From contig NZ_SJPI01000004.1 of NCBI RefSeq assembly GCF_007859865.1, positions 62,001-126,000 on the forward strand: a stretch of 64,000 bases of DNA, in the 5' to 3' direction. Origin of the DNA: Rubripirellula amarantea (lineage in GTDB: Bacteria > Planctomycetota > Planctomycetia > Pirellulales > Pirellulaceae). Position 1 is the stretch's first letter. Every line of letters begins with the position of its first letter. Position numbers and translations under genes: made by a program. Under the pieces are notes generated by a model. The model worked only from the letters and a program-made list of their open reading frames with translations, did not search any database and was not told the origin of the DNA. Shown one piece after another: positions 1-64,000 of this stretch.

Positions 1-260
1 GCTGGTCGGCGTTGTTGAGCGAGGGACGTATGACGGCAAGCGCAATCGCGATCGAAGAGGTGGAGGCTGTGGTTGCTCCGGCCAAGCAACTTCACGACCT
101 ATGCGAAGCGAATCATGAGTTCGGCTATCGGTTGATGCATCAAATGGCAGATGCGCTTTCCAAACGCTTGGTTGCGACAAGGTTGCAAATGCTTGACCTG
201 TTCGCGGACCACACCAGCACGAGCAATGCAACCTCCGGCAAACCGATGAGCGACGCATGA
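1..260 (+). CDS. Cyclic nucleotide-binding domain protein, 3' end only
   Basis: The gene enters the window already open; its reading frame begins at base 3 with Trp-Ser-Ala-Leu. The visible ~85 residues look like the end of a CRP-type cNMP-binding beta-barrel (GWSALL, then T-x-SA-x-A) followed by the long C-helix (LCEANHEFGYRLMHQMA). No helix-turn-helix follows: the protein stops about 25 residues after the helix. It is therefore a stand-alone sensor domain, not a full CRP/FNR activator, as far as this end shows. It overlaps the hydrogenase beta-subunit gene by 4 bases (ATGA). Such cNMP-domain genes are known at the head of group 3b hydrogenase operons; an allosteric or regulatory role is inferred. 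The ligand cannot be judged because the phosphate-binding cassette lies outside the window. Confidence 0.8.
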   Translation, partial: WSALLSEGRMTASAIAIEEVEAVVAPAKQLHDLCEANHEFGYRLMHQMADALSKRLVATRLQMLDLFADHTSTSNATSGKPMSDA

Positions 261-1378
261 CGACGCAGAACGACCGACGACATGACCGGCGGTTTTTGAG
301 CAAAGCGAGCTTCGGTGATCTCTTCGCGCTGCTGCGGCAGCAAGGTTACACCGTGATCGGCCCCACGATCGATCAACAAGCCATCGTCTACGCTGAAATA
401 CAATCCGCTGATGACCTACCACGTGGATGGACCGACGATCAATCGCCGGGACAGTATCGCTTGAAACAGCGCGACGATGACGCTCTTTTCGGCTACGTCG
501 TGGGACCACACTCGTGGAAACAGTTTTTATTCCCACCCCGAGCTGTGCTATCGGAAGCTGACAAAACCGACGAAGGCTGGCAGTTTTCTAGCATAGAGGA
601 CGATCCGCCAAAGTACGCCTTCTTAGGAGTGCGTGCCTGTGAACTGGCCGCGATGCGAGTGCAAGATCGGGTCTTTCTTTCGGGAGCCTACGTCGATCCC
701 ATCTACCAAGGGCGTCGCAATAACACATTGATCGTTGCGGTAAATTGCACACAGGCCGCTTCGACATGCTTCTGTACCTCGATGAACACGGGTCCCGAAT
801 GCACTAGCGGTTTCGATCTAGCGCTAACTGAATTGCCCGACGGTTTCGTCGTTGAATCGGCCACCACGGATGGCGCCGAGATCGCTGCTGCTCTAAGAAC
901 CCACGAAGTGACAATCGAGCAACTGCGATCGGCTCAAACCGCTCGGCAACAAGCCGTCGTTCAGATCACTCGCAAACTAGACACAACCAACATTTGCGAC
1001 ACATTGATGTCGAACCTGGACCACCCTCGATGGGACGAAGTCGCCGAGCGATGCCTTTCCTGTACTAATTGCACCATGGTTTGCCCGACATGCTTTTGCA
1101 GTAGTGTCACTGAGGTCAGCGACCTCGCCGGTGAACATGTGCAGCGTGAGCGAACGTGGGATTCGTGTTTCAATGTCGACTTTAGCTACATGAACGGTGG
1201 CAATGTTCGCGACAATGTTCGATCGCGATACCGTCAATGGTTGACCCACAAACTGGCTTCATGGATCGACCAATTCGACACATCGGGCTGTGTTGGTTGC
1301 GGTCGCTGCATCACGTGGTGTCCCGTCGGCATCGACCTGACTGAAGAAGTAGCCGCCATTCGCGGAGAAACCTCGTGA
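257..1378 (+). CDS. hydB: Group 3b [NiFe]-hydrogenase (sulfhydrogenase) beta subunit, 4Fe-4S protein
   Basis: A 373-residue iron-sulfur subunit that should pass electrons between the flavin subunit and the hydrogenase small subunit in the cytosol. Two cysteine clusters are visible: [16 protein letters not shown] at about residues 266-281 and [12 protein letters not shown] at about 345-356. These are arranged as in HydB/HyhB of the Pyrococcus sulfhydrogenases and in AsrA. The N-terminal half ([24 protein letters not shown]) also fits that family. The start is set by the ATGA overlap with the upstream cNMP gene; the gene overlaps gamma by 4 bases. The order beta-gamma-delta-alpha matches the archaeal sulfhydrogenase I operon. 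A sulfite reductase subunit is the alternative, but the NiFe subunits downstream settle the assignment. Confidence 0.9.
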
Positions 1379-2247
1379 GCCTTCAATCAACTCATCTACC
1401 GAACATCAATTCGGGTGCCAATCCTTGGCAAACTCACACGGTTTCGATCCGGAGCATTCGGCAAGAGATCGACGGTGTAGCGACGTACGATCTGACGTTT
1501 CGAGATGCAGCATTGCAGGAATCGTATCGGTTTGCACCCGGGCAATTCAACATGCTGTACTTGCCTAGCGCGGGGGAGATAGCGATTTCGATAAGCGACG
1601 ATCCGAAACGCACCGACAGCCTTGCGCACACGATCCGCGTCGCTGGAAATGTGACGCGATCGTTGGCGGGCATGAGCGTCGGTCAGACACTTGGATTAAG
1701 AGGACCATTTGGAACAAGCTGGCCAATGGCCCAAAGCGTTGGACGAGATGTTGTGATTGTCGCCGGAGGAATCGGACTGGCACCACTACGTCCTGTTATC
1801 CACACTCTGCTAAACGAAAGACGTCAGTTCGGTCGTTTAAACCTACTGTATGGAGCCCGCTCGCCTGACACGATTCTGTACCATGATCAGTACGATGATT
1901 GGACGCGCCGCGGACTGATTATCCATACCACGGTCGACCGATCGCAGGCGGGATGGTTAGGAAATGTTGGCGTGGTGACGACATTGCTGGAACAATTGCG
2001 CACCTTTGATCCGCGAAACACAATTCTGTTGTGCTGCGGTCCTGAAGTGATGATGCGGTTTACGGTATTGGCCGCGATGTCTCGTGGACTTTCGCCGCAA
2101 CAAATTTGGATTTCGATGGAACGCAACATGCAATGTGCCGTTGGCTTGTGCGGGCATTGCCAACTCGGCCCAGCCTTTGTTTGCAAGGACGGACCGATCT
2201 TCCGCTACGACCAAATCGCTTCTCTATTGGACGTCGAGGGATTGTAA
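1375..2247 (+). CDS. hydG: Group 3b [NiFe]-hydrogenase gamma subunit, FAD/NAD(P)-binding reductase
   Basis: A 290-residue diaphorase subunit of the ferredoxin-NADP reductase fold. It should exchange electrons with NADP(H). A flavin-binding strand (FAPGQFNML) lies near residues 43-51, and the nucleotide-binding glycine loop [10 protein letters not shown] starts near residue 131. A C-terminal 2Fe-2S cysteine set of the dihydroorotate-dehydrogenase electron-transfer type ([10 protein letters not shown], then VC) lies at about 252-267. Translation starts at GTG, which shares GTGA with the stop of the beta gene. The gene ends in TAATG, sharing one base with delta. Family knowledge places it as the NADP(H)-reacting module; cofactor preference cannot be read with certainty from the sequence. 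Confidence 0.9.
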
Positions 2248-3035
2248 TGAGCAAACCGAAACTCGGCGTTTTTAAGTTCGCATCCTGTGATGGTTGTCAG
2301 TTGTCGCTGCTGTCGGCTGAGGATCAATTGTTGGAATTGGCCGGTGCGGTTGAAATCGGATATTTCTTAGAAGCGACCAGCAAGATTGCGCCGGGGCCTT
2401 ACGACATTGCATTGGTGGAAGGTTCGATCACCACGCCTCATGACGTCGAGCGGATTCAGCAAGTTCGACGCGACTGCAAGTTCTTAATCACGATCGGTGC
2501 TTGTGCGACCGCTGGCGGCATCCAAGCACTTCGCAACTGGGCCGACTGCGACGAATTTGTGCAGGCCGTTTACGCTTCGCCTCAATTTATCTCGACACTT
2601 GCGACATCGACCGCGATCGCTGATCACGTCAGCGTCGACTTTGAATTGCGAGGTTGCCCGATCAACCAGTACCAATTGATCGAGGTCATCGGATCACTTT
2701 TAGCTGGCCGCCGACCGCGAACTCGGGTGCACTCGGTTTGTCTGGAATGCAAGCGACGTGGCACCGTGTGCGTGATGGTTGCCCAAGGCACAGCATGCCT
2801 TGGGCCTGTCACGCAAGCGGGATGCAATGCGATTTGCCCGTCGTTTAATCGCGGCTGCTACGGTTGCCACGGCCCCGCGGCACAACCAAACTTGGTCAGC
2901 ATTACCAATCAATTCGCAAGTGACGGGGTACCGAAAGAACAAATCGTTCGCAGCCTGCGCAGCTTCAATGGTTACGCGCCGGAGTTCCGTGTCGAGGGCG
3001 ATCGTTTGGACGCGTCGCAGGAGTCGGGCGAATGA
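2247..3035 (+). CDS. hydD: Group 3b [NiFe]-hydrogenase delta (small) subunit
   Basis: A 262-residue electron-transfer subunit that carries the Fe-S relay next to the NiFe site. Proximal cluster motifs are SCDGC at residues 13-17, the GACATAGG loop, and RGCPIN. C-terminal cysteines for two more clusters follow in the family pattern (CLECKRRGTVC, CLGPVTQAGC, CPSFNRGCYGC). There is no Tat signal, so the enzyme is cytosolic, in line with groups 3 and 4. An in-frame ORF extends 47 codons upstream into gamma, but the start at 2247 (TAATG with the gamma stop) puts the [15 protein letters not shown]-terminus exactly where the family begins. It overlaps the large-subunit gene by 4 bases. Confidence 0.92.
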   Translation: MSKPKLGVFKFASCDGCQLSLLSAEDQLLELAGAVEIGYFLEATSKIAPGPYDIALVEGSITTPHDVERIQQVRRDCKFLITIGACATAGGIQALRNWADCDEFVQAVYASPQFISTLATSTAIADHVSVDFELRGCPINQYQLIEVIGSLLAGRRPRTRVHSVCLECKRRGTVCVMVAQGTACLGPVTQAGCNAICPSFNRGCYGCHGPAAQPNLVSITNQFASDGVPKEQIVRSLRSFNGYAPEFRVEGDRLDASQESGE

Positions 3036-4324
3036 CGCAGCGAACGATCAAAGTCAACGCAATGACGCGAGTCGAAGGCGAAGGCGGCTTGTACCTGAAA
3101 CTACGCGGCAATGTGGTGGAAGAAATTCGGTTGGAGATCTACGAACCGCCGCGATTTTTCGAGGCCTTTCTTCGCGGTCGACCGCTGGAGGAAGTCCCCG
3201 ACATCACGGCGCGGATTTGCGGGATCTGTCCGGTCGCGTATCAGATGAGCAGCATCCATGCGTTGGAGTCCGCGCTGGGCATGACCATCAGCCCGGAAAT
3301 TCGCAAGCTACGCCGATTACTGTACTGCGGCGAATGGATTGAAAGCCACGCGTTGCATGTTTATTTGCTCAACGCGCCCGATTTCCTGGGGTACGACAGC
3401 GGGTTGGACATGGCCGCCGAGTATCCCGACGAAGTCAATCGTGGCTTGCGAATGAAGAAGCACGGCAACCAAATTCTGGAAGCCCTCGGTGGTCGCGCGA
3501 TCCATCCGATCAACGTGGCCGTCGGAGGATTCTATCGTTGTCCTCGACGCGACGAACTGCAACGTTTGATTCCTGATCTGCAATGGTGCCTAGACGCGGC
3601 GATCGAAACGACTCGCTGGGTAGCGACTTTCGATTTTCCAAATTTCCAAAGCGACTATCAACTCGTTTCGTTATCGCACGACGACGAGTACCCGATGAAC
3701 GAAGGTCGTATCGCGACGTCGCTTGGCGAGTCGATTGCTGTTTCGGATTTCGAGAACGAGTTTGAAGAACGTCAAGTCGCGCACTCGACGGCCTTGCACT
3801 CGTTGCGTAAGAAAACCGGCGCAGCGTACTTTCTTGGTCCTCTCGCGCGAGTTGGCTTGAACACGGATCGTCTTTCACCGACGGCGAAACGTTTGGCCGA
3901 TGAAGTAGGCATCACGTGGCCTTGTTACAACCCATTTCAAAGCATCGTGGCCCGCAGCCTGGAATTGGTTCACGCTTTTGAAGAAGCCCTCGCGATCTTG
4001 CGCGAGTACCAACCGGCTCGTCCGGCCAAGATCAACTATGAAATTCAGAGCGGGGAAGGGTGCGCCGCAACGGAAGCCCCACGCGGTTTGCTGTACCATC
4101 GCTACCACTTCGACGACGACGGAAAAATTGCCGAAGCCAAGATTGTCCCGCCGACATCCCAAAACCAGCCTCAGATCGAATCCGACTTACGACGCTGGGT
4201 CACGCAAATTCTGACTGACGACGACGCGGCCACGGCTAGGAAGTGCGAAAACCTGGTGCGTTGCTACGACCCCTGCATCAGTTGCTCGACTCATTTTTTG
4301 AAACTGAAGGTCGACCGCGTATGA
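3032..4324 (+). CDS. hydA: Group 3b [NiFe]-hydrogenase alpha (large, catalytic) subunit
   Basis: The 430-residue catalytic subunit that holds the NiFe(CN)2CO centre and interconverts H2 with protons and electrons. The four metal-ligating cysteines are present: RICGIC at residues 61-66 and DPCISCSTH at 413-421. The N-terminal RVEGEGG motif is that of group 3 enzymes. Nine residues follow His421, which is the usual tail removed by the maturation protease encoded immediately downstream. Length and motifs are normal, and no inactivating change is seen. Group 3b rather than 3c or 3d is inferred from the beta and gamma partners and from the operon order. Confidence 0.95.
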   Translation: MTQRTIKVNAMTRVEGEGGLYLKLRGNVVEEIRLEIYEPPRFFEAFLRGRPLEEVPDITARICGICPVAYQMSSIHALESALGMTISPEIRKLRRLLYCGEWIESHALHVYLLNAPDFLGYDSGLDMAAEYPDEVNRGLRMKKHGNQILEALGGRAIHPINVAVGGFYRCPRRDELQRLIPDLQWCLDAAIETTRWVATFDFPNFQSDYQLVSLSHDDEYPMNEGRIATSLGESIAVSDFENEFEERQVAHSTALHSLRKKTGAAYFLGPLARVGLNTDRLSPTAKRLADEVGITWPCYNPFQSIVARSLELVHAFEEALAILREYQPARPAKINYEIQSGEGCAATEAPRGLLYHRYHFDDDGKIAEAKIVPPTSQNQPQIESDLRRWVTQILTDDDAATARKCENLVRCYDPCISCSTHFLKLKVDRV

Positions 4325-4797
4325 CGAAACCGAAAACTTTGGTCGTCGGTATCGGCAGCCCCCATGGCGACGACGCCATTGGTTGGCTGGTTGCCGACGC
4401 ACTAAAAGAAAGCACCGACGGCGGTGAGACTCGGATCGAAAAAGCAGCATCGCCGATTGAGATTTTCAACGCGATCGACGATTGCGAGCGACTGATCCTG
4501 TGCGATGGTTGCAGCGGACTGGGCAGCCCCGGTGACACGCGACGTTGGCAATGGCCATCGTCAGAATTCGGTCAGGTGAATTGGTCCGGAACGCACGACT
4601 TTTCGCTGATCGCAACCCTGCAGTTGGGTGAACGATTAAACCGTTTGCCACCGCAAGTCGTCGTGTGGGCGATCGAAATTGACACCAACCGCGTCGGCGA
4701 CACACTTTCACCTAGCGTCGCTTCGGCCATCCCAGACTTCGTTCAGCAAATCAAACAGGAAATGGCCAAGGACTGCATCGAACCACATCATGCATGA
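4321..4797 (+). CDS. Hydrogenase maturation protease (large-subunit C-terminal endopeptidase)
   Basis: A 158-residue HybD/HycI-type peptidase that trims the large subunit after nickel insertion. The glycine-rich start GIGSPHGDDAIG, an internal CDG strand and the GTHDFSL segment hold the acidic and histidine residues that bind Ni in this family. Translation starts inside the alpha stop (ATGA). A longer ORF begins 26 codons upstream inside alpha and is rejected. It overlaps hypA by 8 bases. Its position directly after the large-subunit gene implies specificity for that subunit, which has a 9-residue tail. Confidence 0.9.
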   Translation: MTKPKTLVVGIGSPHGDDAIGWLVADALKESTDGGETRIEKAASPIEIFNAIDDCERLILCDGCSGLGSPGDTRRWQWPSSEFGQVNWSGTHDFSLIATLQLGERLNRLPPQVVVWAIEIDTNRVGDTLSPSVASAIPDFVQQIKQEMAKDCIEPHHA

Positions 4798-5161
4798 ACA
4801 CTCGCTCGTCAAAAACCTGCTCCGACAAGCCGATGCGATTCGTCGGCAACATGATGCCAAGCGTGTTGACGAGATTCGTGTGGAGATCGGACCGCTTTCG
4901 GGCGTCGAACCGTTGTTGCTGGCTAGTGCGTTTAAGCAACTTGCTTGCGAAGAAATATTTTGCAACGCACAACTGATCATTGACCAAGTCGAATTGGTTG
5001 CCCGGTGCAATGCGTGCGAAAAGCAATTTGTGATCCACGACTTCGACTTTCGCTGTGCCGATTGCGGACGCGGTGTGGATGTGATTCGCGGCGATGAACT
5101 GCAGTTGGTCAGCGTGTCGCTAGCGAGCGACGAACCCGCCACCACAGGAAAGACGCGATGA
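4790..5161 (+). CDS. hypA: Hydrogenase nickel-insertion protein HypA
   Basis: A 123-residue nickel metallochaperone that works with HypB. It begins MHEHSLV, so the Ni-binding MHE N-terminus is intact only if translation starts at 4790, and this fixes the start. A structural zinc site is formed by CNAC near residue 69 and CADC near residue 88. The gene lies between the protease and hypB, overlapping them by 8 and 4 bases. Confidence 0.93.
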   Translation: MHEHSLVKNLLRQADAIRRQHDAKRVDEIRVEIGPLSGVEPLLLASAFKQLACEEIFCNAQLIIDQVELVARCNACEKQFVIHDFDFRCADCGRGVDVIRGDELQLVSVSLASDEPATTGKTR

Positions 5162-5829
5162 CGACTGAAACGATTACCGTCCGCCGCGACGTGGCTGCCG
5201 AAGCAAAGCAAGACGCTGCGATGGAGCGAACGCGGCTTGGCAAGCGAGGCACGTTGGTGGTCAATCTCTTGTCGTCGCCTGGTTCAGGCAAGACCAGTTT
5301 GTTGGAAGCGACCGCTCGCTACTTTGCGGGGCGACATAGCATGGCGGTGTTGGTAGGCGACTTGGAAACCGACCGTGATGCACGCCGACTTTCTCCGTTG
5401 GTGCCTACCGCGCAACTGACCACGGGCGGCGCGTGCCATTTGGAATTGCCTTTGGTGCGTCGCGGCTTGGACGCTCTGGGTGATCCGCAAGTTGATTTCC
5501 TGTTCATTGAAAACATCGGCAATCTGGTTTGTCCTGCGTCGCACGATCTGGGCGAACACTTGCGGATCGTCTTGGTCAGCACCACCGAAGGCGACGACAA
5601 GCCTGGCAAGTACCCAAAGATGTTTCGCACCAGTGCAGCAATGGTGGTAACGAAAACGGATTTGTTGCCGCACGTCCCATTCTCGGTGACTGCGGTCGTC
5701 GATGATGCCAGGCGAATCCAGCCCGATTTGGAAGCGATCGAAGTTTGCTCGCTGGACAATACCGGCATTGCCCAATGGTGCGAATTTCTGCAGCGGGAAC
5801 GATCAAAACGATTGGCCGAGTTTCTATGA
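5158..5829 (+). CDS. hypB: Hydrogenase nickel-incorporation GTPase HypB
   Basis: A 223-residue SIMIBI-class GTPase that drives nickel delivery to the large subunit. The P-loop SSPGSGKTSLLE begins near residue 40. The metal-binding TTGGACHLE segment, the ENIGNLVCP motif and the VVTKTDLL guanine-specificity motif are all present. The protein lacks a histidine-rich N-terminal stretch, so it probably stores little nickel. It overlaps hypA and hypF by 4 bases each. Confidence 0.94.
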   Translation: MTTETITVRRDVAAEAKQDAAMERTRLGKRGTLVVNLLSSPGSGKTSLLEATARYFAGRHSMAVLVGDLETDRDARRLSPLVPTAQLTTGGACHLELPLVRRGLDALGDPQVDFLFIENIGNLVCPASHDLGEHLRIVLVSTTEGDDKPGKYPKMFRTSAAMVVTKTDLLPHVPFSVTAVVDDARRIQPDLEAIEVCSLDNTGIAQWCEFLQRERSKRLAEFL

Positions 5830-8153
5830 AAACAGTAACTTCGCCCCAACTGCGGGTCGCCAAACGATTGACCCTGACTGGCAGTGTGCAAGGAATCGGC
5901 ATGCGCCCCGCGATCGCACGTCTTGCCGAACAGTCGCGGGTACACGGCTTCGTTCGCAACACGTGTAGCGGCGTCGAAGTACATGTCGAGGGCGATACCG
6001 AATCTGTCGCCCGGTTCACCGACGCACTTCGCAGTCACCTGCCGACCGCTTCAGAACTAGATTCGCTGCAGCAAATCGCCGCCGAAGTCGAGCAGTTCGA
6101 CTCCTTCGCGATCATCCAGCCAAGTGAGCTGAACCAGCAAGACAGCTTAACGACTCGAGTGCCAGCCGATTTGGTCGTCTGCGATCGTTGCCGCGAAGAG
6201 ATTCGTGATGCAGCGAATCGGCGATACGATTATCCGTTCACAAGCTGCACCGACTGCGGACCGCGGTATTCCATCATCCAGCGGATGCCCTACGAACGAT
6301 CGCAAACAAGTATGACCGAGTTCGCGTTATGCGAAACTTGCCAAGCAGAATACGCATCTGCATCGGATCGACGTTTTCATTCGCAGACCAACGCGTGTTC
6401 AAAATGCGGTCCGCAGCTATGGGCGTGCGACGCAAACCATCGCACAATCGCCGGCGGTCACGATGCGATCGAACTAGCCGCGACGGCCATTCGCAACGGA
6501 CAAATCGTGGCGCTGCGTGGGCTGGGCGGTTATCAATTGATCGTCGACGCAGGCTCTCAATCCGCGATCGAGCGACTACGCCGTCGCAAACAACGCCAGG
6601 GCAAACCGCTGGCCGTGATGGTGGGCAGTCTGTCGAAGGCGGAACCGTTTGCGACCATGAATGATGTGGAACGCGAACAATTGACGTGTTCCGCGGGTCC
6701 AATTGTGGTCGCAGCGGCAACAGCGAACGCCCGCATTTGCCGGGCCGTCACGCAATTCGCTTCTGAATCCTCTGCTCAATCCGCAATTCAGGAGTTGGGA
6801 ACGATTGGTTTGTTCTTGCCCACCACTCCATTGCATCAACGGTTACTTGACCGTGTCGATGGCCCGTTGGTTTGCACCAGCGGGAACCTCGAAGGCGAAC
6901 CGTTGGCGTTTGAACGCGATGCTGCGATGGACGATTTACACTCGATCGCTGACGTGTGGTTGCACCATGACCGCCCGATTACCCGACCGATCGACGACAG
7001 TGTTGTGCGAGTGATTGCCGGTCGTGCTGTTTCGCTGCGACTCGCACGTGGCTATGCCCCGTTGAACCTTAACATCGTCATCGAGCGTCCAACGATCGCA
7101 GTGGGCGGACATCAAAAAGTGGCGATTGCACTGAGCAATGGTAGGCAATCCCTTCTTGGTCCTCACATCGGCGACATGAATACGATTGCCGCACGCCAAC
7201 GTTTTGCAGATCAAGTCCATGACCTGACCGAACTATACGGGGTGCATGATTTTGACATCGTCTGTGATTTGCACCCGGACTATTTTACGACCCAGTGGTC
7301 ACAGAATCAGCCCAACCGTTGCGTGCAAGTGCAGCATCATCACGCTCATATCGCTGCCGGTATGTTGCAGCACGGTTGGCAGGATCAGCAAGTCCTGGGT
7401 GTGGCGTTTGACGGCACGGGATACGGAACTGACGGAACGATTTGGGGCGGCGAGTTTCTGCGATGCACGGCAAGCAGTTTCGAGCGAGTTGGACATCTCA
7501 GGCAGTTCGGTTTGGTCGGCGGAGATCAAGCGATTCGTGAACCTTGGCGAGTGGCGACGTCGCTCGTGCGAGACGCCTTGGGTGATTCGCAAGCAGCCGA
7601 ATTGTCGTTCCAATCGCGTGATGCACGGACGCTGATTCCGCTATTGTCGCGTCCCGCTTTGTCGACTGTCACCACTAGCGCGGGACGATTGTTTGACGGA
7701 GTGGCCGCGTTAGTATTGCAAATCGAAAGTTGTCAGTACGAAGGTCAAGCAGCGATATCGTTGGAAGCAGTGTGCGATCAATCGGCACTTGGGCACTACC
7801 GCTTTCCGATCATCCAAGGGCAACCCAAAATTGTCGACTGGCGTCCGATGATTCGTGAGCTGATGCAAGATCGCGCCGATGGAGTTCCACCTGATGTGAT
7901 GGCGATGCGTTTTCACCGCGGTCTAGCGATCGCGATCACTGAATTCTGTGACGCGTATTCGCCGCTATCGGTGGTTCTCGGTGGCGGAGTGTTTCAAAAT
8001 CGAATCTTGGTCGAATTGCTGGCTGACCAAATGCGAGCACGACCGCTTGGCCTGCCAGGGATGATTCCCGTCGGCGACGGCGGGCTTGCTGCTGGTCAAT
8101 TACTCATCGCCGATGCATTGGCACGTCAAGGGAGTTCGCAACTATGTGCTTAG
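5826..8153 (+). CDS. hypF: Carbamoyltransferase HypF
   Basis: A 775-residue enzyme that converts carbamoyl phosphate to the thiocarbamate on HypE, the source of the cyanide ligands. The domains run in the usual order. An acylphosphatase domain (TGSVQGIGMRP) occupies about the first 95 residues. Zinc-finger repeats with CDRC, CTDCG, CETC and CSKCG follow at about 120-200. A YrdC-like domain covers about 215-390, and the Kae1/TobZ-like domain with HHHAHIAAG starts near 505. The start at 5826 lies in the hypB stop (ATGA); the open frame upstream is inside hypB. The gene overlaps hypC by 10 bases. Confidence 0.95.
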   Translation: MKTVTSPQLRVAKRLTLTGSVQGIGMRPAIARLAEQSRVHGFVRNTCSGVEVHVEGDTESVARFTDALRSHLPTASELDSLQQIAAEVEQFDSFAIIQPSELNQQDSLTTRVPADLVVCDRCREEIRDAANRRYDYPFTSCTDCGPRYSIIQRMPYERSQTSMTEFALCETCQAEYASASDRRFHSQTNACSKCGPQLWACDANHRTIAGGHDAIELAATAIRNGQIVALRGLGGYQLIVDAGSQSAIERLRRRKQRQGKPLAVMVGSLSKAEPFATMNDVEREQLTCSAGPIVVAAATANARICRAVTQFASESSAQSAIQELGTIGLFLPTTPLHQRLLDRVDGPLVCTSGNLEGEPLAFERDAAMDDLHSIADVWLHHDRPITRPIDDSVVRVIAGRAVSLRLARGYAPLNLNIVIERPTIAVGGHQKVAIALSNGRQSLLGPHIGDMNTIAARQRFADQVHDLTELYGVHDFDIVCDLHPDYFTTQWSQNQPNRCVQVQHHHAHIAAGMLQHGWQDQQVLGVAFDGTGYGTDGTIWGGEFLRCTASSFERVGHLRQFGLVGGDQAIREPWRVATSLVRDALGDSQAAELSFQSRDARTLIPLLSRPALSTVTTSAGRLFDGVAALVLQIESCQYEGQAAISLEAVCDQSALGHYRFPIIQGQPKIVDWRPMIRELMQDRADGVPPDVMAMRFHRGLAIAITEFCDAYSPLSVVLGGGVFQNRILVELLADQMRARPLGLPGMIPVGDGGLAAGQLLIADALARQGSSQLCA

Positions 8154-8395
8154 GCATTCCCGGCAAGGTCGTTCAATTCACTCAGCAAGAAACTCCGTTT
8201 GCGAAAGCCGAGATCGAGTTCGATGGCGTGCGTCGCGTCTGCCACATGGCGTGTGTTCCCGAAGCCGAGGTTGGCGACTACGTCATCGTTCACGCGGGCA
8301 TCGCGATTAGCCGGATAGATGCCGACGAGGCGCAGCGTGTTTTCCAAGAGCTGGCGAAGCTGGATGACGACGATGGCTGGAAGGACGAGCCGTAA
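8144..8395 (+). CDS. hypC: Hydrogenase assembly chaperone HypC
   Basis: An 83-residue chaperone starting MCLGIPGKV. Its Cys2 binds the Fe(CN)2CO unit together with HypD and hands it to the large subunit. Length and start are typical. The gene starts inside hypF and ends in TAATG, sharing a base with hypD, so HypC and HypD are probably made in a coupled way, as suits their complex. Confidence 0.95.
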   Translation: MCLGIPGKVVQFTQQETPFAKAEIEFDGVRRVCHMACVPEAEVGDYVIVHAGIAISRIDADEAQRVFQELAKLDDDDGWKDEP

Positions 8396-9498
8396 TGAAG
8401 TACTTAGACGAATATCGTGATCCCGCTTCGGCCAAGAAGTTAGTCGAAGCGATCCGTCGCCAAGTGACTCGCCCGTGGACGTTGATGGAGGTCTGTGGCG
8501 GACAAACTCATGGCTTGCTACGAAACGGGATTGAAGCAGAGCTGCAAGGAACGGTCGAATTGATTCACGGCCCCGGATGCCCCGTTTGTGTCACGGCGAT
8601 GGAGTCGATTGATTTTGCTCAGCAGCTTGCCATGCTGCATACGACTTCGACCAACAACGTGGTCCTGGCTAGCTTTGGCGACATGATGCGAGTCCCTGGT
8701 AGCCACGGTTCGCTGCTGGACACCAAGGCCAATGGCGGGAATGTGAAAACAGTGTACTCACCACTGGACGCTGTCGAGTTGGCGAAACGTCATCCGGAGA
8801 AACAGGTCGTGTTCTTTGCCGTCGGTTTTGAAACGACGGCTCCGGCGACTGCGTTGGCGGTGAAGCAAGCGGCCAACGATGGCATCCACAATTTCAGCTT
8901 GCTGGTTTCGCACGTTCGTGTGCAACCGGCGATGGAAGCTCTACTGCAGTCGCCGCACAACCGAGTGCAAGCGTTCTTGGCGGCCGGTCATGTTTGCGCC
9001 GTGATGGGCTACGAGTCCTATGAACCGATGGTCGAGCGCTACCGCTTGCCAATCGTTGTGACTGGATTCGAGCCACTTGATCTGCTCGAAGGCATTTTGA
9101 ATTGTGTCCGACAACTCGAACAGGGCGAAGCTCGCGTTGACAACGCCTACTCGCGCGGCGTCAGCCGCCAAGGTAACCAAGCGGCTCAGGACATCGTTCG
9201 TGAAGTCTATGAAGTTTGCGACCGTCCCTGGCGTGGCTTTGGTATCGTCACGAATGGTGGATTGCAGCTTAACCAAGATTGGCGGCACTTTGACGCGAGA
9301 TCGCGCTTCGATTTCATTCGCAGTCTGCCAGTGATCGAACCGGCGGAATGCGAAAGTGCTCATGTATTGGCCGGACGCATCAAACCGCCCGAGTGTGCTG
9401 CGTTTGGAAAGGCTTGCACGCCCGACGCACCAATGGGAGCACCGATGGTTTCATCCGAAGGAGCCTGCGCCGCGTACTACAAATGGCACACACCATGA
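8395..9498 (+). CDS. hypD: Hydrogenase formation protein HypD
   Basis: A 367-residue 4Fe-4S scaffold on which the Fe(CN)2CO group is assembled with HypC. Conserved elements are MEVCGGQTHG with Cys34, GPGCPVCVT with Cys62 and Cys65, and the C-terminal cysteine set that ligates the cluster (CAAFGKAC near 348 and SSEGACAAYY near the end). Length is normal. It overlaps hypE by 4 bases. Confidence 0.95.
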   Translation: MKYLDEYRDPASAKKLVEAIRRQVTRPWTLMEVCGGQTHGLLRNGIEAELQGTVELIHGPGCPVCVTAMESIDFAQQLAMLHTTSTNNVVLASFGDMMRVPGSHGSLLDTKANGGNVKTVYSPLDAVELAKRHPEKQVVFFAVGFETTAPATALAVKQAANDGIHNFSLLVSHVRVQPAMEALLQSPHNRVQAFLAAGHVCAVMGYESYEPMVERYRLPIVVTGFEPLDLLEGILNCVRQLEQGEARVDNAYSRGVSRQGNQAAQDIVREVYEVCDRPWRGFGIVTNGGLQLNQDWRHFDARSRFDFIRSLPVIEPAECESAHVLAGRIKPPECAAFGKACTPDAPMGAPMVSSEGACAAYYKWHTP

Positions 9499-10553
9499 AT
9501 CAAACCTCTTGGGAACTTCACTGTCCCGTGGCCGTCAACAACGACAGCCCGCGTGTCATGCTTGCTCACGGCGAAGGTGGGCGGATGATGCGAAAGTTGA
9601 TTCGCGAGACGATCGTTGACATCCTTTCGAGCGAATCACTCGCTGAGATGGATGACGCAGCAAGATTGCCGGCGATCGACGGACCGCTGGCCATGACAAC
9701 GGACAGCTTCGTAGTCTCGCCGCTCTTTTTTCCTGGAGGAGACATCGGATCTTTATGCGTTTACGGAACGGTCAATGACTTGGCCGTTAGCGGCGCAAAA
9801 CCGCTCTACCTGACGCTGTCTTTGATCCTGGAAGAAGGCCTGCCGATCGCGGTCTTGCAAGAGGTTTTGCAAAGCGTTGCACGAGCAGCGAATCAGACCG
9901 GCATCAAAATTGTCGCGGGCGACACGAAGGTCGTACCGCGCGGGGCCGCCGATGGGTTATTCATCAACACGACCGGAATCGGTGAATTGGTCGATCCCGT
10001 GCCGCCAGGACCGCAAGCTCTTTGCGAAGGTGACGAATTGATTGTCACCGGCCCGGTCGGTCGTCACGGCATCGCTGTTTTGTGTGCAAGAGAAGAACTA
10101 GCCCTGCAACCTGCACCGACAAGCGATTGTGGATCGCTGGTGGCAGCGACCATGCAACTTCGTCATCGCCTTGGTACGCGACTGCGGACGATGCGCGACG
10201 CGACACGCGGCGGCGTCGGTGCGGTGCTGCATGAATGGTCCGAATCGAGTGGATTGACTCTAGCAGTTAACGAGAAAGACATTCCCGTTTCGCCCGACGT
10301 CCGCGGCGCGAGTGAATTGCTGGGACTGGATCCGATTCACATCGCCAACGAAGGCACGATGCTAATCGCTGTCGAATCGGGAGCAAGCGAGGATGCTCTC
10401 GAAGCACTTCGATCGCTTCCCGAGACACAGTATTCCGCCAAGATCGGCACGGCCATCACAAGGCAAGCCACCCCCGTCACGATCACTCGGATGTTCGGTC
10501 GCCCTCAACCGCTTGACCAACCTCAGGGTGCTCCCCAGCCAAGGATCTGCTGA
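9495..10553 (+). CDS. hypE: Carbamoyl dehydratase HypE
   Basis: A 352-residue PurM/AIR-synthase-fold enzyme that dehydrates the C-terminal thiocarboxamide to thiocyanate, the cyanide donor. It begins like family members (HGEGGRMMRKLI, then DGPLAMTTDSF) and ends in PRIC, so the essential C-terminal cysteine is present. ATG at 9495 gives the ATGA overlap seen through the operon; an in-frame ATG at 9483 is possible. This is the last gene of the operon. About 75 bases downstream a short GCGAAT/ATTCGC hairpin with a 4-base loop might end transcription, but it lacks a T-run. Confidence 0.94.
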   Translation: MNQTSWELHCPVAVNNDSPRVMLAHGEGGRMMRKLIRETIVDILSSESLAEMDDAARLPAIDGPLAMTTDSFVVSPLFFPGGDIGSLCVYGTVNDLAVSGAKPLYLTLSLILEEGLPIAVLQEVLQSVARAANQTGIKIVAGDTKVVPRGAADGLFINTTGIGELVDPVPPGPQALCEGDELIVTGPVGRHGIAVLCAREELALQPAPTSDCGSLVAATMQLRHRLGTRLRTMRDATRGGVGAVLHEWSESSGLTLAVNEKDIPVSPDVRGASELLGLDPIHIANEGTMLIAVESGASEDALEALRSLPETQYSAKIGTAITRQATPVTITRMFGRPQPLDQPQGAPQPRIC

Positions 10554-10670
10554 GATGATCTCTCGTCTCGCCGACAACCGGTAATTTTTGAGCAAACGGC
10601 AGATTCATAAGCCCCTCTGCAAGTAGCTAATGGCGAATCACTATTCGCGAAGTTAGCGTGTTGACTCCAA

Positions 10671-10961
10671 TCAAGCGTGGGCATGACTAAACGTCGGAGG
10701 ATCGCTGGCCGGAAAACTCTCGCGACCTGCTTCGTCGATCAGCTCGTCATCCTGTTGATGCGTCGCTGATTCGCCGCGCCAGCGAGTCGCCAGCGCTGCA
10801 GCTTGGCGGACCCGTTCGAGCAACTCCGGATAGCGCTGGGGAGGTGGTTGATCTCGAAATTGCATGACCTCTTCTCTTGATCCCCCTAGATGTTTTGAAA
10901 CCTCATCAAGATGATCGCAGAGGCTTTGCCATTCTGAGTTCATAAAACTATCGTTCATCAT
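10671..10961 (-). CDS. Small conserved hypothetical protein ([13 protein letters not shown] tail)
   Basis: A 96-residue soluble protein. The last third carries [18 protein letters not shown], a motif found at the C-terminus of many small bacterial proteins of unknown function. No signal peptide or catalytic motif is visible. Its start codon overlaps the stop of the aldolase gene upstream (ATGA read on the minus strand), so the two are probably cotranscribed. No function is proposed. Confidence 0.7.
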
Positions 10962-12010
10962 GCAACCGTTATGTTGGAGTCCAAGTACACGTCCTGAATT
11001 CGATTGAGCAGTTCAATGCCGTCAGCCATTGGCCGTTGAAAAGCTTTGCGTCCTGAAATGAGCCCCGTTCCACCGGCGCGTTTATTGACGACTGCCGTCT
11101 TCACCGCGTCGGCTAGGTCCGATGCTCCCGATGAGGCTCCACCTGAATTGATTAACCCCGCTCGTCCCATGTAGCAATTTGCAACTTGATAGCGACACAG
11201 ATCAATCGGATGATCGGAAGTCAGCTTTTCGTATACGAGGGGCGACGTCTTACCAAACTTGATCGCTGTGAATCCTCCATTATTCGTTGCGAGCTTCTGC
11301 TTGATAATGTCGGCTTGCAATGTTACGCCCAGATGATTCGCTTGGCCTGTCAGGTCGGCGGACGTGTGATAGTCCTTGTCAGTCTTGAAGGCTGAATTCC
11401 GAAGGTAGCACCAAAGCACCGTCGCCATGCCCAAATCGTGAGCGCGTTCAAACGCGGCGGAAACTTCTACAATCTGTCGTCGCGATTCTGACGAACCGAA
11501 GTAAATTGTTGCTCCAACCGCCACCGCTCCCATGTCAAACGCTCGATCGACGCTACCGAATAGAACTTGATCGTACGAGTTTGGATAAGTGAGCAATTCG
11601 TTGTGGTTAATCTTCACGATGAAAGGGATTCGGTGTGCGAACTTGCGCGACACTGCGCCTAATACGCCCAGTGTCGATGCGACCGCGTTGCACCCACCTT
11701 CCATAGCCAACCGCACAATGTTCTCTGGATCAAAGTAGTCGGGGTTGGGTGCGAACGACGCTCCGCCTGAGTGCTCAATCCCCTGGTCGACTGGCAAGAT
11801 CGACACGTAGCCGGTTTGCGCCAGTCGTCCGTGGGTAAACAGACGTGCCAAGTTGTTGATCACACGTTGGCTTCGATCGGAATGACACACGACACGATCG
11901 AGGAAATCAGGCCCTGGCACGTGCATACGACTTCGCGGAATGGTTTGGCACTGATGTTCCAGGAGAGACGCCGCGTCCTCACCCAGCAGTTCAGCGATCG
12001 TAGCGGACAT
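10958..12010 (-). CDS. fbaB: Fructose-bisphosphate aldolase class I
   Basis: A 350-residue DhnA/FbaB-type aldolase that cleaves fructose 1,6-bisphosphate through a Schiff-base lysine. From memory it matches Escherichia coli FbaB along its length: the N-terminus ([15 protein letters not shown]), [22 protein letters not shown] and the VYLDS tail, and it has the same number of residues. That match selects the start at 12010 over an upstream in-frame start at 12058. AAGG lies 9 bases before the chosen ATG. The catalytic lysine is likely in the KFGK region, but I cannot prove which residue it is. A 96-residue gene follows with a 4-base overlap. Confidence 0.95.
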
Positions 12011-12514
12011 AGAATTGCCTTGCGTTGAATTTGGTAGTGCTGAAACCTCACACAACATGCGCGAACTGTCTCATACGAACAAGAAACTTGGGCAAGGTGT
12101 GTTGCGATGGCTGATGTGCAAAGCGGATACCAAGATCAGTGCAGGCTGCGCAGAGCGAACTTTTAGCCATGAAATATCGCTGCCACTTCAAGCCGTCGTT
12201 GCTGGAACTGAGTCGACTCGGTCGCAACAACACATCCAGTTCGCTCGTCGCTGGTTGTCCCCAAACTGGTGCCCGGCGTGGTGGATTAAGGGCCCAGTAA
12301 GCTGGATCGGAAGGCCCAGTGTGCTGGATGAGAAGGGCCGGCGTGCTGGATCGGAAGGCTTTCGGCTTTCAATCTTTATGAAGCGTCAACGAGACTCCAA
12401 AAGATCTGCCAAAATTGGTTCAATCGAAGAGCAGAGAAGCGTTTTGAAAGAAGGGCGAGCTAAGTTTTTACAACTTGTTTCATAGACGCACGCTTCTGGG
12501 ATTTAGTCGCAGCG
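12011..12514. other. Divergent intergenic region with a 22-bp repeat array
   Basis: A 504-base region between the diverging fbaB and reductase genes that should hold both promoters. The only clear structure is the 22-bp tandem array at 12276-12362. An ORF of 156 codons runs through it on the + strand, but it has no recognisable protein features and reads straight through the repeat, so it is not called as a gene. No convincing promoter hexamer pair was identified. Confidence 0.6.
12276..12362. repeat. 22-bp tandem repeat, about four copies
   Basis: Three adjacent 22-base units start at 12297, 12319 and 12341, each centred on GCTGGAT and a purine-rich AAGG tract. A fourth, more diverged unit precedes them from about 12276. 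Units differ at several positions. There are no spacers, so it is not a CRISPR. It sits upstream of the reductase gene and of fbaB, where it could affect either promoter; this is only inferred from position. Confidence 0.85.
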
Positions 12515-13897
12515 ATGGTAGGGATAATTCTAATTGGATCGGTCGTTGCCTACCTTTTGGTCGCCGAGTTCGTCTATCGAGATACCGAGCGTCGATACCG
12601 GACCGACTTGGGCGAGGACGGTAAAAATATTCTTACGATCGCGAAACCGACCTCCGCACTGAACGACGAGTCTAAACGGAACGACGAGTCCAAACCGGTC
12701 GACGATTCCACGCAGGTCGCCACCGAGGGATGGAAGGGTTGGCGTGAAATGGTGGTCGCAGCGATCAAGGATGAATCGCCCGATTGTCGCTCGTTCTACT
12801 TAACGCCAAGGGACATGCAATCGCTACCGAGGTTCATGGGCGGACAATCCATCTTGGTTCGATGCCCTGTCGCCAACCCTGTCGCCAACCCTGTCGCCAA
12901 CCCTGTCGCCAACCCTGTCGCCAACCCTGTCGCCAACCGTGACACTGCGAACGCGACTGAACCAAGCACTCCGCGTTCAGTGTCTCGATGCTACAGCTTG
13001 TCGAGTGCCCCGGCGGACCCCATGTATCGCATTACCGTCAAACGGGTACCCGACGGACGGATGAGTCGCCAACTGCACGACACAATCAAGCTGGGTGATT
13101 TGATCGAAGTCCAGTCGCCACGTGGACGATTCGTCATCGACACTCATCGCACCGACCGTCCTTTGCTCCTGATCGCTGCGGGAATAGGGATCACCCCGAT
13201 GCTATCGATGCTGCTTCAGAGTCTGTCGGAAACTCCGCAACGGCAAGTGCACCTTTACTATCAGCTTCGCGATCACGACAACACGCCGTTCCTTTCGTTT
13301 CTTCGCCAATTGGCACGCACAGCCGATGGGAAAGAGCGATTCAAACTGCACGTCTGGTTTAGTCGCCCCACTGCGGACAATAAAGCAAATCACTCAGACG
13401 CAGTCGGACGAATCACCGCCGATCAAATTGTTTCACGACTCAATAGCACCGATGGCGACTATCGCATTTGCGGACCTGCCGAGTTCATGTCCACCATTGC
13501 CGAAGGCTTAATAGATTCAGGAGTCATCGAGTCGTCAGTGCAATATGAGTCCTTTGGCGGACAACCGGCAGGACGAGGGGCTATCGCTGTACGGAATGGT
13601 GCGAAAACTGAAGATTCAACATCGTCAAACAGTTCCGATGCGAAATTCAAGGTGCAGTTTACGAAGAGCCAAATCTCTAGCGAATTCAATTCTAGCGACG
13701 ACACGCTGCTTGAGGTTGCAGAGTCCGCGGGCGTCTCGGTCGACTCTTCGTGCCGTTCGGGTCAATGCGGATCATGCGTTCATCGATTGATCCGAGGAAG
13801 CGTTGAATATCCTGAACTTCCAGAGTGTGAATTTGGTGAGGATGAAGTCGTTCTTTGTGCGGCCCGCCCCGTCAGCGACATCGAAATTGAAGCTTGA
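12515..13897 (+). CDS. Membrane-anchored flavin reductase with C-terminal 2Fe-2S ferredoxin domain
   Basis: A 460-residue oxidoreductase of the type found in Hcr and in phenol hydroxylase or vanillate demethylase reductases. A single transmembrane helix spans residues ~2-19, followed by a hydrophilic linker. The FAD domain contains RCYSLSSAP near 158, the NAD(P) loop AAGIGITPML lies near 220, and a plant-type 2Fe-2S domain (SSCRSGQCGSC near 411, LCAARP near 446) ends the protein. It should carry electrons from NAD(P)H to an unknown partner at the membrane. Residues ~118-141 are a perfect (PVAN)6 insertion inside the FAD domain, placed between two expected beta strands. An interrupted inverted repeat just after the stop (AACCAAA...TTTGGTT) may be a weak terminator. 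Confidence 0.85.
   Translation: MVGIILIGSVVAYLLVAEFVYRDTERRYRTDLGEDGKNILTIAKPTSALNDESKRNDESKPVDDSTQVATEGWKGWREMVVAAIKDESPDCRSFYLTPRDMQSLPRFMGGQSILVRCPVANPVANPVANPVANPVANPVANRDTANATEPSTPRSVSRCYSLSSAPADPMYRITVKRVPDGRMSRQLHDTIKLGDLIEVQSPRGRFVIDTHRTDRPLLLIAAGIGITPMLSMLLQSLSETPQRQVHLYYQLRDHDNTPFLSFLRQLARTADGKERFKLHVWFSRPTADNKANHSDAVGRITADQIVSRLNSTDGDYRICGPAEFMSTIAEGLIDSGVIESSVQYESFGGQPAGRGAIAVRNGAKTEDSTSSNSSDAKFKVQFTKSQISSEFNSSDDTLLEVAESAGVSVDSSCRSGQCGSCVHRLIRGSVEYPELPECEFGEDEVVLCAARPVSDIEIEA
12865..12936 (+). repeat. 12-bp perfect tandem repeat, six copies, in coding sequence
   Basis: Six identical copies of CCCTGTCGCCAA inside the reductase gene, coding for (PVAN)6. The unit is a multiple of three, so gain or loss of copies keeps the frame. 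Perfect identity between copies implies recent expansion or active homogenisation. Confidence 0.97.
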
Positions 13898-14064
13898 ACC
13901 AAAGCAACAATTCATTTGTTCAAGTTTTGGTTGCCCACCACACGGCATGTGTTGGGAAGTGTCGATCTTGCCGCGTCGATGCGTTAGACTGGCCGGACCA
14001 CACAACCTTGTCAGGATACCGATTGTAAAATCGCAATCCAGCTCATCGACCGGAAGAACTCACC

Positions 14065-14727
14065 ATGAACATCTCGCAATTGCTTCACAACAATCAATCA
14101 TGGGCTGACCAGCAGATCGCTGATGACCCAGAGTTCTTTCAACGCTTATCTCAAATTCAGGCGCCCGAGTATCTTTGGATTGGATGCGCCGACAGTCGCG
14201 TCCCCGCAAACCAGATTGTTGGCATGGCACCGGGCGAATTGTTTGTTCACCGCAATGTGGCCAACTTGGTTGTGCACACAGACCTAAATTGCCTGTCCGT
14301 GATTCAGTTCGCGGTCCAAGTGCTGAAGGTCAAGCATATCATCGTCTGTGGACACTACGGTTGCGGCGGCGTGACGGCGGCATTGTTCCACAAAGAACTT
14401 GGGTTGATCGAAAACTGGCTTCGGCATATCCAAGACACCATTGGCGTTCATGAGCAATTGCTTGACTCCCTTGAATGCCCGCGCGATCGAACAAATCGAC
14501 TATGTGAGATCAACGTTATCGAACAGGTGATGAATGTATGCAGAACCACCATCACCCGGGACGCGTGGCGACAAGGCCAATCGTTAGCCGTACACGGTTG
14601 GATCTATGCACTCACCGACGGACGTTTACAGGACTTGCAGATCAGTGTTGAAAGCCCTGATCAAATGCAAAAGGCGTACGAAACGGCGATCAGTAGCTTG
14701 GGATCGCGCCCGCTTCCACAATCATGA
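14065..14727 (+). CDS. can: Carbonic anhydrase, beta class
   Basis: A 220-residue cytosolic enzyme that interconverts CO2 and bicarbonate. The zinc ligands and catalytic dyad are in place: Cys41, Asp43 and Arg45 in GCADSRVPAN, and His97 and Cys100 in CGHYGCGG. No signal peptide is present. It matches the E. coli Can subgroup in length and motif. It stands alone on the + strand, about 170 bases after the reductase gene, with space for its own promoter. Confidence 0.95.
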   Translation: MNISQLLHNNQSWADQQIADDPEFFQRLSQIQAPEYLWIGCADSRVPANQIVGMAPGELFVHRNVANLVVHTDLNCLSVIQFAVQVLKVKHIIVCGHYGCGGVTAALFHKELGLIENWLRHIQDTIGVHEQLLDSLECPRDRTNRLCEINVIEQVMNVCRTTITRDAWRQGQSLAVHGWIYALTDGRLQDLQISVESPDQMQKAYETAISSLGSRPLPQS

Positions 14728-14866
14728 AACCGTCGGTTTTCTACGAGCAATAGCACCGTCCTTCATCCATGAGATCGCACGTGATGTGGGGGCATGTTTT
14801 TTATTGCGTGGGAAGTAAGATAGGGGCCACCAGTTTGTCCCGCTCATCGTCCCACCGAGTGCAACT

Positions 14867-17800
14867 ATGCCATCCGCGTTAGGTCGCAGCCCAAGTTTCA
14901 TCATAGCGTTTTTGTTCCTTGCTATGACCTGCCCAGCCATAGCAGGCGAAAACACCGACTCTGTTAGTGACCCCGACTTCGCAGTCCAAGGCGAATACGT
15001 CACCGATAATCGTGGCATGCATGTGATCGCGCGCGGTGACGGCGATTTTGAAATCGTGATCTATGAAGGCGGCCTTCCGGGTGCTGGCATGTCCAGCGAA
15101 CCACCGCGACGAATCGACGGTGACATTGACGTTGTCGAGCAGTTAATCGAGTCAATGGAAATGACGCGTGTTGAGCGAGTAAGTTCAACCGAAGGTGCCA
15201 AGCCCCCACCCAACGCCATTGTGTTGTTCGATGGAACAAAAGAGTCCGTTGAAAAGAACTGGAAGGGTGGACGGGTCGAGGACGGATTGCTGTGTGAAGG
15301 CACCACCACACGAGAGAACTTCCAAGACTATCGACTGCACCTTGAATTCCGCACACCTTGGATGCCAAAGGATGAAGGCCAAAAGCGTGGTAACAGTGGT
15401 GTCTATCACCAAGGTCGTTACGAAACACAAGTCTTGGATTCTTTCGGTCTTGAAGGGTTGGACAACGAAACAGGGTCGATCTATACGATTAGCGCTCCAT
15501 CGACCAACGTTTGCTTTCCTCCGATGCGTTGGCAAACTTACGATGTTGATTTTACCGCAGCACGGTTTGACGAGACGGGGCAGAAAACATCGGACGCACG
15601 ACTCACAGTTCGACTCAATGGAATCTTGGTCCAATCGGATGTCGCCGCGTCTTATGCCACTCGCGCTTCGATAATGAACGAAGGGCCTGAACCCGGTCCG
15701 ATCTACCTTCAAGATCACGGCAATCCGGTTCGATTCCGAAACATTTGGTTGGTTCCCCGCGATTTGCAAGCCGAAGCTCGCCGTCCGATCGTGATAGGCT
15801 ACGAGCGTTTTTATGCTTCGCGAAGTGAACCATCCGCGGATGCGGGTGAGTTATTGATCAGTGGATTGGCATGTTCGGCGTGCCATGAACATGCAACGAG
15901 TGTCGATTTACCGACGCAGCGTGGACCTGATTTGAGCGATGTCGCGACGCGTGTCCGAACGGATGCGTTGGTTGCGATGATCGCTGATCCCCACACTGCT
16001 AAGCCACACACTACCATGCCCGATCCCTGGGGCACGCTTTCGACAGACGAGCGAAATCTGCGAGGTCGTGCAATCGCGAGTTACCTCAGCTTTGCCGACA
16101 CCAAAGCTGCTGGCCAACCGCGCCGCCCGGAAGAACAAAAGGCGGCTCCCGAGTGGATAGCGGACGGTGAAGCCTTGTATCACTCAGTCGGCTGTGTGGC
16201 TTGTCATCAATCATTTGATGGATCGCAGGTGAACGCGTCGACGACGGTGGGACTGGGTGATCCCGCCAACAAGTATTCGTTAGCTTCGCTGGCGGCGTTT
16301 CTTCAGAACCCTGATCACGTTCGGAAAGGACTTCGGATGCCCGGAGTTGCGGGTCCACCCTTGGACGCTAAGAAGATCGCCGCGTATTTGCTGCGGGATG
16401 TGACATCGATTCTGCAGCCGGGTCAAATGCAACGTGAAGTTTTTCATGGCGTGTATGACTCGCTGCCCGAGTTCCATCGCTTGACCGCCGAAGCAACTTC
16501 CCAGGTCACTGGATTTAAGATCGACGACATTGAGCCCAAGGTTGAATTTGTGCTGCGTTTCCGCGGCAGTTTCGATTTAAAGAAATCAGGCAAAATCCAA
16601 TTTCGATTGTCCAACGATGATCAAGCAAAGCTAATCATTGGTGACAACGAGATGCAAAATTGGAATAGCAGAATGTCGCCGATGATCGGCACGTTCAATC
16701 TTGAAGCTGGTCGTCAGAACTTTGAGCTTCAGTATTGGCAACGAGGTGGGGGAATCGGTTTGGCCGTGGAAATCAACCATCCCGACTATGGCTGGACCGA
16801 CTTAGCAAACGTACTGACGACGAGCATAGCCACGGATGCACATGATTGGACCACTAACCATCAACAGCCTGCCCCCGAACTAGTCCAGCAAGGTCGAATC
16901 TGGTTCGCCGAGAGCGGCTGCGTGAACTGCCATGCGATGTCCAAGGAAGCGTTTGCCTCAACGAAGAAGGGGCCTGCCCTTGCTGATGCCAATATAGAAC
17001 GCGGTTGTCTCGCAACCGACGTTGCTGACACACTTCCCAATTATGAACTCACCGGCAATCAACGCATGGCAATTGCCCAGGCTCTTCGCTCCTATCGCGA
17101 CCCGATTCGCGAAACAGACGACCAACGATTGCAACACTTAACGATGGCCGCTTTGAATTGCTACGCGTGTCATCGGCGGGGCGAATGGGGCGGGCCCGAA
17201 TCAACACGCAACGGTCTATTTCATTCGACCGTTCCTGAAATGGGTGAAGAAGGTCGCCTTCCACCGACCCTCGACGGTGTCGGCGACAAGCTGAACGACC
17301 AATACCTGGCGAAAGTGTTTGCCAATGGTGCCAATGATCGACCCTACATGAAAACCCGGATGCCTAGGTATTCAGACGAGTCGTTGAAAGGCTTCCAGCA
17401 ATCGCTAGTTCGCACCGATCGACGAAATGAAGTCGACAATATCGAATGGAATGTATCACCCGATGAAATCGTCATCACGGGCCGCGAATGTGTGGGCAGT
17501 GGTGGGTTGTCTTGCGTGAAGTGCCATCGTTTCGGCGACGAAGTCGGAACAGGCATTGGCGCGATCGACATGTTGAAGATGCCGGTACGCCTGCGACGCG
17601 ATTGGTTCCACCGATATCTGATGGACCCGACAAAGTACCGACCTGGAACACGCATGCCCAATAGTTTCCCCGAAGGAATCTCGGCCTTTGAGTCTGCTTT
17701 TGACGGTGACCCCGCCAAGCAAATTGAGGCGATGTGGACCTACCTTTCGCAAGGCGAATCAGCGCGCGAACCGATCGGACTCAAAGCAGAAGCCATCTTG

Positions 17801-18481
17801 CTAACCGCCAGTGAGCGACCTCGCATTCATCGCAACTTCTTTAGTGACGTCAGCAACCGATCCGTCGCGGTCGGCTACCCCGCAATGGTCAATTTGATCT
17901 GGGACACCGAGCAAATGGCGTTGGCAAAAGTGTGGAAGAACAGCTTCGTCGACGCTTCAATTCACTGGGTTGGGCGCGGGCAAGGACGTAACAGACCGCT
18001 TGGCGACGCCGTCGTCTCGTTCGAGTCATCATCGCCGTTGGCATTGCTCAGTCGCGTCGATGCCGAGTGGCCAACGGAATCGGCGCGCGATCGTGGCGTC
18101 AAGTTCATCGGCTACCGGTTGGACAGCGATGGAAATCCTCAGTTTCGTTACCGAATGGGTGATTTCGAGATCGTTGATCGCATTGTTCCCGCCGCGACAC
18201 TACAACCACAAGATCCCAAAGCGGACCAACTTCGCCGGCCTGTTCAATTGGCCCGCACTCTCGAAGTCTCACCGGTAGGCGAAACCGCAGACAAGCTAGT
18301 TTGGCGAATCGGTTCGAACAATGTTGAAGTGATCGCGAAGAATCACTTTACGGTCGCCGGCGCCGAAGTGCTGATCGACGGGGTTGATGCATCCGTTATG
18401 AAGATCGGCGATCACGATGAGATTCGCGCAAGCGTTCCGGGCGACGCCAAAATCATTTTATCGCAGATGATTGCCTGGTGA
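14867..18481 (+). CDS. Secreted DUF1080 / PA14-like / multihaem cytochrome c fusion
   Basis: A 1204-residue exported protein with a signal peptide (cleavage near AIAGE, residue ~27). A DUF1080 (3-keto-disaccharide hydrolase-like) jelly roll covers about residues 115-300, including ETQVLDSFG. Five CxxCH haem sites follow: CSACH ~336, CVACH ~443, CVNCH ~685, CYACH ~765 and CVKCH ~882. A PA14-like carbohydrate-binding segment lies between the second and third (about 525-650). The C-terminal 300 residues are beta-rich without a named match. Large haem-carrying proteins of this type are typical of planctomycetes; oxidative breakdown of sugars at the cell surface is inferred. A glucose/sorbosone-dehydrogenase-like gene follows 55 bases downstream on the same strand and is the likely partner. 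Confidence 0.85.
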   Translation: MPSALGRSPSFIIAFLFLAMTCPAIAGENTDSVSDPDFAVQGEYVTDNRGMHVIARGDGDFEIVIYEGGLPGAGMSSEPPRRIDGDIDVVEQLIESMEMTRVERVSSTEGAKPPPNAIVLFDGTKESVEKNWKGGRVEDGLLCEGTTTRENFQDYRLHLEFRTPWMPKDEGQKRGNSGVYHQGRYETQVLDSFGLEGLDNETGSIYTISAPSTNVCFPPMRWQTYDVDFTAARFDETGQKTSDARLTVRLNGILVQSDVAASYATRASIMNEGPEPGPIYLQDHGNPVRFRNIWLVPRDLQAEARRPIVIGYERFYASRSEPSADAGELLISGLACSACHEHATSVDLPTQRGPDLSDVATRVRTDALVAMIADPHTAKPHTTMPDPWGTLSTDERNLRGRAIASYLSFADTKAAGQPRRPEEQKAAPEWIADGEALYHSVGCVACHQSFDGSQVNASTTVGLGDPANKYSLASLAAFLQNPDHVRKGLRMPGVAGPPLDAKKIAAYLLRDVTSILQPGQMQREVFHGVYDSLPEFHRLTAEATSQVTGFKIDDIEPKVEFVLRFRGSFDLKKSGKIQFRLSNDDQAKLIIGDNEMQNWNSRMSPMIGTFNLEAGRQNFELQYWQRGGGIGLAVEINHPDYGWTDLANVLTTSIATDAHDWTTNHQQPAPELVQQGRIWFAESGCVNCHAMSKEAFASTKKGPALADANIERGCLATDVADTLPNYELTGNQRMAIAQALRSYRDPIRETDDQRLQHLTMAALNCYACHRRGEWGGPESTRNGLFHSTVPEMGEEGRLPPTLDGVGDKLNDQYLAKVFANGANDRPYMKTRMPRYSDESLKGFQQSLVRTDRRNEVDNIEWNVSPDEIVITGRECVGSGGLSCVKCHRFGDEVGTGIGAIDMLKMPVRLRRDWFHRYLMDPTKYRPGTRMPNSFPEGISAFESAFDGDPAKQIEAMWTYLSQGESAREPIGLKAEAILLTASERPRIHRNFFSDVSNRSVAVGYPAMVNLIWDTEQMALAKVWKNSFVDASIHWVGRGQGRNRPLGDAVVSFESSSPLALLSRVDAEWPTESARDRGVKFIGYRLDSDGNPQFRYRMGDFEIVDRIVPAATLQPQDPKADQLRRPVQLARTLEVSPVGETADKLVWRIGSNNVEVIAKNHFTVAGAEVLIDGVDASVMKIGDHDEIRASVPGDAKIILSQMIAW

Positions 18482-18536
18482 CCATTTCCCGTTCTGCTGC
18501 CTTCCCCATTCCAACACTCTTGATTCTGTGATCTCC

Positions 18537-20051
18537 ATGCGTTTTAAAGCCGCAATCATTGCCGTCAGTATCTTGCCCTTGCTAAGCGTTCCCACACTTG
18601 CCGTTGGCCAAGAACAACCTAACGAGTCCGACTACTATCGTTTGACGACGTTCGAGCTACCCGAGGGTGAAACGATTGAAGCATGTGGATTGCAAGTGAT
18701 CCCCAACGGAAACCTTGCCATCTGCACTCGTCGAGGTGACGTTTTCATGGTTACCGATCCATTGTCGGATACTGTTTCAGCGAGCCAATTCAGCTTGTAC
18801 GCTCGCGGTCTGCACGAACCACTGAGTCTCGGTTGGCATGACGGGTGGTTGTACGCCACTCAACGTCCCGAGGTTACTCGCATGAGAGATTCGGATGGTG
18901 ATGGTAGAGCAGACGAATTTGAAACCGTTGCCGACGGATGGGGCGTGTCCGGCGACTACCACGAGTACGCGTTCGGCAGCAAACCTGAAGCGGATGGTTC
19001 AATGGTGGTGACGCTCTGCCTGACCGGTTCGTTTAACAGTGACGTTCCCTTTCGCGGATGGGCGATGCGTATCACTCCCGATGGGAAAACGATACCGATG
19101 ACAAGCGGCGTTCGTTCGCCCGGTGGTGTCGGCAAAAACGCAAACGGCGACATCTTCTACACGGACAACCAAGGCCCTTGGAACGGAACCTGTGGGCTGA
19201 AACTGCTCAAGCAAGGTATGTTTGTTGGACATCCCGGTGGATGGAAGTGGTACGACGATTGCCGAGACGTCATGGGTGCAACGCCAACTGAACCCGTCAG
19301 CGGCAGTCGGTTGAATGTTGAAATGAAACGAATCCCCGAGTTGATTCCACCGGCGATCAAGTTTCCCTATGACAAGATGGGAAAGAGCGCATCGGGAATT
19401 GCCTGCGATACGAGCGAAGGAAAGTTTGGGCCATTTGCTGGCCAACTGTTCGTCGGTGACCAAACGCAAAGCATGATCATGCGGGTGGACTTAGAAGTGG
19501 TCGACGGGCTCTATCAAGGAGCCTGCTTTCCTTTCCGAAAAGGTTTCGCGTCCGGGAACGTAGGAGTGGAAATGGGCCCCAGCGGATCGCTTTTTGTCGG
19601 TGGAACGAGTCGCGGCTGGGGCAGTGTTGGGAATCGTCCCTTTGCCGTTGAACGATTGAATTGGACTGGCGAGCTTCCCACCGAAATTCATTCGATGAGA
19701 TTGGCGGCCGATGGGTCCGAAGGATTTGATCTGACGTTCACCCAACCGATGACGCAAGAGTCTGCAACAGATTTGGCGAGCTACCAAATATCGACTTACA
19801 CATACGAATACCGCTCGGAATACGGAAGCCCCGAGGTCGACGCGACCACCCCGACGATTACTTCGGCAACGCTTTCCGAAGACGGCTTAACGCTTCGACT
19901 ACTCATCGACGGACTGCAGATTGACCACGTCCACGAACTGCATTGCCAAGGCCTGCGAAGTCGCGAAGGGCTGCCCCTGTTGCATGATGCCGCGTATTAC
20001 ACCGTCAACCGATTTCGTCCCGCAGCAAAAAACACTTCGTCCCAGCCTTAA
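18537..20051 (+). CDS. Secreted glucose/sorbosone dehydrogenase-like beta-propeller protein
   Basis: A 504-residue exported protein. The chosen ATG at 18537 gives a clean signal peptide (MRFKAAIIAV to about VGQEQ), while an earlier in-frame start would add 22 residues ahead of it. The body reads as a six-bladed propeller of the PQQ-dependent sugar dehydrogenase superfamily (RDSDGDGRADEFETV, YTDNQGPWNG, VGDQTQS). A beta-sandwich tail follows from ~390 (FDLTFTQPM, HELHCQGLRS). No haem motif is present. With the pentahaem DUF1080 protein just upstream, a dehydrogenase-cytochrome pair acting on an extracellular sugar is a reasonable inference. Substrate unknown. Confidence 0.8.
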   Translation: MRFKAAIIAVSILPLLSVPTLAVGQEQPNESDYYRLTTFELPEGETIEACGLQVIPNGNLAICTRRGDVFMVTDPLSDTVSASQFSLYARGLHEPLSLGWHDGWLYATQRPEVTRMRDSDGDGRADEFETVADGWGVSGDYHEYAFGSKPEADGSMVVTLCLTGSFNSDVPFRGWAMRITPDGKTIPMTSGVRSPGGVGKNANGDIFYTDNQGPWNGTCGLKLLKQGMFVGHPGGWKWYDDCRDVMGATPTEPVSGSRLNVEMKRIPELIPPAIKFPYDKMGKSASGIACDTSEGKFGPFAGQLFVGDQTQSMIMRVDLEVVDGLYQGACFPFRKGFASGNVGVEMGPSGSLFVGGTSRGWGSVGNRPFAVERLNWTGELPTEIHSMRLAADGSEGFDLTFTQPMTQESATDLASYQISTYTYEYRSEYGSPEVDATTPTITSATLSEDGLTLRLLIDGLQIDHVHELHCQGLRSREGLPLLHDAAYYTVNRFRPAAKNTSSQP

Positions 20052-20072
20052 AGAGCTGGGCCGACCGTGCGA

Positions 20073-21479
20073 TTACGGTTTCCAATAGTCCGCAATATCT
20101 TTCGTCATCTCAGCAACCAACTTTGGATGATCTTCAGCGACATTTTCCATTTCGCTTGGATCACTTTGCAAATCGAATAGTTGGGGGGAAGACGAACGAT
20201 CTGCGTGAGCGGACGCATACCGATTCACTTCGCCATCCTGGCCCATCAATAGCTTCCACCGTCCTTTGATCGTCCAAAGGTACAACAGCGAAGCCGATGG
20301 ATCGTTTAGGTCGGCGATATCATGCGCGAAGCCCTCTCCGTAAATTTGATCACGTTGAATTTCAGATTGATCTAGCAAATGAGGCAAGAGGTTGAGCCCT
20401 GGGAATTCTGCAGGAACCTCTGCCCCAGCCACAGCCAAAATGGTGGCGGGGATGTCCAAGCTTGTCGCAAGTTCTTGGCGCTGCTGTGGTGCAATCTTAT
20501 TAGGCCAATGATAGAGAATCGGTGTGCGAATTCCTCCTTCATTGGGAGACTGTTTGGATCGAGGTGCAAACCCGCGTCGGTCGACGTTTTGAATCCAGCC
20601 GTTGTCGGTAACGTAGACGATCAAAGTATTCTCACTGAGCTTGCGTTGCTCGATCTCGCCAATCAACTCTCCGCAAGTTTCGTCAAACCATTCACACATC
20701 GCGTGGTACTTCGCAAGCGGCAATGAGTCAGTCTTAGCGGTGTACTTCTTGAGTAATCGCGGCGGAGGATTGTGAGGCTCGTGGGGTAGGAACGGAGCGT
20801 ACCAAAGAAAAAACGGCTTCGATTGTTCCTGAGCTTCGTCCAGAAAATCCCTGATTGGCTCGATTCCTTTTCGCCCAATCGTTAATCCATCGTCACCGTG
20901 TCGACCGCCCTGTTGCGGAAACCCTCGCGTCATTCCATGCGTGAATCCACTACGTTGGAAGCTGCCTTCCCATAGCTTGCCGCTTTGGTGCGAAAGGTAT
21001 CCCACTTCCTTCAAGCGAGCGGGAAGGGTCTTAAACCGATCAATGTTTGAAATCAGTTCTTCGCACCTAACCTTATACAAGTCGCTACCGACCGCTGCGT
21101 ACTTCGGTGAAGGGTCATTCCCGGTAATGCCGTGTGACGATGCGTAATGTCCCGTCAACAAGGTCGCCAGGGATGGCCGGCACAAGGCGGTGGGAACATA
21201 GCCACGATCAAATCTCGCCCCCTCACGAGCCAAGCGATCTAGATTCGGCGTTTCAATTTCAGAATGCCCCATGAAGCCGTAATCATTCCAGGCTTGATCG
21301 TCCGAAATGATCAGGACAACATTGGGCGGCGAGGAATCTTGACGGGCATCGTCCCTGGCAACTGAATCATCAGCCATCAATGCACCAGTCAGCAATCGAT
21401 CCGTCACTAGCAGCCAAACGGCAATGCAGACTACGCGTGAAGGCAGTCCAAACTTATTCGTCGTCATCAATGGGTTCAT
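20073..21479 (-). CDS. Secreted sulfatase (arylsulfatase family)
   Basis: A 468-residue S1-type sulfatase with an N-terminal signal peptide. The metal-binding strand PNVVLIISDDQ and the signature CRPSLATLLTG near residues 98-108 are clear, as are HEPHNPPP and the DNG motif (YVTDNGW). The cysteine would become formylglycine. The usual Arg two residues after Pro is Leu here (CRPSL for CxPSR), a form I recall as common in planctomycete sulfatases. The likely substrate is a sulfated polysaccharide. Start is 21479 or the next ATG at 21467. It overlaps the upstream small gene by 14-26 bases, suggesting cotranscription. It converges on the dehydrogenase gene with a 21-base gap. Confidence 0.9.
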   Translation of the reverse strand: MNPLMTTNKFGLPSRVVCIAVWLLVTDRLLTGALMADDSVARDDARQDSSPPNVVLIISDDQAWNDYGFMGHSEIETPNLDRLAREGARFDRGYVPTALCRPSLATLLTGHYASSHGITGNDPSPKYAAVGSDLYKVRCEELISNIDRFKTLPARLKEVGYLSHQSGKLWEGSFQRSGFTHGMTRGFPQQGGRHGDDGLTIGRKGIEPIRDFLDEAQEQSKPFFLWYAPFLPHEPHNPPPRLLKKYTAKTDSLPLAKYHAMCEWFDETCGELIGEIEQRKLSENTLIVYVTDNGWIQNVDRRGFAPRSKQSPNEGGIRTPILYHWPNKIAPQQRQELATSLDIPATILAVAGAEVPAEFPGLNLLPHLLDQSEIQRDQIYGEGFAHDIADLNDPSASLLYLWTIKGRWKLLMGQDGEVNRYASAHADRSSSPQLFDLQSDPSEMENVAEDHPKLVAEMTKDIADYWKP

Positions 21480-21849
21480 CCAGGATCAAGTCATCGAAAT
21501 CGTACCAAGCCGAAATGGTATGGTTGTGACAGTCGACGAAATACTTCCATCGTTTCGCAACGTAATCCCAAGATTGCTTGGTGATCACACCTTGGTGAAC
21601 GGATTCAGGTAGATGAATCCGAACATCATCATAGAGAAAAAGCGCCGGTGCCTCGATGTGATCGGGGTGCGGATTCATTCGCTCGCAAAGAGCCTTCAAA
21701 GCGCGTCGCAGATTCTCTCGCTGGGAAATCGTCTGGTCATAAATCACTTCTTCGCGATTCTTTTTATGCGTCAGCTTGATCGCCGCAGACTCACTTTGGT
21801 CATCCGGAACGAACAATCGAATCGCTATGTCTTCCGCGTTGATTTCCAT
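21454..21849 (-). CDS. Hypothetical protein, 131 residues
   Basis: A soluble acidic protein with no signal peptide and no family I recognise. The second half is rich in aromatic residues (SWDYVAKRWKYFVDCHNHTISAWYDFDDL) and the tail is Glu/Asp-rich. The start at 21849 is chosen because AAGGTGA lies 5-11 bases before it on the minus strand; an upstream in-frame ATG at 21888 lacks this. The 3' end overlaps the sulfatase start. Confidence 0.7.
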   Translation of the reverse strand: MEINAEDIAIRLFVPDDQSESAAIKLTHKKNREEVIYDQTISQRENLRRALKALCERMNPHPDHIEAPALFLYDDVRIHLPESVHQGVITKQSWDYVAKRWKYFVDCHNHTISAWYDFDDLILDEPIDDDE

Positions 21850-21923
21850 CACGTCACCTTTTGAAACGAAAGAATCCTCGCATCGCATGTCAATTGCGAT
21901 TCATTGTAACTCGTTCACCCGGG

Positions 21924-22775
21924 TCAGGCGGGATCGTCTGGCAAACCGTCGTGCAAGATTCTCGATTCAATGGGGCCGACTCCTTTGCCAAACCCCGGTG
22001 CGATACTGATTGCGTGGTTTACGGCCATGATCGCAAACTGGATTGCCGACTCCACTTGCGGCACCTTGCCGTTTCCATCGGTCGTGAGCGTCATACGGGC
22101 CGTGATTGTGGCTGCCAGCGAACAACCGGCTCCATGCGTTTGGTTGGTCGGGTGGTTTTGCGTTTCGATCGTTGCGACTTTCTCTTCGTCGGCTAACACA
22201 TGCACTCGCGATCCGTCAATGATTCCCGCCTTTACTAAAACGGCCGATGGTCCTAGCTCTCGCAGTTCCGCCGCGGCTTGCACCATCTCGTCGAGTCCAT
22301 CGACATCACGGCCTATCAGGCGCTGTAATTCCAAAGCGTTCGGAGTTGCCAATGTTGCTTGTGGCAACAAATAATCACGGTACGCAGAGACGGCGGTATC
22401 ATCAGCGAGCAAGTCCCCGTGCTTACTCACCAGCACGGGATCGATGATCAGGTCCCCGCCATAGCCCTCGAGTTTTCCCGCAATCGCAGCAATCGCGTCT
22501 GCGTTGCCCAACGCACCGGTCTTAATCGCCAAAGGAGGAATGTCGTTAAGCACACAATCCAACTGCTGTTCGATTAGTCCGACGTCGAGAAGTTCGATGC
22601 GATGCACACCAACCGTGTTTTGCACCGTAACCATCGTCAACACGGTCATTCCATAGACGCCGTTTTGCTGAAACGCTTTCAGATCAGCCTGAATACCTGC
22701 GCCGCCACTGGGATCCGATCCCCCGATTGCGAGTGCAATGGAATCGCGGGCGAGTGTGATTGTTCGAGTAGCCAT
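21924..22775 (-). CDS. thiD: Hydroxymethylpyrimidine/phosphomethylpyrimidine kinase
   Basis: A 283-residue ribokinase-fold kinase of thiamine synthesis that phosphorylates HMP and HMP-P. Diagnostic segments are IGGSDPSGGAGIQADLKAF near the start, the TVQNT motif, the DPVLVSKHGD region and the anion-hole NQTHGAGCSLAA near 215. Length is normal. It stands alone, with no other thiamine gene nearby, and no TPP riboswitch was identified upstream. Confidence 0.94.
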   Translation of the reverse strand: MATRTITLARDSIALAIGGSDPSGGAGIQADLKAFQQNGVYGMTVLTMVTVQNTVGVHRIELLDVGLIEQQLDCVLNDIPPLAIKTGALGNADAIAAIAGKLEGYGGDLIIDPVLVSKHGDLLADDTAVSAYRDYLLPQATLATPNALELQRLIGRDVDGLDEMVQAAAELRELGPSAVLVKAGIIDGSRVHVLADEEKVATIETQNHPTNQTHGAGCSLAATITARMTLTTDGNGKVPQVESAIQFAIMAVNHAISIAPGFGKGVGPIESRILHDGLPDDPA

Positions 22776-22913
22776 GTTCGCGATTCGCTGAGTCAGAAGG
22801 AAACCAATGCTTAGGCAACTTAGAACACCACTGGCAACCTCTCAAGGCGTTGCCACGCGAGAGCTTCGAATTTCCGGTTGCATGAAACCTTTGTCCCATC
22901 AACACTCTTTCCT

Positions 22914-23537
22914 ATGAGCACCAACACCGAACCATCGCTGACCACTGAACTGTTAGCGAATTACGCCGAACGCTATGACGGACTTATCTTCGATTGCGAC
23001 GGCACGCTATCGCACTCGATGCCGCTTCATTACATCGCGTGGCGCGACACTATGGCTCGATACGGGATTGAGTTTTTGGAAGACCGATTCTATTCCATGG
23101 GTGGAATGCCCAGTGAGCAGATTATCGCAATCCTTTCCCAAGAACAAAACGTTTCCGTTCCTACGGATCAGGCTGCCGCAGAAAAAGAAGCAGCCTTTGC
23201 GGATCAGATTTTAGACCTGATGCCGGTGACTGCGATCGTTGAAGTAGTTCGCCAGCACGTGGGTCGATTGCCCATGTCGGTAGCTAGCGGCGGCATTCGG
23301 CCAATCATCGATCAGCAGCTTCAGCAGATCGGGTTGGACTCGATTTTTGCCGCGATCGTAACCGCCGAGGACACGGAACGTCACAAACCTGAACCGGATG
23401 TATTCCTGGAAGCGGCCAGACGCCTGAACATTCCACCAGAAAGATGCATCGTGTTTGAGGATTCACCTCTGGGGTTTACCGCGGCCTTTCGTGCGGGCAT
23501 GGATTGCGTCGACGTACGCCCATTCCATCAAAAGTAA
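22914..23537 (+). CDS. HAD-superfamily phosphatase / beta-phosphoglucomutase-like
   Basis: A 207-residue HAD hydrolase. Motif I is FDCDGTLSHS with Asp27 and Asp29, motif II is SVASGG, the lysine is in RHKPEPDVF, and motif IV is FEDSPLGF. The helical cap of ~60 residues fits the beta-phosphoglucomutase or fructose-1-phosphatase (YqaB) group. The start is the ATG at 22914; an upstream in-frame ATG would add 12 unlikely residues. The exact substrate cannot be told from sequence. The stop codon lies in a weak 16-base imperfect duplication (GTAATCGCGTGC / GTAAATGCGTGC). Confidence 0.85.
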   Translation: MSTNTEPSLTTELLANYAERYDGLIFDCDGTLSHSMPLHYIAWRDTMARYGIEFLEDRFYSMGGMPSEQIIAILSQEQNVSVPTDQAAAEKEAAFADQILDLMPVTAIVEVVRQHVGRLPMSVASGGIRPIIDQQLQQIGLDSIFAAIVTAEDTERHKPEPDVFLEAARRLNIPPERCIVFEDSPLGFTAAFRAGMDCVDVRPFHQK

Positions 23538-23721
23538 TCGCGTGCAAATGTAAATGCGTGCCCGCCGATTGTGTATTTCTTTGCCACAACCTGCTGCTGG
23601 ACTGCTGTGGCGTCGTGTCGAACATCGCTTGAGCGGATATGCTAGAGACTAGCAACGATTGAAACGACGTTGCTGCCTCATTTCGCTTTTCTGTTTCGGT
23701 TTCACGCTCCCAATATGCTCC

Positions 23722-24456
23722 ATGTCTAGCCAATCCAAGATTGAACTTTCGCCGCAGTTACTCCGAAGACTCCACCGCATCCATCGCCAATTGGCGGATT
23801 TAAGGTCTCAGGTCAAACGAGCACCGATTCAGATCAAGGCCAGCCAAGCCCGCGTCGATCAGGCGGAAGCAAAAGTCGAGGATGCCAAAGAGAGACTTAA
23901 GCAGGCGAAGAAGACTGCGGACCAAAAGCAACTGCAACTTAAAGAGCGAGAAGACCGAATTGTGACGCTTGAGCGAAAGCTCAACGAAGCAGCCAGCAAC
24001 GTTGAATTCACCACCTTCCAAGAACAAATCGCTGCCGATCGAAAGGCCAACGAAGTACTCAGCGATGAGGTCTTTGAGGTGCTGGAACAAATTGACGAGA
24101 TCAACGCTCAACTCGAAGGTGTTACCAAAGACCTTGAGTCAGAGAAAAGCGATCACGAAAAACGCGTCAGCGAAATCAAAGCACGTCAGGAAGTTGCCGA
24201 AGGCGACCTGAAACGCGCCGAAGCAGAATTAGAGAGCAGCGAAACAGAAATTCCTGCGGTCGTTCGAAGCGATTACGATCGCGTTGTAGGGGCAAAGGGC
24301 GAAGACGCGCTGGCTCCCGTCGACGAAGACTCCTGTGGATGCTGCTGCCAAACCCTAACCACTCAGTACGTAGAACAACTGCGGATGTCAAAGTTAACCC
24401 GATGTCCAAGTTGCCACGCATTCCTATACCTGCCTGAAGACCGCCGGGTGAAATAG
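23722..24456 (+). CDS. Coiled-coil protein with C-terminal zinc ribbon (COG1579-like)
   Basis: A 244-residue cytoplasmic protein. Residues ~15-180 form one long coiled coil rich in Glu, Lys and Gln heptads, followed by a C4 zinc ribbon (CGCCCQTL near 208 and CPSCHAFLYLPE near 232). This is the layout of COG1579 hook-type proteins, which often sit near rRNA or nucleic acid processing genes; no precise role is established. The start at 23722 (MSSQSKIELS) is preferred over 23659, which would add a Cys-rich stretch. CoaE and rho follow on the same strand. Confidence 0.75.
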   Translation: MSSQSKIELSPQLLRRLHRIHRQLADLRSQVKRAPIQIKASQARVDQAEAKVEDAKERLKQAKKTADQKQLQLKEREDRIVTLERKLNEAASNVEFTTFQEQIAADRKANEVLSDEVFEVLEQIDEINAQLEGVTKDLESEKSDHEKRVSEIKARQEVAEGDLKRAEAELESSETEIPAVVRSDYDRVVGAKGEDALAPVDEDSCGCCCQTLTTQYVEQLRMSKLTRCPSCHAFLYLPEDRRVK

Positions 24457-24581
24457 TCCATTGAGCCAAAATTTTTTCAACAAATTTTCAATTGCTCCTT
24501 GGGGGAACGAATCTGCAATTCGGATGGCCCGACCTTACGATCTTGACCCTCAATTATGAAGCCCCTCTGAGGAATCTGATC

Positions 24582-25259
24582 ATGTTTGTTCTTGGCATCA
24601 TTGGGAGCATCGCGGGCGGCAAATCCACCGCTAGCGCGATATTACAGGAACTCGGTGCCACTTGGATCAACGCTGATGCGATCGCCCGATCCGTCCTCGA
24701 TCGCCCCGAAGTCGTTGAGAAATTGATCGGTTATTTCGGTGATTCCATCGTCCTAAAGAGTCCCCCGAAACAGGGTACACACCCCCAAATAGACCGCGCC
24801 GCGCTTGGAAAGCTTGTTTTCGGGGATGACGATTCCAAGCGTTTAGCCTTACTATACTTAGAAAGTGTCGTTCACCCGATCGTTCGCCACGAAATCATGT
24901 CGATTCTAAAACAGTGCAGCCAGCAACAAGTTCAAGTTGCATTGCTAGATGTACCGTTACTTTTCGAATCGCACTGGGACGTCGCGTGCGATTCTATTTG
25001 GTGCATCGACGCACCACTGCAAACCAGAATCACCCGAGTTCAACAGCGAGGCTGGTCGGCCGATGAATTGATTCGCCGAGAAGCGAACCAACTGAGCATT
25101 GATCGAAAGCGTGCACTCAGTGATTTGGTAATCGATAACAACTCATCCATCACCTACTTCACCAATATTATTCGCCAACATTGGCAATCCCTCATGCAAT
25201 CACTTTCGCCGATCGGTGAAGTGAACACTTCAGTAGTCCATGACTCCCATTGTCTTTGA
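24582..25259 (+). CDS. coaE: Dephospho-CoA kinase
   Basis: A 225-residue P-loop kinase for the last step of coenzyme A synthesis. It has GSIAGGKST at residues ~8-16, DAIAR, a DVPLLFES lid segment and the RREANQLS region typical of CoaE. The start at 24582 is supported by TGAGGA at 24568-24573; the ORF is open 30 codons further upstream but without family similarity. Rho follows 93 bases downstream. Confidence 0.95.
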   Translation: MFVLGIIGSIAGGKSTASAILQELGATWINADAIARSVLDRPEVVEKLIGYFGDSIVLKSPPKQGTHPQIDRAALGKLVFGDDDSKRLALLYLESVVHPIVRHEIMSILKQCSQQQVQVALLDVPLLFESHWDVACDSIWCIDAPLQTRITRVQQRGWSADELIRREANQLSIDRKRALSDLVIDNNSSITYFTNIIRQHWQSLMQSLSPIGEVNTSVVHDSHCL

Positions 25260-25352
25260 CTCATAGCTTGAAACGGGAACCTCCCGCTCTTACCTCTTCT
25301 CTTCCCACCTGGCGACATCGCCAATCCCTTCTCCCTTTCTCTTCATTCCATC

Positions 25353-26906
25353 ATGCCTTCCCAACGCCATACACCCCGAGATGACCGGGGCCCCGAAAAG
25401 CGTGGACATTCAGAACACACGTCGTCGTCATCAAACGACAGCCCCCGCAGTGGCCAGCGAGAGTATCGCGACTACAAAAACAATCGTGGACGCCCACGAC
25501 ATCCTGACAAGGAAGTGGACAAGCGCGTCCGAGAACTCGACGCCGAAAGAGATCCACTTTCGTTGCCAGAGGAGATCGTTAGCGAAGCGACCAAGGCCGG
25601 CCAACGTGTTGGGATTCCACTTACGCGGCAAGATGATGCCCAATGGAATATCTCTGACCTGCAACAATCGCCGCTTGAAACCCTAAAAGCAATTGCGGGT
25701 ACGTTCGGGATCGCACCTAGCGATGGCGCAAGTAAGCAAGAGCTAATCTTCGAGATCCTAAAGTCTCGGATGAAAGCTAACGGCTTGATGTTCGGCGAGG
25801 GAACCCTAGAGATACTTCCCGATGGGTTCGGGTTCCTGCGATCATCAAACTACCACTACTTATCGTGCCCTGATGATATCTACGTTTCGCCAAGTCAAAT
25901 TCGTCGATTCGGTTTGCAAACGGGAAGTCACGTCGCCGGTCAGATTCGCCCACCGAAAGAGAACGAGCGTTACTTTGCCTTGCTGCGTATCGAAGCGATC
26001 AATCGACTTGATCCATCGGCACGCCGAAAGACAGTTCCGTTTGACGATTTGACTCCGCTGCATCCTGACAAGCGAATCATCATGGAGCATGCCTCAAGCG
26101 ATATGTCCACTCGCATTGTCGACATGCTAACACCGATTGGTTTTGGGCAACGGGGGCTGATCGTTAGCCCACCTCGCGCAGGAAAAACGATCCTGATGCA
26201 GCAGATGGCGCGATCGGTATTGACGAATTATCCTAACGCCTACGTATTCATCTTGTTGATCGATGAGCGTCCCGAAGAGGTCACGGATATGGAACGCGAG
26301 GTCCGCGGTCCTCAGTGTGAAGTGATCAGCAGCACATTTGACGAACCGGCCCAGCGACACATCCAGGTCGCCCAGATGGTGATCGAGAAAGCGAAGCGGA
26401 TGGTTGAATCGGGGACGGACGTCGTTATCTTTCTTGATTCCATCACTCGGTTCGCTCGAGCCCACAACAGCGAGGGTGAATCCACGGGCAAACTACTCAC
26501 CGGTGGTTTAGACGCGGGAGCACTGCAGAAACCGAAAGCCTTTTTTGGGTCAGCAAGAAAAGTCGAAGAGGGCGGTTCGTTGACCATTCTCGCGACCGCC
26601 TTGGTTGATACGGGAAGCCGGATGGACGATGTAATCTTTGAAGAGTTCAAGGGTACCGGTAACCTTGAAATCGTACTTGATCGAGACTTAGTGGATCGAC
26701 GGATATGGCCAGCGATTGATATTTCGCGAAGCGGTACCCGTCGCGAAGAAATGTTACTGGACCCGAACGAGTACAAACGCATATCAGCGCTTCGCCGATC
26801 GATCGCTGACCAATCGCCCGCCGATGCGATGCACAGTTTGGTGAAGCAACTGGCGAAGACTCAAAACAACGCAGAATTTCTGCTCAGCGTGAAAGACGAA
26901 GACTAA
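25353..26906 (+). CDS. rho: Transcription termination factor Rho
   Basis: A 517-residue RNA-dependent hexameric ATPase helicase. Walker [10 protein letters not shown] starts near 273 and Walker [11 protein letters not shown] near 357. The RNA-binding cold-shock-like domain ([13 protein letters not shown]) is near 152, and the secondary site [14 protein letters not shown] near 410. Ahead of these lies a ~95-residue charged, Arg/Ser/Asp-rich, probably disordered extension not present in E. coli Rho (419 residues). The gene for lumazine synthase starts 6 bases after the stop. Confidence 0.97.
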
Positions 26907-26912
26907 GCACCT

Positions 26913-27395
26913 ATGAATTCATCGTTACCTGAGATCACCGGATTGGACGGTGATTTGCCAGAGGGAAAAATTGCGATCATCGCCAGTCGTTACAACCCGG
27001 CCATCTGCGACAAACTAGTCGCGGGCGCGGTCGCAACGCTAACCGAAGCAGGCTACCCCGAAAGTTCAATCCTAGTGGTGCGTGTTCCGGGTGCTTGGGA
27101 ACTTCCCACGATTGTGCAAACCGTGCTTGATCATCAAGACGTCATCGCGGCAATTGCGTTGGGGTGCGTGATCAAGGGCGAGACCACTCACGACGAACAC
27201 ATCAATCGAGCTGTGAGCTTGTCGTTGATGGAAATGGGAGTCGACACGGGAATCCCGATCGCTTTTGGACTGCTGACCTGCAACACACTCGAGCAGGCGA
27301 TTCAGCGCAGCGGGGGTAACGTTGGCAATAAAGGCAACGAATCCGCAGAAGCCATCCTTGAACTGCTGAGGCTAAACGAAAAGCTGTCGAAGTAA
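26913..27395 (+). CDS. ribH: 6,7-dimethyl-8-ribityllumazine synthase
   Basis: A 160-residue enzyme that makes lumazine, the riboflavin precursor, and assembles into pentamers or icosahedra. The substrate loop ASRYNPAIC, the VRVPGAWELP strand and the catalytic GETTHDEHINR segment with its histidines are all visible. Only 6 bases separate it from rho, so it is probably cotranscribed with it. Confidence 0.96.
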   Translation: MNSSLPEITGLDGDLPEGKIAIIASRYNPAICDKLVAGAVATLTEAGYPESSILVVRVPGAWELPTIVQTVLDHQDVIAAIALGCVIKGETTHDEHINRAVSLSLMEMGVDTGIPIAFGLLTCNTLEQAIQRSGGNVGNKGNESAEAILELLRLNEKLSK

Positions 27396-27433
27396 CGACA
27401 TTCTCTTTCTAGCCAAAGCTGAACGTGAACCAA

Positions 27434-27652
27434 TTATTCCGATCGCACTTCGATCGCGTTGATCAGTTTTTCGGTACCCATAGTGGTACGGGCAAGTGCG
27501 AATGCCACTGAACGGTCTTCTTCCCGTTCGACATGGCCGGTTAGCTTTAGACCCTGCACGTCCTCGACGCATTGCACATGCTCGAGTCCATTTCGGCGCA
27601 GTGCGGTCGTCACTTTTTCGCAGAGTTGACGTTTTTCTAAGCTGCTGTCCAT
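27434..27652 (-). CDS. Small BON-domain-like protein
   Basis: A 72-residue protein whose pattern (LCEKVTTALRRNGLEHVQCVEDVQGLKLTGHVEREEDRSVA in pieces) fits a single BON domain: two helices and a three-stranded sheet ending GTEKLINAIEV. No signal peptide is visible with this start. An in-frame extension to 27805 adds 51 unconvincing residues overlapping the leuS upstream region. BON domains usually bind phospholipid or partner proteins. It converges on ribH, with 38 bases between stops. Confidence 0.65.
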   Translation of the reverse strand: MDSSLEKRQLCEKVTTALRRNGLEHVQCVEDVQGLKLTGHVEREEDRSVAFALARTTMGTEKLINAIEVRSE

Positions 27653-28001
27653 CACTGATTTCACTTGCGAGTTTTCCCGTTTTTCGTCGAATGTCGAATT
27701 GAAGGTGCCGGTTATCCCTATCGTACCAAGGTCACATCTAGGGAATTGAGACTGACACAATTCGATGCAGAGCCCTCGACGCTTTGGTGACTGCGTCAAG
27801 GCCACCGAATTCTTCGGTCAACCTGCCAAATCTAACAGCCTGCGCCATGCAACTTCTATTCTCTTGCTCAATCCTACCTTTCGCCACGGGACTAAACGCC
27901 TAAAATCCACCAGCAATCGCAGATATATACCGTTCGCATCTGAACAATCCACAGCAACACACGCTGCGTGTTCAATTCTCCTTTGTTGGCCCACTTCTTA
28001 C
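27653..28001. other. Intergenic region upstream of leuS
   Basis: A 349-base stretch between the diverging BON gene and leuS. The leuS reading frame stays open for 79 codons here, but the translation has no similarity to LeuRS and includes low-quality sequence. No T-box-like element, terminator hairpin or clear promoter was recognised. Confidence 0.5.
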
Positions 28002-30845
28002 ATGGCACGCTACAACCCGTCCGAAATTGAACCGAAATGGCAGTCTTTTTGGGACTCAGATCAAACATTTGCGACCGACAGGCTGCCCAAGGCGTCAAAA
28101 CGGTATATTTTGGACATGTTTCCCTACCCCAGTGGTGACGGATTGCATGTGGGGCATCCGGAGGGCTACACCGCTACCGACATCGTTTCTCGCTTCTGTC
28201 GAGCCCGTGGGATCAGCGTTCTGCATCCGATGGGGTTCGATGCATTTGGTTTACCCGCCGAGGAACACGCGATAAAGACGGGCGAACACCCGCGAATTCA
28301 AACTCAGCGAAACATAGACAACTTTACTCGGCAACTGAAAATGCTGGGTTTCAGTTACGACTGGGATCGTGTTCTCTCTACTACCGACGAGGATTACTTC
28401 AAGTGGACCCAGTGGATCTTCCTAGAACTCTTTGACACCTGGTTCGACGAGGAATCCAACAAAGGTCGCCCCATTTCGGAACTGCCGATTCCGGACCCAA
28501 TCCGCCAGGAAGGCCAAGCTAGCATCGAGGCCTATCGGGATTCAAAGCGTTTGGCCTACCAGGATGATGCATTGGTGAACTGGTGTCCCGCCTTGGGCAC
28601 AGTCCTCGCTAACGAGGAAGTCAAAGACGGACTGAGCGACCGTGGCGACCATCCCGTCCAACGAATCCCCCTTCGACAATGGATGCTGCGGATTACCGCC
28701 TACGCCGAACGATTGCTCGAAGGGCTCGACGACCTCGATTGGCCAGTCGGGATTAAGAAGTTGCAACAGGATTGGATCGGCCGTAGCACAGGAGCCGAGG
28801 TCGACTTTTACATCGGTGGCACCGACGACTCGACATGGCGCAGCCAACGGAAATCGGGTGGACTGCCCGAGGTCGCAGACGACGATTCGCTTCGTGTCTA
28901 CACCACCCGCCCCGATACGCTTTTTGGTGCGACCTACATGGTCGTCTCGCCAGAGCATCCGCTCGTGGACAAGTTGACCGTAGATGCACAACGCCAAGCT
29001 GTAAGCGATTACCGCGAAAAAGCGTCCTTCAAGAGCGATCGCGAACGCACGGATGGCGGCAAGGAAAAAACGGGCGTCTTCACTGGGTCACACGCGATCA
29101 ATCCGGTCACCGGCAAACCGATTCCAGTTTGGATTGCTGATTATGTTCTGGCGGGCTATGGAACCGGCGCGATCATGGCGGTACCGGCGCACGATGATCG
29201 CGACTTTGAATTTGCTAAGCAATTCGAATTGCCCGTGATTCCCGTCGTTGATCCACCGGCGGACCTCGAAGACCGTGAAGCGATCCTCGCTGGCGAAGTC
29301 TGCTTCGTCGCCGAAGGTCAAGCTATCAACAGCGGTGAATTTGATGGGCAAACCACCGAACAAGTTAAGGCAGCAGTAACGGCTTCGCTGGCCAACGATG
29401 GCTTGGGACGCGAAGCCGTCAATTTCAAATTGCGAGATTGGCTATTCAGTCGCCAACGTTTCTGGGGCGAACCTTTTCCCATCTTGCATGAAGTTGACGC
29501 TGATAACGAACCCACCGGTATCAAGCGAGCGGTCCCGTTTGATCAATTACCCGTAACGCTTCCCGATTTGGAAGACTTCAAACCGCACGGTCGGCCCGAA
29601 CCACCATTGGCTAAGGCGGACGACGATTGGTTGTACACCACGATCGACGGCAAACGCTATCGTCGCGAGACTAATACGATGCCTCAGTGGGCAGGATCTT
29701 GCTGGTACTTCTTGCGGTACATCGATCCCAAGAACAAGACCGCAATGGTCGACCCCGAACTTGAGAAGGCTTGGATGCCCGTGGACCTCTATGTCGGCGG
29801 CGCGGAACACGCGGTTTTGCATTTGCTCTACTCGCGGTTTTGGCACAAGGTCCTGTACGACCGAGGTCATGTTTCGACACCCGAGCCATTTGGCCGACTG
29901 GTCAACCAAGGCATGATCTTGGGTGCGCCCCAGTACCACATGTCGCCAACCGCCTACCAAGAATCCAAGTCGACGCTTGCCGATATTGGCTTGGAGGGAA
30001 CAACCGTTGGCGAAGGTGACAAAGCGACCGTTGTTCTTCGTCACATCGATGACCATTCGGATCTTCGTGACGACGAAACGGAAAAGAAGAAAGGCAAGAC
30101 CACCATTTCGGGCACAGACATTGGCGTGTTGGCGAAGGCTGACAAGATGTCCAAGAGCCGTGGAAACGTGGTAAACCCCGACGACATCGTGCGCGAGTAT
30201 GGTGCCGACTCGTTAAGACTTTACGAAATGTTCATGGGGCCACTCGAAGCAACCAAACCATGGTCGATGGATGGAGTCGGCGGAGTACGCAACTTCCTTG
30301 ATCGCGTTTGGCGGATGATCGTCGATTCTCGATCCGACAACGACGATTTGAATTCAGCCATCAACGACGAATCGCTAAACGAAGACGACAATCGGGTTCT
30401 TCACCAAACGATCAAGAAAGTCACCGAAGACACCGAAGCGATGAGCTTCAACACCGCGATCGCGCGAATGATGGAGTTCACCAATCACTTCAGCAAGAGT
30501 GATTCTCGTCCAAGAGCGACAATGAACACATTCCTGATTTTGCTAGCGCCTTACGCTCCTCACTTGGCAGAGGAACTGTGGTCGAAACTTGGTGGGACCG
30601 GTTCGATCGCTCGTCAGCCTTGGCCGACCTGGGACGAATCAGCGATAGCCTCATCGACGATTGAAGTCCCGGTTCAGGTAAACGGAAAGATCAAGGCCAA
30701 GCTGCAGGTTGCCGCAGACATCGGAAAGGATGACCTCGCCAAAGTCGCGTTGGCTGATTCCGCAATCAAGGATCTGATCGAAGGTAAAACGATTGTGAAG
30801 CAGATCGTAGTGCCAGGACGTTTGGTCAACTTGGTCGTCAAGTAA
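28002..30845 (+). CDS. leuS: Leucyl-tRNA synthetase
   Basis: A 947-residue class I synthetase that charges tRNA-Leu. The HIGH signature reads HVGH near residue 49 ([14 protein letters not shown]). The CP1 editing domain has [12 protein letters not shown] and the [13 protein letters not shown] motif. KMSKS starts near 715, followed by the anticodon-binding domain and the small C-terminal domain ([11 protein letters not shown]). It is the bacterial type. The length exceeds E. coli LeuRS (860 residues) by about 90, mostly in insertions within the editing domain and ahead of KMSKS (Asp/Lys-rich segment near 680-705). The start at 28002 gives [14 protein letters not shown], the family N-terminus. 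Confidence 0.97.
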
Positions 30846-30917
30846 GCTACTCGGTCCTCTCAAGAAACCTCCGCTTTCCCCTCCTCCCTTATCCCCTCCC
30901 TGTTAGATAAAAGCACT

Positions 30918-31961
30918 ATGAGTATTGGCATCGGAATCATCGGTTGCGGCATGATCGCGAACTTTCACGCTCGCGCAATCGCGGACGCAAAAGGTGCTCA
31001 TCTCGTGGGCGTGGCGGCTAGGCGTCCAGATGCGGCAGCGGAATTTGCCGCTCAGCACAACGTGAAAGCCTTTGAATCCATTGAATCGATGCTTGCCGAT
31101 CCTTCGATTCAGGTGATTTCGGTTTGCACGCCAAGCGGCGCTCATTTGGATCCCGCAGTGGCGGCCGCTCGCGCGGGCAAGCATGTGGTGGTTGAGAAAC
31201 CACTAGAAGTTACCACCGAACGCTGCGACGAGATCATCCAGGCGTGCGATGAGGCTGGCGTGCGATTGGCAGTCACCTTCCAAAGTCGCTTTCACGAATC
31301 TAGCCAATTAATGAAGACTGCCGTCGAGCAGGGACGCTTTGGCAAAATCACCATGGGCGATGCTTACGTGAAGTGGTATCGAAGCCAAGAGTACTACGAC
31401 AGCGGTGCCTGGCGCGGGACCTGGAAACTCGACGGCGGTGGAGCGTTGATGAACCAAGCGATCCATTCCGTGGACTTGTTGCTTTGGTTGATGGGTGATG
31501 TTGCTGAAATCAGTGCGATGACCGCGACAATGACTCACGAGCGCATTGAAGTCGAAGACGTTGCCGTTGCGACGTTGCGTTTTAAAAACGGTGCCCTTGG
31601 TGTGATCGAAGCCACCACGACTGCGTATCCGGGATCACTGAAACGAATTGAAATCAGTGGCTCGCATGGCACGGCTATCTTGGAAGAAGAAGACATCAAG
31701 CAATGGGAATTTGCCGAAGAAACAGCCGACGATGAACAGGTGCGCCAGACCATGGCTGGCAAAACCAAGACCGGTGGTGGTGCTGGTGATCCCAAAGCGA
31801 TCGGCCATCACGGACATAGCCTGCTGTTTGAAGAAGTTGTCGCTTCCATCAACGAGGATCGGCCATCGATCCTAGATGGTCACGAAGGTCGCCGCAGTGT
31901 TGAAGTGATCCGCGCTATCTACGACAGCGCGGCAACGGGAAAAACCATCAAGCTCGGTTAA
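30918..31961 (+). CDS. Gfo/Idh/MocA-family oxidoreductase
   Basis: A 347-residue NAD(P)-dependent dehydrogenase. A Rossmann motif (GIIGCGMIANFHA) is at the N-terminus, EKPLEVT near 94 carries the conserved Lys, and the C-terminal alpha/beta domain starts near 125 (GGGALMNQAIHSVDLL carries the conserved His). There is no signal peptide, unlike the Tat-exported relatives common in planctomycetes, so it acts in the cytosol. A role in sugar or inositol catabolism is inferred from the family; substrate unknown. The stop overlaps the stop of the convergent DUF1552 gene by 4 bases (TTAA shared). Confidence 0.9.
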   Translation: MSIGIGIIGCGMIANFHARAIADAKGAHLVGVAARRPDAAAEFAAQHNVKAFESIESMLADPSIQVISVCTPSGAHLDPAVAAARAGKHVVVEKPLEVTTERCDEIIQACDEAGVRLAVTFQSRFHESSQLMKTAVEQGRFGKITMGDAYVKWYRSQEYYDSGAWRGTWKLDGGGALMNQAIHSVDLLLWLMGDVAEISAMTATMTHERIEVEDVAVATLRFKNGALGVIEATTTAYPGSLKRIEISGSHGTAILEEEDIKQWEFAEETADDEQVRQTMAGKTKTGGGAGDPKAIGHHGHSLLFEEVVASINEDRPSILDGHEGRRSVEVIRAIYDSAATGKTIKLG

Positions 31962-33322
31962 CTTAGCTTGTCCAGCGGTCCCTTGCTGTCTCCAAAACTA
32001 TCGGCTTTCGCACCCATCTGTTGCATCATCCATACGTAAAGATTGCACAGAGGCGTTTCTTTCTGGTATCGGATGTGTCGACCGGTTTTGATTCGCCCGC
32101 CGGCACCGCCGGCCAAGATGATCGGCAAATCGTCATGATTGTGGCGATCACCGTCACTGATGCCGCTGCCGTAAACCAACATGCAATTATCCAGCAACGT
32201 ACCGTTGCCTTCGGGGACCTGCTTCATGCGGCTTAACAGGTAATTGAAGCGATCGATGTGGTATCGATTGATCCTCGCAATGTTATCTTGCTTATGCGGA
32301 CTCTTGCCATGGTGCGAGGATTCATGATGCCCCTCGGTGACTCCGATATCCGGATACGATCGGTTGCTACCAGCGTTAGTGAACATGAACGAAAGAATAC
32401 GCGTGCTATCGGTTTGGTACGCCAGCGTGACCATGTCCATCATTAGTTCGGCATGCTTGCTTAGTTCTTTCGGCACGCCGCTCGGCCTTGGGTAATCCGG
32501 CACGCCGTCTTCACTCATGCGGAGCTTCTCTGCACCGCCGACACGTTTTTCAACGTCGCGAACCGAGTACAGGTATTCATCAAGCTTGCGCTGGTCCACG
32601 GGCGGCAGCGTTTTGTGAAGTTGTTTCGCATCCTCAAGCACAAAGTCAAGGATGCTCTTGCGATACTTTTCGCGAACACTAATGGCTTGCTTCGTTTCCT
32701 TGACGACTTGGCCCGAAAACAATCGATCAAATAAGGCGCCCGGATCAATCTCTTTCGCCATTGGGTTGGTCGGGCCTCGCCACGACATGTTCGATGCGTA
32801 GGCGCAACTGTATCCGCTGTCACAATTGCCAGCTTGGGCACTTGTTTCGAGACCAAGTTCAAGCGACGCAAAACGCGTCTTGTCGCCAACGTACTTCGCG
32901 GTCATCTGGTCAACCGAGATGCCGTTTTGAATGTCCGCCCCATTGGTTTTGCGAGGATGCGACCCGGTCAAGAAAGCAGCAACACTTCGAGCATGGTCAC
33001 CGCCCCCGTCCCCATGTGCGCGGGCTCCGTCGAGAGTAAGCCCCGTTAGGACGTTGATGTCTTTTTGGTGATCAGCAATTCGAGCTAGAGTGGGAGGAAG
33101 ATCGAACTTGAATCCGTCTTGCTTCGGCGTCCAGTCAGGCATGTGCATGCCATTGGGAACGTAGAAAAATCCCATCCGCAATGGCGGCTTTCCGTCGGAC
33201 GCCGACGCAGCAAGTAAACGGGTGGGAGACATAACGTTTAGCAGCGGCAACGCAACGGCGGTCCCCATCCCCCGCAAGACGGTTCGGCGGGACAGACTTT
33301 GAGCGTGAGTGTTTCGAGGCAT
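31958..33322 (-). CDS. Tat-exported DUF1552 protein
   Basis: A 454-residue protein with a twin-arginine signal (SRRTVLRGMG at ~10-19, then a hydrophobic core ending LLAASAS). The mature part matches the DUF1552 family of planctomycetes and verrucomicrobia (GFFYVPNGMHM, HARSVAAFLTG, GISVDQMTA, YGSGISDGDRHNHDDLPI). DUF1552 genes usually pair with DUF1592/1588/1595 cytochrome-type genes; no such partner is next to this one. Function is unestablished; the fold is related to the alkaline phosphatase-like DUF1501 group by memory only. Confidence 0.9.
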   Translation of the reverse strand: MPRNTHAQSLSRRTVLRGMGTAVALPLLNVMSPTRLLAASASDGKPPLRMGFFYVPNGMHMPDWTPKQDGFKFDLPPTLARIADHQKDINVLTGLTLDGARAHGDGGGDHARSVAAFLTGSHPRKTNGADIQNGISVDQMTAKYVGDKTRFASLELGLETSAQAGNCDSGYSCAYASNMSWRGPTNPMAKEIDPGALFDRLFSGQVVKETKQAISVREKYRKSILDFVLEDAKQLHKTLPPVDQRKLDEYLYSVRDVEKRVGGAEKLRMSEDGVPDYPRPSGVPKELSKHAELMMDMVTLAYQTDSTRILSFMFTNAGSNRSYPDIGVTEGHHESSHHGKSPHKQDNIARINRYHIDRFNYLLSRMKQVPEGNGTLLDNCMLVYGSGISDGDRHNHDDLPIILAGGAGGRIKTGRHIRYQKETPLCNLYVWMMQQMGAKADSFGDSKGPLDKLS

Positions 33323-33426
33323 GTTGATTTCTCGTAAGAGCTCAGTAATTCCAGACGCATTTGTAGAACGTTACGTTACCGCTATTGTACCTAGCGTGGC
33401 CGCCTAATGACGACAGGGATTTGCTG

Positions 33427-34209
33427 ATGCACTGGAAACCGAAAAACTCGATTGCGATTGTGACGGGTGCGAGCAGTGGAATTGGGTCCTCGCTTAGCCA
33501 ATTGCTGTGCCAGGCTGGTTGTCACGTGGTCGCGGTTGCTCGTCGGGCCGAACGATTAGAAGAGCTTGCGGGTACCGTTCCCAATGGATCGCTGTCCACC
33601 GTTGTAGGTGACATCACCCAACCGGAAACGCGATCACGCGTTTTAGACGTGGCGACAACCCAAGGCGACGGCCGACTTGACTTGCTGATCAATAACGCGG
33701 GCATCGGAGCGATCGGACCGTTCTCGGACGCTTCCCCGGAACGACTGCGGCAAATCATGGAAGTGAACTTTTTCGCTCCCGTTGAACTGACCCGCATTTG
33801 CATCCCAGCTTTGCGACTCGGGCGTTCACCGGTGATCTGCAACATCAGCAGCGTACTAGGTCACCGAGCAGTTCCGAACAAAAGCGAATACTGCGCCAGT
33901 AAGTTTGCCATTCACGGGTTCAGCGATTCGCTTCGTGCCGAACTAGCGTGCGACGGAATTCAGGTCACCTTGGTGAGCCCTAGCACGACCCGCAGCGAAT
34001 TTTTTGACTCGCTCATCGACACCGCTTCCGACAGCTCATCTAAAAGCCTGGGAAGCTGGTCTCCCCAAAAAGTGGCCCGCTCAACGATTGCTGCAATCCG
34101 CTGGCGGCGCAGCGAGGTTGTGTTGAGCCTTGGTGGGAAGGCACTTGTCTATGCCGATCGACTTTCGCCACCACTCTTGAATGCGATTCTCGCAAAGTCC
34201 AAAGCATAA
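33427..34209 (+). CDS. Short-chain dehydrogenase/reductase
   Basis: A 260-residue classical SDR. The cofactor loop TGASSGIG is at residues 13-20, NNAG near 85, and the catalytic Ser (NISS), Tyr155 and Lys159 (SEYCASK) are in place. It follows the fatty-acyl or sterol-type SDR pattern but the substrate is not evident. The ATG at 33427 starts the domain cleanly; an upstream in-frame TTG/GTG start is less likely. A FabZ-like gene converges from the other side. The stop codon lies in the first unit of a short tandem duplication. Confidence 0.9.
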   Translation: MHWKPKNSIAIVTGASSGIGSSLSQLLCQAGCHVVAVARRAERLEELAGTVPNGSLSTVVGDITQPETRSRVLDVATTQGDGRLDLLINNAGIGAIGPFSDASPERLRQIMEVNFFAPVELTRICIPALRLGRSPVICNISSVLGHRAVPNKSEYCASKFAIHGFSDSLRAELACDGIQVTLVSPSTTRSEFFDSLIDTASDSSSKSLGSWSPQKVARSTIAAIRWRRSEVVLSLGGKALVYADRLSPPLLNAILAKSKA

Positions 34210-34237
34210 AGCGGATCGAAACATAAGCGGATCGAAC
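34205..34237 (+). repeat. Stop-codon-overlapping tandem duplication (16-17 bp x 2)
   Basis: Two copies of CATAA(A)GCGGATCGAA in tandem. The TAA of the first is the SDR stop codon, and the second copy carries another TAA. Copies differ by one A and by the last base. Confidence 0.85.
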
Positions 34238-34262
34238 GAAGACAGCGTCACGAACCGATGCT

Positions 34263-34301
34263 CGAGAGCGCCGCTGTAGACCGCTGCTCTAGACCGCTGC
34301 T
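34263..34301 (-). repeat. 13-bp tandem repeat just after a stop codon, three copies
   Basis: Read on the minus strand, the FabZ-like gene stops (TAG) and one base later three 13-base units follow: AGCAGCGGTCTAG, AGCAGCGGTCTAC and a diverged AGCGGCGCTCTCG. The first unit ends in TAG, echoing the real stop. It faces the duplication after the convergent SDR gene. Confidence 0.88.
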
Positions 34302-34302
34302 T

Positions 34303-34839
34303 CTAGGAAGAAAGCTTCTCAGCCATCGCGTTTTCGATTGCTTCGACCGGGATCGGGATCCCCTTCAAAGTTCCCTCAACGACAATCAAATCACCCACGA
34401 CTCCTTGGAAGGAAGCGACGATCATTCGATTTCGGCGAGCCTTAACCAGCTTGACCATCAGGATCAATTTATCGCCAGGCATTACGACGCCGCGAAACCG
34501 CACATCGTCGACTCCGCCAAAACCGACAATCTCGGCGCCAAGCAGATCGTTCTTTTGGGTGAAGTAGCTCGAAAGCTGAGCCACACATTCCAACATGACC
34601 ACGCCGGGCATCAACGGCATTCCGGGCATGTGGCCACGGACCCAAAACTCTTGGTCCGTAATTTCTTTAAGGGCGGCGCAGCAGTTCGTCTCGAGATCCT
34701 CGTAAAGGATCGCGGTGAGCTGTTCCATTTCAAATCGCTGCGGATTCAATTTGCGAATCGCCTCGATGTCCGCAATGGGATTATCGAGGTCAAGCAGCGA
34801 GGGGTCGATGATGAATTTACTCTTCACGGCCGTCTTCAA
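34303..34839 (-). CDS. FabZ-like 3-hydroxyacyl-ACP dehydratase
   Basis: A 178-residue hot-dog-fold dehydratase. The catalytic His70 (VRGHMPGMPLMPG) and Glu84 (MLECVAQLS) of the FabZ type are present. It should remove water from beta-hydroxyacyl chains on acyl carrier protein. It is longer than E. coli FabZ (151) because of a ~40-residue N-terminal segment (DPSLLDLDNPIADIEAIRKL). Planctomycetes often carry several FabZ paralogues, so a specialised lipid role is possible. The bL37-like gene lies upstream on the same strand. Confidence 0.85.
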   Translation of the reverse strand: MKTAVKSKFIIDPSLLDLDNPIADIEAIRKLNPQRFEMEQLTAILYEDLETNCCAALKEITDQEFWVRGHMPGMPLMPGVVMLECVAQLSSYFTQKNDLLGAEIVGFGGVDDVRFRGVVMPGDKLILMVKLVKARRNRMIVASFQGVVGDLIVVEGTLKGIPIPVEAIENAMAEKLSS

Positions 34840-34900
34840 AAGTCATTTGTGCGAGACTGTGGAAAGAGGATGACTGCGGCAAGCTGGAAAACCAACTTGT

Positions 34901-34999
34901 TTAGGTCTTCACCTTTCGACGCTTGGCCTTACGCGCCTTGGCGCTTGCCGGACGTCGGCCGTGGTTGGCTTTTTTAAGTTTATGGTGTGGCTTCGCCAT
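34901..34999 (-). CDS. Very small basic protein resembling ribosomal protein bL37
   Basis: A 32-residue ORF starting MAKPHHKLKKANHG and ending KAKRRKVKT. Over half the residues are Lys, Arg or His. The central KANHGRRP resembles the KANHGKRPN end of the mycobacterial large-subunit protein bL37 as I recall it. The composition is that of a small ribosomal protein threaded into rRNA. It lies in a ~325-base gap between larger genes that otherwise looks empty. No strong ribosome-binding site is seen (GTTTGAGATC precedes the ATG). An rRNA-binding role is inferred from composition and the short motif. Confidence 0.72.
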   Translation of the reverse strand: MAKPHHKLKKANHGRRPASAKARKAKRRKVKT

Positions 35000-35164
35000 G
35001 ATCTCAAACTGGATAGAGGAAACGTTGGAAACGGGTTGGGCCGAATGATGTCGACGGTACCCGAATCGAGAAAGATAGCATGAAATGCCCGCGACGTGTA
35101 CCCACGGACGCGTGGGCCAAAGTCAGGAATTTTCGCGAAACATACGTGATTCGGTGAGGCGACA

Positions 35165-36541
35165 CTAGCGGTATCGAGCGGTACCATCAGCCCAATTTGC
35201 CGCCGAATTTAGATCTGAACCACCCCGGGACATCCCCATTTCAGGTTGAGGCTGGGCCGAACTGTATCGTCCGCTATTGCGAACCGAGGGTGGCATCATG
35301 GGTGCGATCGGTTGCTGGTTTCGTTGACGAACGATCGCTTGGCTTTGCCAATCGTCTTGGTTTCCCGAGGTGGCAACCCGGGATTGTTGTCCGTTGGCAC
35401 GTGGATCATTGACCCCTTGGCGGTTGTCAGGTCCTTGGCGGTTTTCTGGCGGTCTCGAAATCGCATTGCTGGCGAGCCCCGCTCCGGCGTTCGGCTGATT
35501 CGCCGCCACAGGAACAGCAGCACCAGTTTGATGAATTTGTTGTTGGCGTTTGTACCAACCTCCGTCAGAAAGGCTTGCCAGAGCGGTCGCTTGGGAATCT
35601 TGAGATGCGATATCGCGAGGCACCGTAGGAGCATTGAGGCGATCGGGCTGCTGCTGGAATGGTGGCGATTGACCACTTGCCAGTGCGATCGCAGATTGCG
35701 GCGAGGATGGCGCTAAGTTGGGATTGGATGAACGGGATCCGGGGTTGGAAGTCCGAGGTTGCAGTTTGGCAAATTTTGCGACCGGGCCACTGCCTTCGGC
35801 CACCCAAGCCAACCAGTACTCCTGCAACTGAGCGAGCGAGTCGTATCCGTAATGCTTCTTAATATTCGCCGTCCAGGATGGGTTCTGCATGTAGTCTTGC
35901 AGGAACGTGATGAACGTCTGCGCGTCTTGCTGTTCGATCAAAAATCGGCACACCGAGTATCCCTGGGCGTACATCGGCAGCACATCGCTAGGGTATTCCG
36001 TTAACAGAAACAAACGGTTCATTGCGATGCCTCGGCGTGAACCTAAAAACTCCCGCAACTTCGCTTCGTGCTTACTTCGTTCGGATTCGTGCTCAACCGT
36101 TGTGCAGATTCCTTCGTCAGCCCAGCGGGGCAATGGACGACCAAAATGAGTTGCGAGCACAGTGTGCGTTACTTCATGCGGCAACACGCTGTCGAGAATC
36201 CGCTCAGGCGTGCCAACGACCTCCATTTGGAAATCTCGCACCGGCGATCGGTTGTACGTCGTGACCCCTTGCGCAGCCAAGTTTGGTCCCGATACCACTC
36301 GAACAGGACAGGGCGTAGGCCATGGCGGCAATCGTTGGCCGAGCCAGTATTCGGCGAGTTGATCGCGGTAGTTTTCGGCCGCTTCGCCCACCGATCGAGC
36401 CAAGGCAGGCGTTGGAGCTTGAATGATGAAGTTCTGAGTGCGAAACCCAGCGGCTTCTGCGGTGGTGCCAACCAGGGCAAGTAGAAAAAGCAAGCCGGCT
36501 GCGGGTATGCCACGAAGGCACACAGAGGTTCGGGCATCCAT
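35165..36541 (-). CDS. Secreted gluzincin-like protein (HExxH) with low-complexity tail
   Basis: A 458-residue exported protein with a signal peptide ending near AEAAG (residue ~31). Zinc-peptidase residues are visible: HEVTH at 122-126 and the third-ligand Glu at 143 in WADEG, as in peptidase MA-like (gluzincin) families. Residues ~255-458 are a Gln/Asn/Pro/Ser-rich, probably disordered tail. Proteolysis is inferred from the motif; the substrate is unknown. The last codons and stop are an imperfect 10-base duplication (TACCGCTCGA / TACCGCTAGT). Confidence 0.8.
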   Translation of the reverse strand: MDARTSVCLRGIPAAGLLFLLALVGTTAEAAGFRTQNFIIQAPTPALARSVGEAAENYRDQLAEYWLGQRLPPWPTPCPVRVVSGPNLAAQGVTTYNRSPVRDFQMEVVGTPERILDSVLPHEVTHTVLATHFGRPLPRWADEGICTTVEHESERSKHEAKLREFLGSRRGIAMNRLFLLTEYPSDVLPMYAQGYSVCRFLIEQQDAQTFITFLQDYMQNPSWTANIKKHYGYDSLAQLQEYWLAWVAEGSGPVAKFAKLQPRTSNPGSRSSNPNLAPSSPQSAIALASGQSPPFQQQPDRLNAPTVPRDIASQDSQATALASLSDGGWYKRQQQIHQTGAAVPVAANQPNAGAGLASNAISRPPENRQGPDNRQGVNDPRANGQQSRVATSGNQDDWQSQAIVRQRNQQPIAPMMPPSVRNSGRYSSAQPQPEMGMSRGGSDLNSAANWADGTARYR

Positions 36542-36751
36542 GCCGCGGAGACTCCATCAGTGGGTAGTGCCTGACAGAAGGAGCATTCGTGCATCCCGCT
36601 CGAAATCAGACCTGCGGGAGTGTAGGGCAATTCAGCAAACTAGGGAAAGGCTAAAAACGTGAGTCAAAACCCACGAATTTTGCCAAAAAGCACGATCGGG
36701 TCTGTGGGCGACGCGTGGGTGACGGACGCCTACGTTGGACTGGATTTCTCT

Positions 36752-37834
36752 TTAAGCTGCGTCGACGGGCAAATCCGGCAATTCGATATCGCCGGCCATT
36801 TGACGCAGCTTTTCCATCGCCCGGCGCTCCAATTGACGAACTCGTTCTTTCGAAATTCCTAGTCGATCAGCCAGCGATTGAAGCGTGTGGACTTTTCGAT
36901 GCGATCCCAGGGAAAATCGAGCACGGATGATTAGCTTTTCTCTTCGATCCAAGTCGTTAAGCATCACAGCCATGCGTGCCCTTAGCTCATGCCAGCGTTT
37001 TTCGCTGATCGCGCTGGAACGCTTCTCGTCGCTGATCTCGATCTCCATATCCTGCAGACCACCAAGCACCTTTTGTCGGTCTTCTTGATTTTCCACAACA
37101 GTGCGATACGAATTTCGGCGAACGACCTGGGTTGCGTAAGTGCTGAAACGGAAACCTCGCCCGAAGTCGAACTTTTCGACTGCTCGCATCAATCCGATGA
37201 TGCCATCGCTAAGAAGATCGTCGAAGGTATTGTTGGGGTTCACAAACTTCTTGACGATCGAGAACACTAACCGCAAATTCGCTTCGACAATGCGATCACG
37301 GTGCCATTCCGCCAGTGCCACCAGACGTTCGATCAGTTCCAAGCGAACTCGCGAAGGACGTTCAGGGTTGAGCAAACTGCGGTGCACGGACGCTTGGTGC
37401 ATCAGAAAGTTCATTCGCTGGAACAACATCACTTCTTGCTCAGGCTTCAGCAACGGAGCCTCGCAGAGACGACTGAGGTGAATGGGTAGATCAATCCCGC
37501 TTTTACGCAACGTCGCCATGCCCAATTCGGTCTTTCGCGGCGATAGACCAAGCGTTCCAGCAAACACCTCGGCTCCCATCCCAGGATCCGAGAACCGCGT
37601 ATTGGTAATGAATGCCAATTCTCGTTTGAGCCAAAGTTTGGTGGCAGCCCGCAGGGTTTCGTTATCGGCATCCCGGTAGTCTCGACACTGCTGATCAACG
37701 TCGTGGTTAGCGACTTCTAACTCGGAGCAGCGAACCCAGGCCGGGATCCGAGCGGGCGTCTTCGAAGGCGTGGTTTGAGCACTGGCACGCGACTTTTTCG
37801 CAGGCACTCGCTTGAGTGAGGTGGCGGCTGGCAT
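36752..37834 (-). CDS. RNA polymerase sigma-70 family factor
   Basis: A 360-residue sigma factor. Region 2 (DLLSDGIIGLMRAVEKFDFGRGFRFSTYA in pieces, ~205-235) and region 4 with helix-turn-helix (LQSLADRLGISKERVRQLERRAMEKL, near 320-345) are clear. It is longer than ECF factors and retains a region 1.2-like N-terminal part but lacks a region 1.1. The first ~35 residues are basic and disordered. It best fits a group 2/3 (non-essential RpoD-like) factor. It diverges from the MerR/B12-type gene across a 362-base region. Confidence 0.9.
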   Translation of the reverse strand: MPAATSLKRVPAKKSRASAQTTPSKTPARIPAWVRCSELEVANHDVDQQCRDYRDADNETLRAATKLWLKRELAFITNTRFSDPGMGAEVFAGTLGLSPRKTELGMATLRKSGIDLPIHLSRLCEAPLLKPEQEVMLFQRMNFLMHQASVHRSLLNPERPSRVRLELIERLVALAEWHRDRIVEANLRLVFSIVKKFVNPNNTFDDLLSDGIIGLMRAVEKFDFGRGFRFSTYATQVVRRNSYRTVVENQEDRQKVLGGLQDMEIEISDEKRSSAISEKRWHELRARMAVMLNDLDRREKLIIRARFSLGSHRKVHTLQSLADRLGISKERVRQLERRAMEKLRQMAGDIELPDLPVDAA

Positions 37835-38196
37835 TTGAGGAGCTCCGAGGCTTGTCTGGTGAGCGAGACTTTCAACAACTTCAATGAACGTTCACCTGAG
37901 CAACAACAAACAACATGCCAAGATGGACGGTGTGAACGTTTTTTTCATCCAAAACGTCCACTAGGTATATCGGTGATTCGCAACCTCGGCAAGCGAATTA
38001 TCCAACAAAGTCTTTATTTTTTCGCCGATATCCCTCTAAATTGATTCGCAGTGCGGCTTTTCGACAAAACTGATTAGGTCGCGATTTGTCCCTCGCTGCC
38101 CATCATTGACTGGTCGCCTACAATCCAACGCAATCTGAAATCGTCCATGCAATCGTCCAAAACGTCCGTCCGATCGACCCCGAAGGTCATTCCGCC
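37835..38196. promoter_or_regulatory. Divergent promoter region with a repeated 12-mer
   Basis: A 362-base gap between the sigma factor (minus) and the MerR/B12-type regulator (plus). The 12-mer TCCAAAACGTCC occurs twice in the same orientation, at 37948-37959 and 38156-38167; the second copy ends 29 bases before the regulator start. Two identical 12-mers 208 bases apart are unlikely by chance and could be operators, perhaps for the regulator itself. AT-rich stretches with T-runs occur near 37938-38040. Promoter elements are not assigned. Confidence 0.5.
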
Positions 38197-39078
38197 ATGG
38201 CAGCCCGCCAACCCCAGTATTCACCCAAGCAAGTCGCTGAAGCCTTAGGCGCCAGCGAATCGTCGCTGAAACGTTGGTGTGATCGGGGCGCCATCGCCAC
38301 CATCCGCACGGTGGGCGGACACCGGCGAATCACGTTGGACGGGCTAAGAGATTTTTTGGAAACGTCAGGTCGTGAATTGTTAGCCCCTCAAGTTCTAGGA
38401 CTCCCCAAGCTGGGAGTCGGACGGTCGAGTGAAATTTCCGGCAGCGACGACCCGGACCAGCGGGCATTCCGCAAGGCCATCGTTAACGGCGACGAGGAGG
38501 CTTGCCGGAAGGTCCTGCAGCATCGTTTGGATCAGGGGATGCTAAGGAGCGAAGCGGCAGAGTTCTTTATCGCCGACGCGATGCATGAAGTGGGGGCCGC
38601 GTGGCAATGCAATTCGGTAGACGTCTATCAAGAGAGACGAGGCTGCGAAATCTGCATTCGGTTGATTAGTGAATTGCGTGCCGGTTTGCCTCCCCTTCGC
38701 GACGATGCACCGATCGCGATTGGCGGTACACCCACTGGTGATATCTACCAGCTACCGACGGCGCTAGTGGAGTTGGCACTTCGAGAAGTGGGCTGGAATG
38801 CCGTCAATCTCGGCTGCAATTTGCCTTGGGATAGCTTTGTCCAAGCCTCCCATGACTATCAACCTGAAATGATGTGGTTGAGCGTGTCGCATATTGACGA
38901 CGCACCATCATTTGTAATCGAGCAGAATCGGCTGGCTGATTCCTTGGGGGAAAACGTAACGATGTTGATTGGCGGCCAAGCTCTTACCGACCAAATTCGA
39001 CCTCGTTTACGCTACACCGCGTTTTGCGACAGCATTGGTCATCTCACCGAACTTGCCGCCATGATGAGGCTAAAATAG
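38197..39078 (+). CDS. MerR-like regulator with degenerate B12-binding domain
   Basis: A 293-residue protein. Residues ~8-50 are an excisionase/MerR-type DNA-binding domain (SPKQVAEALGASESSLKRW, then GGHRRI). A helical cap lies at ~90-165, and a Rossmann domain of the cobalamin-binding type at ~170-290 (SVSHID, LIGGQAL). The layout is that of CarH/LitR light-sensing repressors. However, the cobalt-ligand DxHxxG appears as DIYQLP, and the cap EH is ER (YQERRGCE). Family knowledge says these His residues bind B12, so B12 binding in the usual way is doubtful. The gene ends in a 15-base tandem repeat that includes the stop codon. Confidence 0.82.
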   Translation: MAARQPQYSPKQVAEALGASESSLKRWCDRGAIATIRTVGGHRRITLDGLRDFLETSGRELLAPQVLGLPKLGVGRSSEISGSDDPDQRAFRKAIVNGDEEACRKVLQHRLDQGMLRSEAAEFFIADAMHEVGAAWQCNSVDVYQERRGCEICIRLISELRAGLPPLRDDAPIAIGGTPTGDIYQLPTALVELALREVGWNAVNLGCNLPWDSFVQASHDYQPEMMWLSVSHIDDAPSFVIEQNRLADSLGENVTMLIGGQALTDQIRPRLRYTAFCDSIGHLTELAAMMRLK

Positions 39079-39138
39079 ACGAGGCTAAAATAGATGAGGC
39101 TGAAATGGATAAGGCTGAAATGGATAAGGCTCAATGAG
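39064..39138 (+). repeat. 15-bp tandem repeat that includes the stop codon, five copies
   Basis: Five consecutive 15-base units of the type ATGAGGCTAAAATAG. The first is the end of the B12-type regulator gene (Met-Arg-Leu-Lys-stop). The second also ends in TAG; units three and four end in TGG and unit five in GAG. Period is exact, so the reading frame is kept through all units. Confidence 0.95.
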
Positions 39139-39207
39139 CCGTCCACTAGCACTGCATTCCGCTGACGCGCGCGTGCAAAACACCGGTGGATCTTGCTTGT
39201 AAACTGA

Positions 39208-39282
39208 AAAACCGCATTGGCAGCTTATCGATGGTGGAATGCCCCCAAACCACCGACGAAAAGATGCTACCAATGCGGTTTT
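39208..39282. terminator. Large bidirectional hairpin with nested stem
   Basis: A 17-base arm (39208-39224) pairs with 39266-39282 with one G-U-type mismatch. The arms begin with AAAA and end with TTTT, so either strand gives a stem followed by a U-run. Inside the loop a second stem GGTGG (39233-39237) / CCACC (39250-39254) forms. It lies between the convergent regulator and HDOD genes, so a shared terminator is the natural reading. The nested stem makes it larger than a usual intrinsic terminator. Confidence 0.8.
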
Positions 39283-39318
39283 CGCTATTTCAAACCGGCC
39301 GGAAATTTACCGTTGGAC

Positions 39319-40221
39319 TTAGACAAATTCTCGAAGAGATTTCTTGGCGGCAGGCAACTTCATCAGAGGTGCGAAGTCAGCATTGGATTCGTCGACTTCA
39401 TCGAACAGCTCGGCCAACGTTTCACTGGACTTGCCGCTGAGTCGTTCGTAGCCAGATTGAAACTCGGCTTGTTCGTCCCATTCAAGATCGTTGCACGACG
39501 GTAGCAGCGAAGCGAGCGCAACACAGGCAGCTCCGATTTGCTTTTCGTTAAGTGACTTGCAGTCCGCTTCGAGCAAGTCGTCCAAGTGCGTGTGCATCTT
39601 GATCAACGCGACAAAGTCCTCGGGAAGGTTCCATCGCTCGGCCAACATCGCGGCTGCTTCCGCGTGATCCCAACCGAACATCTCTTTTTCAAGTCCGCTC
39701 AAGCGACGACCTTCGCTGGCACGACGTTGAACCAACCCTTCGTATTCGGCAGGCAGTTCCTTAAGCAACAAGGGAATCGCCATGTCCTGCAACAATGCTC
39801 CGGCGAACAAATCTTCTGAGTTAGAAACCGAAAGCGCTCGGCCTAATTTTCGAGCGAAGATGGCGCGGCGAAGTGAGTCTTGCCACAGAGCCTTCAAATC
39901 GAAGGGACCGAACTTTGGATTCGGGATAACGCTGAAGACGGCGTTCCAAAGTGCAAAGTTGGTAACCGCTCGCGTTCCCACCAAGGTCAACGCTTGGTTC
40001 ACGCTGACGATTTCACGGCTGAACCCGAAGTAAGACGAATTGACGAACTTCAACACTTGCCCCATCAAGCCGGGGTCCGCCTCGATCGGCTTAGCAAAAT
40101 CGTTGGGACCGCACTGTGAATTCTGAGACATCTGCAAGAGGCTGATGGCACTGCTGGGCAATGCCGGCAGGACTTCACTGCGAAAGACGTCTTCAAGTTG
40201 GATTTTTGTAATGGTCGTCAT
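39319..40221 (-). CDS. HDOD-domain protein
   Basis: A 300-residue cytosolic protein with an HDOD domain at about residues 12-215 (LPALPSSAISLLQMSQN, EADPGLMGQVLKFVNSSYFGF, ALWNAVF, LLQDMAIPLLL). HDOD proteins are catalytically dead relatives of HD phosphohydrolases and act in signalling, often with chemotaxis or c-di-GMP circuits. No other domain is attached here: the last ~85 residues are helical, with a Glu/Asp-rich stretch. It diverges from the small gene at 40549. Confidence 0.88.
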   Translation of the reverse strand: MTTITKIQLEDVFRSEVLPALPSSAISLLQMSQNSQCGPNDFAKPIEADPGLMGQVLKFVNSSYFGFSREIVSVNQALTLVGTRAVTNFALWNAVFSVIPNPKFGPFDLKALWQDSLRRAIFARKLGRALSVSNSEDLFAGALLQDMAIPLLLKELPAEYEGLVQRRASEGRRLSGLEKEMFGWDHAEAAAMLAERWNLPEDFVALIKMHTHLDDLLEADCKSLNEKQIGAACVALASLLPSCNDLEWDEQAEFQSGYERLSGKSSETLAELFDEVDESNADFAPLMKLPAAKKSLREFV

Positions 40222-40548
40222 CGCAAGACTTATTCGTTGTTAGATAGTGAGGGGTAGCCAGGAAGGATTGCTGCAAAAGAAACCTAGCTTGATCCCGGCT
40301 CTGAAGCGGAATGGACGCCAAAGAGAAATCATTCTGTTCATCAAATCGATCTGGTGGTTTGCCGGTCGTACCGGTGGTAACGACGGAGCAGCCTTGGCCG
40401 TTTCTTCAACATATGAGGCGAAATCGCATCATGAACGTTGCTTGGCCTCCACACGGTGTCCTGGCCTTGTTCTCGTCCCCAACGCTAAACGCTTGACATC
40501 GCTGAACTTGCGTCGATTCCTCAAATAAGCGGATCACCATGTGCGTAA
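40222..40548. other. Divergent intergenic region, no clear features
   Basis: A 327-base region between the HDOD gene and the gene at 40549. A TTGACA occurs about 55 bases before the latter (near 40493), but I could not find a matching -10 at proper spacing. No repeat, hairpin or credible small ORF was found. Confidence 0.4.
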
Positions 40549-41139
40549 GTGTCTGGCATGCACTTGCCTCACATTCACCCTGCTGATCGATCACGACTGA
40601 AGCGATGGGCAACTCAACAAGCAACCATATGCACGCTCGTGTTTTTGGTTGTCAGCTTGCTTGGCGCGTACTCGCGACCACCGGGCTATGCAGAGCAGAG
40701 CCATTCGATGAGGGATCTCGAATCGTCCAACGCGCTAGCTTGGCCCTCGGAAACCGACGCTCCAGAGTTTTTGCAAACAGAGTCTCAGGACACAGACACC
40801 TTGTATCGAGAGACTCTTGTCACTGAGTCCCAAGAACCTTCGATGCGTGAGGTTGCGTCCTACGCGTATGTCCCCGAGGGATGGCGCCGAACTTCGCAGG
40901 GCTGGGAATTCGCGTCGGACTGGCATGACGAATCGCAATACCAGACTCCGGTAATGACGAAGTCGATCAATCGCTGGATCGAAGTGCAGAAGAATCGTGA
41001 ACCACATTGGGTCCAAGCGACACTCGATGCCGTGCGGCGATTGCCACCTTTAACGTTCGCGATCTTGCAAGTTGCCGCCGTGGCGGTGGCAATCTCGATC
41101 ACCTCAACACCCAAGCCTCAGCAAGACACCCATTCTTGA
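40549..41139 (+). CDS. Hypothetical membrane-associated protein, 196 residues
   Basis: No family recognised. A hydrophobic segment (TICTLVFLVVSLLGAY) at residues ~27-43 and a second near the C-terminus (FAILQVAAVAVAISITS, ~170-187) flank a ~125-residue polar region that would lie outside the cytoplasm. That region contains YVPEGWRRTSQGWEFASDW. The ORF starts with GTG; an ATG three codons later (40558) is equally good. A strong hairpin follows 10 bases after the stop. Confidence 0.65.
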   Translation: MSGMHLPHIHPADRSRLKRWATQQATICTLVFLVVSLLGAYSRPPGYAEQSHSMRDLESSNALAWPSETDAPEFLQTESQDTDTLYRETLVTESQEPSMREVASYAYVPEGWRRTSQGWEFASDWHDESQYQTPVMTKSINRWIEVQKNREPHWVQATLDAVRRLPPLTFAILQVAAVAVAISITSTPKPQQDTHS

Positions 41140-41148
41140 TAAAACGAA

Positions 41149-41173
41149 TGCCGAGTGCAAAATGCACTCGGCA
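41149..41173. terminator. Perfect 11-bp stem-loop
   Basis: TGCCGAGTGCA, a three-A loop, then TGCACTCGGCA. It follows the 40549 gene by 9 bases and also lies after the convergent gene ending at 41236. On the minus strand the stem is followed by TTCGTTTTATC, a T-rich tract, so it serves best as a terminator for the minus-strand gene and may act on both. Confidence 0.85.
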
Positions 41174-41235
41174 CAATTGGTTTGAGGCGTCGGTGGAACT
41201 TGAAGGCTTTGAAGGTCTCTGGACCAGGCTATTTG

Positions 41236-42120
41236 CTATTTAGGCAGACGAGCCGTGCGTTGCGCACCGTCTTGCAGTTGCTCGGTCATCCGCGCCCGGT
41301 ATTCCATCATGCTGTTAGGCCCCTGAAATCCAACTACGGTTTCATCCCAATCCAGTTTCTTACTAATCATGCGGCCGGCATCGATATCGAAGCGAATTTC
41401 GCCGTTGCTGAGTTGCTGAATGACTTGAGCCTTGATTGAATCGCTGCCCATAGGCGTGAGCGGTTCGCTGCGAATGGAGATGGTTGCAACACCCGTCTTC
41501 ACTTGCTCGAGCTTGTAAACCTCTTGAATCTTGATCGTCTTCACTTCGCCGTCATCGGTACGAGCCTTAACTTCGCGAGGCACGGTCCACGTGTCGTCGA
41601 TAGCAAGTGCCTGCTCGGGGAGCGCGAGTGCAAGCGACCCCATGCCGAGCTGAGCTTTCGTACCGCCAAAGTCTTCTCGCTCTAACTCTTCGCCGCGAGT
41701 ATCAATCTTGATGGTCGCCAGTTTCTGCCCAATTTGCTCAGCAACCTTTTCGAACACTTGATTGGGTTCCTCGCCACTGGCGCTATCCCAGCGGAGCTCT
41801 TCTTGGTCGCCCTGCTGCTGCGTCATTTCGACGGAATCGATGATGTGATTGAATGTGAAATCCGTCTCGTTTGCCTCGGAAACATCCCAGTGCCGTTCGC
41901 TGACCGTATGAACGTTACTAATTTCTTCTTCGCCGCGAATCCGTGTCTTGGTCTTGGCGACGTGAGTGACTTCGTAACGAATCTTTTCGCCAGCCTTAAG
42001 CTTGTAGCGAAGCTGGTACGTTTCGGGATCTGCAGCGGCGGCTGGTTTGGCAACGGCCGGTGCAATCACCAATCCAACGGCAACAAACCAACAAGCGATC
42101 TTCAAGGCACGCAATTTCAC
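41236..42120 (-). CDS. Secreted protein of the DUF6263 type (tentative)
   Basis: A 294-residue exported protein. A GTG start at 42120 is chosen because GGGAGA lies at 42129-42134 (minus-strand SD, 8-base spacing) and it yields a clean signal peptide (VKLRALKIACWFVAVGLVIA). An upstream open stretch to 42276 gives a non-signal sequence. The mature part is beta-rich with LKAGEKIRYEVTH near the start and TPMGSDSIKAQVIQQLSNGEIRFDIDAGRM in pieces near the end. That pattern recalls DUF6263 proteins, but I assign the name with low certainty. The stop region holds a 7-base duplication, AAATAGC twice. Confidence 0.7.
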   Translation of the reverse strand: MKLRALKIACWFVAVGLVIAPAVAKPAAAADPETYQLRYKLKAGEKIRYEVTHVAKTKTRIRGEEEISNVHTVSERHWDVSEANETDFTFNHIIDSVEMTQQQGDQEELRWDSASGEEPNQVFEKVAEQIGQKLATIKIDTRGEELEREDFGGTKAQLGMGSLALALPEQALAIDDTWTVPREVKARTDDGEVKTIKIQEVYKLEQVKTGVATISIRSEPLTPMGSDSIKAQVIQQLSNGEIRFDIDAGRMISKKLDWDETVVGFQGPNSMMEYRARMTEQLQDGAQRTARLPK

Positions 42121-42364
42121 GTTCGTAGTCTCCCTACTCGACGAGGTTCCAGTTTCACGTCGGCAGGATGTCAAAATCGAGGCTTGGCGACAAGACCGAA
42201 ACTGACCAATCGCAGTGTGCGCAAGCTTGGCAACGTGGCAGCCCGCCCGTATCGGACCAAGCAGGACCGCAGCCATCTATTACTTGGGAAGGACCACCGA
42301 CAAGTGCGGTAAAAGCGGTGTCGATCGTCGCAGTTGTAAATTGGTCCCAGTTATGAAGTCATGA

Positions 42365-42883
42365 CTACGAAGTGAAGACTGAGCTAGCTTCGAAAAAGAG
42401 CCAGCGAACGGCTCCCTGGATGCGAGCAGCAGTGCCAAGCTGTTCTCCCAGGCCCGGCAAAGCCATAGCACAGAACAACACCATCACAAATCCACCGAAG
42501 CCGGCTGCCGAGGTTGCCGATTGCGAAACTCCGCCACCCAAACGTCCCCACAGTGATGCACACTGAAGTTTCGGTGGAGGCGTGAGATCACGAAGTCGTC
42601 GAAGTCCTACCTGCACGGTTCCATCGGGTGCATTGAAGAACCACTGGGCGTTGACTTCGAAGCGTGTTCCGTCGTGTTCGAGTATCCACGACTGGCCGAC
42701 CTTTAACTTGCCAGCCTCTTTTTTCGAAATCAGAACAGTGAAACCGTCGATCGATGTGTCTTGAACTTGGACCGTAGCGGTTTTACGTCCGACGGTGATC
42801 CGCCCGCGACTATGGGCTTCGTCCAGGGCACAGCGAAAGAAATCGTGTTCGATCATTCCGTCAGTCAAATTCTGGGTCGTCAT
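42365..42883 (-). CDS. PilZ-like protein with C-terminal membrane segment
   Basis: A 172-residue protein. Residues ~28-105 have a PilZ-like pattern (VGRKTATVQVQDTSIDGFTVLIS, then VGLRRL), and PilZ domains bind cyclic di-GMP. The upstream RxxxR part of the c-di-GMP site is not obvious. A glycine-rich hydrophobic segment (SAAGFGGFVMVLFCAMAL) near 130-147 should span or touch the membrane. The frame is open to 43030, but the extra 49 residues look non-coding, so the ATG at 42883 is chosen with modest confidence. The stop lies in an imperfect 14-base duplication (GTCTTCACTTCGTA / GTCATGACTTCATA). Confidence 0.6.
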   Translation of the reverse strand: MTTQNLTDGMIEHDFFRCALDEAHSRGRITVGRKTATVQVQDTSIDGFTVLISKKEAGKLKVGQSWILEHDGTRFEVNAQWFFNAPDGTVQVGLRRLRDLTPPPKLQCASLWGRLGGGVSQSATSAAGFGGFVMVLFCAMALPGLGEQLGTAARIQGAVRWLFFEASSVFTS

Positions 42884-43239
42884 CGTGTCGAGACTCCGCG
42901 CGTCGGGCGCTAGGAAAGCTTGGGCGATGCCAAACGTTCCCATGGGTGGGCGTAGATAAGGAAACGGCTCCCCCCGTGGAGCGTTAAAAAGTGCGATCAC
43001 TAGTTTTTCATCCCAGGGAATCGCTCTCACAGGAAGCCTACCCCATCTCTGCCGATTAGGCCGGAAACTTTAGCCAATCTCTAAAGAACGAACGCCAAAT
43101 GGGCATTACCACTGGCAACCCTTGACGGTGATGCCGATTGCTCCGCCAAGACCCAACAATCCCATTACAGGGGTCGTTTCGTGTCGATGGGTAAAACGGA
43201 CCCGTCACCGTGCCCCCGTACGCGATTTCCTAACTGCCA

Positions 43240-45297
43240 ATGTACCAGCCTTCAGCCCTGTCGAAACGCATGGCGGTTGTGATCGCGTTAACGTGCTTGG
43301 CAGCCATCAGCGATTTTTCAAACGGTTCAGTAGCGATTGCGCAAAACCCGCACTGGCAATCTTCCAACGGGAAACGGGCCGATGCTTATCGATCGACCGG
43401 AACTCCTTATCGCCTCGCCCTGCGTCCCGATAAGGACGTATCCGAACAAGACGACCTGTTGGGCGGCGGTGATCTAAGCGGCGATGATTTGCTTGGGGGA
43501 AACGATCTAGTCGGTGGAGATGACCTGCTCGGCAGGAATGACCTGCTAAGTGGCGGTGACTTACTCGACCAAGGTTTCGGAGGGGACGACCCGCTAAGCC
43601 AATTTTCGGCAGCCGTGCCCGAGCCGATCAAGCAGGCCCCAAGCGCGCCGGATCCTCACGAAAAATTGTGGACCGAAAACTGCTATCCCTCGGCCGAATC
43701 GTGTCGCGCGTGCCACCCTGGCCATTACGATGAGTGGCGTTCGAGCGGTCATGCTTACGCGGCAGTATCGCCAATGTTCAATCGCTTTGAACAAGCAATG
43801 ACTGAATTGACACAGGGCACCGTCGGTTCGTTCTGCGTTCGATGTCACTCCCCCGTTCAAACACAACTCAAGATCCCGCGACACGCAAGCATCCTCGACG
43901 CACCGCCCGTAGTGCGTGAGGGCGTGACATGCATCGCCTGTCATCGTGTTCGCGAACACTACTGGCGCGGAAGCAACGGCGATCGGCGCATCGAACCTGG
44001 TGATATCCACGCACCCGTCGGTGGCGCAACGGGCGGCCATGGACTGGCAACCGCGCTTTCGCAATCCGAAAAACTCAAGTTGAAACCCGCAGCCGGACAA
44101 ACCGGCCCCGGCCAAGACATTCACGGATCGAGCTATTTCTTTGAACCGTTGAAGAACAGCGACATCTGCGTCTCCTGTCACCAAGTCGCGGTCCATCCCG
44201 GTATTTTCCTCGAAGTGGTCCATGGCCAATATCGAAACGGGCCGGCGGCTGCCAAAGGAATCTCTTGTGCGGATTGCCACATGGGCGCCGTCCCTGGTAA
44301 GCCCGCCGGCTACGAATGCGGAACGATCGCGGAACTAAGCGGTAAGCCATATGGCGAACCCAAGAAACGGTCCTATCACGGATTTTGGGGTCCGGGATAT
44401 TCAATCGCTCACCCAGGAATTTTTCCTCTTAACCACAAAGCCAAAGACTACTCACCAAGAGAGTGGTTGGAATTTGATTACGAAGCTGGCTGGGGAACCG
44501 AAGAGTTTGAACGCAACGTGCCGCCGGGGATGCATTTCCCTGCGCCTTGGGACAACACCGATGATCGTCGGGACGGACGAAAGGTTATCGACGAGAACCT
44601 AGCGAAGGCTCATGAAAAGCGATCCAACGCGGTGATGACGATGGAAGCCGGACTAAAGGTCAAAGGTCCGCACTTCATCACAAAACCACGAGCGGGCCAA
44701 GGCATGACAATCTCGTATCGAGTCGAAAACTCAAGCGAAGGGCATAATCTGCCAACGGGTTCGCTCGGGGCTCAGCCGCAATTATGGCTCAATGTCGCAC
44801 TGATTGACCCAACCGGAAAACGAGTTTGGGAAAGCGGTTATCTCGACCGCAACGCTGACCTCGCCGACATGCACTCGGTCGAAGTAGCGAAGCATCGAAT
44901 TCCTCGCGACAAAGACCTGTTCAACTTGCAAACTAAGTTTCTGATCAACAACGTTCGCGGGACTGATCGCGAAGCCGCCCTTCCGCTGAACTTTAGTTTG
45001 GACCAGTTGGTGTTCTTGCGACCAGGAGCCGTTCCGGTATCCGTGCTGAATCACCCTCCCTTGATTCGAATGGAAGCGCATTCCATTGCCCCGCTAGACC
45101 ATCGCAATCCGAAATTTCACATTCCCGCATCAGCGATGCAACGACGAGGGACTTACCGCTTAAGTGTTCGCATGAGGAATCGCACCGAACCGATGTACTT
45201 CATGCGTCAAATTGGATGCACACCTGACATGATTCGTCGGATGAACGAAAACATGTTGGACCTTTGCACCAGCAGCCACACGTTCATGGTGAAGTGA
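43240..45297 (+). CDS. Secreted pentahaem cytochrome c (c554-like)
   Basis: A 685-residue exported protein. The signal peptide ends near VAIAQ (residue ~35). Residues ~72-120 form a Gly/Asp/Leu-rich repeat (DDLLGG, NDLVGG, DDLLGR, NDLLSGG). Five CxxCH haem sites follow: CRACH ~155, CVRCH ~200, CIACH ~231, CVSCH ~310 and CADCH ~343. The spacing recalls cytochrome c554-type and hydroxylamine-oxidoreductase-related multihaem proteins. The C-terminal ~200 residues are beta-rich without haem sites. It should move electrons in the periplasm. The start may be the ATG at 43240 or 43270. Its TGA shares a base with the ATG of the next gene (TGATG), so the next protein is translationally coupled. Confidence 0.85.
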   Translation: MYQPSALSKRMAVVIALTCLAAISDFSNGSVAIAQNPHWQSSNGKRADAYRSTGTPYRLALRPDKDVSEQDDLLGGGDLSGDDLLGGNDLVGGDDLLGRNDLLSGGDLLDQGFGGDDPLSQFSAAVPEPIKQAPSAPDPHEKLWTENCYPSAESCRACHPGHYDEWRSSGHAYAAVSPMFNRFEQAMTELTQGTVGSFCVRCHSPVQTQLKIPRHASILDAPPVVREGVTCIACHRVREHYWRGSNGDRRIEPGDIHAPVGGATGGHGLATALSQSEKLKLKPAAGQTGPGQDIHGSSYFFEPLKNSDICVSCHQVAVHPGIFLEVVHGQYRNGPAAAKGISCADCHMGAVPGKPAGYECGTIAELSGKPYGEPKKRSYHGFWGPGYSIAHPGIFPLNHKAKDYSPREWLEFDYEAGWGTEEFERNVPPGMHFPAPWDNTDDRRDGRKVIDENLAKAHEKRSNAVMTMEAGLKVKGPHFITKPRAGQGMTISYRVENSSEGHNLPTGSLGAQPQLWLNVALIDPTGKRVWESGYLDRNADLADMHSVEVAKHRIPRDKDLFNLQTKFLINNVRGTDREAALPLNFSLDQLVFLRPGAVPVSVLNHPPLIRMEAHSIAPLDHRNPKFHIPASAMQRRGTYRLSVRMRNRTEPMYFMRQIGCTPDMIRRMNENMLDLCTSSHTFMVK

Positions 45298-47156
45298 TGG
45301 CCAAGATACACAACACACTCGTAGCGTTAGCGATTGGCCTGCAGGCTGCTTCCGCGTCGGCGCAAGAAGCACCGGATACCGTTCCCATGCGATTGCCGCG
45401 CGTTGAAGCGCCGGCACCTCATCGCGTCGTGAAGAAGGTCGACGGCGGCTTTGTTCTTACCGAGCAAACCGAAACGACGACCAGCCCAACCTTCGTGCCG
45501 CAGTTCATGCCGCAGTTCATGCCGCCGTTCAGTCAGCTTGAATATCCGACTGTGCCCTTCAAGGTTGCCGGAACGGGAAACCTTGTACGCAACCCGCACT
45601 ATGTTGCCCCCTCGGCTCAAAGCCATTTACCAGCGAGTTTGCCGCCAAACTCGACGTCGGATTTTTTAGCGAGGCCCGCATCGAACTCGCCAACCCAACC
45701 GATGTCGGAATCATTCTCGGACGAATCTTCTCACTACCCATTGCCGTTCAAACTAAGCCTTCCTGGCGGTCCGGTGAACGCCTGCGATACGGAATTTGCA
45801 TACAACGATTTCTCTGCGACTCCGTTGCCAAACGCCGCGATGTATCACGATGGAGATCGTGAACAGTGGGTTTACGATGCCAAGCGTGCTGTCCCGACAC
45901 AGCATCCGTGGATCGAATGGGGACGAATCTTCTACGGTGACGGCATCACGCCTCGCGGTCGCAATTGGTTCGGCAAGACGAACATGGTGCGACCTGAATT
46001 CTACATGTACGGTGACTTTCGATCGGGTATCGCCACCGGACGTAATGCGGCGGGGCGGACCGACAACTGGGCCAACCGGCTGAACTTGGATCTCGATTTG
46101 CGGATCACAGACACCGAACGTTTCCACGCGTTCGTGGGACCGATCGATAGCGGCGGAAGATTCACGCGTTGGGAAAGGGTGGCTGGCGATTGGCGTTTCG
46201 AAGACGAAATTGATTTCACCCCCGTGACGGGATTCTTCGAAGGCGACTTAGGTGCGATGTGGGGTGGCGTCACAGGTCAATCGTCTCCCATGGAGTTACC
46301 AATCACTCTGGGACTAGTCCCACTGCTGTTTCAAAACGGAATTTGGATGGAAGACGCAGTCACGGGTGCTGCGTTCTCGCTACCTTCGCGTCATTCGCGT
46401 TTGTTCAACTGGTCGAACTACGACGCCACTTTCTTCGCCGCCTTTGACCAAATCAATTCGACCGCGTTTGGTGCCGATGAACACGCAGCCCAGGCCTTCG
46501 GGACTGCTTGGTTTATCGAAGCTTATGGCGGGTACATCGAATCAGGTTATGCCTACCTGAATGATCGCAATAACTCCGATCGCAGCTACCACAACATCAC
46601 AACCAGCTTCACGCGCCGGTACTTTGATCGAATCAGCAACAGTGTGCGTGTGATCGTCAACACGGGCCAAGAAGGGCCGAAGGCAAATCGCACGGCGGAC
46701 GGAGCGTTGCTGTTGGTTGAAAATAGTTGGATCACCTCATCGCCGCTTCGAGTAGTTCCGTACGCGAACTTCTTTGTTGGTTGGGATCGCCCTCAATCCG
46801 TCGCTCGCGCGGGTGTTTCTGGGGGAATCCTTCGAAACACGGGAATCAATTTCGACACCGATGGACTTAGCGGTTTCGCGACACTCGATCCGACCGCTAG
46901 CGATACAGCCGGCGGCAGTATCGGCATCGACATCCTGGGTGACGACCTGGACCGCCAATGGCTGCTCGAGGCATCCTACCTGACCCCGCACGGCAATCTG
47001 AACCGACAAGTGCCCGATGACCAATTCGGCATCGGTTCTCGATATCAATTTCCGATATCGCACCGCAGCTTGCTACGTTTTGACGTCATGCACGGATGGC
47101 GACGAGGACTCGACGATGTATATGGGACGCGAATGGAGTATCGTTGGAAGTTCTAG
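45297..47156 (+). CDS. Probable outer-membrane beta-barrel protein
   Basis: A 619-residue exported protein. The start in TGATG gives the signal peptide MAKIHNTLVALAIGLQAASASAQ; an earlier in-frame ATG lies inside the cytochrome gene. Residues ~30-190 are Pro/Ser/Thr-rich, including QFMPQFMPPF encoded by a 12-base repeat. From ~215 to the end the sequence alternates polar and hydrophobic residues with many aromatics and Gly (FYMYGDFRSG, LNLDLDLRI, GIGSRYQFPI). It ends in Phe (YRWKF), as outer-membrane barrels do. No named family was recognised. The coupling with a multihaem cytochrome suggests they act together. The K+ channel gene begins 32 bases downstream. Confidence 0.7.
   Translation: MAKIHNTLVALAIGLQAASASAQEAPDTVPMRLPRVEAPAPHRVVKKVDGGFVLTEQTETTTSPTFVPQFMPQFMPPFSQLEYPTVPFKVAGTGNLVRNPHYVAPSAQSHLPASLPPNSTSDFLARPASNSPTQPMSESFSDESSHYPLPFKLSLPGGPVNACDTEFAYNDFSATPLPNAAMYHDGDREQWVYDAKRAVPTQHPWIEWGRIFYGDGITPRGRNWFGKTNMVRPEFYMYGDFRSGIATGRNAAGRTDNWANRLNLDLDLRITDTERFHAFVGPIDSGGRFTRWERVAGDWRFEDEIDFTPVTGFFEGDLGAMWGGVTGQSSPMELPITLGLVPLLFQNGIWMEDAVTGAAFSLPSRHSRLFNWSNYDATFFAAFDQINSTAFGADEHAAQAFGTAWFIEAYGGYIESGYAYLNDRNNSDRSYHNITTSFTRRYFDRISNSVRVIVNTGQEGPKANRTADGALLLVENSWITSSPLRVVPYANFFVGWDRPQSVARAGVSGGILRNTGINFDTDGLSGFATLDPTASDTAGGSIGIDILGDDLDRQWLLEASYLTPHGNLNRQVPDDQFGIGSRYQFPISHRSLLRFDVMHGWRRGLDDVYGTRMEYRWKF
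45498..45533 (+). repeat. 12-bp tandem repeat in coding sequence, three copies
   Basis: Two identical CCGCAGTTCATG units followed by a diverged third (CCGCCGTTCAGT) encode PQFM-PQFM-PPFS in the proline-rich linker of the barrel protein. The frame is kept, as in the (PVAN)6 array. Confidence 0.85.
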
Positions 47157-47188
47157 TTTGAAACGATTCCGCGGAACTTAAGCAGCTC

Positions 47189-48073
47189 ATGAGCGTTACG
47201 AAGAAAGCCAGCATCCAGCGTCGCCGCGATCAGCAACGTCCGACCGACGCGGGTTGGCGTCAAGAGCTCTACGACATCATCTTTGAAGCCGAAACGCCCT
47301 CGGGACGCTGGTTCGATATCGTACTGCTGATCGCGATCTTGCTTAGCATCGCTATCGTGTCTTTAGAAACGGTCGAAGGCTGGAGTTCCGTCAGCTTTTT
47401 GGAAGCCGGCGAATGGACACTGACGGCGTTGTTCACGCTTGAGTACCTGATGCGGTTGGCTTGCGTAAGGCACCCGCTGAAGTACGCCCGCAGCTTTTGG
47501 GGCATCATTGATTTGCTGAGCATCTTGCCATCCTATGTCGGCTTGTTCTTGGGACGCTCGTCTCGCTCGTTCGTAATCCTGCGCAGTATTCGATTGTTGC
47601 GTGTGTTTCGCGTACTGAAACTGTGGCGGATGATGGACGAGGCCGACGAATTGGGAACCGCGGTTTGGCGAGCCCGCAACAAAATCGTTGTTTTCCTAGC
47701 GGTCGTTTTGGTGGCTGTTACGATTAGCGGAACGTTGATGTTCCACATTGAATCTGTTGCGGCGGTAGAGTTTGATCCAGAAAACGTCAAAACAACTCAG
47801 TTCACTTCCATACCGCAAGCGATGTACTGGGCTATCGTGACCATGACCACGGTGGGATACGGCGATGTCGTGCCCCAGACGATCGTGGGCAAGGTTATCG
47901 CCGCTGCACTGATCTTGCTGGGGTACAGCCTGATCATCGTCCCATCGACGTTCGTCACTGCTGAAATCATGAGTCACACGACGCATGAATCAAAAATCAC
48001 GTGCGAACATTGTGGCGTCGAAGACGTCCGCGAAGATGCTGCGTATTGCTACCGCTGCGGCACGAGGTTGTAA
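47189..48073 (+). CDS. Voltage-gated-type potassium channel with zinc-ribbon tail
   Basis: A 294-residue six-helix channel. S1 starts near residue 40, the voltage-sensor S4 is RSIRLLRVFRVLKLWR near 131-146 with five basic residues, and the selectivity filter TVGYGD is at 221-226 between S5 and S6. After S6 the cytoplasmic tail carries a C4 zinc ribbon, CEHC (272-275) and CYRC (287-290). Most bacterial KvAP/KvLQT-like channels end soon after S6 or carry RCK or cNMP domains, so the zinc ribbon is notable. It follows the cytochrome and barrel genes with a 32-base gap, consistent with one operon. Confidence 0.92.
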   Translation: MSVTKKASIQRRRDQQRPTDAGWRQELYDIIFEAETPSGRWFDIVLLIAILLSIAIVSLETVEGWSSVSFLEAGEWTLTALFTLEYLMRLACVRHPLKYARSFWGIIDLLSILPSYVGLFLGRSSRSFVILRSIRLLRVFRVLKLWRMMDEADELGTAVWRARNKIVVFLAVVLVAVTISGTLMFHIESVAAVEFDPENVKTTQFTSIPQAMYWAIVTMTTVGYGDVVPQTIVGKVIAAALILLGYSLIIVPSTFVTAEIMSHTTHESKITCEHCGVEDVREDAAYCYRCGTRL

Positions 48074-48141
48074 GTCGCCGTGGGTCACCAGCACCTACGC
48101 TCGCGCTGCACATGTTGGATCGTGCTGAAACCTTGAACGGA

Positions 48142-49278
48142 TCAATCGTCACCGCGGTATTTGCGACTTGCTTTTTCGAGAACGGCAACCTCAGCATCCG
48201 TCAGCGACTCGCGACCCTGAAGGTGTATTTTTTCGAGCACTTGGTCGAGCGACAATTCTAAACGCTCAAGCTCAGGATCGAGTCGAGGCTTGGCGGCGAG
48301 TTGATCCAACAATTTCGGTTCAACTTTCGATTGAAGCTCTGCATGAGTTTCAGGTGTGTGCAGCCGGATGGTCGCCGGAGACTTCACTCGTCGACGACCA
48401 GATCGCCCCTGGCTTCCCCCAATTGATGGCTTCCAACTCTTTTGCTTTGGATTCCCAAGTTCTCCCAACCAAGGGACTCGGTCCCAATAGCGTTCCAATC
48501 GCCACCCGGCTTTGAAGTAACCAAAACCAAACACTGCGCCGCCGAGATGCGCCGCGTGAGCAACACCGCTGTGCATCGCGTCGCCGCTAAGCGTTAACAG
48601 TACCGGATGCAAATCAAAAACGAAGTACAGCAACACCAACCAACGTATCTCGATCGGAAACAGAAAGTAAATGCGAATTCGTTCATAGGGATAGTGGATG
48701 GCGTATAAGACAAGCACTCCCCAAATTGCACCCGAAGCACCGATCGCCGGGGTCATGTCGCCGGTATAAAAACCCAACGCAATAAAGGCGACGCTGGCTG
48801 CAATTGCCGAAGCAAAATAAAACAGCGCAAACTCGCGCGGCCCATACATGTTCTCGAGACGTGAACCAAACCAAAACAAAAACAGCATGTTGAAAAGCAA
48901 ATGCCAAATTCCGAATCGATCATGACAGAACGCCGACGTCACCAGTCGCCATACTTGCCCCTGCATCACCTTGCGTGAATCCAGTTCAAAAGCTTCTTGC
49001 ACGATCGATTGCCGAGGCATCATCGATGCTGCTTGTGCCAATGAACGGGCATCAATGTCGTCAAATCTATCTCGGCTTTCATACTGCTGTGCAATTGCAT
49101 CAATACGATGCTGCATTTCGGCAGGCCCCACGGGGCGCGTCAAAAGAATTTGCAGCACGAAGACAATGATGTTCGCAACCAAAATCGTCTTACAAACCGT
49201 TGGCATATCAGCAAAGCCTGACGCTCCTTGCCCACGACCGCTCGAGTTTCGGTAGTAATCTCGGCTTTCAAGACCCAT
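48142..49278 (-). CDS. Rhomboid-family intramembrane serine protease
   Basis: A 378-residue membrane protein with six or more helices. Catalytic Ser182 lies in GASGAIWG and His244 in AHAAHLGG. The L1/HxxxN segment reads HLLFN near 126. An N-terminal arm of ~30 residues is cytoplasmic. The C-terminal ~110 residues are soluble, charged and helical (LERLELSLDQVLEKIHLQGRESL in pieces) and recall the tail seen in planctomycete rhomboids. Substrate unknown. The gene converges on the K+ channel with 68 bases between stops. Confidence 0.92.
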   Translation of the reverse strand: MGLESRDYYRNSSGRGQGASGFADMPTVCKTILVANIIVFVLQILLTRPVGPAEMQHRIDAIAQQYESRDRFDDIDARSLAQAASMMPRQSIVQEAFELDSRKVMQGQVWRLVTSAFCHDRFGIWHLLFNMLFLFWFGSRLENMYGPREFALFYFASAIAASVAFIALGFYTGDMTPAIGASGAIWGVLVLYAIHYPYERIRIYFLFPIEIRWLVLLYFVFDLHPVLLTLSGDAMHSGVAHAAHLGGAVFGFGYFKAGWRLERYWDRVPWLGELGNPKQKSWKPSIGGSQGRSGRRRVKSPATIRLHTPETHAELQSKVEPKLLDQLAAKPRLDPELERLELSLDQVLEKIHLQGRESLTDAEVAVLEKASRKYRGDD

Positions 49279-49550
49279 AGATTTCAGGTGTTTTGGTAGG
49301 TTGGAAAAAGGTCACACTCGATCTCACCACTGGCCTCCCTATTGGTCGTCATTGGAATATCCGAAAGAATCGGCACCTGTACGGGAACTCAGGTGCACGA
49401 AAACACGTCGGATTTGAGTTCAAAGCCTGCCATTCTATTGAAGCAAAGATGCACCAGATTAGCGTGGATAGTGGCGTCATGACAATCATTACGAAGGTTG
49501 TGACGCAGTATTGATCACACATCTCCTCCTTTTCGTCTCGGTGTTCTGTT

Positions 49551-51074
49551 ATGAGTTTGCTGCCTCCGCGTGAAGATCAATTGCAATCGACACAGGGAAG
49601 TACAGGTCACGACGAACAAATTAAGCAGCGACGCCCCAGTACAATTGGCAAGGATTTATTTCCTATTCCGCTTGCACCCATCGAACAGTTCTTGGTGCTT
49701 GACGATCGGCCCGATTGCCCGATGACCAGCTTCATTGAACTCCATTTTGCATCGGAGTTACAACGAGACCTGTTGTCTCAGGCACTCACGCAAACCGTGC
49801 ATCAACATCCGTTCTTGGCGTCGAGACTAGTCACACTCGATGGCGAGATGCATTGGAACTACGATCCCGATTTCGAACCTCAGTTGCGAGACCCGACCCT
49901 CGTTCCAATTTTGGCAACGCGAGACGCTGACCATGAACCAAGCCCACGACCAATAGACTTGCGCCGCGAACCTGGATGCCGATATTGGTACGGCGTCAAC
50001 GAGGTCACGGGCAAGAGTTGCTTGACGATTCAATTGCATCATGCAGCCTGTGATGGTGTTGGTTTGCGACGAGTAATCATCGACACCTTGACTGCCTACG
50101 CCAAACTCTCAACACCGCCGGTTGAAGGCGAGGAACCTAAGAAAAAGAAAAAACGCGATCAACTCGACGCGAAGAGGCTACTCGCCCGAGCCGACTTTTC
50201 GGAAATCGATCAGAAGCCAGTGACGCATCCGATAAGCGGATGGCAGCGCATGAAGAACAACTTCTATTTCTACTTCTTGAAACCGCAACCCTTAGTCGGA
50301 ACCCCAGTTGCGAGTTCATCATCTGAAAACAACGCGCCGCTTCGCCATCATATCTTTGACGTGGAAACTTCGACGAAGCTAACGGAATGTTGTCGTAAAA
50401 ACGAGATTGCATTCAACGACTTGGCTTTAACTATTTTGTTTCGGGCCTGTCGCCACTGGAACGAACTCCACGGACTAACGAAAGCAAAGACTCGCATCCG
50501 TGTGCTGATGCCTATTGATTTGCGCGGGCGTTCGGACCTGCAGACTCCTGCGACCAACCGACTTAGCTTCTCGTTTCTCGGCCGCACTCATTCCCAATGC
50601 GACGATTGGGTTACTTTGCTCTCGAGCGTTCAAAAAGAAACCAACGCGATCAAGTCAAGCCGCGTCTACATGGATTTCCTTAACGGTTTGGCCACCGCGG
50701 TCAAACATCCTAAGCGATTTGCTCGAGCAATCGGTATCAATCGCAACATGACCACTAGCGTGTTGACGTATACGGGCGATATCGCTCGAGGCATGAAGAA
50801 CCACTTTCCCGAAGAGGATGGTCGGCGGAAGATCGGCGACTCGTATCTCGAAAACATTCTGATCGCACCGCCTGCTCGCGAGAACACAAACATCACCATG
50901 GGACTGTGTATCAATTGGGGCCAGATCTGTATTTCAGCCAACTGGAACCGAACCGCAATCACTCGCGAAGAGTGCGGCGAGTTTTTAAAGATCTACGCCA
51001 GCGCTATGATTGAATGGCTCAATACCATGTCTCACGAATCGCTTGGCAAATCCGACATGACCGCGGATGAGTAG
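49551..51074 (+). CDS. Condensation-type acyltransferase
   Basis: A 507-residue CoA- or carrier-dependent acyltransferase of the condensation/WS-DGAT/alcohol-acyltransferase fold. The catalytic motif HHAACDG is at residues 163-169, and the second conserved region (LMPIDLRGRSD) is near 322. No carrier-protein, adenylation or ketosynthase gene is next to it, so it is not part of an obvious NRPS or PKS cluster. A role in ester, lipid or glycolipid formation is inferred only from the fold. Post-stop DNA carries a 14-base tandem repeat. Confidence 0.78.
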   Translation: MSLLPPREDQLQSTQGSTGHDEQIKQRRPSTIGKDLFPIPLAPIEQFLVLDDRPDCPMTSFIELHFASELQRDLLSQALTQTVHQHPFLASRLVTLDGEMHWNYDPDFEPQLRDPTLVPILATRDADHEPSPRPIDLRREPGCRYWYGVNEVTGKSCLTIQLHHAACDGVGLRRVIIDTLTAYAKLSTPPVEGEEPKKKKKRDQLDAKRLLARADFSEIDQKPVTHPISGWQRMKNNFYFYFLKPQPLVGTPVASSSSENNAPLRHHIFDVETSTKLTECCRKNEIAFNDLALTILFRACRHWNELHGLTKAKTRIRVLMPIDLRGRSDLQTPATNRLSFSFLGRTHSQCDDWVTLLSSVQKETNAIKSSRVYMDFLNGLATAVKHPKRFARAIGINRNMTTSVLTYTGDIARGMKNHFPEEDGRRKIGDSYLENILIAPPARENTNITMGLCINWGQICISANWNRTAITREECGEFLKIYASAMIEWLNTMSHESLGKSDMTADE

Positions 51075-51090
51075 GTGGTAAGTTGCTGCT

Positions 51091-51132
51091 CATTAGGTGT
51101 TGGTGATTAGACGCTGGTCATTAGACGCTGGT
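51091..51132 (+). repeat. 14-bp tandem repeat after the acyltransferase stop, three copies
   Basis: Units start at 51091, 51105 and 51119 with the shape (C/G)ATTAGACGCTGGT; the first unit differs at four positions. Each contains TAG. A smaller 8-base repeat (TGGAGAGA twice) follows at 51166-51181. The array begins 16 bases after the stop codon. Confidence 0.88.
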
Positions 51133-51339
51133 CGCAGAGGCGATAACCGATCAGACGATAAGCGCTGGAGAGATGGAGAGATGGTCGTTAGGCATTGGGC
51201 GTCGCGCGAAGCTTTGACCATTGGCAATTCGATCCGTGGCGGCCAGAACGATGTTGCTCCTATCGATGGCCTAGCGCGGACCTGTTAGCCTCTGCTGCAG
51301 TTCCTTGCTTCCAATGCCACCGCCTGAAAGGCTTGATTC

Positions 51340-52029
51340 GTGGACGACCCGTTTTTCCTGTTGTTGCTCTTTGGCATTCCCGTCATTAGCCAAGTGGTGT
51401 CGAGTCAAATGCGGAAGCGTTTTGTCGAGCACTCTGCGGACCCAATGCCGTTAACCGGCAAGCAGGCAGCCGAGCGGATGCTGGCGGAAAACGGGATTAT
51501 CGACGTCCGCGTGATCTCGACAGCGGGGCAACTGACCGATCACTACGATCCGAGCAAAAAAACGGTCAACCTTAGCGAAGTCGTCTACAACCAAAGCAAT
51601 GTCGCCGCGGTGGCCGTGGCAACTCATGAATGCGGCCATGCGGTTCAAGACGCGACCGGCTATACGATGCTGACCATGCGTTCCAAGATGGTTCCATTGT
51701 TAAGGATTAGCAATTTTGCGATTCCTGTGTTGGCGTTCGGCGGAGCCGGGATATCGCAAATTGCTGGCAACCACGGCACCGCAATTCTTTGCCTCGTAGG
51801 CTTGGGAGCACCAACTATGTTCAGTTTGGTCACCTTGCCAGTGGAATTTAACGCCAGCCGTCGGGCGCTCAATTGGTTGGAAGATGCGGGGATAGCGACC
51901 GGCGAGAAGTACTCCGGGGCCCGCAAAGCGCTCTTTTGGGCGGCGATGACCTACGTTGTTGCGGCCCTCGGGGCGATCGTCCAGGCTCTTTATTTCGCGA
52001 AGATATTCCTGGGACGTGGCCGCAGGTAG
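51340..52029 (+). CDS. Membrane zinc metallopeptidase (YugP/COG2738 family)
   Basis: A 229-residue membrane protein with HECGH at 96-100, the YugP-type metallopeptidase motif. There are hydrophobic helices at the N-terminus (FFLLLLFGIPVISQVV), near 125-175 and at the C-terminus. The protein starts with GTG at 51340, supported by AAAGG at 51326-51330. Family members are conserved but their substrates are unknown. A 20-base tandem repeat begins 11 bases after the stop. Confidence 0.88.
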   Translation: MDDPFFLLLLFGIPVISQVVSSQMRKRFVEHSADPMPLTGKQAAERMLAENGIIDVRVISTAGQLTDHYDPSKKTVNLSEVVYNQSNVAAVAVATHECGHAVQDATGYTMLTMRSKMVPLLRISNFAIPVLAFGGAGISQIAGNHGTAILCLVGLGAPTMFSLVTLPVEFNASRRALNWLEDAGIATGEKYSGARKALFWAAMTYVVAALGAIVQALYFAKIFLGRGRR

Positions 52030-52040
52030 GCGTTCGAAGT

Positions 52041-52096
52041 TGTTTTATTGAAATCCGGGGCGTTTTAGCGAAATCCGGGGTGTTTTAGTGAAATAA
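52041..52096 (+). repeat. 20-bp tandem repeat after the metallopeptidase stop, ~2.8 copies
   Basis: Units begin at 52041, 52061 and 52081 (TGTTTTATTGAAATCCGGGG, CGTTTTAGCGAAATCCGGGG, then a partial copy). Two or three mismatches separate the units. It lies in the 255-base gap before korA. Confidence 0.92.
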
Positions 52097-52284
52097 TGAC
52101 GCATCCCGCCCAGACTGCCCGTTACCAAAACGCGGGGAATTCATAGAATTTCGGTAAGCATTTTCACCGGAAAGATCGATACAACCGGTAAAGTCCCACT
52201 CGACCACGTCCAATGCATGGGTTTATCCAGATCCGTGGACGTCGGTATTTTCACCCGCACTCTCTAATTCCCCCCCTGCGCGTA

Positions 52285-54174
52285 ATGGCCACTGGCACGT
52301 CCACGACCTCCAAAAAAGTCAATTCCGTTTCTGGCATCACTGTTCGATTGTGCGGTGACTCAGGCGACGGAATGCAATTGCTGGGTACCCAGCTTACCAA
52401 CACCAGTGCGCTCGCTGGCAACGACGTCGCGACTTTCCCCGACTTCCCTGCCGAGATCCGCGCCCCTCGCGGAACTCGTGCTGGAGTGTCAGGGTTCCAG
52501 GTTCAGTTCGCCAGCGAAGAGATCTTCACCCCCGGTGACGTGCTTGACGCCTTGGTCGTGATGAATCCGGCTGCCATGGTGACGAACCTGGGAGACCTTC
52601 GAAAAGGCGGAATCCTGATCGCCAACGAGGATGGCTTCAATGATAAAGAATTCAAGCTGGCCAAAGTGGAATCCAATCCGCTCGACGCAAGCGTTATTGA
52701 AGAAACCTATCGGGTGATCAAGGTCCCGATGACCCAGTTGACCCGAGACGCAGTCGCTGAGTTTGGCCTGGGTACCAAGATCGCCGATCGTTGCAAGAAC
52801 TTCTTTGCGATGGGAATGGTGTACTGGCTCTTTGGACGCTCCCTCGATCCAACCTTGCGTTTCATCGAGGCGAAGTTTGGTAAGAAACCCGAAGTGGCCG
52901 CCGCCAATGTCGCGGCTTTGCGTGCGGGATGGGCATTCGGTGAAACAACCGAAGCTTTCGGTGAGAGTTACCAAGTCGAAGCCGCCGAGTTACCACCTGG
53001 CACTTATCGCAACATCATGGGCAACCAAGCGTTGGCTTGGGGATTGATCGCCGCTTCCAAGAAAAGCGGCAAGGATATGTTTTACGGAACTTATCCGATC
53101 ACACCCGCTAGTGACATCTTGCACGAATTGACCAAGTACAAGAACTGCGGCGTGCGAACGTTCCAAGCAGAGGACGAAATTGCGGCAATCTGTTCCACCA
53201 TTGGCGCCGCGTTCGGTGGCAGCATGGGCGTGACGGCTTCAAGTGGTCCTGGAATCGCCTTAAAGGGCGAGGCAATGGGACTAGGCATGATGCTGGAACT
53301 GCCGATGATCATCATCAACGTGCAGCGGGGTGGACCGAGCACCGGGTTGCCCACCAAGACTGAGCAAAGCGACCTCCTGCAGGCGATGTACGGCCGCAAC
53401 GGCGAAGCGCCACTGCCGATCCTTGCACCACGATCCCCTGGTGATTGCTTCGCCATTGCGGTGGAAGCTTGGCGGTTGGCGGTGGAGTGCATGTTGCCCG
53501 TCATCATTCTTTCCGACGGCTACATCGCCAATGGTAGCGAGCCTTGGAAGATCCCGACGATGGACGAGCTACCCGAGATCAAGATCAAGCATCCCGAAGG
53601 CACGCAGGGTGACGAACCGTTCATGCCATACGCACGCGATGAAAACTTGGCTCGTCCATGGGCAATCCCTGGAACGCCTGGCTTAATGCATCGCGTCGGC
53701 GGTTTGGAAAAGGAAGATGTCACCGGCAACGTCAGCTATGACCCGGCGAACCACCAACACATGACCGACACTCGCGCAGCCAAGGTTGCGAAGATTGCCG
53801 AGCGAGTTCCCGAACAAGATATCTTTGGTGAACCCGAGGGCGATGTTCTTGTCGTTTCATGGGGCGGCACCTACGGTTCGTGTCACACCGCGGTGGCCAA
53901 CCTGCGAGCCGATGGCAACAAGGTTAGCCATATTCACTTGCGTTACCTCAATCCCATGCCATCGAACATCGGCACTTTGCTTAAGTCGTTCAAGAAGGTG
54001 GTGGTCCCTGAATTGAACAAGGGGCAACTTCGCATGCTGCTTCGCAGTGAGTATCTGGTCGATTGCATTGGCATCAACAAAGTGCAAGGCAAACCGTTCT
54101 CGGTGACTGAACTTGTCGAACAGATTGGCGAGCAATTGCCGGCGTCCAACAACGTTCGCAACAAAGCCGGCTAA
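52285..54174 (+). CDS. korA: 2-oxoacid:ferredoxin oxidoreductase, fused gamma-alpha subunit
   Basis: A 629-residue subunit that pairs with the TPP-binding beta subunit to decarboxylate a 2-oxoacid (most likely 2-oxoglutarate) to acyl-CoA with reduction of ferredoxin. The gamma-type domain is N-terminal (VRLCGDSGDGMQLLG, TFPDFPAEIRAP), and the alpha-type pyrimidine-binding domain follows (FYGTYPITPASDILHEL near 270). The start at 52285 (MATGTSTTS) is preferred to an upstream in-frame ATG at 52213. KorB follows 123 bases downstream. As a strict ferredoxin enzyme it replaces or supplements the 2-oxoglutarate dehydrogenase complex. Confidence 0.93.
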   Translation: MATGTSTTSKKVNSVSGITVRLCGDSGDGMQLLGTQLTNTSALAGNDVATFPDFPAEIRAPRGTRAGVSGFQVQFASEEIFTPGDVLDALVVMNPAAMVTNLGDLRKGGILIANEDGFNDKEFKLAKVESNPLDASVIEETYRVIKVPMTQLTRDAVAEFGLGTKIADRCKNFFAMGMVYWLFGRSLDPTLRFIEAKFGKKPEVAAANVAALRAGWAFGETTEAFGESYQVEAAELPPGTYRNIMGNQALAWGLIAASKKSGKDMFYGTYPITPASDILHELTKYKNCGVRTFQAEDEIAAICSTIGAAFGGSMGVTASSGPGIALKGEAMGLGMMLELPMIIINVQRGGPSTGLPTKTEQSDLLQAMYGRNGEAPLPILAPRSPGDCFAIAVEAWRLAVECMLPVIILSDGYIANGSEPWKIPTMDELPEIKIKHPEGTQGDEPFMPYARDENLARPWAIPGTPGLMHRVGGLEKEDVTGNVSYDPANHQHMTDTRAAKVAKIAERVPEQDIFGEPEGDVLVVSWGGTYGSCHTAVANLRADGNKVSHIHLRYLNPMPSNIGTLLKSFKKVVVPELNKGQLRMLLRSEYLVDCIGINKVQGKPFSVTELVEQIGEQLPASNNVRNKAG

Positions 54175-54297
54175 GAAGATTAGCTGCGGTGAAAATCGCA
54201 GCGATGGTTACTCTTTCGCCTTTTGGCTATTGGGCTGGTATCCACCTGCCTCTATTGAATCCTTCCGAAAACCTGCAATTTAGATACCTATATTCTC

Positions 54298-55305
54298 ATG
54301 TCGCTTCCTGTACTCAAAGCTGCCGACTTCGCTTCCGACCAAGATGTTCGATGGTGCCCTGGATGTGGAGACTACTCCATCTTGGCTCAGATGAAGAAGG
54401 TCTTGCCGGAACTCGGCGTGCCTCGCGAAAAGATCGTGTTCGTTAGCGGCATCGGTTGCAGCAGCCGCTTTCCGTACTACATGAACACGTATGGAATGCA
54501 TAGCATCCATGGACGTGCCCCCGGGTTTGCCACGGGCCTGAAATCCACACGTCCCGATTTGATGGTTTGGGTCATTACCGGTGACGGAGACGCGTTGTCG
54601 ATCGGTGGCAACCACTTCATCCATGTGCTGCGACGAAACCTGGACGTTAACATCGTCCTGTTCAATAACCGCATCTATGGCTTGACCAAAGGTCAGTACA
54701 GCCCCACCAGCACCGAAGGGCAGATCACCAAGAGCACGCCCATGGGTTCGATCGACCACCCGCTAAGCCCGTTGTCAGTAGCCCTTGCTGCCGAAGCAAC
54801 GTTCGTTGCACGAAGCGTTGATGCCCACGTCAAGCACCTCGGCGAAATGCTCACTCGTGCTGCTGCTCACAAGGGAACGTCGTTGCTTGAGGTCTACCAA
54901 AACTGCAACGTGTTCAACGATGGCGCGATGGCCTACGCGCAAGAAAAGAAACAACGTGACGACAACGTGATCGAACTCGAACACGGCAAGCCGCTTGTCT
55001 TCGCCAAAGGCACCAAGGGCGTTCGCTTGGTTGGCAGTGGCCTCGAAGTTGTCAACACAGCCGACGTTGCCGTTGATGATTTGTTGATTCACGATGAAAA
55101 GGCTCACAACCCGTCCATCCAGATGATGCTTGCTCGAATGTCATACCCCGAGATGCCCGAGCCGATCGGCGTGCTTCGATGCGTCGAAGGCGTCCCGACG
55201 TACGACGATCAAATCAACGCTCAGGTTGACCTCGCGAGAGAAAAGCGTGGCGAAGGCGATCTTGATAAACTATTTACCTCGGGTGACACCTGGGTCGTCA
55301 GCTAA
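54298..55305 (+). CDS. korB: 2-oxoacid:ferredoxin oxidoreductase, beta subunit
   Basis: A 335-residue TPP-binding subunit. The cluster-ligating cysteines start at WCPGCG (20, 23), and the TPP/Mg motif is GDGDALSIGGNH with the following NNRIYGLTKGQ near 120. GCSSRFPYYMNTYG is the KorB-type signature. There is no attached ferredoxin domain, so an outside ferredoxin must accept electrons. The C-terminus (TWVVS-stop) is the first unit of a four-copy 15-base tandem repeat. Confidence 0.94.
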   Translation: MSLPVLKAADFASDQDVRWCPGCGDYSILAQMKKVLPELGVPREKIVFVSGIGCSSRFPYYMNTYGMHSIHGRAPGFATGLKSTRPDLMVWVITGDGDALSIGGNHFIHVLRRNLDVNIVLFNNRIYGLTKGQYSPTSTEGQITKSTPMGSIDHPLSPLSVALAAEATFVARSVDAHVKHLGEMLTRAAAHKGTSLLEVYQNCNVFNDGAMAYAQEKKQRDDNVIELEHGKPLVFAKGTKGVRLVGSGLEVVNTADVAVDDLLIHDEKAHNPSIQMMLARMSYPEMPEPIGVLRCVEGVPTYDDQINAQVDLAREKRGEGDLDKLFTSGDTWVVS

Positions 55306-55350
55306 TGGGTCGTCAGCTAATGGGTCGTCAGCTAAAGGGTCGCTAGATAA
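55291..55350 (+). repeat. 15-bp tandem repeat that includes the korB stop codon, four copies
   Basis: Three identical units TGGGTCGTCAGCTAA start at 55291, 55306 and 55321, and a diverged fourth starts at 55336. Each of the four ends in TAA, in frame with korB. The first unit codes the true C-terminus Trp-Val-Val-Ser-stop. Confidence 0.97.
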
Positions 55351-55516
55351 GACACTCATTGCGAAGACTACCAAACGCAGATTGAAATGGTGAACCTGCG
55401 ATAGCGACTCAAGGCAAACCAAATGCGGCAACTCAAACGCGGCAACTCAACACCTGCGTCTGATGCACGATCAATAACACCGAACTTCACGATTCACATC
55501 TTCAAAGGAATTGACC

Positions 55517-56458
55517 ATGCCACGTGGAAAGTTTTACAGCGACGCAACGAAGGCCATCGGCGATACCCCGATGATCCAAATTAATCGTTTGGTGCCATCG
55601 GGCGGCGCGACTGTGTTCGCGAAGTGCGAGTTCTTTCAGCCACTCAACAGCGTGAAAGATCGTATCGGTGTGGCCATGATCGAAGCGGGCGAACGCGACG
55701 GCAAGATCACCAAAGGCACCCACATCGTTGAACCTACCAGCGGCAATACTGGAATTGCGCTCGCATTTGTTTGCGCAGCGAAGGGTTACAAGCTCACCCT
55801 GACGATGCCCGAATCCATGTCGGTTGAACGCCGAGCACTGCTACGTGCGATGGGTGCCGAACTTGTGCTCACGCCCGCAGGCGAAGGCATGAAGGGAGCC
55901 ATCAATACAGCCGCTGAAATCGTTGCGAAGGATTCCAGTGCCTTCATGCCGCAGCAGTTTGAAAACCCAGCCAACCCTGCGATCCACGAATCAACCACCG
56001 GTCCTGAAATTTGGGCCGACAGCGGCAATGACATCGACGCGATCGTTGCCGGCGTAGGAACCGGCGGAACGATCACGGGTGTTTCGCGGTTCCTGAAGTC
56101 CAAGAACCCAAACTTCAAAGCCTTTGCTGTTGAACCCAAACATTCACCTGTGATCAGCGGCGGAGACCCAGGCAAGCACCGCATTCAAGGCATTGGAGCT
56201 GGGTTCATCCCCAAGAACCTTGACACTTCGATCATCGACGACGTCGTACAAGTCGACGACGAGGACGCGTTTGAATGGGGTCGACGATTGGCCAAGGAAG
56301 AAGGAATTGTTGGCGGCATTAGCAGCGGTGCAAACATGTGGGCAGCCGCCCAAGTTGCTGCTCGGCCCGACATGAAGGGTAAACGGATCGTCACGATCAT
56401 GTGCAGCCTAGGCGAGCGTTATCTGAGCACGCCGTTGTTCGGCGACCTAGGTCTCTAG
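55517..56458 (+). CDS. cysK: Cysteine synthase A (O-acetylserine sulfhydrylase)
   Basis: A 313-residue PLP enzyme making cysteine from O-acetylserine and sulfide. The PLP lysine is Lys47 (PLNSVKDRIG), with TSGNTGIA near 75 and the phosphate-binding GTGGTITG near 178. AAAGGA at 55504-55509 is 7 bases before the ATG at 55517, which sets the start; a TTG two codons earlier is rejected. It has the length of CysK rather than CysM. No Cys-regulon neighbour is present. Confidence 0.95.
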   Translation: MPRGKFYSDATKAIGDTPMIQINRLVPSGGATVFAKCEFFQPLNSVKDRIGVAMIEAGERDGKITKGTHIVEPTSGNTGIALAFVCAAKGYKLTLTMPESMSVERRALLRAMGAELVLTPAGEGMKGAINTAAEIVAKDSSAFMPQQFENPANPAIHESTTGPEIWADSGNDIDAIVAGVGTGGTITGVSRFLKSKNPNFKAFAVEPKHSPVISGGDPGKHRIQGIGAGFIPKNLDTSIIDDVVQVDDEDAFEWGRRLAKEEGIVGGISSGANMWAAAQVAARPDMKGKRIVTIMCSLGERYLSTPLFGDLGL

Positions 56459-56486
56459 GCCGCTTTCGAACCAATGATTATCCGAT

Positions 56487-56572
56487 GGCCGGGCGAGCGG
56501 AAATCCGCTGCGTTTGGCCGATGAGCCTCGCTCGAGAAGCGTGAAGCACGCGCGAAAGCAACCTGCCCGGCC
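56487..56572. terminator. Branched inverted-repeat element between convergent genes
   Basis: An outer 8-base stem GGCCGGGC (56487-56494) / GCCCGGCC (56565-56572) encloses two hairpins: AGCGG-AAAT-CCGCT (56496-56509) and GCGTG-AAG-CACGC (56539-56551). It fills the 116-base gap between cysK and the convergent TPR gene. No T-run follows on either side, so it is probably a structured transcript end rather than a classical intrinsic terminator. Confidence 0.6.
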
Positions 56573-56574
56573 GG

Positions 56575-57945
56575 TTATCGTTTCATCAACTCGCCAATCA
56601 GCGTGTCCGTATCAGGGTCTATTTCTAAACCGAGCAACTTGTTCTTCAAGCCGTTTCGTACCGCGTCAGCCTTAGCGTATTCCTGCTGGTCGTCATAAAG
56701 GGAAGCGAGTGTTTCAAGAAGCGGTTCATAGTTCGCCATCACCGTTCGCGCCGCTTCCAATTCCGTTATCGCTTCTTCTACGCGACCGAGCTTGGCCAGC
56801 ACTTGCCCCCGAGTTTCGCGATACATCAAATTCTGCGGTGCTAGTTCAATCAGACGGTCGGCATGGGCGAGCGCTCGCTCAAGCTCCGGAGGCTCAGCAT
56901 TCGCTAGGTAAGAAGCCAGATTGTTTAGAATTTCTGGTCGCTCGAGTTCAACTTCGTTTTCGAGTACGTCTTCGAGAAGCTCGATGGCGTCACCGACCTT
57001 TCCTTGTGAATGCATGTGAGCCGCTCGAATTAGCTCAACGGTGCCACCGGACGAATGAGTGATGATCGCATCTTTTACCCACCGCTTCAACTCGCTAGCC
57101 TGTACCCAGTCGCCAAGACTCAGTTCGTAAACGTTACTCCAGATCAGTAGCGAACCAGGCTCTTGATCAAACATCGTTCGTAACGAAGTGGCAACCCGCG
57201 GGTCCTCTGGATTGACACGATGCCAATGGCGAATTTGAGCGAGCTTGATGTTCGTTCTTGTCGTGGAAATTGTAGGACCGCCCTCCAATTCCAGTGCATC
57301 CAGCGCCGCCAACGCTTCATCGTAACGTTCCAGCAGGGTATAGGCCTGGGCTAGCCCGATGGTCGCTGATTCGTTCGATTTCGAATCACTGAGTTGTTGC
57401 CGGTAATGCTGCACGGCCTGATTGCCGACCTCCACGGCCTCATCGGATTGACCGTCTAGCAACAGCGTTCGCGCGAACGTCAGTAGCAAGCCCGGCTGGT
57501 CGTGAACCGCAGGTCGTAGTCGCTCGATCGCCGCTGCCAAATCCTTGCGTGCCAGGTGCATCAGCCCTAGAACAGCTTGAGCGGACTCATCACCGGCATC
57601 GGCGACGATCGTCAGGTTCTCAATTAAGATTCGTTGCTGCTGGACCGTTCCCGATTGGTAGCCCTCGTCCAACATCCGATCGACAAGATAGCGCTGCGCA
57701 GGCAAGTACGGAGGCCGACCCATCGCTAGACGTCGGATGGACGCCAAGGAGTTTTGAACATCTCTTTCTGGCGTTGAGTCATTTTCAATCAGAGCGAGTG
57801 CTGACTCAAACAACTTTTCTCGACGATCAACCTGTGGTTCAACCACGTCGGCCGTGGTGGAAACGTCGTCAGTGACACGTTCACCACAGCCAGTCGCGAG
57901 AACAAGCAATAGTGGAAAAAGAACAATCCTGGCGTGAAATTTCAT
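56575..57945 (-). CDS. TPR-repeat lipoprotein
   Basis: A 456-residue protein. A lipobox (LATGC, Cys20) marks it as a lipoprotein. The rest is alpha-helical with tetratricopeptide-like repeats (YDEALAALDALE, PELERALAHADRLIELAPQN, RVEEAITELEAA). Such proteins act as periplasmic scaffolds; the partner is unknown. It converges on cysK. Confidence 0.85.
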   Translation of the reverse strand: MKFHARIVLFPLLLVLATGCGERVTDDVSTTADVVEPQVDRREKLFESALALIENDSTPERDVQNSLASIRRLAMGRPPYLPAQRYLVDRMLDEGYQSGTVQQQRILIENLTIVADAGDESAQAVLGLMHLARKDLAAAIERLRPAVHDQPGLLLTFARTLLLDGQSDEAVEVGNQAVQHYRQQLSDSKSNESATIGLAQAYTLLERYDEALAALDALELEGGPTISTTRTNIKLAQIRHWHRVNPEDPRVATSLRTMFDQEPGSLLIWSNVYELSLGDWVQASELKRWVKDAIITHSSGGTVELIRAAHMHSQGKVGDAIELLEDVLENEVELERPEILNNLASYLANAEPPELERALAHADRLIELAPQNLMYRETRGQVLAKLGRVEEAITELEAARTVMANYEPLLETLASLYDDQQEYAKADAVRNGLKNKLLGLEIDPDTDTLIGELMKR

Positions 57946-58102
57946 CCCGTCATTCTACAAGGCCAGTCGTTGGTGATTCTGGTGTTTTGGCACCAGAAAA
58001 TTTCTTGGCGAGCAATCGAGATAAAATCCGTTGCGCAGAGGCCAAAGAGGTCTTGTCGTCGACAGCTTCGGTTCTATAATCTGCGACTTACCTGACCAAT
58101 CA

Positions 58103-58175
58103 GCGGCTGTAGCTCAGTTGGTAGAGCATCACGTTGCCAACGTGATTGTCGTCGGTTCGAATCCGATCAGCCGCT
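58103..58175 (+). tRNA. tRNA-Gly (anticodon GCC)
   Basis: A full cloverleaf folds. The 7-bp acceptor stem is GCGGCTG/CAGCCGC. The D-arm is GCTCAGTTGGTAGAGC, the anticodon arm TCACG-TTGCCAA-CGTGA has GCC at 58136-58138, and the T-arm is GTCGG-TTCGAAT-CCGAT. CCA is not encoded. It stands between the TPR and FabH-like genes. Confidence 0.97.
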
Positions 58176-58221
58176 CTTTCTAGTCTTTTGGCCACCACGG
58201 CACCTTTGCTCTGGATCCCTC

Positions 58222-59262
58222 GTGCCTGAACCCGTCGTGCCCGAACTCGTGGCGCCAACCAACCGCCGCGGAAAGCACGCCAATCTTGGCCCTATCGCCG
58301 TTCACCTTCCCGAACGGATCGAGTCCAACGACGAATTGCAAAAGCAGTTCCCTCGTTGGGATCTGAGTCTGATCGAAGAGAAGACCGGAATTTCTCAACG
58401 TCACATTGCTAAGCCAGACGAGACGGCAAGTGACTTGGCCGTGAAGGCGGCTGAAAAGTTGTTCGCCGAATCAGACATCGATCGCGACAGCATCGACTTC
58501 TTGCTGTTGTGCACGCAAACACCTGATTACCCACTGCCGACAACAAGCTGCCTGATTCAAGATCGGTTGGGACTTTCCACTCGATGCGGTGCTTTGGATT
58601 TCAATCTGGGTTGCAGCGGTTTTGTTTACGGACTTGCTGTGGCCGATGGCTTAATCCAAAGCGGGGTGGCGAAGAACGTGCTGTTGCTCACGGCGGAAAC
58701 GTACAGCAAGTACATTGACGATGACGATCGCAGCTTACGAACCATCTTTGGCGACGGGGCGGCCGCGACACTCATAACGGCCGGTGACGAACCAACTTTG
58801 TGGGGCTTCCAATTTGGCAGCGATGGCAGCGGCGGCGACATGCTTGTCGTCGGCGATGGAGGAGCCAGACCGGCGACCGACGCAATCCAACCTCGCCATC
58901 GAAAGCGATGGAAGAGCCGTTTGTACATGGATGGCCCCAGCTTGATCAACTTCACCGTGGAAGCAATTCCTCGCCTGGTCGACGAAATTCTGGAAACCAA
59001 TGGACTAACCGACGCCGAGATCGACAAGTATCTGATGCACCAGGCCACCTGGAAAATGCTGGATCAGCTTCGAACGCGGATGGGCGTGGCAGAAGACCGG
59101 CTGCCAATTGACATGGCCGATATCGGCAATACCGTCTCTTGCACGCTGCCAATCTTGATCCAAAGATTGCGAAGTCGCGGCGAATTGGCGGACGGAACGA
59201 CGCAAATGCTGGTGGGATTTGGCGTTGGGTTGTCTTGGGCGGGATGCCTCTGGAAGGTTTGA
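58222..59262 (+). CDS. 3-oxoacyl-ACP synthase III (FabH-like)
   Basis: A 346-residue thiolase-fold ketosynthase. The Cys-His-Asn triad is present: Cys131 (NLGCSGF), His273 (MHQATW) and Asn303 (IGNTVS). It should start a fatty-acid or related acyl chain from acyl-CoA and malonyl-ACP. The length exceeds FabH because of an N-terminal extension that contains a 15-base direct repeat coding VPEPV/VPELV. The start is uncertain: GTG at 58222 or a later GTG. It follows the tRNA by 46 bases. Several FabH paralogues are usual in planctomycetes, so a non-housekeeping role is possible. Confidence 0.87.
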   Translation: MPEPVVPELVAPTNRRGKHANLGPIAVHLPERIESNDELQKQFPRWDLSLIEEKTGISQRHIAKPDETASDLAVKAAEKLFAESDIDRDSIDFLLLCTQTPDYPLPTTSCLIQDRLGLSTRCGALDFNLGCSGFVYGLAVADGLIQSGVAKNVLLLTAETYSKYIDDDDRSLRTIFGDGAAATLITAGDEPTLWGFQFGSDGSGGDMLVVGDGGARPATDAIQPRHRKRWKSRLYMDGPSLINFTVEAIPRLVDEILETNGLTDAEIDKYLMHQATWKMLDQLRTRMGVAEDRLPIDMADIGNTVSCTLPILIQRLRSRGELADGTTQMLVGFGVGLSWAGCLWKV

Positions 59263-59384
59263 CGCAATGGGGCGGCTAGGCCTCGATCAAATTTTTAGTA
59301 GCGTCACAAGGCTCTCAATCACCTATACTCAAGGAATCGTGATTGAACTTCCGTCCCCCCTCTTTTTGTCGGAGCCACCTAGCC

Positions 59385-60053
59385 ATGAACAATAATCTCA
59401 CCGGTCGATTGCTCATCGCTTCTCCACATCTGAGTGACGGAAATTTTTTACGTAGCGTAATTTTTATGATCCGGCACGACGTCGAAGGCGCCTTCGGGTT
59501 GACCATCAACCGTCCAACCTCGCGTCGCTTCCGAGACCTAGTCGATTCAAGTTCCGTTGACGGAAAGCCTCGCGAAGACGATTTCATCTTCCGCGGGGGC
59601 CCGGTCGATGGCCCGCTTCTTGCCCTACACGATCTTGCTGGTGTGGGCGAACCATGTGGTCCGTATGACCCGTCGCATGAACCGACTTCCCAAAACAACG
59701 CGATGCATGGATCTAAGTTCACGGTGCTGCCTTCGCCCTCGGATGCTTGGGGTGCGATGTCGATTGAACTAGGCAATCCACCCGCTTGGATCACCGGCGA
59801 CGATGACCACTTGCGAATTTTGCTTCGTCGCAGCGACGCGCGAGTCCGTTATGTGGCTCACTACGCGGGGTGGGGACCGGGCCAACTTGACGAAGAACTT
59901 AGAGTCGGCGGCTGGCTTGCCGGCGATGCCGATCCCGATTTGATCTTCGGAAACGCGGATGATGTTTGGGAGAAAGCCGTTAAGCAATGCGGGCAGCAAG
60001 TGCTGAGTGAAATTGCACCAGGCGTTGCCTTTGGTGACCCTAGTTTGAACTAA
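59385..60053 (+). CDS. YqgE/AlgH-family protein
   Basis: A 222-residue protein of the UPF0301 (YqgE/AlgH) family. LTGRLLIASPHLSDGNFLRSVIFM at the N-terminus, FGLTINRPTS near 42 and the GGPVDGP segment near 78 are diagnostic. The family is widely conserved; function is not clearly established. The start at 59385 is the ATG that begins the family sequence; an earlier GTG would add 14 residues. Confidence 0.93.
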   Translation: MNNNLTGRLLIASPHLSDGNFLRSVIFMIRHDVEGAFGLTINRPTSRRFRDLVDSSSVDGKPREDDFIFRGGPVDGPLLALHDLAGVGEPCGPYDPSHEPTSQNNAMHGSKFTVLPSPSDAWGAMSIELGNPPAWITGDDDHLRILLRRSDARVRYVAHYAGWGPGQLDEELRVGGWLAGDADPDLIFGNADDVWEKAVKQCGQQVLSEIAPGVAFGDPSLN

Positions 60054-60163
60054 CACTTTTCGAATAATTCGCTAGACTTGACGTTTGATTTTTGATCATC
60101 GTCGTTGGTTGTTCCGCATCAAAGGCTGGAATGACACTCTCTTTTTTCTAGCAAGGTGTATCG

Positions 60164-60937
60164 ATGCGAAGGTTCGTGATTGGTGACATTCACGGATGCG
60201 ATAAAGCGCTGCGAACAATCATCGATACGATCGCTCCCAATCCCTCCGACGAAATCATCTTTCTTGGCGACTACATCGATCGTGGCCCCAATTCCAAAGG
60301 GGTGATTGAACAGCTACTGAAGCTCACGAGCGAATGCCAAGTGATCACGTTGCGTGGCAATCATGAAATCATGCTTCAAGGCGTGGCCCTGCATGGTCTC
60401 GACGAACAATTGTGGTTAGCCAACGGAGGTCGGGCGACGCTTACCAGCTACGGTGGAAAAATTGCCAAGATCCCTGATTCGCATATGGATTTTTTTCATG
60501 GCTTGCGAGCGTATCATGAAACTGGCGAATCCATCTTCGTGCATGCTGGGTATGATCACTCGCTCGAAATGCATCGACAACCCGAGATGAACACCTATTG
60601 GATGCACCTAGCATTCCCGTTTCCGCCGCCTCACGTCAGCGGAAAACGAGTGTATGTGGGTCACTCGCCACAAGGTTCTGGCGACATCCTTGATTTGGGT
60701 CACCTAGTTTGCCTGGACACTTATTGCTTCGGTGGGGGATATCTAACCGCGTTCAACCTCGACACTCTTGACTGCATTCAAGCGGACCGGCACGGGCACT
60801 TGCGAAGAGCGCCGTTTGCAATCGTCGGGGATGGCATCAAGCGGCTGGCGTCTCGCCTTGGAGCAACGTATCGGAAATTCAGCAAAGACAAGACGGAACC
60901 AGACGACGATCCGACGCCTGATGCTAAGGAAAGCTAG
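60164..60937 (+). CDS. PPP-family metallophosphoesterase
   Basis: A 257-residue phosphatase. The metal-binding motifs GDIHG at 7-11, GDYIDRG at 35-41 and RGNHE near 65-69 are intact. The fold is that of bacterial Ser/Thr protein phosphatases of the PPP family or of Ap4A hydrolase-related enzymes. A C-terminal helical tail is Lys/Asp-rich. The substrate is not evident. Confidence 0.9.
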   Translation: MRRFVIGDIHGCDKALRTIIDTIAPNPSDEIIFLGDYIDRGPNSKGVIEQLLKLTSECQVITLRGNHEIMLQGVALHGLDEQLWLANGGRATLTSYGGKIAKIPDSHMDFFHGLRAYHETGESIFVHAGYDHSLEMHRQPEMNTYWMHLAFPFPPPHVSGKRVYVGHSPQGSGDILDLGHLVCLDTYCFGGGYLTAFNLDTLDCIQADRHGHLRRAPFAIVGDGIKRLASRLGATYRKFSKDKTEPDDDPTPDAKES

Positions 60938-60943
60938 TCAAAG

Positions 60944-62026
60944 TTACTCGGCGAGCAATATCTCGATTGTGTCTCTCATTTGCTGTTCACCCGGTGTGCC
61001 GTTCCAGTTCAACTCACCTTGCCACCATCGCCGCAAAAAGCCTTCCTTGTCGATCAAATAAACCGTCGGCCACATCGTATTGTGCCAGGCTTTCCAGTTC
61101 GAACTCTCCGCATCCAGCATGGTAGGAAATTCAAACCCATCGTTCTTCACCGCTGCGGAAACCTTTTCTAGTCGTCGTTCCGCCGGAGTCTCCGGCGTCT
61201 GAATCCCGATCACGACCAAACCGTCATCTTCGTAATCTTTGTGCCATGCTTTGTAGTGCGGAAAATTGCGTTGACAGTTGATGCATTGAAACGCGTAAAA
61301 ATGAACAGCCACGACTTTGCCCCTTAATTCGGACAAGGTCAACGGTCCCCCCTGTATCCAGGTCACACCATCGTCTTCAAGTTCTGGTGCTAGAGGGTAC
61401 ATTCGCTTGATCTTGCCAAAGTCAAAAGGTTTACCCGTTAGCTTACTTAGCATCGCTCGTTGGTTCTCATTGAGCGTCGCCACCATGTGAGTTCGCTCTT
61501 CTTTCTGCAACGCCTCGACACGCTTGCCTGCGGCACGGTTGTCAATCTTGCCATCGAACACCTCTTTCTGAACAGCAGCCGCTTCCGTTTCCGTTTTCGC
61601 AGCCGCTTCGTTGAAACGACTCAGTTGGTCGTCGCTGATGTCCAACTCGTCGACGACATCCTGGCGAAGCACCATCCGAGTTCCCAAGGCCTGACGTTCG
61701 AGTTGCCGTAATCGGTTTGACTGTTGTGGAGTCAACGTATCAGCCAACCGCGATCTCAATGCGTCAGTAAGTTCGTTAATGACTCGCGTTTGCTCAGCGG
61801 GCTGCAAGTTCCGTGCACGAAACCACGGACCATCAATTTCGGGCAACTGGCCAAGCACCGTTCCAACCTGATCCGACGACAACGACAATTCTTCGTGTAT
61901 CGCGGTATCGCGAATCATTTGAAGCAGCACAGGCTGCAATTGGACCTTGTCGACAGCCAAGGCGTCCGAACAGCTAACAACGCTAAAGAGAAGGCAAGTA
62001 AGACTGCCCAGTATGCTTCGAGGCAT
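60944..62026 (-). CDS. Secreted thioredoxin-like protein (TlpA/AhpC type)
   Basis: A 360-residue exported protein. A signal peptide ends near ALAVD (residue ~24). A helical region (~28-200) with repeated polar heptads follows. The last 160 residues form a TlpA-like thioredoxin domain with CINC (Cys248, Cys251) in VHFYAFQCINCQRNF and the cis-Pro motif MWPTVYLID. Disulfide exchange in the periplasm is inferred. It converges on the phosphatase gene, 6 bases between stops. Confidence 0.87.
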   Translation of the reverse strand: MPRSILGSLTCLLFSVVSCSDALAVDKVQLQPVLLQMIRDTAIHEELSLSSDQVGTVLGQLPEIDGPWFRARNLQPAEQTRVINELTDALRSRLADTLTPQQSNRLRQLERQALGTRMVLRQDVVDELDISDDQLSRFNEAAAKTETEAAAVQKEVFDGKIDNRAAGKRVEALQKEERTHMVATLNENQRAMLSKLTGKPFDFGKIKRMYPLAPELEDDGVTWIQGGPLTLSELRGKVVAVHFYAFQCINCQRNFPHYKAWHKDYEDDGLVVIGIQTPETPAERRLEKVSAAVKNDGFEFPTMLDAESSNWKAWHNTMWPTVYLIDKEGFLRRWWQGELNWNGTPGEQQMRDTIEILLAE

Positions 62027-62277
62027 TCAATTCCACCCTTCATCGAAAGTTTTATCGGAGATCACGCTCGTGGACTGGGATGACCGATTGGGATGGCTAT
62101 CCGCCAAGATCGCAAGTCACCCAAGATTTCGAGTTCCCAACCACGGCGTATCAGGAACCAAGCTCACTTAATTTAGTGTATCCGATCTCATTGGCCTCGC
62201 GATTTCACTACAATCGAAGCACTCAATTAACCTGATCTATCACCAAACATTCATCATCAAGAACCGAAACGAAGAAC

Positions 62278-62997
62278 ATGAAAATTGCTATTCTTACCAG
62301 CATCTTATTTCTCGGCATCGTGATTGGCATGGCTCCACTTCCTGCATTGGCACAAGATGAATCTGAGCGTGTGCTCCGTCACGCCGTATTCTTCAAGTTC
62401 AAAGAAACTTCCAGCGAAAAAGATATTCAATCAGTCGTCGATGCGTTCGTTGCTCTACCGACCAAGATTGATTCGATTGTTAATTTCCAATGGGGAACAA
62501 ACAACAGTCCCGAAGGTCTCGATGATGGATTCACTCACGCGTTCCTGCTAACGTTCAACGACGAAAGCGGACGAGAAGAATACCTCCCTCATCCAGCGCA
62601 CAAAGAATTCGGCAACGTCCTTCGCCCTCACATGGCCGACGTTTTTGTCGTCGATTACTGGGGAAGCAAGTCAACCGAGGACCTTCAAGGCGAGATCAAG
62701 CACGCCGTGTTCTTCAAGTTCAAAGACGACGCATCGAGCGAAGCCGTGAAGAACGTCGAAGATGCCTTTGCGGCGTTGCCGTCAAAGATCGATACGATCA
62801 AGGCATTTGAGTGGGGAACGAACAATAGCCCGGAAACTCATGACGATGGATTCACCCATTGCTTCATGGTTACGTTTGCCGACGACGACGGTCGCAAAGT
62901 CTACCTGCCTCACCCCGATCACCAAGCGTTCGTGAAGGTACTCGGCCCTGTACTCGACAAGGTCCGCGTCATTGACTTTCAAGTAACGCCTAAGTAA
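62278..62997 (+). CDS. Secreted protein with two Dabb domains
   Basis: A 239-residue exported protein (signal peptide MKIAILTSILFLGIVIG to about ALAQD). Two ~100-residue stress-responsive Dabb-type alpha/beta-barrel domains follow head to tail, each with HAVFFKFK, FxWGTNNSPE, DDGFTH and YLPHPxHxxF. They are alike at DNA level too (for example GGATTCAC in both), so the gene arose by an internal duplication. Function is unknown; related proteins are dimeric. A 19-base tandem repeat starts 7 bases after the stop. Confidence 0.9.
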   Translation: MKIAILTSILFLGIVIGMAPLPALAQDESERVLRHAVFFKFKETSSEKDIQSVVDAFVALPTKIDSIVNFQWGTNNSPEGLDDGFTHAFLLTFNDESGREEYLPHPAHKEFGNVLRPHMADVFVVDYWGSKSTEDLQGEIKHAVFFKFKDDASSEAVKNVEDAFAALPSKIDTIKAFEWGTNNSPETHDDGFTHCFMVTFADDDGRKVYLPHPDHQAFVKVLGPVLDKVRVIDFQVTPK

Positions 62998-63004
62998 TTC
63001 GTCG

Positions 63005-63061
63005 TCGATCCATGAATGCACTCTCGATCCATGAATGCACTCTCGGGCCTTGAATGCACTC
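63005..63061 (+). repeat. 19-bp tandem repeat after the Dabb gene stop, three copies
   Basis: Units start at 63005, 63024 and 63043: two identical TCGATCCATGAATGCACTC copies and a third with four changes. It begins 7 bases after the Dabb stop codon and ends 38 bases before the convergent glycine-zipper gene stop. Confidence 0.96.
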
Positions 63062-63099
63062 TCGTGCAGTATCCCGTCGAGAATGGATCAAATCGCGTT

Positions 63100-63687
63100 C
63101 TAGCGAGGATACGGCAGGCCCTGCATTGCCTGAAGGATTCGTTCGCTGACACCAAGATTGTGCAACTCAATGATCTCTGCAACGCTGACTTCGTGATCCA
63201 TACCGCGATGTTGGAGTTGTTGAACAATGATGTTCTCGCTCAATCCGCTGTGCAACATTCCCAGCACATCTTGCGTCCCCATCGGTTGTGGACCGTGGGG
63301 AACGGCCACGTGAGGAACAACGACCGAAGGACTGTAAATCGGTTGGGGATAGACCGGTTGCGGGTAAACGGGTTGTGGCCCGTAGTAAGGTTTGTATTCG
63401 CGATAGATGTGATGATCGGAATGATGTCCGCTGTGGTAGCGATGGTTGTGTTCAATTCGCTGGTCTTTGGCATCGCCAATGGCACCACCGGCAACTGCAC
63501 CAACGGCACCACCGATCAAGGCTCCCGCCGTTTCATTGTTCCCTTTGTCTCCGATCGCGACGCCAATGGCAGCACCTGCGAGACCGCCCAGTAGAGCTCC
63601 GCGACGACGATGAGTGCGATTTTGAGCGTCGGCGCTCTGCGCAACCATTGCGAACAACAGAACTAAAACGGTGATACGAATTTTCAT
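63100..63687 (-). CDS. Exported glycine-zipper protein
   Basis: A 195-residue protein with a signal peptide (ending near QSADAQ). Residues ~30-75 hold a glycine zipper (GGLAGAAIGVAIGD, GALIGGAVGAVAGGAIGD) of the type that inserts in the outer membrane. Then comes a Tyr/Pro-rich hinge (YPQPVYPQPVYPQP). The C-terminus has two copies of a short helical repeat, LGMLHSGLSENIIVQQLQ and IIELHNLGVSERILQAM. No enzyme motif. Confidence 0.85.
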   Translation of the reverse strand: MKIRITVLVLLFAMVAQSADAQNRTHRRRGALLGGLAGAAIGVAIGDKGNNETAGALIGGAVGAVAGGAIGDAKDQRIEHNHRYHSGHHSDHHIYREYKPYYGPQPVYPQPVYPQPIYSPSVVVPHVAVPHGPQPMGTQDVLGMLHSGLSENIIVQQLQHRGMDHEVSVAEIIELHNLGVSERILQAMQGLPYPR

Positions 63688-63729
63688 GGCGTGGATTACT
63701 TTGGCAATCGAGTGAACAACCGTGAGTGA

Positions 63730-63999
63730 CTACTCAGGCTGTGCCACCGTGTTAACGGGAGTAGTGGTTTCGCGAATTAGAATGCTCGGTCCGTAGACCT
63801 TCTCCATTCGCTCAGGCGAAAGAAGGTTCTCTTGCATGACGGATGGAGTATTCACCCGTTGCGTCGGAGTCGACTGGGTGGCACGCTGACTCGGCGTGTT
63901 GTAACGCGAGGTCGTTCGGCGGCCAAATGGGTTACGTGCTTCAGTGACAGTCGCAAATCCAGCGACCAAAATCAGACCGATGAATAGTCGTTTCTTCAT
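63730..63999 (-). CDS. Small secreted protein, function unknown
   Basis: An 89-residue protein with a clear signal peptide (MKKRLFIGLILVAGFATVTEA). The mature ~68 residues are Thr/Ser/Arg/Gln-rich and probably disordered, ending VNTVAQPE. No family recognised. The start codon is one base from the window end, so it appears complete. Confidence 0.75.
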   Translation of the reverse strand: MKKRLFIGLILVAGFATVTEARNPFGRRTTSRYNTPSQRATQSTPTQRVNTPSVMQENLLSPERMEKVYGPSILIRETTTPVNTVAQPE

Positions 64000-64000
64000 C

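Follow-up and report, generated by a model that had tools for sequence, protein, structure and literature searches.

Short tandem arrays on and downstream of stop codons in a Rubripirellula genome

Tandem arrays at gene ends in a 64-kb window

The window (the whole stretch of DNA analysed, 64,000 nucleotides) contains short head-to-tail repeats at the ends of several genes. Genes were called by simple custom callers rather than taken from the annotation, which makes starts and small genes uncertain. The arrays discussed here, including two comparison cases away from gene ends, are the following:

12291..12359, no strand assigned: 22-bp unit, 3.1 copies (TRF), in a divergent gap far from stops; comparison case
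12865..12938, plus strand: 12-bp unit, 6.2 copies (TRF), within a gene; comparison case
23529..23561, plus strand: 16-bp unit, 2.1 copies (TRF score 45), overlapping the stop at 23537
34205..34236, plus strand: imperfect two-copy repeat of 17 and 15 bp, seen by eye, taking in the stop codon
34254..34306, minus strand: 13-bp unit, 4.0 copies (TRF), in a convergent gap
39063..39131, plus strand: 15-bp unit, 4.6 copies (TRF), taking in the stop codon at 39076-39078
51085..51133, plus strand: 14-bp unit, 3.5 copies (TRF); the stop, at 51074, lies 10 bases upstream
52042..52094, plus strand: 20-bp unit, 2.7 copies (TRF), 12 bases 3' of the stop (52029) of a Zn_peptidase_2 gene
55291..55342, plus strand: 15-bp unit, 3.5 copies (TRF); the unit is the gene's last four codons plus its stop
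55420..55450, plus strand: 14-bp unit, 2.2 copies (TRF), about 115 bp past the stop of the same, KorB-like gene
63005..63064, plus strand: 19-bp unit, 3.2 copies (TRF), 7 bases past the stop (62997) of a Dabb-domain gene

At a TRF score of 50 the window holds 12 arrays: six on or near stops, those at 55420 and 12291, and four in coding sequence (12661, 12865, 45492 and 53447). These six (scores 62-99) are among the seven gene-end arrays named in the initial annotation; the seventh, at 34205, is only an imperfect two-copy repeat with unequal copy lengths, absent from the TRF rows of score 30 and up. It spans the stop, at 34209, of a gene assigned by Pfam to the SDR-type short-chain dehydrogenases. 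Among the weaker cases also proposed there, the array at 23529 does include a stop, but 35165, 41236 and 42365 have no TRF row.

Several of the named arrays take in their own gene's stop codon, and the one at 34254 overlaps that of the minus-strand gene 34303-34827. The array at 39063 belongs to a gene for a MerR/B12-binding type regulator, and its copies diverge stepwise. The gene whose end is repeated at 55291 encodes a protein with a TPP-enzyme C-terminal domain, which we take, from the neighbouring gene, to be KorB-like. By eye the units differ at each site and no common motif was seen, whereas a dispersed repeat family (REP, MITE or CRISPR-like) would share its unit between loci; this agrees with the earlier view that the units are unrelated.

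Distribution of arrays around stop codons

In the window, 6 of the 12 arrays have an edge within -17 to +16 of a stop, against 0.31 expected (mean of 300 circular shifts, maximum 3). The same excess appears over 1.6 Mb of the window's own genome (20 of 148 arrays versus 3.28 expected; 150 shifts, maximum 9) and in one congener (6 of 48 versus 1.0), and in a genome of another family none of 21 arrays lay near a stop. When arrays were placed at random within intergenic DNA only, the near-stop excess was weak (21 versus 16.4 expected in the first 1.2 Mb, 6 versus 2.5 in the window). The window is itself unusually stop-centred: one of 25 other 64-kb blocks equals its six near-stop array ends, and none exceeds it. 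In the window's own genome, array density, measured at the proximal edge, stays level between about -12 and +80 bp and is lower farther out; in genome G003 the same distance bins are sparse, with 0-2 codirectional and 0-3 convergent arrays each. Because the rate is flat over this range, with no peak, the stop codon as a specific target is not favoured. Thus, the initial annotation was right about a near-stop excess and about one recurring kind of event enriched at the 3' ends of genes, but its phrase "on or just after" the stop is too narrow for a zone that is about 80-100 bp wide genome-wide.

A stop-side excess within intergenic DNA, on which that annotation had staked its claim, is present in the window's own genome: the 150 bp after stops hold 1.07 arrays per kb (42 in 39.3 kb), and intergenic DNA distant from stops and starts 0.26 per kb (18 in 69.1 kb). 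With ORFs of at least 80 aa masked, 37 arrays in 27.8 kb after stops compare with 5 in 18.4 kb of far DNA, and counting exact duplications gives the same picture (0.33 per kb against 0.10, p=0.0007). The 1-50 bp upstream of starts carry 0.22 arrays per kb, and random placement within gaps predicts 6.2 near-start arrays where 7 are found. Because near-start DNA is hardly poorer than far intergenic DNA, promoter avoidance is not a visible cause of the stop-side excess. In convergent gaps, which lack promoters, the rate also drops beyond 100 bp, with few counts. By gap type, convergent gaps carry 1.38 arrays per kb, codirectional gaps 0.50 and 0.37, and divergent gaps 0.24. Comparison of GC skew with array counts per 100 kb over the 1.6 Mb showed no simple trend with replication position.

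Arrays are not confined to the genus, a specificity we dropped when 79 single loci from other groups yielded 28 noncoding arrays, 10 of them in the 19 planctomycete loci and 18 in the 60 from other phyla; some overlap stops. A simpler gene caller, applied throughout, was used to compare DNA up to 100 bp from a stop with the remainder: the other phyla have 11 arrays in 20.6 kb against 7 in 26.4 kb, the planctomycete loci 5 in 7.3 kb against 5 in 9.5 kb, the window's own genome 45 in 51.0 kb against 24 in 79.8 kb, G003 14 in 15.3 kb against 11 in 24.3 kb (p=0.10), and genome G030 3 in 17.0 kb against 1 in 24.3 kb.

Unit size, turnover and origin of the arrays

Noncoding units measure 13-20 bp in 65 of 89 arrays, with a mode of 15, and most units are 15-18 bp in the coding and noncoding sets alike. 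Among perfect duplications of 8-60 bp, 12 of the 46 noncoding ones measure 15 bp, the commonest size there, as do 10 of the 55 coding ones. The sets differ in frame: the period is divisible by three in 59 of 65 coding versus 41 of 89 noncoding arrays, and in G003 in 17 of 18 in-gene units. The units of 86 arrays show no A bias (A 355, C 449, G 455, T 382), and head-to-tail copies of a short unit exceed chance, as in slippage-type tandem repeats or minisatellites (VNTRs). In noncoding duplications with a period of at least 12 and fewer than three copies, the sequence shared beyond two copies has a median length of 5 bp (n=27); part of it may be what is left of longer arrays that have decayed, and among 18 coding cases 7 share nothing.

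Orthologous gene ends do not retain the arrays; both presence and unit differ between species. Own copies left out, 4 of 58 ends of congener orthologs of array genes have an array at a TRF score of at least 50, versus 2 of 30 control ends (5 of 58 versus 2 of 30 at score 40). For the regulator at 39063, the corresponding stop is array-free in all 17 congener orthologs; in one of them, L249, another unit occurs 112 bp downstream of the stop. Local origin of the unit is visible in one clear case, the KorB-like gene, whose end is single in the 85% identical relative L062 and repeated here. A 15-bp two-copy repeat near KorA in L062 lies, by translation, within the last KorA codons and was set aside as evidence for 3' arrays.

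We slightly favour, at little better than even, the reading that the arrays are recent, lineage-specific slippage duplications whose position is set by selection acting as a sieve. Slippage or template switching between pre-existing short direct repeats would first duplicate a local stretch in tandem, typically one of 13-20 bp and most often of 15 bp, and further slippage would lengthen the array. Such duplications may occur all over the genome. Within genes, nearly all survivors would be those of multiples of three, whereas 3' of stops any length could survive, even when the duplicated stretch includes the stop codon, because the first copy leaves protein and stop intact; the gene's 3' side would therefore become the main reservoir of arrays. 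The local copying of one gene end, the frame filter, the excess on the 3' side and the turnover between species are seen directly; that slippage made the arrays, and that selection more than rate set their position, is what these patterns suggest to us. Several observations count against a view based on selection alone. Far intergenic DNA should be equally free, yet it carries the four-fold lower rate given above, and array-bearing ends cluster regionally (variance/mean 1.85-2.11 over 25 blocks). The density after stops thus seems to be above what harmlessness alone explains.

This four-fold excess over far and near-start DNA is unexplained by promoter avoidance, and a mutational hotspot at transcript ends is therefore a serious rival, to which we give about one chance in three. 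Slippage duplication would then be more frequent in the roughly 100 bp after stops, perhaps owing to RNA polymerase termination, R-loops or collisions of convergent transcription units. We pooled masked data from the window, its own genome and G003 and took codirectional gaps where the start is over 120 bp away: array midpoints number 8 in 12.5 kb over the first 50 bp after the stop, 14 in 7.9 kb from 51 to 100 bp, 5 in 7.0 kb from 101 to 200 bp and 2 in 11.2 kb farther out. In the window's own genome the 3' zone stands 4- to 5-fold above far intergenic DNA and also above near-start DNA, and convergent ends are about twice as rich as codirectional ends at equal distance. By contrast, the last 100 bp within genes (7 arrays in 100 kb) are only slightly richer than the gene body (49 in 1172 kb) and resemble the opening 100 bp of genes (6 in 100 kb); in G003, masking leaves almost no difference from far DNA (8 in 9.0 kb after stops versus 4 in 5.5 kb); and far intergenic DNA may hide constraint or missed genes. 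Among the proposals of the initial annotation, mutational bias fits best. The stronger version, in which this clade has a strong duplication process that prefers steps of about 15 bp and operates chiefly where transcription ends, making gene 3' ends a built-in hotspot, we regard as doubtful, at perhaps one chance in four.

We consider it improbable that the arrays are a selected gene-end element (a terminator, mRNA 3' protection or back-up stops) in which the sequence is free and repetition matters. Stop triplets in units, off the gene's own stop, number 51 in sense versus 32 in antisense over 1157 positions (p=0.048). Of 57 arrays, 19% have a folding z-score below -2, compared with 14% among 171 other 3' segments (p=0.08, mononucleotide shuffles), and z averages -1.07 in sense and -0.83 in antisense over 86 arrays (dinucleotide shuffles), so that the transcript-end structure suggested earlier, including the hairpin of an intrinsic terminator, is weakly raised at most. 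Against such an element, 978 of 1056 gene ends in the 1.6 Mb have no array (78 do), orthologous ends of array genes hardly differ from controls, and of the 86 units that lie no more than 150 bp from a stop in the window, its own genome and G003 taken together, 37 are multiples of three, so that their repeated stops stay in one frame; back-up stops in all frames would call for units of other lengths. Protection against readthrough, another early proposal, is not favoured because of these units and the array-free orthologs, and a conserved function is not supported. Chance, low complexity or assembly artefact is very improbable: the window was picked by eye and is extreme, matched by one of 25 other blocks, but real intergenic DNA has 89 arrays where each of five Markov simulations of it yields 0 or 1, the near-stop excess recurs in a one-contig congener, and the copies carry point differences that would be unexpected for assembly stutter.

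Duplications of 13-20 bp supply new noncoding DNA and give rise to amino-acid repeats. Being frequent, size-preferring, in-frame within genes and trailing stops, they make this genome useful for telling mutation from selection. If the stop-side excess is mutational, it would tie duplication to transcript ends in bacteria, and a hotspot of that kind would leave a footprint readable from genome sequence alone.

Comparison with known repeat systems

Short tandem repeats reportedly delineate gene bodies in eukaryotes, as the title of one study has it; to judge from that title, they too are placed relative to gene boundaries, but they are eukaryotic, unlike the arrays here (PMC11686069). Bacterial minisatellites or VNTRs, treated in an account of prokaryote satellites that has Rhodopirellula baltica in a table, are likewise short head-to-tail arrays and partly intergenic; this account gives no position relative to stops, and "stop codon" and "convergent" do not occur in its text (PMC6749651). 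Close direct repeats are over-represented in prokaryote intergenic DNA, described, in the parts available, with no breakdown by distance from stops; mismatch repair is weaker with longer loops, which suggests that duplications of 13-20 bp may form loops too long for efficient repair (PMC4060949). The TAACTGA direct repeats of Beggiatoaceae resemble our arrays in being short and intergenic, some overlapping the upstream gene's stop, but the excerpted description is of one fixed heptamer lying mostly upstream of start codons, whereas our arrays each have a different unit and are in excess downstream of stops (PMC4679880). The repeats of archaeal Borg elements, in the sections of the source consulted, are recent and independently arisen; their in-gene units are all divisible by three, but intergenic units in only 14-38% of cases, and flanking partial repeats occur, as do examples with 18-21 nt units (PMC9879509). 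Our arrays share the recent independent origin and the in-gene frame rule; unlike the Borg repeats as described there, they lie on a bacterial chromosome, are shorter and mostly imperfect, show no A bias, and have a measured enrichment downstream of stops (PMC9879509).

Tandem arrays on the 3′ side of genes

In the intergenic DNA of a 1.6-Mb segment of the genome (C1:1-1600000), we found 89 arrays at a tandem-repeat finder (TRF) score cut-off of 50, whereas five simulated intergenic sets yielded 0 or 1 apiece. Position was assessed by circularly shifting the arrays against the genes, which were called with simple callers. The window, taken from contig C4 (62001-126000) of this 6.95-Mb, nine-contig genome, has 6 of its 12 arrays near-stop, that is with an edge within -17 to +16 of a stop codon, where the shifts give a mean of 0.31. 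The corresponding counts were 20/148 against 3.28 in the 1.6-Mb segment, 6/48 against 1.0 in a congener (G003), and 0/21 against 0.56 in a genome from another family of the same order (G030). None of the 300 or 150 shifts attained the observed count in the window, the 1.6-Mb segment or the congener, the p values being floors set by the number of shifts. The window is extreme: it has 6 near-stop ends, whereas 25 blocks of 64 kb average 0.9 and a single one of them also reaches 6. The counts per block are overdispersed. Array-bearing gene ends cluster regionally in C1:1-1600000 (loci L002-L061 and L172-L191), ranging from 0 to 10 per 64-kb block, with 55 in the first 13 blocks and 23 in the following 12.

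Six of the seven gene-end arrays named in the initial annotation were recovered by TRF and by direct reading; the seventh, at 34205, is an imperfect two-copy repeat without a TRF row. Among its weaker cases, 23537 has a TRF row (score 45), and 35165, 41236 and 42365 have none. At 55291, the unit consists of the last four codons and the stop of a KorB-like gene, which encodes a TPP-enzyme C-terminal domain protein. The top TRF score in the window belongs to an in-gene array at 12865-12938 (12-bp unit, 6.2 copies, 100% matches).

The arrays, noted at seven or more gene ends of the 64-kb window and with units unrelated to one another, had been read as one recurring event at gene 3′ ends; the enrichment holds and does not peak at the stop codon. 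Over the first 1.2 Mb (TRF score 50), convergent gaps carry 1.38 arrays per kb, codirectional gaps 0.50 and 0.37, and divergent gaps 0.24. Random placement within the same gaps predicts 16.4 arrays within 16 bp of a stop, where we observed 21, and 6.2 near starts, where we observed 7. By proximal edge, codirectional rates of 0.79-1.18 per kb between -12 and +80 drop to 0.28-0.39 further out, and convergent rates are 1.54-2.74 up to +80 and 0.46 and 1.02 thereafter; the congener's profile is too sparse to resolve a shape, its convergent rate still being 2.41 at 81-120. We defined the 3′ zone as DNA lying at most 150 bp from a stop but over 150 bp from any start. It contains 42 arrays over 39.3 kb, or 1.07 per kb; DNA far from stops and starts has 18 over 69.1 kb (0.26 per kb), and DNA no more than 50 bp from a start has 6 over 27.8 kb (0.22 per kb). 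Masking ORFs of at least 80 aa leaves 37 arrays over 27.8 kb in the 3′ zone and 5 over 18.4 kb in far DNA. For the congener, the 3′ zone has 16 over 15.8 kb and far DNA 8 over 32.4 kb (masked, 8 over 9.0 kb and 4 over 5.5 kb); for G030 the counts are 2 over 12.5 kb and 3 over 24.4 kb. Exact duplications, found without TRF, show the same pattern: the 57.7 kb lying no more than 100 bp from stops hold 19, and the remaining 151.4 kb of intergenic DNA hold 15 (p=0.0007); the congener has 10 in 17.0 kb and 9 in 57.9 kb, respectively (p=0.004). In sum, the gene 3′ side is enriched in arrays over a zone about 80-100 bp wide, without a peak at the stop codon.

Turnover at orthologous gene ends

Full-length matches to the window's KorB-like protein, at 85-90% identity, are present in 19 of 21 same-genus genomes. 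A Planctomycetaceae MAG locus (L062) encodes a protein 85% identical to the KorB-like one, and the matches that follow include Pirellulaceae and Pirellulales records. At L062 the gene end matching 55291 occurs once, and the array is absent. A weak, in-frame 15-bp two-copy repeat (L062:5892-5921, score 46) falls within the final codons of that locus's KorA-like gene. In one congener (L149), a run of N lies downstream of the KorB-like stop, and the stretch preceding it recurs beyond it.

We compared four array genes (KorB-like, MerR/B12, Zn peptidase and Dabb) with two array-less control genes, scoring arrays that start within -30 to 150 bp of the gene end (score at least 50, own copies excluded). 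Of the fetched loci, 20/30, 18/22, 4/25 and 20/20 were used for the array genes and 14/30 and 18/30 for the controls; other genera, paralogs, and split or partial matches were left out. Arrays occur at 4/58 array-gene ends (2/19, 1/17, 0/3 and 1/19, respectively) and at 2/30 control ends (0/13 and 2/17). Thus, array presence is not conserved between orthologs. Lowering the cut-off to 40 gives 5/58 and 2/30, and the units at orthologous ends appear unrelated by eye. Across the 1.6 Mb, 78/1056 gene ends carry an array in the same interval, where an array in a convergent gap may count for two ends.

Origin and retention of the arrays

Units divisible by 3 make up 59/65 coding arrays (17/18 in the congener) and 41/89 noncoding ones (16/38). 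Noncoding units measure 13-20 bp in 65/89 cases, with a mode of 15 bp (17 units). The frame filter in coding arrays shows that duplications of such size arise in genes too and are then sieved by selection. Among perfect noncoding duplications of 8-60 bp, 15 bp is the commonest size (12/46, and 7/33 in the congener); none of the 7 in G030 has it. Noncoding duplications with a period of at least 12 and fewer than 3 copies have a median of 5 bp in common beyond two full copies (n=27; 4 bp in the congener, n=16), against less than one base expected by chance by our own estimate, which suggests that they arose by slippage between short direct repeats. Among the coding cases of this kind, 7/18 share no such bases.

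Selection would impose the frame filter within genes, and behind stops duplications would be tolerated, since the first copy keeps the protein intact; selection thereby explains both features. Selection alone, however, does not readily account for far intergenic DNA, which is about as array-poor as start-adjacent DNA and has a quarter of the density seen in the 3′ zone. This scarcity may reflect unseen constraint or overlooked genes in far DNA, the somewhat favored reading, or else a raised duplication rate at transcript ends, a less likely but serious rival.

As for a role of the arrays themselves, they fold little, if at all, more strongly than other 3′ DNA. In units clear of the gene's own stop, stop triplets fall 51 times on the sense and 32 times on the antisense strand (1157 positions, p=0.048), and this small sense-strand excess is the chief hint that the arrays have one.

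Occurrence in other groups and known systems

Arrays are not limited to the genus, and their density varies. The 79 loci of other groups hold 28 noncoding arrays, and arrays with differing units overlap or touch ORF stop codons in an Acidobacteria MAG (L078) and at two Streptomyces loci (L133 and L136). One 50-kb stretch of E. coli has no noncoding arrays and one coding array. Titles and abstract openings, mostly from outside subscription journals, yielded no account of bacterial tandem arrays enriched behind stop codons. One paper, by its title on short tandem repeats and gene boundaries, deals with eukaryotes (PMC11686069); related background is given in PMC6749651, PMC4060949, PMC4679880 and PMC7015867.
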